This document shows, piece by piece, positions 1 to 64,000 of a stretch of 64,000 nucleotides of DNA. Below the pieces are notes generated by a model. The model saw only the letters and a list, made by a program, of their open reading frames with translations. It was not told where the DNA came from and did no database searches. The stretch covers positions 3,472,001 through 3,536,000 of the forward strand of contig CP136061.1 of the NCBI GenBank assembly GCA_032622095.1, read 5' to 3'. Each line of letters begins with the position of its first letter. The stretch's first letter is position 1. This stretch comes from Siphonodentalium dalli (taxonomy: Eukaryota; Mollusca; Scaphopoda; Gadilida; Siphonodentaliidae). Both the position numbers and the translations under genes were made by a program.

Positions 1-627
1 ATTATATCCGATGGATCGATGTATATAGCATCTGGTGCGAAAATGTGAATAGCCGTGTGCGTGACGTGAGCGTTACCTGCAGTACGGGCGTTACCTAGTT
101 TATATGAATAAGTCTAAGGCAAATAATTGTTAACAATTTGCCAACAAGTGCATATTAAGAATATTCGAGAGAACTTTTGTTTCTCGTGCACTATATTATT
201 TAAATGAATAGTTTAGCCCGGTTTAGCGACTGTATGGACGATTAAAGTAAAATTGTTTGAGCGCAATCGTAATTTGCTATATGCCGACAACAGGCAAGTT
301 AAACTGGTTGGGAAGACATCATGAAGAACTCGAAACATCTAATGGAAATTTATCTAATCCTTCCATTTTACGTTTTTACTGCGCCTTCTTTCCGGTGGGT
401 CTACTAGCGGATAATTGAACAATAAAACTATACAGATAACTCAGTACTTACTTTGAAGTGACAATTCCGTCGGCCATTTGTACACTACAAATAGTAACCA
501 CGTGACAGTATTTGGTGGCCCTGGAAGTGGGTTTATGAGAAATAATATAATTTTGTATGAAAGCCGCCATCTTGGATTTCAAATTTGAATCCATCCGCAC
601 ACACTGCAGCCCTCATTTATTGGTGAA

Positions 628-732
628 ATGTTTGAAATGAAAATAATTTTATCTACACAATACGAGACATTTACTATAACTCTGTGTCTTTCCTTCTTCT
701 TTATCATTCTATTCATTGGTCAGCAAAAATAA
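628..732 (+). other. Hydrophobic mini-ORF, possible but unproven leader exon
   Basis: A 34-codon ORF with a second ATG at 637. After about 15 residues it runs into a strongly hydrophobic stretch (LCLSFFFIILFIG) and stops at TAA 730-732. The same ORF is present at 43520-43624 in copy B. It could be a signal-peptide start lying upstream of the first microexon, but I see no good GT donor at a suitable place, only a weak GTCAGC. It may be a chance product of a pyrimidine-rich tract. Conservation says little, because the surrounding non-coding DNA is equally conserved. Confidence 0.12.
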
Positions 733-1239
733 ACTCCTTCCTAAGTTGAGCTACAGTGTGACTGATACTTTCATTTTTATTACTAATAACTAAGAAATAA
801 CGAGATTGCGCATATCGAAACCAATGTTATATGTGGTTGTTACTTACAGTGGAATTACCAATCAAAGTCCAATTAGTCCAAAAAGATACACAACATTAAT
901 CAATATATTCAAAAGTGTACAGAAAACATTGGAAAAAAAGGTCAAAGCATTTGTTGGTTGACAAATCACTGTACCAGTTTGTTTCCATAACAATTGTTTC
1001 AATACACGAAATGTCATTATTGTGAAGTTATCAATAATATTAAATATAAGAACATAGTTGATATATTTCTCCATGTTCTTCTTGGGGATGATTGTTTTAC
1101 AGACTTGAATTATTTGCAAATTTGCCCACTACGAATGTCATGGTATTAAAGTATCTTTGTCAGTTTTGACAACCCAATTAGTACAAATTTCAGAAATGTT
1201 CAGCTCACCAACAAAAAGAAAATTAAAAATACTTGCAAT

Positions 1240-1372
1240 CATGGTCATTCGTATCACGCCAATCACGGTCATTCGTATCAGGCAGGCACCGCGGAAATCC
1301 TCGTATCACGCCAATCACGTCATTCGTATCACGCCAATCACGTCATTCGTATCACGCAGGCACCGCGGAAAT
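1240..1372. repeat. 24-bp tandem repeat, short array
   Basis: About five imperfect units of the motif GGTCATTCGTATCACGCCAA, two of them interrupted by a GCAGGCACCGCGGAAATCC segment. The same motif forms a longer, more regular array at 44017-44175 in copy B, so the array has changed length since the duplication. ORFs read across it are artefacts of the repeat. Confidence 0.85.
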
Positions 1373-1599
1373 CCATAAACTCATTCCTTAGTTAAACGTT
1401 CACCCATTACTGAGAACGCTCTTTATTATCTATCGATTTATGGCGACAGATTGAAGCACTTACGCTCTTTATACTAGTTGACAAGTATGGTACAATTATA
1501 TCTAAATCTTTACAAACACATTTTCGTTTTAAAACACATATATTTTGGACAGTCAAAATATATTAAAAAGTTTCTCTTATCGCGGATTCCAACACTATT

Positions 1600-1720
1600 C
1601 CGCTATATATTTGTCCCCCGGAAATCAATTTCGGGGGACTGTATAAATCAGCGATGTCCGTCCGCCCGTTCGTCCTTCTGGACGTCCGTCCCAGATGGGT
1701 TCGGGTGATAACTTTAGTTT
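1600..1720. repeat. GTCC-rich dispersed repeat with short hairpin
   Basis: A short inverted repeat (CCCCCGGAAAT / ATTTCGGGGG) is followed by a GTCCGTCCG-type microsatellite. It is repeated in copy B at about 46400-46500. It looks like one end of an old dispersed element. The stretch 1720-2460 that follows is non-coding duplicated sequence with nothing else recognised. Confidence 0.4.
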
Positions 1721-2479
1721 CAGTTGTCTGATTCTTTTGAAATTCTGTATGTATATTAGCCAAATGAAAATACATGTCAAGTTCGAATTTGGATTCAGTC
1801 CAGCTATGTTACCGAAGTTATGGTCGTTGGCGACTTAGAATTTGACAGGGTTATTTGTGTTTCCGGGTGATAGCTTTAGTTATAGTTGTTTGTTTTCAAA
1901 TTTACTCATGTGAAAAGACAGACCAAGTTCAAATTTAGGTTCTGCCTGCCCATTGTTACCGCAAATATAGTCATTGTCGACTTACAATTTTTCAGATTTA
2001 TTTTTATTTTTTGGCAATGCCAATTTGAGGTCATATTTCGACTTTAAGAGGTTTTTTTCCCGATTCGGTTATATGTATGTAGCTCAGTTATGAGACAATA
2101 CACACGTATGCTATCCCTATAATATATTTCGACAAAGCTCCTCCGCTCCTAATGAAGCCAGTGGCTTCAAGACACCGTTTCTGTGGACAATGTGGCAGAG
2201 CGGCCTTTTATTTAGTCCTAAGATAATACAGTTTGGTACATTCAATCACAAAGTGGAATTCATTGTTCTTGTCTCATCCAGAGTTAGCTACACCCAGCAG
2301 AATTAACAAAATGTTCATCACTTCTTTCACGCATCACACATAAGGCCTCAGTGCCGATCAAATTAGAAATCAGACTCAGTATTTTACGACCCTCTTTTCT
2401 AATGACCCACCCAAATATCTCCCAATTTATTACATGATCCTACCTTTATTCCATTCAATAAACCCGTTCTATAAATAGA

Positions 2480-2625
2480 GGATCTCACATGAGTTTCTAT
2501 TTTATACGGAATTTATCAACCGAGTTCACTAAATTCGATTTGAGCCGAGGTTTACCGAGGCTCAAATAGAATTTAGAGGACGAGGTTGATAAATTAGGTA
2601 TAATATAGGACGAGTGTGAGATACC
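2480..2625. mobile_element. Hairpin MITE, copy A only
   Basis: An approximately 146-bp near-palindrome. The left arm begins GGATCTCACATGAGTTTCTA and reads as the inverse of the right arm, which ends GAGTGTGAGATACC. The centre is rich in CCGAGG. It falls in a part of copy A with no counterpart in copy B, which suggests insertion after or near the duplication. No coding capacity. Confidence 0.7.
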
Positions 2626-3154
2626 TTTTATCACATGATCAAATAAACCCGAAGCAACGCGAAATATTCATCGAAAACATCAATCATAAACTACAGCGAT
2701 CGCAAGTTATTTGAAGAACGCCGTGACGTCATCGCACGCGCTGATATTAAACGTGTCTATTACCGATAATTATGAAACTGCTTTTATGGGCAAATTATGT
2801 GATAAATTGTGATATTAAACGTTCGTTTAGTAACAGGAAATAGTGCCAGTCGACATTTGACTTCGGTTTGTCGTCTGTTTACATTCCGTACGCTACGTCT
2901 CAAAATACTATGGATTCCAATATGTTTCCAACAGTCTCTAATGAATGAAGAGTTTGAAAAGTTATTTCATTATATATACGCCATTAAATATGTCAAGGAG
3001 TCTTTATTTATCTGGAACTATTTCTTTACGCGGACGAGCAAACAATAGTTATGTGAAACGTCGTCGCATGTACTTTTGAAGTCGACGTTAGTATCACGTC
3101 CCGTTTGTTGATTTAAGTATGTTTTTGTATGTAGGTTTTGGATCATGTAATCAA

Positions 3155-3307
3155 TAGAATCTACAACTCTTCCCCAGTTTATAGCGGAATTTACAAAACT
3201 TGTCCAGTAAACTAGGTCTGAACCTCGCCAAAGGCTCGGTCCAACCCTAATTTATTGGACTCGTTTTGTAGATTCCGCTATAAACTGGAGACTCGTTGTA
3301 GATCCTA
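3155..3307. mobile_element. Hairpin MITE, copy A only
   Basis: An approximately 153-bp palindrome. The left arm begins TAGAATCTACAACTCTTCCC and the right arm ends with its near-complement (GAGTCGTTGTAGATCCTA-like). Its central loop resembles that of the element at 2480-2625 in layout, a pair of CGAGG/CCTCG-like blocks, so the two may belong to related families. Between the two elements (2626-3154) I see only non-coding sequence. Confidence 0.7.
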
Positions 3308-5087
3308 TAATTAACCATCTCCCAATATATAAAACGTGACGAATGTCTAGATTTGTTCTTGCAAAAAATATTATCATTTTAGTTTGGGAAAAATTAGTTT
3401 TCAACTACGATGCTTTTTTGTGTTATCAAAGAAATATAGAGCTAGGTGCATACTTTCTTGGCCATCGGCAACTATAATAGTATCATCTGCATATAATAGA
3501 TCAACAACTTCATGTATGTGCCGAACTGTTTTGACATAAACTGTTTATGTAACAGAGTCTGCATATCTCAGTTTGCAAAAAAGACTCTATATATCATTTA
3601 TAGAACAATAAACTAAGAGAGTGGACAATTTTTGTCCTTGTCTCACCCCTGCATCACGCATACAATAATCGCTGCTCTTGCTATTTTATATAATAAAAGA
3701 CTTAATACTACTATACAGGCTCTTGATGTTAAAATATTTACCCGTGATCCAATTTCTAATTAGTTTCACCCATAATCCATTCCGCCGTACAGCACCGAAG
3801 GATCAGCACACCATTACATCGATGTTCTAATGAACCATTTCTGGGGTTTTTTTTGGTGGGCAGCTTGGTTTGAATCACTAGTTGTTAATATATTTGGGCC
3901 TTAATTTTGTCGTCTGTTGTTTTATGGGATCCCTGCTATAAAAACACTAATGAGATGATTTTTTTAAGAATTCACCTAGAAATAAGATTATCACATCTAG
4001 GAGTAAGGTAGCTCTCATTCCAACCAGTCACTTCACTTGCACTCCGCTAATTTCGGTTTCCATTGCTTATTATTGACGGTTGAGACACACTATTTTAGCA
4101 CTGGATTTATTTGAGCACGTGCAACGAAACAAGTCAATTCATTGGATCACACTGTAACACTATAACAAACAATTCAACGTTGAAGATGGAGCATGGCCTG
4201 CCATTTAAATGTGCCATATGCTATACACGCTTACATTATAGATAGATTGATATGGTTTATTGACAAAGTGCATACAATAATATTAAGGTAGTTAAATATG
4301 AAATAAAGATATGGATACTGAATAGCACTCAGTCGACGCATTGTAATTTGGTACGTTTCTATAGCAGTAAATAATTCGATTGTATCCATGAGGCCATTAA
4401 TATGATGTTTTGATGGCCAGATATTGACTTTCAAAAGAAGTTTCACCAATGAAAATCTCAGGTAAAGAGCGTTCAGACTTTCGTCAGATGCCATAAATAA
4501 CCACCAGTTGCACTCGGTACCGGAATTTAAAGGTGGATTATCTCTTTGTAAACATGTCCGGAAATGCTTCTATCGATTAATATTGATTTTAATTCGAATA
4601 TTTTCTGGTCTAAAAAGGTGTCGTTCAGCTAACGAACAATAGTGGTTACTGTTAACATAGACCAGAAATCATATTGTGCAATTTTGTCACAAATAAACGT
4701 TAATTATACCCATTATCGCTTATAACTATGGAATAAAACAATACAACCAATCAATATGGGACGTTTGACGTTCGGTACGTATTCATAGGAACAGCCTAAT
4801 GCTCTCTATCGCTACACTGTATCACCCGAATGGTCTGTTCTAAAAATAGACAAATAAACGGTCCCAATAAAATATTGGAAATAAAATCAATATTAATTGA
4901 TAGAAGCCTTTCCGGACAGGGGTTTTCAGTTCATACTTATCATTTTATACCCACGCAACTATTTCAAATTTGTTATTTAAAGAGATAATCCATCTTTAAA
5001 TGTAAATGAAAATAACTGCTGCAAAATATATCTTTTGCAGTTGTTTTTGATAATTTATTAATACATTTTTATTTAATGTTTTTTCAG

Positions 5088-5117
5088 AAAAGAGGCCTTT
5101 GGGGTTCCGTACAAAAT
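5088..5117 (+). CDS. Microexon A1, dibasic lead exon (KRGLWGSVQN)
   Basis: A 30-nt phase-0 exon coding for ten residues, KRGLWGSVQN. The acceptor is a T-rich tract ending TTTTTTCAG and the donor is GTAAGTAAC. It is the paralogue of 52157-52198 in copy B. The first ten or so bases and both flanking introns match that copy closely, but the rest of the exon differs and is 12 nt shorter. The leading Lys-Arg is a typical furin/prohormone-convertase cleavage site, so the mature peptide would start at Gly. This is inferred. No signal-peptide exon is visible upstream. The function is unknown; a precursor of a secreted amphipathic peptide is the best reading. Confidence 0.55.
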
Positions 5118-5329
5118 GTAAGTAACTAAACACATATGATTCATATATACGTCACTTGATCCAACCAATGACATGAAAAATGTATACTTTAATCCTTCCA
5201 TGACTGGAGCTTCCTCAAATCTTGCAAAAACCTTGTGCAGCTTCTTTTAAGGATTTTGATTTGTTAAAAATGCATAAATCGCTGGTGTTTTTCATGTGAT
5301 ATACAATATCTTCAATTCGTTTAGTTGGT

Positions 5330-5500
5330 ATATAAGGTTTATAAGATAAAAGGTTTATAAGATATGAGGTTGTATAAGATATAATGTATATAATATAAAA
5401 GGTTTATAAGATATGAGGTTGTATAAGATATAATGTATATAATATAAAAGGTTTATAAGATATGAGGTTGTATAAGATATAATGTATATAATATTTTATG
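5330..5500. repeat. AT-rich tandem repeat, about 49-bp unit, three copies
   Basis: Three near-identical units around GGTTTATAAGATATGAGGTT, lying in the intron after microexon A1. Copy B has only a collapsed remnant here (about 52405-52445), so the array expanded in copy A. Confidence 0.85.
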
Positions 5501-5534
5501 AAACTCACTAGTCTGCGACTCGTTGTGAATCTTG

Positions 5535-6925
5535 GCGTGGTCAAGATAGTATCCGAAATAAATACTATTTTATCAATATAATCATTATCCAAGGGCAACT
5601 TATATATATCCTGTTATCGTTGTTGTTGTTGTGGTTCTTGCTCTACGGAAAATTGAATCATACAACTTCCCTAACCCCAAACACCGGATGGTCGGATGAC
5701 AAAATATGTAGTGACTCTTTAATTAAGAACTATGGATTCTCATACTTTTTTTTCATAGTGAAACACTTCATCAAAATGCGATGGCTATTTACTTGTCCAT
5801 ATCGCTGATAAGCGACCTTTTCATGAAATGTATTCTTTAATATTACCAGCTTTCAAAACGTGTCCACATGGACAGACGGCTATCATCATAAATACTTACG
5901 TATGTATACATGGTACATAGCTTTAAAATTCATTTATTGCTAAATTCTGATTCACTAAACTCTTTGGAAATCACTGGAACCAATATGTGATTACAACATA
6001 GAACTGATGAGAATTAAAGATACACGGTCCAAATCAATGGTCCTAAATCACTATCCCTTTAGGCCCGATGAGAAAAATAAATATCCTATATGTATACATA
6101 TGTATGTATCGTATATAAGTAGTTGACAATGATTAGCATTGATTCTTGATAGTTACTCTAATCTGATAACTAGGTGGTCCTAGGTAAATTGCAATGTTTT
6201 GTTATTGGAATCTGACGATATTGGGATCATTGAGTTGGACTGTGTACTTTTAATTTAATTATAATTATTTAAGGGCATGTTCATGTATATATGCATAAGT
6301 TATCATATAGTAATACTCACAAGTGGGACAGAAGACAAGTCCATGTGCACCAAAGCCTACCACTCGATAATATAATGTTACAACTAAAAACCCATATTGC
6401 TAGAGTAGAAACAAGCTGGTAAATCCGAATAAACGAAGAATGAAATTCACAGGTGAAATGTCACAAACAAATTGAATCCCCGAGAACGAATAAACTAAAC
6501 CTGTTATCCTCCTGGCAGACAACATATGACCTGAAGTAGAACCGTGTTTTTACAGTTTTTGCCCGTGCACATGAGCTGGTCTCCCCGCCCTGCTTTGAGC
6601 TTCGCGTGAATTTATATACGCTGACCTGTCCTGGCCAGTTAATATATGAGTGTACGATCAGTTTGACCTATATTTATTCCCCGACCACTAACTGCAGGGG
6701 CGCGAGCTGGTGGGGCCCCTCCGGTTGCAGCTCGTGTGCCATCGCCCGGGCTGGGTTGGGGTGCTTATCGGGGTCGCGGTGCTGCGGTGGCTGGTTGGGA
6801 TAATTTTGTTGATATATATATGTATGTTTGTATTTGAACGCAGTGGGCAGGCGGGTCAGTGGAGCAATGTAGCACTCTATACCACTAGTTGTGGTCATTT
6901 AAGTGAATAAACGATATATAATTAT
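5535..6925. other. Copy-A-specific 1.4-kb segment with a GC-rich island
   Basis: The alignment with copy B breaks at about 5535 and resumes at about 6925, matching 52475-52485. The extra DNA is AT-rich except for 6570-6870, which is much richer in GC and contains GGGGCGCGAGCTGG and CGGGGTCGCGGTGCTGCGG. Short ORFs exist on both strands of the island, but none resembles a known family. It is probably an inserted element whose GC-rich part was its 5' region. No TIR, tail or target duplication was identified. Confidence 0.45.
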
Positions 6926-7256
6926 CAAATTCGATTCATAAAATCTCATATCCCAACATACCTCGCTGCAGATCCTCTATATATGCTTTACAGTAAAATA
7001 GCTCTGAATGGCCGGAAAATAAACGACGTATCAATCGCTTGCCCCAGCGAGCAAATACAATTTGTTATTCGCTGTTACCTTCATATTTACCTTCATAGCA
7101 TTGTTACTGGCGAATCACAGTCGCGCGCTCTAACTGAACTGAAAGTCATTAAGACACTGTTCTATATTATTAATATTATTAATGCAAATGTTATTAATGT
7201 TATTTGACTTTTCTCTATGTTGTTTTCTATATTAAACTTGCATATTAAGGTACCTT

Positions 7257-7330
7257 GGGCAAACATTAATGGTGAGTGAAATGGGGACAGCTTACAAACA
7301 TTAATGGTGAGTGAAATGGGGACAGCTTTT
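7257..7330. repeat. Two-copy tandem repeat containing GGTGAGT
   Basis: Two copies of about 35 bp (AACATTAATGGTGAGTGAAA core). In copy B the same site has four copies (52792-52915). Each unit carries ATGGTGAGTG, which looks like a splice donor, and units end in GGGGACAG, which looks like an acceptor. The piece between them is not a multiple of three and lacks a pyrimidine tract, so I do not call an exon. The stretch 7331-9206 is intron-like sequence shared with copy B, with no gene recognised. Confidence 0.7.
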
Positions 7331-9206
7331 TTCATAGAAGGTAGTCAGTTGGCAATAAACTGATTCGTTTCCGTCTACATTTTTATTGCAAAACTAGAGA
7401 ACACAACGGCAATTGAAATAACAAAATGCACATAATAAAAAGGAAACCTACGGCTTTTGACAGACGACGAAAATTATCTTATTCGTGGGTACAAGAAAAT
7501 ACCGAGTTTTCACTTGCGTTAAACTACACAGGAACGTATACAACACATAGAACATATCAACTGAAAAAATCTGATTATACCTTGATTCAGATCACTCTTG
7601 GTAGGAACAGTTAACCTATATCATAACCATTGATGTTCATCAATTGGGTCATTGTTATGTTGTCTCACCGAAGGTGATATATGTGTTCATAAAAGTTAAC
7701 AAGATGTGACACAATTTACGTTTTATGCATTAAGATAATATATTTTGTTGCTACATGTTGCTCTAGATAATTATAAATTGTTCATTCGAAACTAATGCCA
7801 TTGTGCACGACGACGCATGGTACATCGCACTCTTGAATAGACACGAGGTTCCGGTTCAATCTAAGGCAAATGAGTGTATATGACAACATAGAGTCACATT
7901 CCCACAGGAAGGTGTGTTAGTTAGACTGTGGAACAACTGAACAGGCTTGGTGTTTGTAAGTAATTGTGAGAAAATGCAAACACCGGGAAAATATGATTTC
8001 TGACCAGACACCCTCCACGACCCTGCACGATGAATTTGTCGTCAGAGTCCACCTGCTTCGGTAGGAAAACAAATTTACTTTACAAACAGAAAGTTTTTTT
8101 TTCTCCAAAAACAAACACATGTTGCACCAGTTAAATGGATATGTACTCAATTGTTGTTGTTGGTTTCTATAGTCTCTGAGTCGTAGAATAGGGTAACCAG
8201 ATTTCCATTATTTGAAAGTTTGTTGAATACGAAGTAATGTTAAGGATGGCAGATTAGCCGGAATGCGAAAATACCAATTGTCGTTGTCGAGTAATTTTTG
8301 GACAGTTTTCAAGCAAATGTATCAAATACATGTTATATTATATGCATACTAGTCCCATATACTAATTTAAGTCATTGTACAATCACTAGTCAGTGTGTGG
8401 CTTGAGTTTACGCCCTGTGTCAACATAATTGTTTATACGATCATCCGTGCCACGCATTGCCAAATCCAATGTCAGTGAATCAATTTTAATTACGTCTTGT
8501 ACACGGAAATTCGTAATTTAATTTATAGCTCCAGCCACATATTAAAGTTATATCAAATTATTAACTTTGATTTTAAGATAACCTATTAACCTGAACGTCT
8601 ACACAATACATCTTCGACTCAAATTACTTAGTTTTCTACATATGATTGCTATTAGACCGTTGTTATCACCATGAATTTATTGAAAATGGCGTACAGTACC
8701 CCTTCAACCCGTTCTATACTGAATGGATACTAAACATGGGAACGGTAAATTATTCATTAGGACAGCATACATAACAGATAAATAGATATATTAATTACAG
8801 ATACAACAAGGACGGAATGATTCGTATTCATTGATCGGAATTGTTCATATAGTAAGTTCAACAAATGACTATAGGTCGTTTGTTGAACTTAGTATCTGAA
8901 CATTTCCGAAGGGAACGAATCGTCAATGAGTATTTAGCATAGGCAGATTGAATTGCTGTAGCTTTTTGGCGAATGTACTAGTTTGAAGATGCAACTCTGT
9001 ATGAAATATTGAGTTTGTGTCATGTCTATCAGTGTCTATGGAAAGTCAAACAATCAATCTCTGTGGGACATTAAATCAACTGTCAAATTGCAAGAAATAT
9101 ATTGACACTTCCATAGGCTAAGTACATATGCTTGCTTTCTTACCAAGATTATGAATAGTTGCAATTATCTAGACGATATGCTAATATCAACATGTTTGTT
9201 TCACAG

Positions 9207-9236
9207 GTAATCAACGACGGAACGAAGGCTGTAGTG
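9207..9236 (+). CDS. Microexon A2 (VINDGTKAVV)
   Basis: A 30-nt phase-0 exon, VINDGTKAVV, between TTTGTTTCACAG and GTAAGTTAGC. Its copy-B counterpart at 54811-54840 differs at five of 30 bases, changing three residues (I to Y, D to G, T to K). The 43 bases downstream differ at only about one position. The lack of a frame-disturbing indel and the good splice sites in both copies argue for a real exon. It would follow microexon A1 in the transcript and extend the same peptide. The function is unknown. Confidence 0.6.
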
Positions 9237-10579
9237 GTAAGTTAGCTAATCTAAATAAGTTGTGATTATCTGTCCCGGGACGACTGGTAGGAGTGATGGA
9301 TATTTATAAATTGCTTTTGACCGCACAGTTTTGAGATAAATGTGGTGACCATAAGAAATGGCAACGAAATCACTGCATTGTTTAACAATGCAAAGCACTC
9401 CGGGGTCAGGTTTTTTCTTTTGAGGCGTTAATTTGTCATCTTGCTAGTCCCCACCCCCGAGGAACACACATTCTGTATATGAGTATTTCATGTATTGGTT
9501 GACATGTATGGATTGAGAGAACCATAGTCTGTGGCTAGTGCAATTCCAGATGATGTGAGCCAACCAACTAATCATATTCAACAGTTGTCCAAGTTTCCTT
9601 TGACGTAAACCAGTTATATTGGTGGGAATAGATACTTGTTCACGTTGAAATGCGTTTCACTTACATGTCAATAGTGGACTTTCTGCATTTTTCACCCACT
9701 CATCTAAAATCACCGATAACGTTAATAAAATGTGACAGCAAACCAGTCTATTCAATAGAACAAATATGTGTTGTGAACTTCAAATGAGGTGTCAACTGAA
9801 CGCAGTAATGTATTATGAAGATATATTTTAACACAATGATTACATAATTTCATAAGAATAAGAACCCATTTGACCTCGGGAAGTTACTTCTGATAGGTTA
9901 TTCCGTCGTTCGGGAAAACGTTTACATGATTTCCGTAACTTCCGCTCCGCATTGTCGTATCGAAAGAAATTATATAATGTAATTGGTAATTGGTGAATTG
10001 GAAAATACATACATCACGAGACGTCCAGTGTAAGAAATGTTTAACAAATAAGTAATGTTTACGATTTACAATTACAATTACAACAAAAAACACAATACAA
10101 AATAAGGGATGCAAACAAAAGGGTGGGTCACTGCATACGAGATATCCACACATTTACAAAGGTATTGTCAGATAATGGACGGCCCCGTGAACAACATCAC
10201 GATAAGTTGGTTTCATGGATGATATTGTCCATCTATATCTAAACTACACCGTGTTCATATTAGCTTTGAGTATGTGATCACAATTGCATGGATATGTCAG
10301 TATGACGCTCGAGACACACTGTCATACAGTGGACACATTTAATGATTTTATCTCATGTACGATATATATAAGGGGTCCTATATTTATAATAGAAACAGTC
10401 TACGGTATCTGCGCAACATAAATTATATTATGCATCAATCAATACAATCTTGCGAGTATAGTAAACAAATGGAACATAATTTCACAGGAATATGTTTTAT
10501 AAGTAGAATCATTGGCAATACTCATCACTGGATTAAATGTAGTAGTTTGATTTTAACACGATCAATTTTATTGTTACAG

Positions 10580-10612
10580 GACGTTGTTCAGGACAAAGGC
10601 AAAGACATTGCT
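10580..10612 (+). CDS. Microexon A3 (DVVQDKGKDIA)
   Basis: A 33-nt phase-0 exon, DVVQDKGKDIA, preceded by TTTTATTGTTACAG and followed by GTAAGTGTAA. Family members with the same flanks are at 12994, 22522, 28344, 56932 and 57578. It differs from 57578-57610 at eight of 33 bases, while about 100 bases of the following intron are almost identical. Reading straight through the donor stays open to TAA at 10778-10780, so a retained-intron form with a 55-residue tail is possible. The 11-residue length equals about three turns of an alpha helix. Confidence 0.6.
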
Positions 10613-12993
10613 GTAAGTGTAATTTTTACCATAAATTACGCGAAGGGTTCCAGGCCGATTTTCGAGGAAATCGCCAAACTCTGGAAAAATGGCTTCAAAC
10701 CACTTTTTGTAAAAATACAAATGTTTCTGACACACTACACCTTACCCAGTCATTGTTTATTTCATCACGAACTTCCATAACATATGAAAATTGTTAAATA
10801 TGTTGATCTTTAACATTTCCAAAGATAAACTGTTTCCACAATTAACTTTCGGTCGATATAAGTGACGAAAGCACTGTCCCGAGCCGTGGGGAAGGGTTCT
10901 GTTAGTGAATGTGTAGCTTTATGCTACGGTCTGTTGACATATATCTGTATTTATTGTCAAGTTTGTGTGTGCTTGTTTTTATATATTTAATTATTTATTT
11001 ATTTAGGTATTTATTTATTGTGTGCCTGTGTGTGATTGTTTTGATGACTGCTTGTGTTTCATGGTGGCGGGAATTACTATTGATGTCCTTTCTATATTTA
11101 TATTAACATGTATTTTGTAAAACGTACTCTCCTAGCTGGAGGAAATAAAGATATATATATAATGCATATGCCACAGCGAGTCATGTCGCCCACTGCATAT
11201 TCACAGAGTGAGTCTACTGGGCCAATTAACCAATTGCGTTTCACCAAGGTTGATCTCTACTCATTACGTTTTGCTACATTGTATTATATATGCGAAAACA
11301 CACTCATTGTGCGAATATGCAGGGTTGTATTAATTCACTACAACCAAGTTTATATCTCCACTAGGTCAGGTAAACACTGAGATTATGTTTGACAAATATT
11401 AAACCGGTTGTCATTGAGACGTTGACCTATTAAGAACCTGTTATCTATTCGCCGCACCTCTGGGTCATATACTCTAATGAATAGCCAGTGATCTCATTCA
11501 CAACACGCGATATTAACTTAACCTTATTTCCGATTTACAAATATGTGATTTAAAGCAATACCATTCATTCAAATTTAGTTGGCTTTCACTTGACACAAAA
11601 GGCTATAACAAAAGAAAATATACTAATATAAAGGACGACCCATATAAAGATAGTTCAAGGTCACGACTCTTTGGCCTATATACAGGCCTGGTCGCTGGTC
11701 TAGTACTGGTATAATGATCCTGTTAAAAAGTTCTCTATACTACTAATAATGGTTATTTTTGGGGGTTTTGTTATAAGATATGCCAAAAAATAATATGTAA
11801 GTCCTATATTTGATTTTAGTTTACTTTATTTTACTTTAGTTTATGTAGTTAGTTTAGTAAAAGGGAAATAGTATTCAATTAACTGATAGCCTGAAAATAA
11901 TTTATAACCCATTGGGCGCCCCTGGGGTATAGTGAAGTGAATTATGGGTAATTTTAATTTAAGTGCGCATGTCTGTTCAGTTGGAGTAATCACGATCTTT
12001 TTATTTTCTGGTCATATACACAATGTGTTTGCACCGATGCATGTATCGTGACTCGACTCGTTTTCGTGGTAATATAGGCCCTATATAGCCTATGATCACG
12101 AAAACGAGCAGAGTCGCGAAATCTGATAGAATTCCCGGAATTGTACATTCACTTTCAATAGTATACATTCTCTGAATCTGCGGAATTCCCACAATTGTAA
12201 TTCACTTTCAATAGGATTCTCCGAATTTGATAGAATTTTCACTATCACTGTTCATTTTTACCACGCAAAGCGACCTTAGTTGACACAGATATGTGACACA
12301 CTGGCTGAGTCGATGACAAATAGTTTATGTAGCATTGCTTCTTTCATTTAATTAAAGCTCACCTCGTTAAAACGCATGTTAATCGTATTTGTTTTCAAAT
12401 TGCATTTCAGTTTTGACAAACTATTTATGGAGCCAGAAGTGAGTTTGTTTGAAGCCAATGTTATCTCACTTGACCTCATAACTGAAAATTTCCGTAACCG
12501 GTTCGTACAAAGATAATTGATAACGGCAAAATTTAATAAATTAGTTACCTTGTTTATGTCAAACGTTCTTGATTATTATACATAGATGTATGGTCAATTA
12601 CTTATAGTATATAGTTGGTTTCATGGATGATATTGTCCATCTATATCTAAACTACACCGTGTTCATATTAGCTTTGAGTATGTTATCGCAATTGCAATAA
12701 TATGCATGGATATATCAGTATGACGCGCGAGACACAGTGTCAGACAGTGGACACATTTAATGATTTTATCTCATTTACGATATATATAAGGGGTCCTCTA
12801 TTTAGAAACGGTCTACGGTATCTGCGCAACATAAATTATATTATGCATCACTCAATACAATCTTTCGAGTATAGTAAACAAATGGAACATAATTTCACAG
12901 GAATATGTTTCTATCCGTCGAATCATTGGCAATACTCATCACTGGATTAAATGTAGTAGTTTGATTTTAACACTATAAATTTTATTGTTACAG
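10613..12993. other. Intron-like stretch between microexons A3 and A4
   Basis: 10613-10790 is a conserved block shared by all units of this exon family. 10800-12000 is AT-rich with no recognised gene; short ORFs at 10909-11380 are low-complexity. A perfect-looking hairpin lies at 12049-12118. A small imperfect repeat (TTGTA..TTCACTTTCAATAG) occurs twice at 12140-12215. From about 12610 the sequence repeats 10205 onward, which is the start of the next exon-bearing unit. Confidence 0.6.
12049..12118. repeat. Inverted repeat hairpin
   Basis: The arm CGACTCGTTTTCGTGGT is complemented by ATCACGAAAACGAGCAGAGTCG about 30 bp away, with a short self-complementary AT-rich loop. It is probably the remnant of a small hairpin MITE. 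Confidence 0.6.
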
Positions 12994-13026
12994 GGCGTTT
13001 TTCAGGACACAGCCATTGACGCTAAT
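12994..13026 (+). CDS. Microexon A4 (GVFQDTAIDAN)
   Basis: A 33-nt phase-0 exon, GVFQDTAIDAN, with acceptor TTTATTGTTACAG and donor GTAAGTGTAA. It sits in a unit (12610-13460) that duplicates 10205-10800 and also matches 57235-58050. It differs from 57578-57610 at four of 33 bases. Its read-through frame meets a stop earlier than that of A3, at the codons after HYT. It probably codes for a helical spacer or a further mature peptide of the same precursor. Confidence 0.58.
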
Positions 13027-13519
13027 GTAAGTGTAATTTTTACCATAAATTACGCGAAGGGTTCCAGGCCGATTTTCGAGGAAATCGTCAAACTCTGGAA
13101 AAATGGCTTCAAACCACTTTTTGTCAAAATACAAATGTTTTTGACACACTACACCTAACACACTCATTGTTTATTTGATCACAAACTTCCATAACATATG
13201 ATAGGCCGATACTAGGTTGAAGAAATCGATCTTGAAAAAAACGCCTATATGTCCGTCTACCAAGTACCTGTTTCTGTAACAGACTGCGCATGCGCAAAAA
13301 TGAAACAATCTTGTTGGATATATTTGTACACCGGGTACATATTAACTTCGAATACATGAAGCCATTATGTGGCACATACATGTGTAAATCTTAGCCTGGG
13401 CCCAGTTTTATGAAAGCAACTTATGACATAGTTGGGACTTAAAATGGTCATAAGTCATAAAACCGCCCTGACCAACCCACCTTTTCGATTAAACAATCAT
13501 TATTAGCCAAGAGCATGAT

Positions 13520-13690
13520 AAATGCTGGACGTTTCGGCACTTGGACGTTTCGGCACCTGGGGTTGCCGTTCGGCACCTGGACATTTCGGCACCTGCTTTT
13601 TCGGCACTTCGGACGTTTCGGCACCTTCTAATTTTCGGACCAACGAAACGTGCAAGCACCTAGGCCGATACAACCAAGTGCCGAAAATCT
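13520..13690. repeat. Short minisatellite, TTCGGCACCTGGACG motif
   Basis: About six degenerate copies of TTCGGCACCTGGACG, followed by one inverted-sense remnant (AAGTGCCGAAAATCTAGGTGC). The inverted copy suggests it is the end of an old foldback element. A (GA)n microsatellite follows at 13956-13982. Confidence 0.6.
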
Positions 13691-14876
13691 AGGTGCTGCA
13701 CCCATTCTGATACATTCTTTTAAACAAAAATCAATTACTGCTCTTTCCAGTTCAGTGAGCTGCACTTGCCAAAAAAGCAGATAAAAATAGAATAGTCCAA
13801 CTGCAGTGCTTCGGTATTCTTTTCATTTAAATGTGACAGTGGCTACCTCCACTGCCACCAACAATTACATACAAACGGAAAATTCATACATATAAATATA
13901 ACCTATCTATGGTACCTTTCAGTCAAGTAAATCATTTCCAACTTAAGCGGCGATTTTGGAGAGAGAGAGAGAGAGAGAGAGAAAATCCCGAAACACGTCG
14001 TCGACCAATGGACACCTGCACGCGATTTCCAAAATAAACCATTTGACCACATTTCATTAATTGTACGTCGCGTCAATAAAACAAATCGTTTAGTTCCTCG
14101 ACCTAAATATTGATATTGGTCCAACTGATCATTATACAAACCACCAATAAATTAAATCTTAACCATACCGGGACCCTAGAAGTGAGAAATAACACAATAC
14201 CGGTGCATGTAACCCATTTTGTTTAACCTTTTTGAATAAATCGTGACCCCTGATAATTTTAACCGAGATCATAGTATTACTTTACCTATCAAATCAATTA
14301 AAATCACGAACCAAGGACCAAAACAACGACAGCTCTCTCTCTCCCCTCACAAAAAAAATCGCTACAAGTTTGACCTGCTGAACATCGTACATAAATGAAG
14401 CACCTCTCGTCTTGAACCCAAAACCGCGCCAGCCGACTCACGGTGGAACCCCATCACCAAACCATCATTATGTCATATCACCATTTCCTCATCTTTGTTA
14501 CTCTCATTTTCATATTTTCATCTATGCCCACATCGTATCATGTTGCTTTCATGTTTTGTACATACCAGGGTCTCCATCAACCGACCACATTTACATCGAA
14601 CTATTCCCTCCCACTCAGCAACATAACTTACGGGTGTCAGGTGCCAACACCAAATCAGCTCTATATATAGGACGGATCTTCTACAAGACCAGGACTCAAT
14701 CGCTCTCCTATACTCATATCGAATCACAGACGAAAACACGGTTATGACTTGTTCGACAGTAGTATAGGGCAGGGATTGGAGTCTTCGACTTGAGGAAGAA
14801 AACTCACAAAGCTCAGGCGGCAAAAAATGTCGGACTCTTAAAATGCAACTTCTGAATACTCGATCTGAAGATATGT

Positions 14877-15134
14877 TTGATTCTGATCTTCCTAACCCTC
14901 ATGTTATCCGGCGACATCGAAAAGAACCCAGGGCCTACTACCTCACCTGTAAATAGTCATTCAATCTCCATATTTCATTACAATATCCGAAGTATTCGTA
15001 ATAAGCTCGAAACAATAGTCGATATCATTAACGAGTATGATATTCTGTGTTTTTGTGAGACCCATCTTGAATCCTCATTTCCCTCCGATAAATTAATTAT
15101 TCCTGGCTGCTACCCCCTGTCCACAAGGACCTGA
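14877..15134 (+). pseudogene. LINE N-terminus: 2A motif plus start of AP endonuclease
   Basis: This frame contains a hydrophobic run followed by LSGDIEKNPGP, the canonical 2A signature D-(V/I)-E-x-N-P-G-P at 14913-14936. In known APE LINEs such motifs promote ribosome skipping at Gly/Pro. Immediately downstream is the endonuclease start, HYNIRSIRNKLETI, then DILCFCETHLESS with the catalytic Glu of the ETHL motif. The frame is lost after 15134 by a small deletion, and the endonuclease continues in another frame to the insertion at 15323. No ATG lies in a convincing place: the frame opens at 14856, so the true start is uncertain. Confidence 0.85.
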
Positions 15135-15322
15135 TTCCAAAAGGAGGGGGAATATGCGTTCTGTTCGCAAATCATATCGTCCACAGACGCAGACACGATT
15201 TAGAATTCGATTCCTCGTTATTATGGTTTGAAATTTTCTCAAAGAAAACTCACATTCTCTTAGGAATGTCCTATAGATCAGAACAATATTGTGATCGAAA
15301 CTATTGGGAGTACCTTGATGCC

Positions 15323-15882
15323 CAGTCGACATAAATTTCGACTCAGTATATCATATAAATTCATCTGAGTCGAACAGGACTGGCCGGAAAGCTATTTCCA
15401 GACTTGGGGATATACCAGGAAATTCCTTGTTTTGATTGGAAGCGGTACCAGAAACCGCTAACCCCGATTGGCTAACCGATAGCAGCTGCGCGTGTCCCGT
15501 AAAAATATATGTCATCAAAAACACGTGTGTATATTGATCTAAATTTAAGACATTTATTCATCGGTAAAACTCGTTTTCGACGCTTTTAATAATCTCATCA
15601 AAATAGGAAAATGAGTGTTACAGTGGACAAAGACCGACACGATGTGTTATTGAAGTGTGTTTCGTCTATCTTGAAAGAGACAGTTATTTCAGAGTTGAAA
15701 TCAGAACAATTTCAAGTGTTGTCGGCAATATTGACGCGCATAAATTATTCCTTATTTGGAATGTCTGCGACATCAGTATGACGTCACTATATTGGGGGAA
15801 GCCCATTGTTCTGGAAATGGGTTTTTACATGAATTCGTGTCGACGTAATATTATAATTATTACGAGATGTTTACGTCGACTG
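15323..15882. mobile_element. Short TIR transposon inserted in the LINE endonuclease, 9-bp target duplication
   Basis: About 560 bp flanked by the direct repeat CTTGATGCC (15314-15322 and 15883-15891). Its ends are inverted repeats, CAGTCGACATAAA and TTTACGTCGACTG. Removing the insert and one repeat restores the endonuclease frame exactly across YLDASIAD. Inside, 15611-15778 is a 55-codon + strand ORF starting MSVTVDKDRHDVLLK whose ISELKSEQFQVLSAIL segment resembles the lead-in to a RecQ-like helicase domain, but no Walker motif follows. An 8-10 bp target duplication fits hAT-, Merlin-, MuDR- or Zisupton-like cut-and-paste elements. The superfamily is not resolved. Confidence 0.75.
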
Positions 15883-16221
15883 CTTGATGCCTCAATAGCA
15901 GACGCACTAGAAATATCCGAAAATATTATCATTATATGTGACTTTAATTCTAACCTTTTTGATAGCTCCTCTAAACTGAAAGAAATTGTAGACTGGTATA
16001 GTATTAAAAATGTGATAACTAGTACTATAATCACAAATACATCGAGCACACTTCTTGATCCAATTGTAATTAGCAATACCTTCTGCGCTCTTGACACTGA
16101 CGTCATTGATCAAGAAGTCTCAGACCACCGTGGCGTATATATAACATTAGAATACGATTACTCCCAATCGCCTCTTTCCAGAGAACGGTTTGGAATTATA
16201 CCAGAGCTAATTTTGAAATAG
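15883..16221 (+). pseudogene. LINE endonuclease, C-terminal half
   Basis: Continues the endonuclease after the transposon insertion. It shows the family motif IICDFNSNLFDS (equivalent to GDFN), the LLDPIVISNT segment (D-x-x-V-type) and EVSDHRGVYITLEY, which carries the terminal catalytic Asp-His. The Gly of GDFN is replaced by Cys. The frame ends at 16221; the next 450 bp hold degraded linker sequence before the reverse transcriptase. Confidence 0.8.
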
Positions 16222-16679
16222 CAAATAGCCTGCTTAATACTACAAACTGGGATAATTCCGACATCAGAAAAGAAATCCGCAAAAGAGAAAAATTACGAAA
16301 CAAAGCGCTAAAAAAACAATCGCCCTGATACGTGGCAACAGTATAATAATACCAGAAACAAAATTAATAACATGAACAAGTTCGCAAAAGCAAAATTTGA
16401 AGAGAAACTGTAAAACCGGGTTAAGGACTCACCACCCCCTTCCCTCCTCGCGACTTTTGGCAATCAATTAATTTCTTACAATGTAAAAAGAAAAACAAAT
16501 TGTACTTGCCCCTATCTGCTCCAAGCTCCTTCCCCAGCACGAGCAACACTATTGATGTTAATGGAAAATTATACGTAACAGACGATCTGGACAAAGCCAA
16601 CCTGCTCAATAAAAGTTTCATTTCAAATTCCTCGATTTAAGATTCATCCCACAAAGTACCATCATTCAAATCGCGTTGT

Positions 16680-17600
16680 GAAAAAGAGCTAACGGAATTT
16701 GAATTTACACATGCTGAGATAATCTCGGCCTTAAAATTGCTCAAACTGAATAAAACCCATGGTCATAACGGAATAAGTGCGAAAATGTTAAATTCAACTG
16801 CTGACTTAATCGCATATCCACTGTCAATAATTTTCAATAAATCCTTCAACAACGCAAAATCTCCATCTACCTGGAAAAAGGCTAACGTATTCCCAATTTT
16901 CAAAAAAGATGACCCAGCCGACACAAAAAAACTATCTCCCTATCTCCCTTCTTGATTGTCTTGGGAAAGTGTTTGAAAAAATTGTACTAAAACAAATAAG
17001 TCCGTTCTTTGACGACAATAAATTACTTTATTCCAACCAATCGGGTTTCATAACTGGTCACAGCACATCTCACCAACTCATAGACCTTTACAATCACATG
17101 TGCCTATCTATCGATAAAGGACTATATACATGCTCTGTTTACTGTGTCATTTCTTAGCCTCCGAGAGAGTTTGGCACAGGGGACTGTCACATAAGCTATA
17201 TACTTATGGAGTTCGTGTGAGAACTTTGAGATGGATAGAGGACTACCTTCGTAAACGACAACAAAGAGTTTTAGTAAATAACACCTTTTCTGAATATGAG
17301 ATCATTCCAGCTGGTGTACCGCTGGGCCTTATGTTAGGACCCTTTCTATTCTTTGTCTATATCAACGACTTACCAGACAATATACTTTCTTTTAGGAGAA
17401 TGTACGCCGACGACTCTTGGCTTACAAATAGTTACTATGACATAAATGAATTAGGCCGCGTTATGAATAGTGACCTCCAAAGGATAGCACAATGGTCTGA
17501 AAATTGGCTAGTAAAATTCAATCCTTCTAAAACAATAAGTATGTCATATGCACTAACAGGAACTTCTGGGGAAGCTCCCGACTTAACCTTTAAATAAGAT
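16680..17600 (+). pseudogene. LINE reverse transcriptase, inactivated
   Basis: Recognisable RT pieces in at least three frames: LLKLNKTHGHNGISAKML (fingers), PISLLDCLGKVFEKIV, SNQSGFITGHSTSHQL, VWHRGLSHKLYTYGV, GVPLGLMLGPFLFFVYINDLP and the catalytic YADD at 17403-17414. The element is dead. The motif A region reads VISxxSER instead of D-x-S-K-A-F-D, with an in-frame stop and frameshift near 17155. The usual P-Q-G-S is P-L-G-L. At least two more frameshifts occur at about 16950 and 17600. Confidence 0.85.
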
Positions 17601-18471
17601 CCAGTCTCATTTGTTGAAACACATAAATACCTCGGTCTGGAACTCCAAGCCAACTTAAATTGGAATAATCACATAAATAGAATAACAATCAGTATAGCAT
17701 CACGCTTAGCACAGCTCCGAAGATTTAAGTATCAGCTTGACCAAAGATGGCTTGAAAGCATTTATAAAACTTATCCTACCACTATTTGATTACTCCGATG
17801 TAGTCTGGGATTGCGCCCCCAAATACCTCACCGAGAAGATCGACCGATTACATTGCGACGCCGCCCGAACAGTTGGTGGCCTCACACAATCGGTTTCCAA
17901 TATAAACCTCCTAAATGAAGTTGGCTGACCAACACTGAGCAAGAGAAGAGAGATCCATAAACTGCAAGCAGTGTACAAAATAGTAAATTATGATGCCCCC
18001 ATATACCTGCAGAATCTGCACTCACCTTGATCATGAGAAGTCTCTGGATATAACTTTAGAAAACCGGGACAATTATATTCATACTTCTGTAACACTGAAC
18101 ACTATAACAAATCAGTCTTCCCCGCTACTTTAAAATCATGGAATAACATATCCACATAAATATCATATGCCAAGTTGCGGAACAGATGCAGTAGCCTACG
18201 TTCTGATATGTTTCAAAATAACGTCTCTGACAGCCCTCAATGCCATTGTGGAAATCCATGCGAAGACACTTACCACTACCTCTGGGCGTGTCCCCTATTC
18301 CACACCAAAAGAATGGAAATGTGTCAAAAATTATATCAAGAAGGACTGAAAATTAAACATATCAACGATTTACTTTTCGGAACTCCCGATACCTCAAATA
18401 GAAGAAACACAATTCTCTTCAAAATAGTCCATCGATATATAACAGCCACAAAACGATTAGAAGTCGGATAG
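17600..18471 (+). pseudogene. LINE RT thumb and C-terminal Cys-His region
   Basis: After the RT frame stops, ETHKYLGLELQANLNWNNHI and LFDYSDVVWDCAPKYLTEKI, typical thumb segments, appear in two frames. The final frame (18175-18471) ends with CHCGNPCEDTYHYLWACP. This is a C-x-C-x3-C...H...C pattern seen at the C-terminus of many CR1-superclade reverse transcriptases, thought to bind nucleic acid. A short 3' UTR follows. Confidence 0.75.
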
Positions 18472-18710
18472 ATCGAACGCATTTCAGAATAGCCACAAAA
18501 GCAAATTAGTCGCGAAATCGGTGTTGGCGCCTCCCACCAAACCCACTCATTGTAAATGTAAATATGTTTAACCTATATATGAGATTTACTCTTTTCTTCG
18601 CCATTTTGTATGAATAAAATTATTGTAAACAGGGATAGGGGATAAGTAAGTTTTTGTAACTTGTCTCCAGGGCCATTTGTATTGTTTCGAAATACAAATA
18701 AAATATGTTT

Positions 18711-20100
18711 AAAGTAAAAGTCAAAAGTTCAAACTTCAATCATAAGTGCGTTTCACGAACAACGTCCTAACTTAATATGTTCTTAACGTTGGTCTAAACT
18801 TTAAGTCAGATGTGAGGTGTCTTAAGATAATCTTAAAGTTAAGACCTACATTGTAAGTTATGATCCGCCTTTTGTCAGAAATATAGATGGGATCTTGTTC
18901 GTGTATATTATTATAAATAAACTTAACTGAATAACATCTTGCGAACAGCATGGAAGGATGTTTCTGAAATGGTAGTAATTAAAAATCAACTGGCACGCTG
19001 TGGTAGGGACGTGACCAGTGGTTGGCAATTGGCGGGGTGTGACTGCGCGGTTGTCCATGCACTGATCTAACTGCAAACCACCAAGACCGGACTATACATT
19101 TCTAATTGCTGTAACAAAAAGAATATGTTTTCACAGAATAGGACATTATTTGCGATTCATATCACACAATTATAATGTAGACAGTAACCATGTTGTGACA
19201 ATTGGTCCGAACATTTTAACACCTATATATGATAATAGTGAATGACTTATATAGTCAGCTATTTGATAAATTCTGATGTCGGCTATTATTAGTATACGCT
19301 TTCCTTTCTATATTAAAAGGAGGCACTGCGTGATTCGTAAACAAAAAATGAAAAACAAGTTGGAATTATCGACAGATTTCTCCTGTATAGAAATTGTTTA
19401 CTGACGATGTGTTGATTTGTATGAGTAAATAAATTATTAGCCGACAAGAAATCCCTGAGCGCTAGATGTTTAGTTGATCGTTTGACCGATTTTTAATTAT
19501 AGTAAGCCGTGCGGGGTGAATTTATTGGAACACATCGTCCATTGTTTTTTGAGCCGGAAAATTTACGCTCTTCGGAGACAATATTCGGTGGTTAAAAATT
19601 TATCAAATGCTATGTATATGAATGGTTCTGGTGGGAGTTTCTGGTATTGACTGAAAGATGAATCCTTCGCCGATACATCACTGGCTATATCATTAGCATT
19701 ACTGGTGTGAACGGCCTAAATTTGTCCGATTGCCGAGCGATGGTAAAAAGGTGAATTTCCAGAGTTCCCCTTGTCTCTATAATACTACTATTAACGTGAA
19801 GCAGGCGCGTATATAGAAGCGGCGTATATGGGCAGCACAAAAGGGGGCGGACAGCGGAGCGCGTTACAGGCCCCTGTGCCAGGCCTTAATATTGGCATGT
19901 GCTATAGGCGAAGTTACGCCTCCAGAGTTATGATGTATAAGACTTTAATAACTTAACTAGTATACTGGGGCTCGTTCTGTTGTATATTATAGGTGTTGAG
20001 TGCATGCAGCTATGTGTGCATGGAATCTCACGTGAACAGTTAAAAGGAGTGCCCATGCAGTATGCACCAGTCACTATTCTGATTATCGCCCTTTCATTAC
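18711..20100. other. Non-coding stretch, possible MITE ends
   Basis: 18735-18850 carries GTGCGTTTCACGAACAACGT followed by CTTAAGATAATCTTAAAG. 20270-20360 carries GACTTAAGACTGTTTTGTGA and CATCTTAGATTAAGACC. These resemble the two ends of a TTAAG-rich MITE family, but the pairing is imperfect. No gene is recognised in the remainder. Confidence 0.3.
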
Positions 20101-20104
20101 AACA

Positions 20105-20240
20105 TCATAGTTGTGCCTAGACACGCCATATTATCTATCACCAGACAATATACCTATAGGCATATAGCATACACAGAACCAATATTTTCTGCGCATAGCT
20201 GTAATAAGTTGTCGAGTGCCAGTCTAAAAGCGCGGGAACT
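20105..20240. repeat. Dispersed repeat, uninterrupted copy
   Basis: Matches 23710-23767 plus 24571-24655, where the same sequence is split by a LINE. This copy shows the empty target site (ATACCTATAGGCATATAGC). It belongs to the local duplication that also produced the repeated microexon units. Confidence 0.8.
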
Positions 20241-20359
20241 TAACTTCCTAGTTAAGAGTGACTTAAGACTGTTTTGTGAAACGCGTTCGTGAAACGGAAA
20301 AGTAACATAAGATCCACACTACATCTTAGATTAAGACCATCTTAAGATCATCTTAGTGG

Positions 20360-21356
20360 GAGATAATTATTTTCGAATATGCCTTTCTTAGCTGCTGAGA
20401 ATGAAACATTTGGTATTATACTAGGTTTTTCAACTCCTCTTTGTGGTCCGAAGCAATTACACTCAGGCATTTATTTACTATAATGTTCAAGATACACGCA
20501 TCGCCACTTCCTCAACGCAACCATTGATGTATGATATAATGCACAATCTGTCACAATTGTTTAAATATTCCCCGATTTGCTATTTATTGTTTAAATGTAG
20601 TCATTGACAACCATAGAATGAGTACATATATCAGCGTGATCTTTACGATCATGTACTTATTGTTTAACTGCAAACGTAAGGCCCTATATCATAGAATGAG
20701 TACATATATCAGCGTGGTATTTAACATCATGTATTTATTGTTTAACTGTGTAAACGTAAGGCCTTATATGTCACCATCGTCCATCGTTGACATATTAAGT
20801 ATTCCATGAGTTGCTATTAAAGGCACGCGAGGCCTTAGTTGTCGAAAATATTCATATTTGTTCCAATCACCGTAAACAGAAAAACATTAAAACGCATACA
20901 GTTTCGTTCATATATACCATGACCATCGCGTAAACAGCATGTTATCATAAAGACCTACTATATTTTACCTAAGCAAGAGCCTGATTGCGCTACACAAATG
21001 ATATAAACGCTCTTTATTAGTTCCATATCAGGAATTCAGCAACAAAGAACGCTCTTTATGTTTGCCATCATGATATAAACAAACACCAGGAAAGTTACTT
21101 TTTATGCTTTTGTTTACATAACAATGGTCAAACATATGACAATAACATACTGTTTATGTGATATTTCTTATTTGTATATGGACTAAGTCTGTCTACATTT
21201 TAATATTCTTTCTGTTCGTGGCGGTTTTTAACCGGTGGAAATATTTTCACAGCATACCCACCACCAAGGCCAATCGTACCTTTAATTTTATAGTCATTGA
21301 CAATCATAGAATGACTATATATCAGCATGATATTTATCATCATGGATTTATTACAG
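20360..21356. repeat. Start of duplicated microexon unit with internal 75-bp repeats
   Basis: 20370-20480 matches 23005-23115. Within it, the module ATAGAATGAGTACATATATC...TTTAACTG...GTAAGGCC is repeated at 20613-20690 and 20693-20770, with further versions at 21300 and 23210-23420. The module resembles the intron just before microexon A5, so these may be decayed cassettes whose exon has been lost. Confidence 0.6.
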
Positions 21357-21401
21357 GATGGATTACAGAATGGTTATGGCATCGTCGCAAACGGCTTAGT
21401 G
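21357..21401 (+). CDS. Microexon A5 with tandem acceptors (15 or 11 residues)
   Basis: The first acceptor, TTTATTACAG, gives a 45-nt exon, DGLQNGYGIVANGLV. A second acceptor, GGATTACAG, 12 nt further on gives 33 nt, NGYGIVANGLV. Both keep phase 0 and both use donor GTAAGTTGAT. A paralogous but shorter exon is at 27180-27203, in a unit whose introns are almost the same. The Gly/Asn-rich composition differs from the Asp/Lys-rich exons elsewhere, so it may encode a linker or a distinct peptide. Confidence 0.5.
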
Positions 21402-22521
21402 GTAAGTTGATCAATTTATGACACGTTAATCAGCGCTATGCATGGTTAAAATTACCATTGAGTGTGCGATCGCCATAGTATGGCACATGTATGTTTGCCT
21501 TCCACACGGGGAACGCTGTCAAATAATGCACGAATTTTACGATGACTTCATCTGATTTAATAAGTCAGTATTCACATATTTGTACATTTATCTAAATATG
21601 TAAACAAAAATACTAAATATTTATTCATTATTAAATTTTTAAGTTGAACTTGTCTCTAAATAAAATATCTCCAAGCGATTTGGTGGTATTTCTCAACGAC
21701 TTTAAACTAGTTCTAAATAATTTGAGAAAGGTTTAAGACTTGCCGTAATTAAATACACTCCATATTTCTACTTGGAGAGATATACACATTTTATTATCTA
21801 CCACGTTTGTGCGTTGGAAACATGGACGCTCCTTATAAAAGACGAGTATTGAAAGTGTTGCCAGGCTGAAAAAAAAATTAATGTGTTAACACTTCCTCTT
21901 TTGAAAGTCGATATCTGCCATCAAAACCCTCATAATAATGGTCCGATCTAACTATTTTCTGGTACATCTATTGACCATCAAAACATCAGAGTAATGCCAG
22001 GGCTTACGCCTTCAACCTAATTGTGTTTCAAATGGATGGTATATGGCGTCAAATATATGACATGATATTGTTTTTTAATATTTCTATTTGCATATTAACT
22101 TCAAGATACATAAACATAGCCACGTGTGTCAGTATATTTTGTGAACGCATGACATGATATTTTAATAGTATCATCTGCAGTGTCATCAAGTTTGCACTAA
22201 GCAAAACATGACATAGTTTTACTGGGATGTGTATTTTTTAATCGAGTGATGTGGACATTTCCATCCAAGATTTAGAATTCCCCATTGCAATGGAAGTGCT
22301 TACGTCCTGATATTTGTATAATACTAATTGTCCGATACACGCATTTTCCATACTGCAATCATTACAGCATGATGAATGCAAGTAACAAAATATAGTTAGA
22401 CAGAAAATACGTCTTGTAAATAATCACGCGCTGTTTTAAAATTTATTGTTTTATTGGGAATACTCACCACTGGATTAAATTTAGTATTTTGTTGTTAACA
22501 TTATACATTTGTTTTGTACAG

Positions 22522-22563
22522 GAAGGTGTTGATGTGGTCGAGGGCACAGCTAACAACATCGCT
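22522..22563 (+). CDS. Microexon A6 (EGVDVVEGTANNIA)
   Basis: A 42-nt phase-0 exon, EGVDVVEGTANNIA, between TTTGTTTTGTACAG and GTAAGTGTAA. The downstream intron block is the one shared by the A3 and A4 exons, so it belongs to the same cassette family. Its closest relative, 28344-28385, differs at few bases but has a mutated acceptor. The read-through frame stays open to the TAG at 22684-22686. Acidic and amphipathic. Confidence 0.58.
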
Positions 22564-22984
22564 GTAAGTGTAATGTTTATTATAAATTACGTGAACGGTT
22601 CCAAGCCGATTTTCGAGGACATCACACCAACTCTGGTTGTACTTTTTGTCAAACTACAAATGTTGACAGCATTACCCCTTACCTAGACATTGCTTATTTG
22701 AACACTAACTTCCATAAAATATGATATGGCTATTCTAGATTGATCAAATCGATTTTGAAAAAGCCTATATGCCCATCCATTAACTATCTGTTTCTGTAAC
22801 TAACTGCGAAAATAGAAACAATGTTCTTGGACACATGTGTACACCGGGTTCACATTAACTTCGATTATGCGATGCCGTTACGTGGCACCTGAACGTTTAT
22901 AACACTTGGAGATAATGCTTATATGTTGCTATTTAACCTCATTTAGAAAATTAATAGTATTGGTATAGTCAGTTGAGTGCACAC

Positions 22985-23420
22985 TGAGTGAGTAGGAGAT
23001 AATTAGTCTCGAAGATGCCTTTCTTAGCTGCTGCGAATGAAACATTGTATAATGTACTAGGTTTATCTACTCGTCTTTGTGTTCCGACGCAATTACACTC
23101 AGACATTTATTTAGTATAAAGTTCAAGATACTTGCATCACAAATTCCGCAATGCGATTATTCAAGTTTTATATACAAAAAACCTATAACTATATAAACGT
23201 AAGGCTCTACAATCATAGAATAGTATATATATCATCGTGATATTTACCATCATGGATGTATTGTTTAACTGTGTAAACGTAAGGCCCTATATGTCACAAT
23301 CGTTGACATAAGTATTCCATAATTTGCTGTTTGTTGTTTAAATATAGTCATTGACAATCATCGACATGAGCATATATATTAGTGTGATTTTTACTATCAT
23401 GGATGTGTTAAGGGTGGATT
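22985..23420. repeat. Partial second copy of the microexon unit
   Basis: Repeats 20360-20830 with small changes. At about 23405-23430 a sequence matching the acceptor and first codons of microexon A5 survives as GTTAAGGGTGGATTAAAG, with the CAG changed and the donor lost. This is a decayed exon. Between 23430 and 23710 I see nothing coding. Confidence 0.65.
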
Positions 23421-23767
23421 AAAGGGGGTGCTTATTTATTGCTTGTTGAAATGCCAGTGAGTAAACATATTGTCAAGAGTACTGTATATTGGCGAATTTC
23501 AGGGTATAAATTATTTTTTTGAATGTCAGTTTTAGTATATAATTTGTAAAAGAAACTCATGATTTATAACTCATGACAATTTATGCGAATACTATAGATG
23601 TATAATGAGATGTATGTATATAATGGAACATATACGCTACATGTGCCTCCATAGACATCATGATGATTATTTTCAAGACAAACAGGGAACTTATGTACTC
23701 GATTTCATTACATAATAGTTGTGCCTAGACAATCCCTATTATATATCATCAGATAATATACCTATAG

Positions 23768-24573
23768 TGCCAAAGTGCGATGAAACATGCCGTTCTATCT
23801 CTGGTTGTTTCTATAGTTGACACTTTTAATCCATTATTAACTCATCTTACAAAGGGAAGTGCCGGAGGATTGACCTTTTATTGACAAGCTGCGCTCGTCT
23901 CATTTCTATTGCACCAAGATACAGCAAAATAACACATGTCATGAAAAAACTACACATGTTGAAGTTTGAGTACCGTGTCAGATACAGTTGTGCCTTAATT
24001 GTTTTCAAGTCTCTGCACGGAGATACACCATCTTACATTTCTGAAATGTTTACCAAACATAGCTCAGTTACTCGAAATGGCCGAAGTGAAGTCCAACTGT
24101 CTCATATACTCGACAAACTAAATGTGAACTATTGAAAGTGCTCATTCCAAAATGTATCAGTCTCTATTTGGAACAGCCTACCCGTTGATATGAGAAAGAT
24201 TGACTCAGTATCATCTTTTAAAACAGCTCTTAAAACTAACCTGTCCAAAACGTGTTATTCGTTATAAGTGCACCATCTGTTTTTTAACTTTATTTTATTT
24301 TTTTAGGCTTATACGTTAGAGTTGGAAATTGATATTAACTTAATATTTTAATCAGGTCTTTAATCTACTGGATATTTTATTGTTAATTGTAGTGCCAATT
24401 TCAGTCATCTTTCCGAGTTATCTGCCATATATCGGTGAAGCTTGTATTCCTTTTTGTGTGTAAATAGGCGCGATGTTATCTTGTTTGTGTATATTTGTGT
24501 ATGTAAATGCGCATTGAAACTAATTGCTGTTGAATGCGTTTCTTAAATGAATATATAATAATAATAATAATAG
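23768..24573 (+). mobile_element. 5'-truncated LINE (CR1/L2-like RT C-terminus)
   Basis: Inserted into the dispersed repeat seen intact at 20105-20240, splitting CCTATAGGCATA, with a short ATAG-like target duplication. The frame at 23881-24135 reads LISIAPRYSKITHVMKKLHM...IVFKSLHGDTPSYISEM, the conserved C-terminal region of CR1/L2 reverse transcriptases. SVSIWNSLPVDMRKIDSVSSF-like sequence follows in another frame up to 24250. The 3' end is an (ATA)n tract, as usual for this clade. Only the last quarter of the element is present; not functional. Confidence 0.85.
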
Positions 24574-24934
24574 GCATATAGCATACACAGAACCAATATT
24601 TTCTGCGCATAGCTGTAATAAGTTGTCGATGGCCAGTCTAAAAGCGCGAGAACTTTAATACCCTTGCTCTCAAAGTGTTACACTTATTCTCATAAATTGT
24701 ATATCCAAATGGCATCACAAAACATGATTCTTATAAGTAGTGGCTCACCTTGTCAGATCGGAACAATTATCATTTTGTTTATCGCGTTTAATCCGTCCCA
24801 CCAATAAAGAAGTTTTTATTTATTTACAACTGTGTATACTTCAGACGTTATAGCATGAAATATGAACATCAAAAACATATTAGTTCGAAAAAATAAAAGA
24901 CGACAATTGTGTTTTACATAGAGATGTATCAATC

Positions 24935-27085
24935 AATCAATCAATCATGAAGATACAGACGTTTTAAAGATATGTCCAGGTGCTCCTCTGTTCTGGTGCT
25001 ATATACTGGCTAATCATTTTCAGTTTAAAAGAATTGATGTTATGCATGTATAGCAGCTACATATGCCCGACACAGCGAGATTTTGAGTTGTTTATGTTAG
25101 GCGATGAGTCTGTTCTAAAAAAATGAAAGAAATCCTCTGTATCGGGCAAATATACCCTTGTCAGATGTCAATATTGGATGATTCCGAAATGTCATGTGCC
25201 ACAAACTGCGTTTTCCTTTTTCTCAGAAGTAACCATATTTTGAACAGGCCTGCTCTACATTTCCATATCTCTTGGCAATTGTAATTTTTTGTGGAAACTA
25301 TATTGAATGGGACTGACTCAATCGTGTTATAATATATACATGAGTCATTCTAATATGCAATCCTCTAATGATTCAAGGTCCCTCAGTTTGAATGAATATA
25401 TGCATCTCTTAAATATATTGATATAAATATACTGTTAATGCTTTCTTCTATGTATCTGTGTTGCTAGAACATTATCGGAATGCCCTGATTGCCATCCCCA
25501 TATAAACATGACAGTTGAGAAGATATATAATTGTTCAAGTGACTTAATTCGGTCACCATTTGTCGAGATTGTGAAATTGGAATGCCAAACACTCCTTAGA
25601 ACGACATGGAGATGGCCTGGGAGATGACTATATATAACTTTGTTGGATATCGGCGAATTGAACAATCTTATAAATGCTAGTGAATCTCCTCTCGCCATCC
25701 ATGACCCAAACGACCCCAAATGTGATTTAATTCATCATATCATTAGAGAAGAACGTGCATGAATTTGGTAGAATCAGTGCTAATTATATTTGTGTCAACT
25801 TTGGTGCAACTCGATTGTACCCTTAAAGTTATATAAAGAAAACAGACATATTCGCAAATATTTGATTCATTGTATCATTTGAGAAGAACGTGTATGAGTT
25901 TGATGGTAATTGACACTAAACATATTTTTATAAGTTTTTGGTGACCCTCCGGTCCCTATTTCGGACTCAAGCGGCGCCAATTTTGACGTCCTTAAACCAC
26001 ACACTTAGACTCATTATAGAGATGAATATGTATACAAGTTATGAAAATTGGCGAGTATACAAATTCGTATCAAATTTAGGGTCACATTTGCATATCTCTC
26101 ACCCAAAAGGCAACAATTTGGCGCATTTAAACCACACGATTAGATTATTCGTATCACGGAGAAGAATATGTATCAATCAGGTGGAAATCGGCGCTATACA
26201 TATTGTTTATCAATGTTTGTGTCCCTCTCATCCTCTAGGAGCTCCTGACTCGAATAGCCCCACTTTTGACATCTTTAAACCACACAATTAGACTCCTGAT
26301 ATCATGGAGATTATTGTTTGTAAGTTTGGTGCTGATCCGCGACTAAACAATTTTTATCAAATTTAATGAACCATCCCACCCCACCACCATCTCTGACCAA
26401 AGCAGCACCAATATGACGTCTTTAAAATTACACGATTAGATTCCTCATATCATGGATAAGAATGTGTATCAATTTTGGTGCCCCTCTCCCTTTCAGTGCT
26501 CTCCTGACTCGAATGACGCCACTTTTGACAACTTTTAGCCACGCCATTAGACACCTCATACTATGGGGATGAATTTGTATAAGTTTCGAGGCAATCGGCG
26601 ACTAAATCAATTCTTGTCAGATTTAGTACCCACCGACCGCGCCCACCCCAAATCTCTCATCCCAACGACACCAATTTGGCGTCTTTAAATCACACAATAA
26701 GATTCCTTGTATCATGGAGAAGATCTCAGAAGAATGTACATCAATTTGGTGGAATTCGGCGCTAAAATTATTTTAAAACAAATTTGGTTCCCCTCTCCCC
26801 TTCCGGGCATACCTGACGCGAACGGCGCGACTTTTGACATACTAATCCACACCATTAGATTCCCCATGTTATGGGGATGATTATATATAAGTTTGGTGGC
26901 AATCGGCGACAATGTTTTTTTCTGCCCTCCCCCTTTTCTGCCCCTGACAACAACGGCGTCACTTTAGAAAATTCTAACACTCGCCATTATCTTTCTCGTA
27001 AAAAGATACTCCTATTAGACCCCTTTTGTGCCATATAGGTGGTCCCCTGTGAATTTCTATAGAACACAGACAGACAGACATATTA
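24935..27085. repeat. Large inverted repeat, left arm
   Basis: About 2.1 kb reading as the inverse of 28600-30830. Anchors: CCAGGTGCTCCTCTGTTC (24978) against GAACAGAGGAGCACCTGG (30773), and GTCCCCTGTGAATTTCTAT (27043) against ATAAATTCACAGGGGAC (28620). The inner 1.1 kb (25920-27000) is itself a tandem array of about 105-bp degenerate modules. These carry TTTGGTGGCAATCGGCGAC and AAACCACACGATTAGA motifs, so short ORFs here are artefacts. It is either a foldback transposon arm or an inverted duplication. Confidence 0.8.
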
Positions 27086-27179
27086 AGTATTCCATGATTT
27101 GCTATTTATTGTATAGTCATTGACAATCATAGAATGACTATATACCAGCATGATATTTAACATCATGGATTTATTACAG

Positions 27180-27203
27180 AATGGAGTCACAAACGGCGTC
27201 AAT
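27180..27203 (+). CDS. Microexon A7, short and possibly decaying (NGVTNGVN)
   Basis: Paralogue of A5. The acceptor TTTATTACAG is intact. The exon is 24 nt in phase 0, NGVTNGVN, and the donor has changed from GTAAGTTGATC to GTCAGTTGATC, a weaker site. The unit (27090-28560) lies in the spacer between the arms of the large inverted repeat. Calls of use or decay need transcript data. Confidence 0.3.
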
Positions 27204-28343
27204 GTCAGTTGATCAATTTATGACACGTTAATCAGCGCTATGCCTGGTTAAAATTACCGTTGAGTGTGCGATCGCCATTGTATGGCACATGTATGTTTGC
27301 CTTCCACACAGGGAACGCTGTCAAATAATGCACGAATTTTACGATCACTTGCATCTGATTTAATAAGTCAATATTCACATTTTTGTACATTTATCAAAAT
27401 ATTTTTAAAAAATCACTAAATATTTATTCATTATTAAGTCTTTAAGTTGAACTTGTCTCTAAATAAAATATCTCCAAGCGATTTGGTGGTATCTCTCAAC
27501 GACTTCAAACTAGTTCTAAATAATTTGAGAAAGTGTTTAGACTAGCCGTAATTAAATACTCGCCATAATTCTACTTGGAGAGATGTACGCATTTTATTAT
27601 CTACCACTTGCGTGCGTTGGAAACATGGACGCTCCTTATAAAAGACGAGTATTTAAAGTGTTGCTAGGCTGAAAATATTATAAACGTGTTAACACTTCCT
27701 CTTTTAAAAGTCGATATCTGCCATCAAAACCTCATAATAATGGTCAGATCTAATTATTTTCTGGTACATATATCTGACCTTCAACCTAATTGTGTTCCAG
27801 GTTGATGGTTTATGGTGTCAGATCTCTGACATTATATTTGTTTTTAATATCTCTATTTACATTTTATCTTCAAGATACAAAAACATAGCCATGCATTCAC
27901 AACATATACTGACACATGTGTTAACATGACATGTTAACACGTGTGTCAGTATATTTTGTAAACGCATGACATGATATTTTAATAGTATCATCTGCAGTGG
28001 CATCAAGTTTGCACTAAGCAAAACATGACATAAGTTTAATGGATTATGTATTAATTGTTTTAATCAAGTGCAGTGGACATTTCCATCCAAGATTTAGAAT
28101 TCCCCATTGCGATTGAAGTGCTTACGTCCTGATATTTGTATAATACTAATTTTCCGATACACGCATTTTCCATACTGCAATCATTATAGCATGATGAAAG
28201 CAAGAAAGAAAATATAGTTAGACAGAAAATACGTCTTTGAAATAATGACGCGCTGTTTTACAATTTATTATTTCATTGGGAATACTCACCACTGGATTAA
28301 ATTTAGTAGTTTGTTGTTAACATGATACATTTGTATTGTACTG

Positions 28344-28385
28344 GAAGGTGTTGATGACGTTACGGACACAGCCAACAACATCGCT
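28344..28385 (+). pseudogene. Microexon A8 with lost acceptor (EGVDDVTDTANNIA)
   Basis: Homologue of A6: 42 nt, EGVDDVTDTANNIA, donor GTAAGTGTAA intact. The acceptor that reads TACAG in A6 is TACTG here. The next AG would give 38 nt and break the frame. The exon is therefore probably skipped. Skipping a 42-nt phase-0 exon would not disturb the remaining frame. Confidence 0.55.
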
Positions 28386-28599
28386 GTAAGTGTAATTTTC
28401 ATTATAAATTACGTGAACGGTTCCAAGCCGATTTTCGAGGACATCACACCAACTCTGGAAAGATGTCCTCAAAACACTGTTTGTCAAAATACAAATGTTG
28501 ACAGCACTACCCCTTACCTAGGCATTGCTTATTTGAGCACTAAATTCCATTTAAAAAAAGTATAGATATATAATATAATCTATATCTATATTTGCGAAT

Positions 28600-30830
28600 G
28601 TCTGTCTGTCTGTGTTCTATATAAATTCACAGGGGACCATCTAGATGATGCCAAAGGGGTCTACTAGGAGTAGCTTTTTACGAGAAAGATAATGGTCGGG
28701 GTTAGAATTTTCTAAATTGACGCCGTTGTTTTCAGGGGCAGAAAAGGGGGAGGGGCAGAAAAAAATTTGTCGCCGATTGCCACCAAACTTATATATAATC
28801 ATCCCCATAATATGAGGAATCTAATGGCGTGGTTTAACTATGGCATAAGTCGCGCCGTTCGCGTCAGGGGTGCCCGGAAGGGGGGGGGGGGGGGCAGATT
28901 TTTTTTTCTGTCGCCGATTGCCACGAAACTTACATATAATCATCCCCATGATATGAAGAATCCAACGGTGTGGTTTAGATATGTCAAAAGTGGCGTCGTT
29001 TGAGTCAGGGATGAACGGAAAGGGAGAGGGTCACCAAAATTGATAAAACTAATTTTAGCGCCGATTTCCACCAAATTGATATATATTCTTCTTCATGTAT
29101 ACAAGGAATCTAATTGTGCGATTTAACAACGCCAAATTGTTGTTTTTGGATGAGAGATTGGGATGGGGTGGGCACTAAATTTGATAATAAGTCGCCGATT
29201 GCCACCACACTTATACAAAATCATCCCCATGGTATGATGTGTCTAATGGTGTGGCTTTTATCTGTCAAATGTGGCCTCATTCGAGTCAGGGTTGCATTGA
29301 AAGGGACAGGGACACCAAAATTGATGCACAAATGTTTTAACGCCAATTTCCACCAAATTGATACACGTTCTTATCCATGATATGAGGAATCTAATCGTGA
29401 TTTAAAGACGCCATAGTGGTGCTGTTTGGGTGAGAAATGGAGAGGGGAGGGATTGGCACCAAATTTGATATAATAAATTGTTTAGTCGCCGATTATCACC
29501 AAACTTATAAACAATCATCTCCATGATATCAGGAGTGTAATCGTGTGGTTTAAGGATGTCACAAGTGGGGCCATTCGAGTCAGTGGTGTATAGAGATGAG
29601 AGGGACACAAAAAATGATATCTATATGTTTAGTGCCGATTTCCACCAGATTGATACATATTCTTCTCCGTGATACGAGGAATCTTATCGTGTGGTTTAGA
29701 TACACCAAATGGGTGCCCTATGGGTGAGAGATATGGGGACCTTAAATTTGATACGAATTTGTATACTCGCCAATTTTCTGTCTGTGTGTGTTCTATATAT
29801 AACTTCACGCGGTACAATCGAGATGCACCAAGGCGTTCTAAGAGGGGTAACTTTTTACAAGGAAGATAATGGTGCGGGTTAACATTTTCTAAAATGACGC
29901 TGTTGGTGGGAGGGGAAATTAAAAAAATATGGTGAAATAGTTTTGTGGCTGATTTCAACCAAACGAATACATAATCACCTTCGCAATATGGCGTTGTTCG
30001 AGTCAGCGTTGCTTCAACAATTGATTTAATAAACCAAATTCCACCAAATTCATACACGTTTTTCTCTGATGATATACCATGAATTAAATCACACTCGGTG
30101 TCGTTTGCGTCACGGATGGCGAGCGGATATGCACTATCATTGATAAGATTGCTATTCGCCGATATCCACATATAAGTTATATACAGTCAACAGGCCATCT
30201 CCATATCATTTTAAGTAGTTGGGCCTTCACATTTCACAATCCCGACATATGGTGACCCACATAAGTCACTTGAACAATTATATCTTCTTAACAGTAATAT
30301 TTATATGGGAATGGCAATCGAGGCATTCATACAATGAGCTAGCAAAAAGAGATAACTAGAAGAAGCATTAAACGTATATTTATCATTCTATTGAAGAGAT
30401 ACATATATTCGTGCAAACTGAGACCTCGAACCGTCAGAGGATTGCATATATATAATAACAAAATTTAGTCTGTTCCATTCAATACAGTTTCCACAAAAAG
30501 TAACAATTTGTCAAGAGATATGGAAGGCCTGTTCAAAAATAGTGGTCACAGTGTGCAGTCAAATATAGTTTCTTCTGATATACAAGAAAAGGCAGTTAGT
30601 AGCACAAGACTTTTCAGGATCCTACCAATACTGACATCTGACAAGGGTTTTAGAACAGACTCATCGACTGACATAAACAACTCAAAATCTCGCTCTGTGC
30701 ACATGTATCTGCTATATGTGCACAGCAACATTTCGTTTAAACTAAGAATATTTAGCCAATATATAGCACCATGAACAGAGGAGCACCTGGAAATTTCTTT
30801 GAAACATCTGTATCTTCATCGAGATATGAT
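28600..30830. repeat. Large inverted repeat, right arm
   Basis: Inverse of 24935-27085. It contains the same 105-bp tandem modules (28760-29700) and a second internal copy of the end motif (GTCTGTCTGTGTGTGTTC at 29778, following 28608). It carries a G-run at 28879-28891. Together with the left arm and a 1.5-kb spacer it spans about 5.9 kb. Confidence 0.8.
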
Positions 30831-32400
30831 AGCCAGGTGTCCTCGAGATCTTAGTCCAACCCACTAGATTTGATCGAATGTGTTGCGGATTGCGCAAGGA
30901 TATATTGTGCGAGAGGGTTGCTCGATCGAAATATAACTTTGCGCCGTCCGCAACGAGTTAGATAAAAGATTCTAGATTATGATGCAAGTTGTGCTCTGTA
31001 TTTATTCTACACCGTTCAGTCAAATAAGTTCAATCCATGAAAGTCACCTCCATTGTTACTATAGCTATATACCTTTATTGTGATTTAAGTTTGACAAATT
31101 TAAAGAGTAATTATCAGTAGGGCTCACTCCTCTCCTTTCTCCCTTCTTTTACATCGGCTGAACATAGGCATTTACATGATTTATGAAGCCATTGCCCATA
31201 GTGTATGTAAATGAAATCCTTTTCTACCTAAAAGTCTGAAACAGCAGGTTACATCACCGCTGGTCGGCGCCCGACAATGAATAGCTAACTATATCGCTAT
31301 TCCATGATTGTAGATGTCCATCATTTAACCGCAAAAGTGGTATATCACACACTTTATTCGGCGGCTCCATTCATTGTTTCGACCTATTATTGATTGACCG
31401 GGTCATCGTCAGGGGCGCTGGTCATTCTGTGAGAATCATATGTACTAGCAAAAACTATAGAAAAAAACTAGTAATATCAGCCGATCCCAGAACAATTCAA
31501 TATGGCGATGGTGGCATGTGGATCATTCACAAGTGATAACAGCTGAGCCAACATATTTCAATCTATGTGGCGAGACATAGGTGGATTAACCACGGTTAGG
31601 CTGTAGCAGCTGAGCCAGGAATATACATCGCTCTATGGCGGGAATATCAGGTGGATTAACCACAATATTGAGTCACTGGCATCTTCACTCCACCGAGTCT
31701 ATCGCTAGACTGACCATTCGCGCCAAAAATTGTCTTGATGTGGGATCGCGCCTTGCCAGATGGTGGCTGATTGGATCTTCAATAATGCCACCAATCCACG
31801 TGATACGCGCTTAGAGTGACACACAGACTAATTCGTGAGACTAATTATCATGTTTTCCTATAAACGTTCGTTCGGTCGATCGAAAAATAAAAAAAATAAA
31901 ATGGAACGTTGAAACATTAAAATTGATTTTAATCGATGTATAATTAAACAAAGCGTCAGCTCGATTGGAGCCGCAGTATGAAATATGAAGCTATCCATTA
32001 GCATATTATAAATTGAAAACTTAGTTAAGACAACAATGCATAGATATTGTGTATTTGTTTGTTTGGTTAGGCCAAAGCACGACTGAGAAAACTGAATCAG
32101 AATAAAGCGACGCAACTGTGTATAGACGTAACCGTGATTGATTGACTGGGGTTCAACATCGTTTTAGCAACAAAGCCATGTCACGCCGAGAAGAAACAGA
32201 TTATCAAAATTGACTGCGATTAGAAATGACAGACAATTAGACTAAAATGAAACAAAATATAGACAAATAAAAACACCCAAATCAGAGCGTGAGTGCCCGA
32301 TTGGGGCCAGAACCATTAATAAACTGACCATTGTGCAAACACATCTAAACAATATCAAAACAGATAGCAATACTGCTTTGAAAACAGCAAATATAAAACC
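30831..32400. other. Non-coding stretch with one short tandem repeat
   Basis: 31541-31670 holds two imperfect copies of about 75 bp (GCTGAGCCA ... AGGTGGATTAACCAC). Nothing else is recognised on either strand; ORFs are short and of biased composition. Confidence 0.5.
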
Positions 32401-34310
32401 TTCATGCAATGCTTTCATCGAATATAAATAATTTATTAAGACATCTGCATATCGAAATATTTAGAATAGCTGACATCGTTTTCTGGATGATTGGCAAGAT
32501 ATTTATAATATCTGTTGAATCTGGGTCTGTATCAATTCATCAAGTTGACAATCAGGTGGTTGACTTAGTAGGCGACCGCTCACACAAAAGCCAGGATCCC
32601 TCCACATATTTATACTAGAGTCTTTGCCACGTTCAAACAAAATTTGCCCTTCAGCTCGAAGCATCTTATCAAACTTTAAAAATTCAATGACCAACCTCGG
32701 CTTCTGAGAGTCAAAAGACCTTGGAAATGTTTGTTTTGGAACAATGGGATCAACTTCCTTGGTTGGTTTCGGAGAAAACGTAAAAGACTGCAGTAGCTGT
32801 ATCCATTACCTGTGAGACAGGTTCTGGAACAGGAGAAACATCATTCTCTTTAACTTGTGTTGCTAATGATATACTGACGAGTTTTGTTTGACTCTCTGTC
32901 TGAGTGCTGGCATCTACATACTATTTCTTTGAAACGGCAGACGAGTATGCGACTTGAGAAATTGATGGCCTGGCACCAAATAATTTCTTCGCATCCATAT
33001 ACGATAAATGTTTCTCAGACTTACATCTTTGTAACTTGAAGTCATAGTCCCATATGGGACATGAACGTTCCACTGCATCATGTGAACCTTGACAATTCGA
33101 ACATTGTTTAGAATTTGTACGATCCTTATGATCATGACCAGAAATAGAACATCGTGCACAAATAGTTTCTTTACTTCTACAATGTTCCCGGCCATGGCCA
33201 TAGGCATGGCGTTTAAATCATCGTAATTGATTTGGAATATAGGTACTAATACCTACCTTCATATACCCAACATTCAATGTCGGTGGATGTTCGCACCAAT
33301 TGAAGACCAGAAGATAACTATTCAGATGAACTCGACTACCATAAAATTTTGTTGTAAATCGACGGACTTCTGTAACTCTCTGTGGTACCAACTCCGCTAA
33401 TATTGTTGATTCCGAAAAATAAGCTACATCGCGGGTCCACGACACAGCTCTGCTACTATTCAATGTCTTGGTGTTTGTGCAATAGTTGTTTATAGCAGCA
33501 GAGCAACAGATGGAACTTTCTTTGATCATTCAATCAAGTGAGAGCCACTTATTGGCCCAGTTCTGATTGGTTTAACAGATTTCAATTGTCCAGCAATGCT
33601 TTGTAGCGTTTTATCAATCACAAAGATAGAAGGTCGTTTCAAATGTGGGTCAAAGCCAAGAACCAAGTACTGTGGGAATACCACAGCTTCATTGGAACTT
33701 GGTGAGTCATCATTCTTACGAGCAATATGTTGCTTTTTGTTCTGACTTGCCATATGAAAAGCAGAAAATCGACAACTAGCTCAGTAGCCGCCGTGAACTA
33801 CCTTTGGATTCTAGTGGGCCAAAGACCGTACCTAGCTGACGCGGTCACCATTTAGCAATTGAATATAGCAGCCTCCCAGTACCTCTCAACAGTGAGACAG
33901 GCGTGAACAATACACGATTCAATACTCAACAATATTAAGGACGAACACAAAAGAGACAAGAGAGAACAGAAACATCATACGTTAAAAACAGAAAACAACA
34001 TTTCAAACATCAGACGAGCAATACAACATAACAAAAATTTAATCTGAATCACTGTGGAGAAGCGTGACTAGCCGATTGGTTGAACCGGGTCAACTCGACC
34101 ACCCGTTGTGAAGAGATGTAGGATCAACGAGGACAATGAGCTAAGTCGATGCCTCGCGTTGAACGACCGCCCTAGTACCTCCTGGGCTCCTACACCACAT
34201 ATCACGGGGTGCACCCCACGGCAAACAGGGTGCCACATTAGGGGATGTTTATCCCTCGCAGTGGGGTGGTAGGCTTATTCTACCCGGGGCCCACACGGGT
34301 GCATTGTGTA
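32400..34310 (-). mobile_element. Truncated LINE, ORF1 and 5' region, minus strand
   Basis: Reading right to left: a 5' UTR-like region (34310 to about 33760), then an ORF1 broken into frames 33753-33526, 33529-33218, and 33240-32914. It is lost below about 32500. The layout and motifs match ORF1 of jockey/Nimb/Ingi-type LINEs. No endonuclease or reverse transcriptase is present, so the element is 3'-deleted rather than 5'-truncated, which is unusual for a LINE. Confidence 0.75.
32914..33753 (-). pseudogene. LINE ORF1 with CCHC zinc knuckles
   Basis: ORF1 proteins of this group bind element RNA as nucleocapsid-like chaperones. The N-terminal part contains VISWTRDVA- and LAELVPQRVTEVRRFT-like segments, as in the RRM-like domain of the family. 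ISTYIPNQLRCFK then leads into the knuckles. At about 33210-33060 on the minus strand I see HGREHCRS, CARCSISGHDHKDR and CSNCQGSHDAVERSCP, giving two or three C-x2-C-x4-H-x4/5-C-like boxes. Two frameshifts (near 33528 and 33215) and a changed first knuckle Cys show decay. Confidence 0.75.
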
Positions 34311-35639
34311 TTGCTTTTGAGATTAAATATAATAGATTACTATATACATATATAACATATATATTGGTTTTTAAACGGGCAGACTAATGACAACGAATAT
34401 ACAATCGATAAAACGTTGTGCGGGTGAGGAAATCCCCTACCACTACCTTCATCCCCTACCAGATCACACGATCGATATTCATGCTCCATATTAATGTTCA
34501 TTGAAGTTATGTAATACAATTAATAAAATATTTTTTTACGAAAATGATATTTCTTTTTTAGAAGCCCTCTTCGGTATCTACTATAGCTCTGATCAAATGA
34601 TAATTCCCAGCTTTCACGGGCGTCTTAGGAAAGCTCCTGATAGGCACCGCCCAAATGCGGTATATGCATAGAGCTCGGCACATTGCACGTAACCAACTGT
34701 AAACGACCTTGTGTTTGACAACAATATACTACTGGTCCTATGGGCTGGTAGAACCCACCGTGCACCCCACCACTTAACTTCAAAATGGCCGTCAGAAGTG
34801 GAAAATAAACTATTTTTCACTAATATCTTCTAAATTAGTTTCTACTGTTTGGAACTGGTTGAGAATTCAACTTTATTTTTTATTCTTCATGTTAAATTGG
34901 AGCAATGAAATGTGTAATTCTGTGAGTACCAGCCCCTTCCGATCCCTCAAAAATTAGATTTTACAGAACGCGGTTACAAATTTTTCCAAAAAAATCACCA
35001 TTTGGATTCTAGTCTTATTTCAACAAGAAATGAGCAGAAGTTTGCAATGTAAGTCAGCTATACAATTTCTTATGAATATTCCAACTCAATTGATAAAAAA
35101 ATGTTTACAAGTTAATATGCCTTCTATACATTAAATACTAACATTGATGATGTACCTTGTTTAATTTAATTTGATACCAGTGGATAAAGTATTCAAATAC
35201 GTACACAATGACACATCACCTGTTAAACATCCAGTCACAATGATATCATGTATATGGGATATCAGTTTCCCCACCCCACGAAGGGTCCTACGAGCTCATA
35301 AACTATTCTGCTTGAGGTTCATTCCAAATATTTCCACGATCTCTCATTGTACTAACGTATAGATCTCAATAGTTTTCTATCTTCAATTTAACACTGGAAA
35401 CCTCCGAAATTTGAATTGACCTATCACTTTAATAGACGATATCAACGCGGCCCGACTGGATCATGCCTCAGACATTATTTTGTGTTCACTACAGTATCAT
35501 TAAGAACGGATATATAACGGATTGCGTCAAAACATACTCTTTAAGACTATATTCCCAAAGCGTTAGTTTTTTGTGTAGTATCATAGACAGTGGTGGTGCA
35601 TAATTATCCTGCTTACTGTGTATATTCTTTTCATTTCAG
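34311..35639. other. Non-coding stretch upstream of microexon A9
   Basis: AT-rich intron-like sequence. The small minus-strand ORF at 34614-34820 has no recognisable homology. A GTAAGT at 35045 lacks a good acceptor. From about 35560 a pyrimidine-rich region leads into the acceptor at 35639. Confidence 0.5.
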
Positions 35640-35678
35640 AACGATATAGCCAAGAGCTTTATGTCATTATTTCGGAGG
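35640..35678 (+). CDS. Microexon A9 (NDIAKSFMSLFRR)
   Basis: A 39-nt phase-0 exon, NDIAKSFMSLFRR, with a strong acceptor (TATTCTTTTCATTTCAG) and a textbook donor (AGG|GTAAGT). It ends in a dibasic RR, a possible processing site, and its hydrophobic and basic residues alternate as in an amphipathic helix. It has no visible paralogue in the window, unlike the other exons. The donor overlaps the first unit of the 77-bp tandem array, so the array arose in the intron just after it. Membership of the same gene is inferred from strand, phase and size. Confidence 0.45.
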
Positions 35679-35905
35679 GTAAGTATTCGCCTCACGAAGG
35701 ATGCAGACGTGGCCTTAAAGTTTATTTTTTCTTTTGTAGTAGAGGAAGTATGCGCCTCACGAAGGATGCAGACGGGACCTTAAAGTCATTTTTCTTTGGT
35801 AGTAGAGGAAGTATTCGCCTCACGAAGGATGCAGACGGGGCCTTAAAGTAATTTTTCTTTGGTAGTAGAGGACGTGTTTGCCTCACGAGAGATACAGACG
35901 GGGCC
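35665..35905. repeat. Tandem repeat, about 77-bp unit, with CGCCTCACGAAGGATGCAGA
   Basis: Four units of AAGTATTCGCCTCACGAAGG...CTTAAAGT...TTTCTTTGGTAGTAGAGG, the last one divergent. A 77-aa ORF reading through it is a repeat artefact, although part of it overlaps microexon A9 in another frame. Confidence 0.85.
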
Positions 35906-36548
35906 GATGAGCCCGACGTTGTCCGGGCTATTCAAAAATAAAATTTAAAGTCGATAGCTCCATCCGTTTCCGAGATCTGGTCTGCGCATGCGCGAATCTG
36001 GCGTCGCACGGGCTCGGCGACCCGATAAAATTCGTATCCGGGGCAAGATACATTCAAGTCGATAGCTCTACCCAGCCCGACGTTGTCCGGGCTATTCAAA
36101 AACAAAATTTCAAGTCGATAGCTCTACCCGTTTCCGAGATCTGGTCTGCGCATGCGCGAAGCTGGCGTCGCACGGGCTCGGCGACCCGATAAAATTCGTA
36201 TCCGGGACAAGATACATTCACATTGCAAATTTCAAGTCGATAGCTCCACCCGTTTCCGAGATCTCGTCTGCGCATGCTCGAAGCGGGCGCCGCATGGGCT
36301 CGCCAATACGACAAAGTCGACCGCCTGGTCAAACTACACACACGTACCAAGTTTCGTCCCGATCGGTCGAGAATCGTAGGTTTGTATAAATGACAGACAA
36401 ACATACAGACAAACAAACAGAGGTCTTCAAAATATACTATCTCTGTTTGTCTGTTGGTTTATGAATAGCCCGACAACGTCGGGCTGGGAAGAGCTATCGA
36501 CTTGAAATTTGGTTTTTGAATAGCCCGGACAACGTCGGGCTCATCGGC
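35904..36548. mobile_element. TIR element with internal tandem repeats
   Basis: Terminal inverted repeats of about 55 bp: CCGATGAGCCCGACGTTGTC at the left and its complement GACAACGTCGGGCTCATCGG at the right. A second inner copy of both ends lies at 36075-36110 and 36465-36490. The inside is two and a half copies of about 150 bp with AAGTCGATAGCTCTACCCGT and TCTGCGCATGCGCGAA. Non-coding, probably a MITE that inserted one copy within another. Confidence 0.75.
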
Positions 36549-36627
36549 TAGTTGTTATATAAAATAATATGGAGGTATTGAGGATATCAGGAAATGTATT
36601 ACCTCATAATTATTATGTTTTATGGCA

Positions 36628-37812
36628 TTATGCCCAATGTTTTTAAGTACATGCATTCAGCATTTCCACATTTTATACTAATAGAATTATCTCCGTTTAG
36701 AGGTTTATTAAAATGCTGGAATAGAATTAAATAATAAGAAACAGAACAATTCTTTGCTAGGCTATGATTTGGTTTATATTTTATGTTTTAAAATTTGTCC
36801 GCGACCCCCCCCCCCCCCCCTGTGTTATAGCTGATAAAATACTTCGGCTAGATAACATAGTTTTTGTTTTACTATGGATTGAGGTTATCAATTGGTACCG
36901 ATGCATACACAGTGCAGGGATGCGGTACTCGAATGTCGTTTAGTGGCAACAAGCAAGAATGTACACATTGATGACGTGGATATCTCATGACCCCCCCCCG
37001 ATACACGCACAAATATCCAATTATGCCCAATGTTTTTAAGTACATGCATTCAGCATTTCCACATTTTATACTAATAGAATTATCTCCGTTTAGAGGTTTA
37101 TTAAAATGCTGGAATAGAATTAAATAATAAGAAACAGAACAATTCTTTGCTAGGCTATGATTTGGTTTATATTTTATGTTTTAAAATTTGTCCGCGACCC
37201 CCCCCCCCCCCTGTGTTATAGCTGATAAAATACTTCGGCTAGATAACATAGTTTTTGTTTTACTATGGATTGAGGTTATCAATTGGTACCGATGCATACA
37301 CAGTGCAGGGATGCGGTACTCGAATGTCGTTTAGTGGCAACAAGCAAGAATGTACACATTGATGACGTGGATATCTCATGACCCCCCCCGATACACGCAC
37401 AAATATCCAATTATGCCCAATGTTTTTAAGTACATGCATTCAGCATTTCCACATTTTATACTAATAGAATTATCTCCGTTTAGAGGTTTATTAAAATGCT
37501 GGAATAGAATTAAATAATAAGAAACAGAACAATTCTTTGCTAGGCTATGATTTGGTTTATATTTTATGTTTTAAAATTTGTCCGCGACCCCCCCCCCCCC
37601 CTGTGTTATAGCTGATAAAATACTTCGGCTAGATAACATAGTTTTTGTTTTACTATGGATTGAGGTTATCAATTGGTACCGATGCATACACAGTGCAGGG
37701 ATGCGGTACTCGAATGTCGTTTAGTGGCAACAAGCAAGAATGTACACATTGATGACGTGGATATCTCATGACCCCCCCCCCCCCCCCCGATACACGCACA
37801 AATATCCAATAC
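36628..37812. repeat. Near-perfect triplication of a 390-bp unit with poly-C tracts
   Basis: Three copies starting TTATGCCCAATGTTTTTAAG at 36628, 37021 and 37411. They differ mainly in the length of two C-runs per unit (for example 36806-36819 and 36990-37000). Near identity implies very recent expansion, or an assembly artefact at the homopolymers. Non-coding. Confidence 0.95.
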
Positions 37813-39810
37813 AATGATGTAGAGTAATCACTAGGAGGCCCATTGACCATCATTAGGCAGACTGCGACATTATGCAGACGAAATCCGGTCCGCCTAATTT
37901 TTGCATAGATGGTACCGTGCATGTTTGTTTCTCCGTTCATGTGAATGATTATCATGGTGCCACATGTCATACGGAAGTCAATTAGCACTCACAATGGTGT
38001 ATATATATGGAATCACTGAACTAAATGGTTTCCCATAGGCGACAGTGTTAACCGAACAACAACTATCAGTGGGCTGCAGAACGAAAATTATCTATAAAAG
38101 TTGAAATATAAGACTTACAAATTATCTTTTAATTTTTTTTATTGGTAATTGCCATAGCTTGTCACAAACCAAAAATCAACATTATTTACATAATAATGTA
38201 AAGGACAATGAACGAAATTGAAATTCCCAACTACACCTTTTACCGGACTCGGCCTCCTAGTCGCGTAGTTCGACTTTTAAATAAACCAGAATTTCCCATT
38301 CTATAAATAAAACACCAACTGTTAATGTCAGCGCCCACAGCTTTCTAAAATCTCAAGCACAGCATACACCGGTGGTGTTAATAACGTGTCGCATGTATCA
38401 GGTGAAGATAATTCTTCAGTTACCTTCACCTTTAGCATTCCACGGTGTACTCGCTCTAGAACACATTTAGCTCCCCGATTCCAATATATATTTATATCAT
38501 ATGTGTAACACACAGCGTGTCTTATAGTATTTTATCCAAATATAGACCTAATTGAAACCAAAAATGGATTATATCGGGCAGTAGTGGTTTATTTTTTCAA
38601 TATGCGGCATCCTGAAAATTAGTGTCAATCATCAAAATAAAGCAAAACAATTTAGATTTTGTTTTCAATTTTACTAGCCGATTCATCTCGTATAACTGAA
38701 GTATGCCCTTATATACCATAATATTATTAAACATTGAAGAGGACATGTCAATATACATTTTGAGAGGGACATATTGTCCAATTTTTAACCCTTTTCATGC
38801 AGAATTTGGCAATCTATAATAAACATTTACCAAAATTAACAGAAAATTAAAATTAAAAATACTTTAATAGCAATATAAAGCAACCATAAGTCAATTGAAA
38901 TATTTAAACACAATGATACATCAGACAAAGCCTCAGGCATGAAATTTTACCAGATGGCAGGGCATACTGTCTGTTTAACAAATATGCCATGGCAGTCTTG
39001 CACGACAGTAACTCTAGTGGTGATACCATCGCCCCCCCCCCCCAACTTGGGGTGGGGTTACGAACCCCAATATGTCTACTGGGTGCCGGAAGCTTAATAT
39101 GAGGTCAACTGCCACCTTTCCCCAATGGGGGGGGGGGGCTAACACTCCTCAAAATTGTGGGAGGGGGGCTTTAGACCCTCTGACCCCCTAATGGTACCTG
39201 ATGCAAAACTCCCAGATTTATCACTTTCTTTACTATCTACAGGCGAATCCATGCGTTTCTTCTTTAAATGTGTCCAAAATGTGGTCATTATCATTTGAAA
39301 ATAAGAAAAATTTGAAATTAACAACTTATCATGGCGAGACGTGAAATTTCGTAAAATTCAAATTTTTCATATAGGAATCACTTAACTAAATGGATTCCCA
39401 TAGGCGACAGTGTTAACGTTTCGGCCAAATTCACTGAATTGAAGCCTGCAGGCCATACCAGTGATGTTTACCCAGCTAGATTGACACCATTTGATCACGA
39501 AAATGCAAGAAAAATCATAGGTCATGTGTTTACTTTTTTAAATAAATCCCCAAGTGTACGACAGGGCTATCCCACAGACAAATTTGATCTGGAAAAACCC
39601 AGAACTACAGCAGCTAGTTAAATAAATTTCCCGCTCACAAAAAATCCATTCCCCCATTCATTCACCAGTTTAAATTATTTAGATATTATGTACAAATCAA
39701 ATAAACGCGATGTCATCCTTTAATAACGTGTCGCATGTATCAGGTGAAGGTCATTCTTCGGTTACCTTCACCTTTAGAATTCCACGGTGTACTCGCTTAA
39801 GGTCACTTAA
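37813..39810. other. Non-coding stretch with a dispersed repeat pair
   Basis: Two short segments recur in the same order: TTCCCATAGGCGACAGTGTTAA (about 38028 and 39399) and ATAACGTGTCGCATGTATCA...CACGGTGTACTCGCT (38381-38455 and 39722-39797). They mark a degraded duplication of about 450 bp. G- and C-homopolymers occur at 39030-39042 and 39127-39138. No gene recognised. Confidence 0.55.
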
Positions 39811-40263
39811 GGCCCTTACACACGGCGTATATCGCGTGATACACGCGGTATATGCAGCACGTTTTTCTGCGTTTCTGCGATTACGGCGTTGTCTGCGGTG
39901 ACGGAGTTTTCTGCTTACTCGACGTTTTCCGTTGATATCATGGTTTTATTGTTAATCGCGTTGATGAAGCGTTGATAACTGACCTGGACTGAACTGCTTT
40001 GCTTCCAGTGTATTTGTCCTATATCGTCACTACAAACGGCGGAATTTCATTGTTATTCGCGTTGAAGCGATGCACAATCACAGTCCAAAAACCGACTTGG
40101 ACTGAAAACTGATGTGCTTCCAGTGTCTTCGTTCCATACCGTCACTACAAACGGCGGAATTTACCGCAGAGAAAAAACGCGCGATGTAATCCTGTGGTAG
40201 CGTTTTCTGCGTTTCCTGCGTTTTCTGAGATGTCGCCCGCATCGCACGCCGTGTGCAAGCACC
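39811..40263. mobile_element. Putative MITE with CTTACACACGGCGT ends
   Basis: The left end GGCCCTTACACACGGCGT is partly complementary to the right end ACGCCGTGTGCAAGCACCC. TTTCTGCGTTTCTGCG motifs occur just inside both ends. The middle holds two copies of a 110-bp segment (GCTTCCAGTGT...CACTACAAACGGCGGAATTT). Target duplication not clear. Confidence 0.5.
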
Positions 40264-40455
40264 CATTGCGAATATTCAGTGTGTTCTAAGTCAGCGTGTC
40301 AAGTGCCGTGCCGCAAACGCCATGTTTAAGGGCCTTTAGAAAGATTATTGAATAAAATATGCTTGCGCAAAAGTATGCACAGAATTGTATATGGATATCG
40401 CTCATTTGATGTCGCATTGTTTAGATTACAACATGGCTGTGTATAAGTGAGACAA

Positions 40456-40726
40456 CTGAGTCGCGGCCATGTTTAATTCGTCCAGCCCCCATTCCGCGTT
40501 TTAAGTGCTACAGGTCAAATTTCTGGAGGTGCATTCCATATATATATGAAACGTTTGAATATTCATGATTCCATATATAGAATTCATGAATATCCAAAAG
40601 CTCCATAATTATATGGAATCGTGAATATTCAAAAGTTCCATTTATGAAATGCACCTCCCGAACTTTGACCTGCAGCACTTAAACCGCGGAACGGGGCTGG
40701 ATCAATCCAATATGGCCGCGACTCAG
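40456..40726. mobile_element. Long hairpin MITE (271 bp palindrome)
   Basis: The arms run the full length: CTGAGTCGCGGCCATGTT... on the left is complemented by ...ATGGCCGCGACTCAG on the right, including the CCAGCCCC, TTAAGTGCT and GGAGGTGCATT blocks. No coding capacity. Strong potential to form a double-stranded RNA if transcribed. Confidence 0.8.
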
Positions 40727-41100
40727 TGATTTTGCTTATTGGGGTGCGCAATCAAGCACTTTACCTATAAATAGTGAATTCTGCATTGTCTAATTTAATT
40801 ATACCACTTGCATATAACTATAATAGTTGAACTTAGCATTCGCAAACCTGACAATACTTTGCCTTATTGATTAGATATGACATTTTGTCCAGAACGGCCT
40901 GTTATCGAACTATGTGAATATCGCTTCAATTTGCCCTAACACCGAGTAATATAATTTTATCACACATCCGAGTGATTTGGTTTTATGACATGCGATAATT
41001 TATCTACTTCACTACTAAAGAACGTGAATATATCGATTTTGGTGACGTCACTCATATCAAAGAGCTGTCAGTTACTAAGAGCCGATCTAATTAATAATTA

Positions 41101-41244
41101 GGATGTTACTTGGTTGGTTTGATAGTATAGGCCTGATATCAGCCATAGATAACCCAATTTCAGCCTTCGACCCTCGGTCCCAGGCTGTATGAGGTTACCT
41201 CGGGCTGATATCGGGCCTAATATCAAACCAACCAAGTAATATCC
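41101..41244. mobile_element. Hairpin MITE
   Basis: The left arm GGATGTTACTTGGTTGGTTT...GGCCTGATATCAGCC pairs with GGCTGATATCGGGCC...AACCAACCAAGTAATATCC. The loop is about 60 bp. Confidence 0.8.
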
Positions 41245-41324
41245 TTTAAATATTCCGTGGTGGATAAGCATCGCAATTGCACGGAGAAGTGTATTGTATG
41301 TACATGAATAATGTACTGATACGT

Positions 41325-41478
41325 CAAGCTGTCTTCAGACATTAGATTATCACTACATGTAGGATAGTATCGGAATTTGAATTGGAATGAACCATCATCA
41401 GATGTACTTCAAGCTGTCTTCTGACATTTGACTATCACTAGGATAGTATCGGTATTTGCATTGGAATGAACCACATGT
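41325..41478. repeat. Two-copy tandem repeat
   Basis: TCAAGCTGTCTTC...GGATAGTATCGG...TTGGAATGAACCA occurs twice. The rest of 41479-42590 is non-coding; the ORF at 41694-41954 shows no recognisable domain. Confidence 0.7.
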
Positions 41479-42591
41479 ACCTCAAAATGTGTAAAAAATA
41501 GTCATCATGCAGTATATTAAATGGGTATGACTATACACACATATTTGGGTTCTGTCAGGAGCATATATATATAGTTATGCATGTTGTTAATAATAAACAC
41601 ATCCATGGGCATATTATCTAGAATTTATAATAAAGAATGATTGTGTATCTTAATAAGACATTTTAATCAGTTAAGTAAATAACTGTTGATCGCTTGAAAA
41701 CATGCATTGTTATCCTTCATCCCATTCTCCTCTCTTCTGATTGGCTGAGAGTGTGTCACATGGCTGGCCGCAAATCTCTCGTTACCCTTGAGGGTAAGGT
41801 TTCGAAAGTTGTTGACGGCTCAGCGATTACCAGTATAGAACTACAAAGTACTCAACATGCAGGGATTTCCTCACAGATCTCAAATAATTCCATAAAACAC
41901 TCATTTTATAGACCCTACTGTTTCGTAACACCCGCGAACTGTGGTGTTTGCTAATTTACATTATTGTTATTTTTAATTTGCAATTAAACACGCTATGTAA
42001 AATGATGTTGTGCGGACATAAATCCGTTATAAGGTGTAATGTTCATAATGGACCTTTTTGTATCAATAATGAATACCGTGGAACAAATATATCAACCTTA
42101 GTATGCAGTTGGTATTTATTGTATATCAATTGACAATTTCCTTTCGGCTATACATTCCTTCGACTTCACAAGATTATCCTTATGTTGCGTAACAGTCTGT
42201 AACAGTTGTCAATTTCTTTTGCACCACTAAAACTTGTTAGTTTCACATTTAACGTTCTCGAAATTAACTCGTCTACCTGCTTCTATACGCTCATTTGAAA
42301 CGAAGCGGACAATTTCGCCGCATGGCTATACTCTACTTCGAAATTGCTTTACTCCTCTTTCCGTGAACCGATTCCCACAATACGACCAGCAAACTGACTG
42401 CGCAAATGATGGATGTGTTAATTGATTCACAATTTGAACGTTTTATTTTCTAAAAAGCGAGGATTCCAACTTAAAATAAACTCTTCGAACTGGATTAAAA
42501 AATATACGCGCGCACTTAGGCCTGCCGTTAAGGAGGTGCGTGTGTACTCCTTTGTCAGATAACAAAACAGTTGTCACCCTTGTTTTCGCGA

Positions 42592-42694
42592 GACATGGGG
42601 ATTTGTCGCCGCTCTCGACCTGGAATGTCACCGTCGGGCCTGGTGGCACTCGGGTGACATTCCAGGTCTCGAGCGGGCGACGAATCCCCGTGTC
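42592..42694. repeat. GC-rich near-perfect palindrome
   Basis: GACATGGGGATTTGTCGCCG...ACCTGGAATGTCACC is complemented by GGTGACATTCCAGGTC...GGGCGACGAATCCCCGTGTC around a 20-bp loop. Overlapping ORFs on both strands come from the symmetry. It is much richer in GC than its surroundings. Confidence 0.85.
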
Positions 42695-44016
42695 ACTCCC
42701 AATCGTGGGCGACAATATATGTATGAAACTGGCAACGTTTCATTCCATTTATTTGCTTTCGCACACTTTCCTGAATAGAATGTTCGTAGGACACCATATG
42801 CACATGCACTTCTTTTGAGAATTTGGTAGTGATGACTGTCCTGTTCTGGAAATTGGGACATATACAACCTGTCAAACCTGTGGAAAAATCATTCTCAAGT
42901 AAGAAAATAGTTAACTCATTATATCCGATGGATCGATGTATATAGAATCTGGTGCGAAAATGTGAATAGCCGTGTGCGTGACGTGAGCGTTACCTGCAGT
43001 ACGGGCGTTACCTAGTTTATATGAATAAGTCTAAGACAAATAATTGTTAACAATTTGCCAACAAGTGCATATTAAGAATATTCGAGAGAATTTTTATTTG
43101 AATAGTTTAGCCCCGTTTAGTGACTGTATGAACGATTAAAGTCAAATTGTTTGAGCGCAATCGTAATTTGCTATATGCCGACAACAGGCAAGTTAAACTG
43201 GTTGGGAAGACATCATGAAGAACTCGAAACATCTAATGGAAATTTATCTAATCTCCATTTTACGTTTTTACTGCGCCTTCTTTCCGGTGGGTCTACTAGC
43301 GGATAATTGAACAATAAAACTATACAGATAACTCAGTACTTTCTTTGAAGTGACAATTCCGTCGGCCATTTATACACTACAAATAGTAACCACGTGACAG
43401 TATTTGGTGGCCCTGGAAGTGGGTTTATGAGAACTACTATAATTTTTAATGAAAGCCGCCATCTTGGATTTCAAATTTGAATCCACCCGCACACACTGCA
43501 GCCCTCATTTATTGGTGAAATGTTTGAAATGAAAATAATTTTATCTACACAATACGAGACATTTACTATAACTCTGTGTCTTTCCTTCTTCTTTATCATT
43601 CTATTCATTGGTCAGCAAAAATAAACTCCTTCCTAAGTTGAGCTACAGTGTGACTGATACTTTCATTTTTATTACTAATAACTAAGAAATAACGAGATTG
43701 CGCATATCGAAACCAATGTTATATGTGGTTGTTACTTACAGTGGAATTACCAATCAAAGTCCAATTAGTCCAAAAAGATACACAACATTAATCAATATAT
43801 TCAAAAGTGTACAGTAAACATTGGAAAAGGTCAAAGCAATTGTTTCAATACACGAAATGTCGTTATTGTTATTTTACAGACTTGAATTATTTGCAAATTT
43901 GCCCACTACGAATGTCATGGTACTAAAGTATCTTTGTCAGTTTTGACAACCCAATTAGTACAAATTTCAGAAATGTTCAGCTCACCAACAAAAAGAAAAT
44001 TAAAAATACTTGCAAT

Positions 44017-44178
44017 CATGGTCATTCGTATCACGCCAATCACGGTCATTCGTATCACGCCAATCACGGTCATTCGTATCACGCCAATCACGGTCATTCG
44101 TATCACGCCAATCACGGTCATTCGTATCACGCCAATCACGTCATTCGTATCACGCCAATCACGTCATTCGTATCACGC
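44017..44178. repeat. 24-bp tandem repeat, long array
   Basis: Seven regular copies of GGTCATTCGTATCACGCCAA(TCAC), homologous to 1240-1372. The unit length is a multiple of three, so all frames are open and the ORFs across it have no coding meaning. Confidence 0.9.
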
Positions 44179-44244
44179 CAATAATATACTCCACTAATGA
44201 TGTCCAGAGCAGTCGACCTTGTGGTCATTCGTATCACGCAGGCA

Positions 44245-46195
44245 TCGCGGAAATCCATAAACTCATTCATTAGTTAAACGTCGAAACGTTCACAAAAGGA
44301 AATCCATAAACGCATTCATTAGTTAAACGTCGGAACGTTCACAAAAGGAAATCCATAACTCATTCATTAGTTAATGTAGAAACGTTCACAAAAGGAAATC
44401 CATTACTCATTCATTAGTTAAACGTCGAAACCTACACAAAAGGAAATCCATAAACTCATTCATTAGTTAAACGTCGAAACGTTCACAAAAGGAAATCCAT
44501 AACTCACTCATTCATTAGTTAAACGTCAAAACATTCACCAAAGGAAATCCATAAACGCATTAATTAGTTAAACGTGGAAACGTTCACAAAAGGAAATCCA
44601 TAAACTCATTCATTAGTTAAACGTCGAAACGTTCACAAAGGAAATCCATAAACTCATTCATTAGTTAAATGTCGAAACGTTCACAAAAGGAAATCCATAA
44701 ACTCATTCATTAGTTATATGTCGAAACGTTCACAAAAGGAAATACATGAACGCATTAATTAGTTAAACGTCGAGACGTTCACAAAAGGAAATCCATAAAC
44801 GCATTCATTAGTTAAACGTCGAAACGTTCACAAAAGGAAATCCATAAACTCATCCATTAGTTAAACGTCGAAACGTTCAGAAAAGGAATTCCATAAACGC
44901 ATTCATTAGTTAAACGTCGGAACGTTCACATAAGGAAATCCATAACTCATTCATTAGTTAATGTCGAAACGTTCACAAAAGGAAATCCATAACTCATTCA
45001 TTAGTTAAAAGTCGAAACTTTCACAAAAGGAAATCCATAAACTCATTCATTAGTTAAACGTCGAAACGTTCGCAAATGGAAATCCATAACTCACTCATTC
45101 ATTAGTTAAACGTCAAAACGTTCACAAAAGGAAATCCATAAACTCATTCATTAGTTAAAAATCGAAACGTTCACAAAAGAAAATCCATAAACTCATTCAT
45201 TAGTTAAAAATCGAAACGTTCACAAAAGGAAATCCATAAACTCATTCATTAGTTAAAAGTCGAAACGTTCACAAAAGGAAATCCATAAACTCATTCATTA
45301 GTTAAATGTCGAAACGTTCACAAAAGGCAATCCATAAACTCATTCATTAGTTATATGTCGAAACGTTCACAAAAGGAAATCCATAAACTCATTAATTAGT
45401 TAAACATCGAAACGTTCACGAAAGGAAATCCATAACTCACTCATTCATTAGTTAAACGTCGAAACGTTCACAAAAGGAAATCCATAAACTCATTCATTAG
45501 TTAAAAATCGAAACGTTCACAAAAGGAAATCCATAAACTCATTCATTAGTTAATGTCGAAACGTTCACAAAAGGAAATCCATAAACTCATTCATTAGTTA
45601 TATGTCGAAACGTTCACAGAAGGAAATTCATAAACGCATTAATTAGTTAAACGTCGAAACGTTCACAAAAGGAAATCCATAAACTCATTCATTAGTTAAA
45701 GTCGAAACGATCACAAAAGGAAATCCATAACTCACTCATTAGTTAAATGTCGAAACGTTCACAAAAGGAAATCCATAAACGCATTAATTAGATACTGTCG
45801 AAACGTTCACAAAAGGAAATCCATAAACGAATTAATTAGTTAAACGTCGAAACGTTCACAAAAGGAAATCCATAACTCATTCATTAGTTAATGTCGAAAC
45901 GTTCACGGGAAATCCATAAACGCATTAAATAATTAAACGGCGAAACGTTCACTAAAGGAAATCCATAACTCATGCATTAGTTAAATGTCGAAACGTTCAC
46001 AAAAGGAAATCCATAACTCATTCATTCATTAGTTAAACGTCGAAACGATCAAAAAAGGAAATCCATAGCTCATTCATTTGTTAAACGTCGAAACGATAAA
46101 AAAAAAGGAAATCCATAACTCATTCGTTAGTTAAACGTTGAAACGTTCACAAAAGAAAATCCATAAACTCATTCGTTAGTTAAACGTCGAAATGT
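44245..46195. repeat. 49-bp satellite array, about 40 units
   Basis: Tandem copies of GAAACGTTCACAAAAGGAAATCCATAAACTCATTCATTAGTTAAACGT-type sequence, split here by length: core GTTCACAAAAGGAAATCC plus CATTCATTAGTTAAACG. Units vary by point changes and 1-4 bp indels. Copy A has exactly one unit at the same place (about 1360-1405), so the array grew from a single-copy ancestor after the segmental duplication. Confidence 0.95.
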
Positions 46196-47141
46196 TCACC
46201 CATTACTGAGAACGCTCTTTATTATCTATCGCTTTATGGCGACAGATTGAAGCATTCACGCTCTTTATACTAGTTGACAAGTATGGTACCATTATATCTT
46301 TATAAACACAATTTCGTTTTAAAACACATATATTCTGGACAGTCAAAATCTGTTAAACAGTTTCTCTTATCGACGGATTCCAACACTATTCCGGTATATA
46401 TTTGTCACCCCGAAAAACAATTTCGGGGGACTGTATAAATCAGCGATGTCCGTCCGCCCGTTAATCCTTCTGGACGTCCGTCCCAGATGGGTTCGGTGAT
46501 AACTTTAGTTTCAGTTGTCTGATTCTTTTGAAATTCTGTATGTATATTAGCCAAATGAAAATACATGTCAAGTTCGAATTTGGATTCAGTCCACCGATGT
46601 TACCGAAGTTTATGGTTCTTTGAGACTTAGAATTTGACGATTATTTGGGTTTCCGGGTGATAGCTTTAGTTATAGTTATGTTTGTTTTCAAATTTACTCA
46701 TGTGAAAAGACAGACCAAGTTCAAATTTAGGTTATGCCTGCCCATTGTTACCGCAAATATAGTCATTGTCGACTTACAATTTTTCAACTTAGAATTTTGT
46801 TGATTTTTTGGCAATGTCAATTTGAGGTCATATTTCGACATTAAGGGTACGTTCATACGCTGGCAAGTTTGCACGGTATGTTTTTGTGGGCATTTCGTCG
46901 TAGAAAACGTTATGGTGCCAGACTATGAACGAAAAGATGTACATAACATGCATATTTACCAAAGCAAACGACATGAGAAGTAACATTTATGTAGTTCCGC
47001 TAGTAACGATGCTACTGTAATTTGCCTTCAAATACTTGTATGATTTATTCTTGGGAGATAATTGCATGCTATTTACAGGCAAATTCCGCTGGCATCGCTA
47101 TGTGTGGAACTGCAGAGATTTTACTTCGCACGTAGTTAGCT

Positions 47142-48725
47142 GTGGTACAGTTGCATATTATATGCTTGTTTCCGTTCATATTCTGGCACCATCTCAAAGT
47201 GTGTCTAGTGAATGCAAGATCAGTCAGGAACAAGTCTTCAGCTATTTTCGATCTGATTGAAGACAAGGGGATCGACATGTTATTCATCACCGAAACATGG
47301 CTTCGTGAATCCGGCGACGGGGTTGTCATGTGTGAATTGACACCACCCGGGTACGAACTGCATTCATCCCCCAGATTATATGGCACGGGAGGCGGAATCG
47401 CTCTCGTACATCGAGAATCCTTTCCAGTAAGGGCTACAACGATCTGTAGATTTGAAACTTTCGAAGCCTGTGAGTTTAAATTAGATTTCTCAGGCCAGAC
47501 TCTGACATTTGTATGTCTATATCGACCTCCACCCAGTAAGGAGAATGATCTCAAAACATCTAACTTTTGTAACCACTTTCCAGAGTTTATCAGTGATTAT
47601 GTTTGCCGGGGTGGACGGCTTGTTCTATTGGGAGATTTTAACCTTCATTTTGACTCTACTACAAACTCCAATGTCCTATCGGTTAAAACCTGCTTGAATG
47701 ACTACAACCTCCAGCAAGTCGTTGCGAATGCCACAAACGATCACGGCCACGTTATCGACTGGGTAGTTATTCGTGCCGGGGACCCTGAGCTGAGTTTTCT
47801 AGACGTCGCTGACATGGACATCGCCGACCATTATGCTATCACGTTCGGCCTCGACGTCACCAAACCACCCATAGTAGTTGATCAGATCACCTCTAGGAAT
47901 CTCAAAGATATCGATCCTGTCTCTTTTAGAGCTGAAATTTTGAAACGCATCACTTCGGATCTGATGTCTCAGTGTGATCCAGCAGAAGCTTTCAGTGCCA
48001 TCCTTCGGAATGTTCTCGATGACTTCGCTCCAACAGTTACTAGGGAGATTCACCGTCGCCCGTCAGCACCATGGATGAATGCTGATATACAAGAAGCCAA
48101 GCGAACACGACGCCAGCTTGAACGACAGTGGCGTAAGAGCGGTCTATATTGCCATAGACTTCTTTATTCTCAGCAACATAAGGTCGTCCGCGCCGCCATA
48201 ACATTAGCCAGGACAGACTATTATAGCGATAAAATCATTTCAGCTAGTTCGTCCAGAACTCTATTCAATGTAGTGAATGAGTTGTCCGGAAAATCCAACG
48301 CTCTCGTGCTTCCAGAAAACGTCCCGATTGCGGACTTGCCCAATATATTCAGCACATTTTTCGAAGACAAGATCTCTCGAATTCGGGCAAATCTTGACCA
48401 ACACAATATTCCCACGGAGTTTTCGACATTCTCCGGCACAGAATTGATCTCTTTCAAGCCAGTGTCATCGGATTCTGTAAGGAAAACCATATTATCATCG
48501 CCGCCTAAATCATGCGCTCTTGATCCGCTGCCTACTAACTTACTAATTAAATTCTTAGACCTGCTTATCGAACCTATCACTGACATCATGAACTTCTGCC
48601 TAAAACATGGAACCGTTCCTGAATGTTTCAAACAAGCAGTCATCACACCTCTCATCAAAAAGAAAGGACTTAAACGGAATGAGTTGAAAAATTATCGGCC
48701 TGTGTCTGGACTGCCATTCACGAAC
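47142..48725 (+). pseudogene. LINE AP endonuclease and first RT residues (CR1/L2-like)
   Basis: An uninterrupted frame of over 520 codons. The endonuclease begins at LKVCLVNARSVRNKSSAI (about residue 18), has the catalytic Glu in FITETWLRES, GDFN at residues 164-167 (47631-47642), HVIDWVVIR and the final Asp-His ADHYAITFGL (residues 228-237). A linker follows, then the RT entry FKQAVITPLIKKKG and LKNYRPVSGLPF. The frame then jumps into C-terminal RT sequence: the palm with the catalytic Asp residues is deleted. The endonuclease looks intact. The open frame suggests a young element. Enzyme activity beyond nicking is impossible without the palm. Confidence 0.85.
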
Positions 48726-48734
48726 CATTCACGA

Positions 48735-49425
48735 ACCATTCACAATCAGAAGTTTGAACATCGGCGGATGTGAAATTGAGCCTACAATGTGTGCGAAAAA
48801 TCTCGGTGTCAACATTTCTAATTCTTTATCCATGGACGCTCAAGTACAACACATTTCTCGTACCATACTAATTGAACTTATGCGCCTTAGTCGTCTTCGT
48901 CCATACTTAACAATGCCTGCGGCGAAAAAGGTTGCTTCTTGTAATATTATGTCAAGATTGGACTATTGCAATGCGCTTTTCGTGGGAAGTTCACAAGAAC
49001 AATTAAGTCGTCTGCAACGTCTACAGAACTCAGCCGCGAGGATTGTAGTGCGTGTTCCGAAATCAACCCATGTCTCTCCAATTTTGAAAAACCTACATTG
49101 GCTCCCAGTGCGCGCGCGAATTGATTTCAAGTTAGCAACGTTCTGCTATCGTTACTTTAATTCAACTGCACCAGCATATATCTCGGACATTCTTACGTTG
49201 TATGTACCAGGCCGTGATAACCTCCGTTCAAAGGAAAAACAGCTTCTGGCTGTTCACATGGGTAAATATAAGAAAATTGAACGTCGTCTGTTTACACACG
49301 CCGCACCAAGTGTCTGGAACTCCATCCCTCTCGACATTCGTCGTTCGCACTCTATCGACATCTTCAAGCAACGACTTAAGACGCACCTGTTCAATATTTA
49401 CCCGCATACAACTAGCCATAGATAG
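48735..49425 (+). pseudogene. LINE RT C-terminal domain after an internal deletion
   Basis: An open frame of about 220 codons homologous to the region after the RT palm: LGVNISNSLSMDAQVQHI, IMSRLDYCNALFVGSSQEQL, RLQRLQNSAARIVVRV, ILKNLHWLPVRARIDFKL and APSVWNSIPLDIRRS. It overlaps the previous frame at 48754-48773, where three copies of CATTCACGAAC-like sequence mark the deletion scar. The 3' end has AAGCGCTATACAAATGC followed by a TATTAT microsatellite, typical for the clade. Confidence 0.85.
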
Positions 49426-52156
49426 CAACATTGCATCTTTCTCCGTATCCATTGATAGTAAATATTATAATGTCTGTACATGTATATAACCTGCATATAG
49501 AGTCCCAAGCGCTTCGAGCTACACCAGGGATGAAGCGCTATACAAATGCTATATATTATTATATTATTATATCGTTTTCTACGACAAAATGCCTGGAAAC
49601 CATACCGTGCAAACTTTCCAGTGTATGAACGTACCCTAAGAAGTTTTATCCGATTCGGTTATATGCATGCAGCTCAGTTATGAGACAATACACAAGTATG
49701 TTATCCCTATAATATATTTATACAAAGCCCCCCACCGCTCCTAATGAAGCCATCGTTTCTGCGGACAATGTGGCAGAGCGGCCTTTTATTAGTCCTGAGA
49801 TAATACAGTTTGGTACATTCAATCACAAAGTGCAATTCATCGTTATTGTCTCATCCAGAGTTAGCTAGTTAGTTCATCACTTCTTTGACGCATCACACAT
49901 AAGGCCTCAGTGCCGTTCAAATTAGAAATCAGACCCAGTATTTTACGACCCTCTTGTACAATGACCTACCCCAATAGCTTATCATACGCATCTTGACTTT
50001 TATGAGCAGTATTGTTTTACCTGATCCACCGTAAACAATATACTGAATGCAGTGTACTTCGCTTCATCGTAAAATTAATTGTAGAAACTGATTCAAAATG
50101 TTATCATGCGCTCAGGTTCCCGTGACCCGTACTTCACACACGTACATTGCCCTTAAGTGTTCCTATATCTGATATTCGCTTCACCGCTTTGCAGAATCCA
50201 CCAATATAGAAAATTGTGATACCAAGGTAGGACAATCTTTTAACCACCTCCACTGGTTCATCTCCCAATATATAAAACGTGACGAATGTCTAGATTTGTT
50301 TTTTGCAAAAAATATTAGCATTTTAGTTTGGGAAATATTAATCTTCAACTACGACGCTTTTTTGTGTTATCAAAGAAAACTAGAGCTGGTGCATACTTTC
50401 TTTACCACCGGCAAATATAATAGTATCATCTGCATATAATAGATCAACAACTTCATGTATGAGCCGAAATGTTTTGACATAAACATATGTAACACAGTCT
50501 GCATATCGCAGTTTGCAAAAAAGACTCTATATCATTTATAGAACAATAAATTAAGAGAGTGGACAATTGTTGTCCTTGTCTCACTCCTGCATCACGCATA
50601 CAATAATCGCTGCTCTTGATATTTGATATAATACAAGACTTAATACTACTATACAGGCTCTTGATTATGTTAAAATATTTACCTGTGATCCAATTTCGAA
50701 TTAGTTTGACCCATAATCCATTCCGCCGTACAGCACCGAAGGATCAGCCACCATTACATCGGTGTTCTAATGAACCATTTCTGGGGTTTTTTGGTGGGCA
50801 ACTTGATTTGAATCACTAGGTGTTAATATATTTGGCTTTAATTTTGTCGTCTGTTGTTTTATGGGATCCCTGCTATAAAAACACCAATGAGATGAATTGT
50901 TTAAGAATTCACTTAGAAATAAGATTAGCACATCTTGGAGCAAGGTAGCTCTCTTTCCAATAAGTCACGTCACTTGCAATCCGCTAATGTCGGTTTTCAT
51001 TGCTTATTATTGACGGTTTGAGACACAACATTTTAGCACTGCAATTTATTTGATCACGGGCAACGAAACAAGTCAATTCATTGGACCACACTGTAACACT
51101 ATAACAAACAATTCAATGTTGAAGATGGAGCATGGCTTGCCATTTAAATGTGCCGTATGCTATACACGCTTACATTATAAATAGATAGATATATGGTTTA
51201 TTGACAAAGTGCATACAATAATATTAAGGTAGTTAAATATGAAATAAAGATATGGATACTGAATAGCACTCAGCCGACACAGTGTAATTTGGTACGTTTC
51301 TACAGCAGTAAATAATTCGATTGTATCCATGAGCCCATTAATGTGAGGTTTTGATGTCAGATATTGACTTTCAAAAGAAGTTTCACCAAGTTTTACATTT
51401 TTGTCAGCAAACATTCCAATATAATATCAGATTAAGAGCGTTCAGACTTTCGTCAGATACCATAAATAACCACCGGTCAGATACCATAAATAACCACCGG
51501 GCAGATACCATAAATAACCACCGGTTGTACTCGGGTACCGGAATTCAAAGGTGGATTATCTCTTTGTAAACATTTATTGTAGTGTTACCGGGGTATCAAA
51601 TATTAGATCTGAATCGAAGACTCCTGTCCGGAAACGCTTCTGTCGATTAATATTATTTCGAATATTTTATGGTCTAAAAAGTTGTCGTTCTTCAGCTAAC
51701 GGACAATAGTGGTTACTGATAACAGAGACCAGAAATTTATGGTGTAATTTTGTCACGAATAAACGTTAATTATACTCATTATCGCTTATAATTATGGAAT
51801 AAAACAATACAACCAATCAATCTGGGACATTTTACGTTCGGTGTGTAGCCATATGAACAGCCTAATGCTCTCAATCGATACATGGTATCACCCGAATGGT
51901 CTGTTCTAAAAAGAGACAAATAAACGGTCCCAATAAAATATTGGAAATAAAATCAATATTAATTGATAGAAGCCTTACCGGACAGGGGTCTTCAATTTAT
52001 ATTTATTATTTTATACCCACGCAACTATGTCAAATTTGTTATTTAAAGAGATAATCAATCTTTAAACGTAAATGAAAATAACTGCTGCAAAATATATCTT
52101 TTGCAGGTTGTTTTTGATCATTTATTAATAAATATTTATTTCATTTTGTTTTTCAG

Positions 52157-52198
52157 AAAAGAGGCATTTTTGATTCCATTAAAAAGGGAGTTTCAAAG
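52157..52198 (+). CDS. Microexon B1, dibasic lead exon (KRGIFDSIKKGVSK)
   Basis: A 42-nt phase-0 exon, KRGIFDSIKKGVSK, with acceptor TTTTGTTTTTCAG and donor GTAAGTAACT. KR is a standard proprotein cleavage site. What follows (Gly, bulky hydrophobic, Phe, Asp, x, Ile, Lys, Lys) has the spacing of a cationic amphipathic helix and recalls by eye the N-termini of amphibian aurein/citropin-type antimicrobial peptides. That is probably convergence, not homology. Copy-A paralogue: 5088-5117. Exon B2 would extend the same cationic stretch. I infer a secreted antimicrobial- or cytolysin-like peptide precursor; the function is not proven. Confidence 0.6.
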
Positions 52199-52791
52199 GT
52201 AAGTAACTAAATACATATGATTCATATATACGTCACTTGTTCCAACTAATGGGGATGAACATGTATACTTTAATCCTTCCATGACTGGAGCTTCCTCAAA
52301 GTTTGCAAAAACCCTGTGCAGCTTCTTTTAAGGATTTTGATTTGTTAAGACATACGTCGCTTGTGTTTTTCATGTGATATACAATATCTTCAATTCGCTT
52401 TGTTTGTATATAATCTTTATACGATATAAGGTATATAAGATTTTATGAACTTCACTAGTCTACAAATCGTTGTGAATCGAATTTATCGATTCATAAAATC
52501 TTATATCCCAACATAACTCGCTGAAGATCCTCTATATCTGCTTTATAGTAAAATAGCACTAAACGGCCGAAAAATAAACGACGTATCACTCGCTTGCCCC
52601 TGCTTGTTATTCGCTGTTACCTTCATATGTACCTTCATAACGTTGTTACCGGCGAATCACAGTCGCGCGCTATAACTGAACTCAAAGTCATGAAGACTCT
52701 GCTCTACGTTATATTATACAAATGTTATTAATGTTATTTAACTTTTCTCTGTTGTTTTCTATATTAAACTTGCATATTAAGGTACCTTGGG

Positions 52792-52915
52792 CAAACATTA
52801 ATGGTGAGTGAAATGGGGACAAACATTAATGGTGAGTGAAATGGGGACAAACATTAATGGTGAGTGAAATGGGGACAGCTTACAAACATTAATGGTGAGT
52901 GAAATGGGGACAGCT
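52792..52915. repeat. 28-35 bp tandem repeat, four copies
   Basis: Homologous to the two-copy array at 7257-7330: AACATTAATGGTGAGTGAAA units. The intron stretch 52199-54810 otherwise contains only sequence shared with copy A and no recognised gene. Confidence 0.8.
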
Positions 52916-54810
52916 TCTTTCGTTGAAAGTAGTCAGGTGGCAATCAACTGATTCGTTTCCGTCTACATTTATTGCAAAACTAGAGAACACATGGCAAATT
53001 GAAATAACGAAAATGCACATAATAAAAAGGAAACCTACGGTTTTTGTCAGAAGACGAGAATTATCTTATTCATGGGTACAAGAAAATACCGAGTTGTCTC
53101 TTGCGGTAAACTACCCAGGAACGTATACAACATAGTTATAGAACATATCAACTGAAAAAATCTGATTATACCTTGATTCAGATCACTCTTGGTAGGAACA
53201 GTTAACCTATATCATAACCATTGATCTTCATCAATTGGGTCATTGTTATGTTGTCTCACCGAAGGTGATTTATATGTTCATAAAAGTTAACAAGATGTGA
53301 CACAATTTACGTTTTATGCATTAAGATAATATATTTTGTTGCTACATGTTGCTCTAGATAATTATAAATTGTTCATTCGAAACTAATGCCATTGTGTACA
53401 ATCGACGCATGGTACACCGCACTCTTGAATAGACACCAGGTTCCGGTTCAATCTAAGGCCAATGAGTGTATATGACAACATAGAGTCACCTTCCCACAGA
53501 AAAGTGTGTTAGTTAGACTGTGGAACAACTGAACAGTCTTGGTGTTTGTAAGTAATTGTGAAAAATGCAAACCCCAGGAAAATATTATTTCTGACCTGAC
53601 ACCCACCACGACCATGCACGATGAATTTGTCATCAGAGTCCACCTGCTTCGGTAGGAACAAAAAATTTACTTGACAAACATAATTTTTTTTCCAAAACAA
53701 CCACATGTTGCACCAGTTAAAGGGATACTGTACTAAATTGTTTTTGTTGGTTTCTATAGTCTCTGAGTCGTAGAATAAGGTAACCAGATTTCCATTATTT
53801 GAAAGTCTGTTGAGTACGAAATAATGTTTAGGATAGCAGATTAGTCGGAATGCGAAAATACCAATTGTCGTTGTCGAGTAATTTTTGGACAGTTTTCAAG
53901 CAAATGTATCAAATACATGTTATATTATATGCATACCAGTCCCATAAATTCATTTAAGTCATTGTACAATCACTAGTCAGTGAGTGGCTTGAGTTTACGC
54001 CCTGTATCAACATAATTTTTTACACGATCATGCGTGCCACGCATTGCCCAATCCACTGTCAGTGACTTATTTTTGATTACGTCTTGTACACGGAAATTCG
54101 TAATTTAATTTATGGCTCCAGCCACAAATTAAATTTATATCAAATATTAACTTTGATTTTAAGATAACCTATTAACCTGAACGTTTACACAATACATCTT
54201 CGACTCAAATTACTTAGTTTTCTACATATTATTGATATTAGATCGTTGTTATCACCATGAATTTATTGAAAATGGCGTACAGTACCTCTTCAACCCGTTC
54301 TATACTGAATGGATACTAAACATGGGAACGGTAAATTATTCATTAGGAGTGGTTCATGATAAATCAGGAGACTACAGCATACATAACAGATAAATAAATA
54401 TTTTAATTACAGATACAACAAGGACGGAATGATTCATATTCATTCATCGGAAATGTTCATATAGTAAGTTCAACAAATGACTATATTGTGAACTCAGTTT
54501 GGTGAACTTAGTATCTGAACATTTCCGATTGGAACGAATCGTCAATGAGTATTTAGCATAGGCAGATTTAAGTGCTTTAGCTTTTTGGCGAATGTACTAG
54601 TTTGAAGATGCAACTCTGTATGAAATATTGAGTTTGTGTCATGTCTATGGAAAGTCAAACAATCAATCTCTGTGGGTCCTTAAATCAACTGTCAAATTGC
54701 AAGAAATATATTGACACTTCAATAGGCAAAGTACATGTGCTTGCTTTCTTACCAAGACTATGAATAATAGTTGCAATTATCTAGACAATATAAACATGTT
54801 TGTTTCACAG

Positions 54811-54840
54811 GTATACAATGGCGGAAAGAAGGCTGTAGTG
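54811..54840 (+). CDS. Microexon B2 (VYNGGKKAVV)
   Basis: A 30-nt phase-0 exon, VYNGGKKAVV, between TTTGTTTCACAG and GTAAGTTAGC. Compared with A2 it is more basic (T to K, D to G), while its flanking introns differ only slightly. It would directly follow B1 and complete a cationic segment of about 22 residues after the KR site. The function is inferred as for B1. Confidence 0.6.
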
Positions 54841-54887
54841 GTAAGTTAGCTAATCTAAATAAGTTATGATTATCTGTCCCGGACCAC

Positions 54888-55675
54888 TGTTCTAAATTTG
54901 AACAGGGACGGAATACATGTACAAGTTGCACAAATAATAAGGGACCAGTTTATTCAAGGGTTGTATATTGATATCAGTTTATCACGTAAAGGTCAATTTT
55001 ATTCCATCATAAAAGATGAATTCATTTTCGAAAATTACCTGTACGCTAAAAGTCAGAAAGATATATACACGCTCGCACAATTTAGAACACGAAACCACAA
55101 TCTACCCATTGAATCCGGTAGTTGGAATAATATCCCTAAAGATAAACGTTTATGCTCAGGATGCGACTGGAGATTGGAGATGAACTACACTATTTAATAG
55201 ATTGCCATTGTCTTAACCAGTCAAGAGAATATTATTATTCCCATTGTGTATTTTCAAGAACCGAATATAGCTTGAGCAAATTGAAAATGCTTCTAACAAA
55301 TTCGAGACCATCAGTTATGAAAAAACCTGAAGGATGATCAGATGTATCTTATCAACAGCTACCTGTTCTCCAGGCCGAAAGAGGAACATGTAGCAATTAC
55401 CTGTCAGGAGGCAGCCTGATAAACCTGCCATAACCGATATACACCTTATGCTTTTTGTCAAATCCCCTGTCACGTTCTGATAACACATACATATGCAAAC
55501 ATTATGAAGTACATGCAACGAATGGTCTAAAATTAACGTATATTTTAAGTAAATATGCTTTACCATTTAACATAAATTGTTATCCATACGTGACAGGGGC
55601 TATTGTTATTGTTATTGTAATATGCCCTTCTATGTACCATGTAAGTTGGATGATAGAATAAACATATACTCTAAA
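54888..55675 (+). mobile_element. 5'-truncated LINE tail in an intron of copy B
   Basis: Absent from copy A, where 9280 and 9290 are contiguous. The frame at 54898-55197 reads LAQFRTRNHNLPIESGSWNN and KRLCSGCD, continuing in the +1 frame as GDELHYLIDCHCLNQSREYY. This is the C-x2-C...H...C C-terminal domain of many LINE reverse transcriptases. One frameshift separates the parts. It ends near AATAAACATATACTC. Confidence 0.8.
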
Positions 55676-56931
55676 AAGAGTGATGGATATTTATAAATTG
55701 TTTTTGACCACACAGTTTTTAGATAAATGTGATTACCATAATAATTGGCAACGAAATCACTGCACCTTTTAACAATGCAAAGCACACCGGGGTCAGGTTT
55801 TTTCTTTTGAGGCGTTAATTTGTCATCTTGCTCGTCCCCACGAGAACACATTCTGTATATGAGTATTTCATGTATTGTTTGACATGGATGGATTGAGAGA
55901 ACCATAGTCTGGCTAGTGCCATTCAGGTGATGTGAGGCAACCAACTGTAAGCATATTCAACAAATGTCCAAGTTTCCTTTGACGTAAACCAGTTATATTG
56001 GTGGGAATAGATACTTGTTCACTTTGAAATGCGTTTCACTTACATGTCTAAAGTGGACTTTCGAGGCATTTTGACCCACTCATCTAAAATAACCAATAAC
56101 GTTAACAAAATGTCACAATTATGACAGCAAACCAGTCTATTCAATAGAAAACATATTTTTGTGAACTTCAAATGAGGTGTCAACTGAACGTAGTAATGTA
56201 TTATGAAGATATATTTTAACACAATGATTACATAATTTCAAAAGAATATGAACCCATTTGACCTCGGGAAGTGACTTCTGACAGGTTATTCCGTCGTTTT
56301 CAGTAACTTCCGCTCCGCATGGTCGTCTTGAAAGAAATTATATAAGGTACTTGGTAATTAGTAAATTGGAAAATACATACATCACGAGAGGTCAAGTGTA
56401 AGAAATGTTTAACTAATAAGTAATGTTTACCATTTACACTTACAACGAAAAACACAATACAAAATAAGGGATGCAAACAAAAGTGTGAGTCACTGCATAC
56501 GAGATATCCATCCATTTTACGAAGGTATTGTCAGAGAATGGACGGCCGCGTGAACAACATCACAATAAGTTGGTTTCATGGATGATACTGTCCATCTATA
56601 TCTAAACTACAGTGTTCATATTAGCTTTGAGTATGTGAGCGCAATTGCCATAATATGCATGGATATATCAGTATGACGCTCGTGACACACTGTCAGACAG
56701 TGGGACGCATTTAGTAGTCTTATATATATAAGGGTCCTCTATTTAGAAACGGTCTACGGTATCTGCGCAACATAAATTACATTATGCATCACTCACTACA
56801 ATCTTTCGAGTATAGTAAACAAATGGAACATAATTTCACAGGAATATGTTTCTATCAGAATCATTGGCAATACTCATCACTGTATTAAATGTAGTAATGT
56901 GATTTTAACACGATAAATTTGATTGTTACAG

Positions 56932-56973
56932 GGCGTTGCTAATGAGGCCAAGGACACAGCCAATGACGTCGTT
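56932..56973 (+). CDS. Microexon B3 (GVANEAKDTANDVV)
   Basis: A 42-nt phase-0 exon, GVANEAKDTANDVV, with acceptor TTTGATTGTTACAG and donor GTAAGTGTAA. It has 14 codons, two heptads, against 11 in its tandem neighbour B4. The difference is a 9-nt in-frame change inside the exon, while the splice flanks are identical. Alternating charged and small hydrophobic residues suggest a helix. Confidence 0.6.
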
Positions 56974-57577
56974 GTAAGTGTAATTTTTACCATAAATTAC
57001 ACAATGATTACATAATTTCAAAAGAATACGAACCCATTTGACCTCGAGAAGTGACTTCTGACAGGTTATTACGTCGTTCCGGAAAACGTTTACATGAGTT
57101 CCAATTACAACAAAAACACAATACAAAATACGGGATGCAAACAAAAGTGTGAGTCACTGCATACGAGATATCCATCCATTTTACGAAGGTATTGTCAGAG
57201 AATGGACGGCCGCGTGAACAACATCACGATAAGTTGGTTTCATGGATGATACTGTCCATCTATATCTAAACTACACTGTGTTCATATTAGCTTTGAGTAT
57301 GTGAGCGCAATTGCCATAATATGCATGGCTATGTCAGTGGACACATTTAGTAGTCTTATATATATAAGGGGTCCTCTATTTAGAAACGGTCTACGGTATC
57401 TGCGCAACATAAATTATATTATGCATCACTCAATTCAATCTTTCGAGTATAGTAAACAAATGGAACATAATTTCACAGGAATATGTTTCTATCAGTTGAA
57501 TCATTGGCAATACTAATCACTGGATTAAATGTAGTAGTTTGATTATAACACTAACACTATAAATTTTATTGTTACAG

Positions 57578-57610
57578 GGCGTTGTTAAGGACACAGCCAT
57601 TGACATTAAT
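57578..57610 (+). CDS. Microexon B4 (GVVKDTAIDIN)
   Basis: A 33-nt phase-0 exon, GVVKDTAIDIN, between TTTATTGTTACAG and GTAAGTGTAA. Counterpart of A3 and A4. The frame continues open through the donor to TAA at 57776-57778, a possible retained-intron tail. Intron sequence on both sides is nearly identical to the copy-A units. Confidence 0.6.
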
Positions 57611-58281
57611 GTAAGTGTAATTTTTACCATAAATTACGCGAAGGGTTCCAGGCCGATTTTCGAGGAAATCGCCAAACTCTGGAAAAATGGCTTCAAACCA
57701 CTTTTTGTCAAAATACAAATGTTTTTGACACACTACACCTTACCCACTCATTGTTTATTTGATCACAAACTTCCATAACATATGATAGGCCGATACTAGA
57801 TTGAAGAAATCGATCTTGAAAAAAAACGCCTATATGTCCGTCTACCAAGTACCTGTTTCTGTAACAGACTGCGCACGCGCAAAAATGAAACAATCTTCTT
57901 GGATATATTTGTACACCGGGTACATATTAACTTCGAATACATGAAGCCATTATGTGGCACGTACACGTGTAAATCTTAGCCTGGGCCCAGTTTTATGAAA
58001 GCAACTTATGACATAGTTGGGACTTAAAATGGTCATAAGTCATAAGTAGAAAGGCGTGCACTGTGGAACAACCAAATTATTGGTAATATTTGAATCTAAA
58101 TATTCAACACAAACATTGCATACGCTAAACGAAAGGCACATATTCACACATAAAACAGTTAATGTATCACATTTTAGAACACTCATGCGCTGTTTAACAG
58201 TTCAATAAAAACCTTGCCAATGTCCAAAGTTGGAATATATCTATTAGTTTGATTTTTGCTATCACAATGTTGTCTTTACAG

Positions 58282-58323
58282 GGAGCTTTCAGTAACCTGG
58301 GCAGTGATACCAAGAACATTATG
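58282..58323 (+). CDS. Microexon B5 (GAFSNLGSDTKNIM)
   Basis: A 42-nt phase-0 exon, GAFSNLGSDTKNIM, with acceptor TGTTGTCTTTACAG and donor GTAAGTTTG. It lies beyond the duplicated block, so copy A has no direct counterpart next to its B4-equivalent. Like B3 it begins Gly-hydrophobic and has 14 residues, with D-T-x-N near the end, suggesting descent from the same cassette. Confidence 0.55.
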
Positions 58324-59023
58324 GTAAGTTTGTTCATTGATCACTATTTTGGATGCCACCCCCTCCTGTCTGCGTACACTTTGATATTGTTACCAGACAT
58401 CCATACCATACTAAGTTGAAGACAGTCTTATTCTATTTTCGACTTGGTTCTAAAAAACTGAAATAAAGTTGAGTGTCATCAGCAAATAGATGACAAGATA
58501 AACCACATTTAGTAATGATTACAGCAGTGTATATAACCATTGTCTTTACATTTTTATCATAGAAAATCATTAGATCGGAACCACAAGCCCATTAACCATG
58601 CCTATACTAAATCATTAATTTTAATTATGGGTGTCGAGAAGTATAATAATGGATGAGGTTAAGGGATAATCTTCCAGTATATTAAATGCACATATACATA
58701 CATATACATATATATACAGAGGGTATATATATACAGAGGGTGTTTATCCCTGGTGACAGGTCCAGTTGTGCGTTTAGTAAACATTTGTAAAAAAAAAAAA
58801 AAGGTAGGCGATTATAGTACCAGTCATGCATGAAAATTGTAGCATGGACCTTGTAAAGATCATATACTTTCAAAATATTTTCTTTTTTAAACAGCGGTGC
58901 GAATGATCAATATCCTCGCGCAAATACGCACGACCTATAATGTGAAATAGGTACATAATGTGATTATTTGATTCTGATATAACAAATAATGGAGCCATAT
59001 TCTTATTTCGTTTTATGGCGCAG
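58324..59023. other. Intron-like stretch with simple repeats
   Basis: Contains a TATACA-rich simple repeat (58685-58740) and a poly-A run (58788-58802). No gene recognised on either strand. Confidence 0.5.
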
Positions 59024-59071
59024 GCCAAATTGAAAACACATGTTAAAGAGCGTACTCATGAAGAGTCGTAA
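59024..59071 (+). CDS. Candidate last microexon with stop codon
   Basis: Acceptor TATTTCGTTTTATGGCGCAG. In phase 0 the exon reads AKLKTHVKERTHEES and then TAA at 59069-59071. The stop overlaps a GTAAGT that would act as a donor after 44 nt, but that would shift the frame. It could therefore be a terminal exon, with a basic tail, or a chance match. I see no AATAAA nearby, only AATAAAT at about 59884. Exons further downstream argue that, if real, it is an alternative end. Confidence 0.3.
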   Translation, partial: AKLKTHVKERTHEES

Positions 59072-59319
59072 GTTGGCTTATTTGTGCTTTTATCCGCTTA
59101 TAATCGCCACATTATGAGTCCATAATGTGACTAAATGGCTCTCATTTTCAACACATAATCGATTCAAAATGAACCGATTCTAAGCAGATAAACTACCTAT
59201 AATAAGTTATGATATCAGCAGATAATACGCGGGTGATCCTGTGATAAGAATACAGGTGATCCTGATTTTCATTTTACTTTTTCCTTGTAAAGTTGCCAGA
59301 TAATCTTCTAATTATAATT

Positions 59320-59610
59320 CATAATATAACACATAATATTTACTTACACCAATTTAAATGAGACAATACAACGATAACGTAGTTACAGTGACTGCTTAAA
59401 ATATGACACATAATATTTATTTGCATCAGTTTAAATGAGACAATACAATGATGACGTAGTTACAGTGACCGTTTAAAGTATGACACATAATAATTTATTT
59501 GCATCAGTTTAAATGAGACAATACAATGATGACGTAGTTATGATGACTGTTTAAAGTATGATACATAATATCTATTTGCAGCAGTTAGAATGAGTTTATA
59601 CAAGGATTTA
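59320..59610. repeat. Tandem repeat, about 65-bp unit, four copies
   Basis: Units contain TTTAAATGAGACAATACAAT, GATGACGTAGTTACAGTGAC and ACACATAATA. Imperfect and AT-rich. The region 59611-60270 is non-coding with nothing else recognised. Confidence 0.8.
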
Positions 59611-60269
59611 CATTAGTAAATATTAGTACTTGTCAATAATGTAATGAATTACATGGGGTTTATCCATGTTTTACACATTAAGTCCACTCATGTATACATA
59701 ACTGTAATATTACAATGTATGTCTTACCATGGTATAGACAAATATTAGACATGTGATATAGGCTAATATACAATGTTATCAGTTGCGACGTTACATGATT
59801 TTCAATTTCTTTGTTTATAAAGTAGTTCAATGATGATCGGTTGTGACTTGTATATACATGTACATTAATATACTAATAATTATAATAAATGAGAACAATT
59901 ATACTAATTGTTATACATAATGTTGTCATGCAAAATGTGATCACGAGGCGACATGTTAGTGATTCTGATATCAGCTTTTCATGGGTATCTTAAAGACACA
60001 TAATCTCACATAATACCTGTTCATTATTTGTAAATTATCTTTAAGGGTTACCTTCCTACTTATACAAACACCACTCACTTCTCGGATCCCTATATTTATC
60101 AACAGTTATACCATTTTATATTGCCTTGTTATGTGATAGAGGAATGGCTACCTGCTTGACACATGGATATGTTACCTTAATGCTGTCAGAATAACTTGAG
60201 TTTCAATATTCTGTTCCATGTATCTCATTTGACAAGTCAATAGTATTGACACATGGAGTAATAGAAATC

Positions 60270-60815
60270 CGCGTCGAGAAAACATTACGCAATCACACAA
60301 CATTGCTTTGATAACAGGGCATATCAAATATTTCAAACAAAGTTTATTCGATATTAAAGATAAATCAGTTGAGCATAATTACGCAGAAATTGTCGTCTAT
60401 TCCTGACCACCTTTTGAATACTGATGCGCCATTTTCCGATTAGTGTAATAAAGTTATTAATACAAGATACTAATTTGAGTTTCATCATGATAATTTTGTA
60501 TTGTTACAGAAACAGATGCAAGGGAGATTGGGCAACATCCAGGTATGTTCGTTATCTGATACTTGTCATTATTTACGTATCAGGAGGTAAAGCTATGCCC
60601 GGTTCATATTACATTGTGGTATATGCATAAAAAACATTATGTAATCACTAAACATTGATTTAACAATTGGACTTATAAAATATTTCAAACAAAGTTTATA
60701 CAATATTAATGATAACTCAAATAATCACAATTACGCAGAACTAGTAGTCTATTCCTGACCACCTTTTGAATACCGATGCACCACTTCCGATTGGTTGAAT
60801 AAAATTATTAATCAA
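60270..60815. repeat. Duplicated intron segment flanking microexon B6
   Basis: 60271-60460 and 60628-60810 are diverged copies (shared TTTCAAACAAAGTTTAT and CTATTCCTGACCACCTTTTG). The first leads into the exon at 60510. The second should lead into another one but shows no acceptor-exon-donor, so a cassette was lost or never completed. Confidence 0.65.
60510..60542 (+). CDS. Microexon B6 (KQMQGRLGNIQ)
   Basis: A 33-nt phase-0 exon, KQMQGRLGNIQ, with acceptor TTTTGTATTGTTACAG and donor GTATGTTCG. Basic and amphipathic, 11 residues like B4. No copy-A homologue in the window. Assignment to the same gene rests on strand, phase, size and the same style of acceptor. Confidence 0.5.
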
Positions 60816-61084
60816 TAGTTTATATTTGTTCATATTGTGGTGCATGGAAACGAAACTACTGTATGATACGAGTCGTCATGATATGTTGTCAAACACAAAA
60901 TAAACACCTAAACAAACGTAAGCTCACCCTGATATTTTGAGATATCTTAAGATGGTAATCAGACTGCAATGGAAGTTTTGTAATATATACATAGACCACA
61001 ACACGTGCATGACCTAGTTAATGTTATTGCACTGGTGTGTTGTGATGCAATGGTAAAACGAGAACTAGAGAGCAATAACGTTAA

Positions 61085-62156
61085 GAAAGCGCCCCCCCCC
61101 CCTCTTGAATTTTCAAAAACATCTCAATTACAAAATATCAATATAAAGGAAACAATCATTATCCGTTATAACCAATGTATGTATTACAACACATGTTTAC
61201 CCTCACAAAGGAGAGATTTGTCCTAATTATGTAAAGAAGTGGTTTAAAACAAATTTTAAGCCAGTTATTTGAGAGTTTGGGAGGAAATATTTGGAAAATC
61301 AAACGCACTGCATTTTCTAGCTTAGGAATCCAACTAGGGTCTACTATCTGCAATATTGACGTTCTGCGAGAAATTAAATAATTAAATTGTTTTTTTGTTT
61401 TAGTGTTTTGGTAGCTATTGTTGTATTGTATGAAGGACAAAAAGAACATAAATATTATTCAATCACGTTTGCAATAATCTGGCAGACATAAGCACCCAAT
61501 ACTGATTCAACTTTCTAGACATTATGTTGTAATATTGATCTGAAAAGTATATATATGATATAGTATAATATAATATTCGAAGATTCAATTGTACGTGTTG
61601 GCATCGAATGAGAACGTTAAGAAAGCGCCCCCCCCCCTCTTGAATTTTCAAAAACATCTCAATTACAAAATATCAATATAAAGGAAACAATCATTATCCG
61701 TTATAACCAATGTATGTATTACAACACATGTTTACCCTCACAAAGGAGAGATTTGTCCTAATTATGTAAAGAAGTGGTTTAAAACAAATTTTAAGCCAGT
61801 TATTTGAGAGTTTGGGAGGAAATATTTGGAAAATCAAAACGCACTGAATTTTCTAGCTTAGGAATCCAACTAGGGTCTACTATCTGCAATATTGACGGTC
61901 TGCGAGAAATTAAATAATTAAATTGTTTTTTTGTTTTAGTGTTTTGGTAGCTATTGTTGTATTGTATGAAGGACAAAAAGAACATAAATATTATTCAATC
62001 ACGTTTGCAATAATCTGGCAGACATAAGCACCCAATACTGATTCAACTTTCTAGACATTATGTTGTAATATTGATCTGAAAAGTATATATATGATATAGT
62101 ATAATATAATATTCGAAGATTCAATTGTACGTGTTGGCATCGAATGTCAGCTATAG
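61085..62156. repeat. 536-bp direct tandem duplication
   Basis: 61085-61620 and 61621-62156 are almost identical, starting GAAAGCGCCCCCCCCCC and ending GTGTTGGCATCGAATG. They differ at a few bases and in C-run length. Non-coding; the ORFs it contains appear twice for that reason only. Confidence 0.95.
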
Positions 62157-62583
62157 AGATTGTATGTAAATAAGGACATACAGACAGTTAATACGTTAAC
62201 ACTAGTCATACTTTAGTCATGGGCTAGGTCCAATGGGTGTCATTGTAGTAGCTGACCACACCGGGTCCATTACGATATGTTTGATTGATACGTGTGAAAA
62301 TAAATTGAACTCGTTATGACCAGACGGGTGAAATATCCAGAAAGAATGACATCAACATCAGTAAGTAGAATTATAGTATTAAGTTATAATATTTAGTTTC
62401 CGGGGTCTGTATTTGGCTGGCTATCTATCAAATGAGTCGCTTTGCAGACCAGCCGAGGACTACAAGCACATTGACCCCATTTTCCTCAACCAAAGAATCT
62501 CGTCAATTCATATAATTGTCCAATTAAGATGGTGAATAATAGCAATGTTTATAATGGATAGTCATTTTCTATTTTGGTTACAG

Positions 62584-62616
62584 AACCTTCTTCCGGTCGC
62601 AGAATTATCCAAATTG
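62584..62616 (+). CDS. Microexon B7 (NLLPVAELSKL)
   Basis: A 33-nt phase-0 exon, NLLPVAELSKL, between TTTTCTATTTTGGTTACAG and GTAAGTAGGA. It is hydrophobic, with one acidic and one basic residue, and unlike the other exons it contains Pro. A second GTAAGTAGAA at 62361 has no convincing exon before it. The gene probably continues past the window end, since no stop is reached here. Confidence 0.5.
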
Positions 62617-63267
62617 GTAAGTAGGAGTACCTGCACATGTTGCTTACATAATTATCTTCAATCTGGATTGGCTATGTAAACACATCGAGACCGAATCACC
62701 TACATAAATATAGGCCAAGCTCAACGACTCGGCCATTTCCGATTCGCTCGGAAATAACCTCTTCCACAAACAGAAGCCATATTCGCACAATGCTACAATA
62801 CAGGCCCTGGTAGTAAGGCGATGACCTTGACACGTTGAGGCCCGTTACAGACGTCGCACTTCCATCGCATCGAATACAATTTTTGTTACAGAAGGTCGCG
62901 CCTTCGATACATTTAAGAAATTGTAGATGCATGTTTTGGACAATTTGAACTTTTCAAAGCACTTCTGATGTCATATTGGTGGCAAATTGTGGCGCCGACT
63001 CTATTTAAATGTTAACATAGCCACCCGTGTAGCGAAAATCAATCTGGAAATATCAGCAGACTAGCGAAATTCACTAATCTTAACCAGTTATGTGCACATA
63101 GCATGAGAGGATAACTAATTTGTTTCTTCCTTTAAAAATAAGTATTTTGTATTAGAAAATTATAACCAACCTTACCTTTGTTGCTTGTGGTCTCCTTCGC
63201 GTTCACTTACTATACATATGCACCACTTGCATCACGGATGAAAACACTTGGTACACTACGATACGAT

Positions 63268-63420
63268 ATTAATAATAATGTATAGCATTTTTAAAGCGCC
63301 TTATCCCATGAGGCCCAAAGCGCTCAATGATACAACAGATGACAGAGCTCCAACACATTCAAACACATACGCATGTACACACAAACAATAACTACAATGA
63401 AATAAATCAAATAATTCATA
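63268..63420 (-). mobile_element. LINE/SINE 3' end, reverse orientation
   Basis: AATAATAATGTATAGCATTT followed by AAGCGCC...AAAGCGCT is the reverse complement of the 3' end seen at about 49525-49570 (AAGCGCTATACAAATGC then an ATT-rich tail). A short 3' fragment of a related CR1/L2-like LINE, or a SINE using its tail. Confidence 0.6.
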
Positions 63421-63573
63421 TACAAATCAGGATGAAGGCTGTGTGTATTGTATAAAACAATGCAGGAAATATTTGTCAATATATTGTCAACCAAGCCGGC
63501 CTTTAGCGAAGATCAATATGCCATACAAAGCAAAACAAATTGTTATTTTATATGATTACCTTACTCGCTCAGT

Positions 63574-63654
63574 AATATTTTTCGCTCAGTTTTGAATTCG
63601 CGCACTTTGAATTCGCGCACATAACTGCGCGAATTCAAAACTGACAAAAATATT
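63574..63654. repeat. Near-perfect palindrome with GAATTCGCGCA arms
   Basis: AATATTTTTCGCTCAGTTTT... pairs with ...AAAACTGACAAAAATATT. Inside it GAATTCGCGCA occurs three times in alternating orientation. The remainder to 64000 shows no gene. Confidence 0.75.
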
Positions 63655-64000
63655 TTCGTAAAATACTTAGATCTTAATAGGTATGAAGATATGTGTTGAA
63701 CACCATCACGGTGACTTTACATCGTCTATAATTTAGCATAACTGCATCATCAATGTCTTGTGAAGATCGGTATTATACGTTCCAAATAGTCTTGATGATA
63801 TTGAAATAGTTGAAACGAACTCGAAAGAAAACTACATCAGAAAAAAAATCAAATTTTGGCTGTTGGATGTGTTGCACTAACTCAGACTGTTTGGTCACGG
63901 TGTACGTGTAACGCCATTGTTGTAAATAGGGGACGTGCTTTCGTGCATCTTTGGTTTTCAATGTGTATTGCTTACAAGTATTTCAACATTTAATGATGTA

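What the first reader, a model, noticed from the sequence alone, without database searches (positions are those of the whole stretch)
5088..62616. A previously unrecognised microexon gene family on the + strand
At least fourteen segments of 24-45 nt, all multiples of three and all in phase 0, lie between pyrimidine-tract acceptors and mostly GTAAGT donors. They repeat in two large series and several smaller units. Such a design lets exons be skipped, gained or swapped without breaking the frame, so one locus can yield many peptide variants. Microexon genes of this type are known for secreted proteins of schistosomes. I know of no match to these exons.
Basis: partly seen in the sequence, partly recalled or inferred. 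Interest (0 to 1): 0.9.

Follow-up and report, generated by a model that had tools for sequence, protein, structure and literature searches.

The report
Microexon gene building one long helix
A stretch of animal DNA holds at least fourteen tiny coding pieces that, read in order, spell a long two-faced helix whose surface changes fast between copies while its shape is kept, which points to a little-known kind of gene built to vary a membrane- or lipid-touching protein.

Summary
Fourteen intact segments of 30-45 nt on the + strand, all multiples of three and open in phase 0, lie between CAG acceptors and GTAAGT (13) or GTATGT (1) donors; two more copies have a changed splice site. At one fixed setting 11 such GTAAGT donors are found; simulated sequence gives 0.6, maximum 3 in 300 runs. 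They form two series (A 5088-35678, B 52157-62616) in duplicated DNA. Over four A/B exon pairs, exons changed about three times more than flanking introns, though one pair did not; net length changes are 9, 12 and 21 nt. Added here: joined in genomic order, each series spells a cysteine-free 84-85-residue amphipathic helix with an 11-residue period. Hydrophobic faces line up in 7 of 7 A exons and 6 of 7 B exons, and 19 of 20 residue changes keep the hydrophobic or polar class. I read the exons as in-frame helix cassettes of a fast-evolving, probably secreted, lipid- or membrane-active protein. It works like amphipathic schistosome MEGs; membership is not shown. No RNA, species name, signal-peptide exon or terminal exon was available, and no confident relative was found.

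The parts
5088..5117 (+). series A exon 1, 30 nt, KRGLWGSVQN (dibasic KR, then G)
   Evidence: acceptor CAG, donor GTAAGT; paralogue of 52157
9207..9236 (+). series A exon 2, 30 nt, VINDGTKAVV
   Evidence: paralogue of 54811
10580..10612 (+). series A exon 3, 33 nt, DVVQDKGKDIA
   Evidence: exon family with 12994, 22522, 56932, 57578
12994..13026 (+). series A exon 4, 33 nt, GVFQDTAIDAN
   Evidence: closest to 57578, flanks 2.2% diverged, exon 12.1%
21357..21401 (+). series A exon 5, 45 nt, DGLQNGYGIVANGLV
22522..22563 (+). series A exon 6, 42 nt, EGVDVVEGTANNIA
27180..27203 (+). copy of the 21357 exon, 24 nt, donor GTCAGT (probably weakened)
28344..28385 (+). copy of the 22522 exon, 42 nt, acceptor CTG (probably dead)
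35640..35678 (+). series A exon 7, 39 nt, NDIAKSFMSLFRR
52157..52198 (+). series B exon 1, 42 nt, KRGIFDSIKKGVSK
   Evidence: 12-nt net length difference from 5088
54811..54840 (+). series B exon 2, 30 nt, VYNGGKKAVV
56932..56973 (+). series B exon 3, 42 nt, GVANEAKDTANDVV
57578..57610 (+). series B exon 4, 33 nt, GVVKDTAIDIN
58282..58323 (+). series B exon 5, 42 nt, GAFSNLGSDTKNIM
60510..60542 (+). series B exon 6, 33 nt, KQMQGRLGNIQ, donor GTATGT
62584..62616 (+). series B exon 7, 33 nt, NLLPVAELSKL; helix face weak and out of register
1..13460 (+). segment that recurs in blocks (84-97% identical) within 42918-58045; carries the first four exon places
42918..58045 (+). second copy of that segment, with a LINE between about 46.85 and 49.64 kb and a 49-bp tandem array at 44249-46199

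Best explanation
An animal microexon gene, as two tandem paralogous series or one long gene with two blocks, in which each 30-45 nt phase-0 exon codes for about three to four turns of a continuous amphipathic alpha-helix with an 11-residue, three-turn period. Shown by sequence: exon-like signals, frame, two series, exon change above intron change, x3 net length changes, helix continuity across predicted junctions. Inferred: the exons are spliced in genomic order; a signal-peptide exon lies outside the window or was missed; the KR at the start of exon 1 is a proprotein-convertase site releasing a mature peptide that starts with Gly; the peptide lies on membranes or lipid surfaces (lytic, antimicrobial or lipid-binding) and diversifies under pressure from a changing target by exon duplication, length change and possibly alternative splicing.
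For: Frame and site excess: 11 donors against 0.60 expected, max 3 of 300. Four disjoint A/B exon pairs: 23 nonsynonymous changes in 97.3 sites against 86 of 1263 in flanking introns, p = 5.6e-7. Net exon length changes of 12, 9 and 21 nt, all x3, while 35 of 244 indels outside exons are x3. Helix: moment 0.423 (A) and 0.350 (B), peaking at 98 and 99 degrees per residue; genomic exon order ranks 18th and 31st of 5040 orders; random open AG..GT pieces of the same window reach it in 0 and 18 of 20000 draws; hydrophobicity autocorrelation over lags 1-18 is highest at 11 in both. Faces by exon: A 321, 334, 340, 353, 346, 304, 345 degrees; first six of B 330, 345, 344, 322, 320, 310. 19 of 20 paralogue residue changes keep class; about 0.32 switching expected for random single changes, p = 0.004.
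Against: No transcript evidence. No phase-0 signal-like first exon in 1-5088 or upstream of series B; the one hydrophobic phase-0 piece near there (35661-35747) starts inside exon 7 of A and runs into a tandem repeat. The last B exon is out of register. B alone is marginal in the unweighted face tests (652 and 996 of 20000). One of the four pairs (9207/54811) shows no excess over its flanks (0.167 against 0.145, p = 0.47), and pN above pS is not significant (0.24 against 0.14, p = 0.19), so fast exon change is shown against introns, not against synonymous sites. Frames 1 and 2 are also open in 12 and 9 of 16 copies, and antisense frames in 12, 13 and 6, so openness alone says little. Two copies have changed splice sites. 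No relative found.
Confidence: 0.66

Rival explanations
1. One long gene: series A and B lie in a single transcript and yield a polyprotein cut at KR (and at the RR ending the 35640 exon) into several helical peptides, or are mutually exclusive cassette blocks behind shared 5' exons.
For: No phase-0 signal-like first exon found between the series (with the reservation on 35661-35747); both blocks start with KR; the last A exon ends RR; joined as one chain of 169 residues the faces of six B exons still agree with A (moment 0.365).
Against: The repeat of a segment that includes about 5 kb upstream of exon 1 is what whole-gene tandem duplication would leave; the first-exon scans use simple or recalled splice weights and can miss exons; the gap between the series is 16478 nt.
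Confidence: 0.35
2. Cytosolic or non-secreted lipid-binding or desiccation-type helix protein (LEA-, synuclein- or perilipin-like 11-mer protein) rather than a secreted membrane-active peptide.
For: 11-residue period; sub-threshold Pfam match of series B to LEA_4 (E 0.058); the only protein hit, P0092 (E 0.46), is rich in KDTAEG/KDTAN repeats and carries a precomputed PF07464 label (apolipophorin-III, name recalled).
Against: KRG start kept in both series although the rest of exon 1 changes; exon change above intron change would be unusual for a housekeeping helix (inference); LEA_4 score far below cut-off, 13.7 against 51.1 bits.
Confidence: 0.2
3. A member of the schistosome MEG families, in a flatworm genome.
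For: Short x3 exons between long introns; several schistosome MEGs are predicted to have amphipathic helices, and MEG-26.2 and -26.4 carry an internal duplication (PMC5825161, passages).
Against: PMC10526429 (passages) describes mostly 15-bp exons and products with regularly spaced Pro, Phe and Leu; here exons are 30-45 nt and there is one Pro in 169 residues.
Confidence: 0.07
4. Chance or a wholly dead locus: splice-like signals spread by segmental duplication.
For: Two of 16 copies have changed splice sites; the exons fall into about eight families, so effective numbers are smaller than 14.
Against: x3 net length changes, class-keeping residue changes, helix register across exons.
Confidence: 0.05

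Closest known systems
Schistosome micro-exon genes (MEGs), above all the amphipathic ones (MEG-8, -9, -12, -26)
   Same: Many short x3 exons split by long introns, fast change, duplicated exon blocks, predicted amphipathic helices (PMC5825161, passages); recombinant MEG-8.2 lyses host cells (PMC12998952, passages)
   Different: Here exons are 30-45 nt, all phase 0, with an 11-residue helix period running through seven A and six B exons; no sequence match; signal peptide not found; source organism unnamed
Aphid bicycle genes
   Same: Many microexons of one phase, fast-evolving (PMC9168663, passages)
   [quoted passage not shown] here phase 0; the paired cysteine motifs of bicycle proteins (recalled) are absent, as there is no Cys in 169 residues
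Sea anemone 8 (SA8) toxin genes
   Same: Microexons with large introns, one of 17 kb, a pro-cleavage site, and one highly variable exon in one species (PMC10210398, passages)
   Different: 3-5 exons only, and cysteine-containing peptides; here at least seven exons per series and no cysteine
Preprodermaseptin and dermcidin type linear amphipathic peptides (recalled, plus a sub-threshold Pfam match of series B to Dermcidin, E 0.051)
   Same: KR before a Gly-hydrophobic-aromatic start (recalled for dermaseptins); long Cys-free helix
   Different: Those are not split over many microexons (recalled); score below cut-off (14.3 against 27 bits)
Group 3 LEA, synuclein, exchangeable apolipoprotein 11-mer helices (recalled)
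   Same: 11-residue, three-turn amphipathic period
   Different: No significant match; gene structure differs (recalled)

Membership tests
Schistosome MEG | most of the coding sequence in short symmetric exons | tested here: inconclusive
   14 of 14 intact exons x3, 30-45 nt; the papers give 6-36 bp or 3-81 bp; the whole coding sequence was not seen
Schistosome MEG | N-terminal signal peptide, the one feature kept across MEGs (PMC10526429) | tested here: inconclusive
   no phase-0 candidate in 1-5088 and none convincing between A and B; it could lie outside the window
Schistosome MEG | sequence relationship to a named MEG | tested here: inconclusive
   two protein searches returned no MEG; fast change and the short-word search make a miss likely; no MEG was compared directly
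Schistosome MEG | source is a schistosomatid or other trematode | not testable with these tools
   own-genome search did not complete; LINE relatives point loosely to marine invertebrates
Schistosome MEG | alternative splicing by exon skipping | not testable with these tools
   no RNA data
Aphid bicycle gene | internal exons almost all in phase 2 | tested here: not met
   frame 0 open in 16 of 16 copies, the other two frames in 12 and 9; helix coherence was found in frame 0
Sea anemone SA8 gene | cysteine-containing peptide from 3-5 microexons | tested here: not met
   no Cys in the 169 residues of A and B; seven exons per series
LEA_4 / Dermcidin (Pfam) | score above the curated cut-off | tested here: not met
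   series B: 13.7 against 51.1 bits and 14.3 against 27 bits; series A: no family at all

The most novel reading that the evidence does not exclude
A gene design in which each microexon is a near-register helix cassette: length changes (3, 4 and 7 residues; a duplicated exon pair of 22 residues = 2 x 11, register shift 0) stay at values that keep one hydrophobic face, so exons can be duplicated, resized or skipped without losing the amphipathic helix while the polar face changes charge. Such a system would be a diversity generator for secreted membrane-active helices, distinct in geometry from schistosome, aphid and sea anemone microexon genes.
Probability: 0.35. Interest if true: 0.85.

Novelty: new variant of a known kind. 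Interest (0 to 1): 0.72.

Why it matters
Genes made of many tiny exons are easily missed by annotation and by homology search. Here the DNA alone gives an independent test of the gene model, the continuity of a helix face across exon junctions, which could be used to look for such genes in other genomes without RNA. If the cassette reading holds, it links exon structure to helix geometry and shows how fast-changing membrane-active peptides can be diversified while their fold is kept.

Tried and rejected
Relatives: two searches of about 5.8 billion proteins, with joined series B (9 candidates, none at E <= 1) and an A/B alignment (80 candidates, one at E <= 10, P0092, E 0.46, a KDTAEG-rich repeat protein; I treat it as convergent low complexity). 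PDB: ten matches for B, best E 0.04 (a glutamate dehydrogenase), read as chance; none for A. Pfam: two sub-threshold matches for B, none for A. NCBIfam: none. Rfam at gathering scores and the tRNA scan of the window were empty. Species: the LINE search (only the 7993 candidates sharing most words were scored) gave 91 hits, few with an organism name (gastropod, echinoderms, reptiles, frog, one bacterial bin), top hit 41% identical: not enough to name the source.

First and last exons: scans. Candidates with a hydrophobic start at 637 and 43529 (identical in both segment copies) end in phase 1 at a weak donor and otherwise run into a stop; other phase-0 candidates lie elsewhere in the window, several in repeats. 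Terminal exons were only listed, too many to choose from. A pair of exon-like pieces aligned in both copies (3793-3855, 50734-50793) was rejected because the copies differ by frameshifts.

Tests against my reading or voided: a coarser angle grid gave more favourable order fractions (0.0004, 0.0036) than the finer one (18 and 31 of 5040); I report the finer. B alone gives 652 and 996 of 20000 in the face tests. Setting aside B's last exon is post hoc. Single exons are mostly not significantly amphipathic by themselves (5 of 14 at p < 0.05). Change rate does not differ between polar and hydrophobic halves (10 of 25, 10 of 17, p = 0.35). The p treats changes as independent single steps, which some are not. 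The coordinate first used for the copy at 27180 was off by one, so its row is void; corrected. In one search the aligner split exon gaps into small pieces, so exon length changes are net lengths from the exon boundaries.

Literature: ten searches; passages read of PMC10526429, PMC5825161, PMC9168663, PMC12998952, PMC10210398 and PMC10399815; other listed papers were seen as search listing only. None of these listings showed a paper on this gene or on microexon genes with an 11-residue helix register; the library lacks most subscription papers. Structure prediction was not run: by its description the tool takes the window's own translations, and a joined product is not one.

Full report
What is there. 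On the + strand, 14 intact segments lie between a CAG acceptor and a GTAAGT (13) or GTATGT (1) donor: series A at 5088, 9207, 10580, 12994, 21357, 22522, 35640 and series B at 52157, 54811, 56932, 57578, 58282, 60510, 62584. Lengths are 30, 33, 39, 42 or 45 nt, and frame 0 is open in all. Two more copies have a changed splice site: 27180-27203 (donor GTCAGT) and 28344-28385 (acceptor CTG). Spacings between neighbouring listed copies run from 604 to 16478 nt, the longest being the gap between the series.

More than chance. With a fixed acceptor rule and no condition on length class or frame, 14 of 15 acceptor-GTAAGT pairs on the + strand are multiples of three, 2 of 5 on the - strand; looser acceptor rules give 19 of 24 and 20 of 25 on the + strand, 4 of 8 on the - strand. 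Distinct + donors ending an open x3 exon: 11, against 1 on the - strand and a mean of 0.60, maximum 3, in 300 first-order Markov sequences fitted per 4 kb (looser rules give 14 and 15 against means of 0.88 and 1.18). Part of this excess is an excess of GTAAGT itself (26 on +, 19 on -, 15.0 expected). The exons are related by duplication, about eight families by my count, so I do not multiply single probabilities.

Duplication and change. The DNA of 1-13460 recurs in blocks, broken by insertions and gaps, within 42918-58045, and the stretch around 10.1-10.8 kb recurs in whole or part near 12.6-13.2, 56.6-57.0, 57.1-57.8, 22.5 and 28.3 kb. Aligned copies show similar introns, retained splice sites and exons that differ. 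In four disjoint A/B exon pairs there are 23 nonsynonymous changes in 97.3 sites (0.24) and 4 in 28.7 synonymous sites (0.14), against 86 of 1263 (0.068) in flanking introns; nonsynonymous against intron p = 5.6e-7, nonsynonymous against synonymous p = 0.19. By pair, exon against flank: 0.267/0.079 (p 0.003), 0.167/0.145 (p 0.47), 0.121/0.022 (p 0.011), 0.303/0.098 (p 0.003). Net exon length differences are 12 nt (exon 1), 9 nt (exon 3 family) and 21 nt (exon 5 and its copy), all x3; of 244 indels counted outside exons 35 are x3, most of the others being 1 or 2 nt.

One helix over many exons. Joined in genomic order, series A gives 84 and series B 85 residues without cysteine. Their hydrophobic moment peaks at 98.0 and 98.75 degrees per residue, close to 11 residues per three turns; hydrophobicity autocorrelation over lags 1-18 is highest at 11 (0.34, 0.24). 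At the best angle the exon faces are 321, 334, 340, 353, 346, 304, 345 degrees in A and 330, 345, 344, 322, 320, 310, 78 in B. The seventh B exon, which has the only proline, is weak and out of register. The genomic order ranks 18th of 5040 exon orders for A and 31st for B (18th and 19th with another hydrophobicity scale). Strings of random open AG..GT pieces from a pool of 874 in the same window reach the observed moment in 0 (A) and 18 (B) of 20000 draws. In unweighted face tests A is reached in 12 and 11 of 20000, B in 652 and 996 of 20000. Taken singly, 5 of 14 exons are amphipathic at p < 0.05. Homologous exons share phase, which helps coherence; the order test controls this only in part.

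Kept under fast change. Of 42 aligned residues in the four A/B pairs 20 differ, and 19 of these 20 keep the hydrophobic or other class; random single nonsynonymous changes would switch class in 0.32, so at most one switch in 20 has p = 0.004 if changes are independent. Several changes on the polar half alter charge (Q/K, N/K, T/K, G/D), and the series differ in net charge: -3 for A, +5 for B.

Cassette reading. Each single-exon skip leaves 83-109% of the A moment and 90-119% of the B moment, with the angle allowed to move by up to 3 degrees (percentages computed from its values). Swapping homologous exons 1-4 between series gives moments of 0.331-0.454, against 0.397 for either series unswapped. 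The copies at 27180 and 28344 add 8 + 14 = 22 residues; with both read, the A chain keeps its angle and its moment (0.434), and the two pieces face 320 and 328 degrees; with only one of them the moment is 0.386 or 0.417. So an exon pair was apparently duplicated as a register-neutral unit before its splice sites changed. This is suggestive: the cases are few.

What it may do. Exon 1 in both series begins KRG followed by a hydrophobic and an aromatic residue. KR before Gly is a usual processing site of secreted peptide precursors, and GLW/GIF starts are common in linear membrane-active peptides (both recalled). A long Cys-free amphipathic helix with changing charge suggests a membrane- or lipid-surface-active secreted peptide. 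This is inference. No signal-peptide exon was found in 1-5088, and none convincing between A and B, which leaves open whether A and B are two genes or blocks of one.

Source. The LINE at 47136 has an Exo_endo_phos domain; its top hit is 41% identical, and the best organism-named hits are from the gastropod Nucella lapillus (40%), then a bacterial bin, reptiles, sea urchin, sea cucumber and frog. The host is an animal, plausibly a marine invertebrate; the own-genome search did not complete.

Known kinds. Schistosome MEGs are described as mostly short symmetric exons, nearly all secreted or exposed, several with amphipathic helices (PMC5825161, passages; PMC10526429, passages), and recombinant MEG-8.2 lyses cells (PMC12998952, passages). 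Aphid bicycle genes have phase-2 microexons (PMC9168663, passages). Sea anemone SA8 genes have 3-5 microexons and large introns (PMC10210398, passages). This locus works like an amphipathic MEG but is not shown to be one, is not a bicycle gene by phase, and lacks the cysteines of SA8. I file it as a new variant of the microexon-gene kind.

Noticed in passing
44249-46199: About 40 copies of a 49-bp tandem repeat inside the B copy of the duplicated segment; at the corresponding place of A there seems to be only a trace.
   Followed up: no
46850-49640: L2/CR1-like LINE (class by recall) with endonuclease domain in the B copy; the flanking blocks are adjacent in A, so it is probably younger than the duplication.
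   Followed up: partly
36627-37810: Three nearly identical copies of a 390-bp unit.
   Followed up: no
61077-62146: A 536-bp unit duplicated in tandem at 99% identity between the last two B exons.
   Followed up: no
603-890 and 43495-43782: About 290 bp almost without difference between the two segment copies, although their surroundings differ by several percent; could be conversion, a mobile element or a conserved element.
   Followed up: no
24947-30819: Nested inverted and direct repeats (units of about 140 and 281 bp) around the two exon copies with changed splice sites.
   Followed up: no
20612-20769: Two 78-bp copies resembling the sequence in front of the 21357 exon, without an evident exon: possible relics of further exon duplications.
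   Followed up: partly
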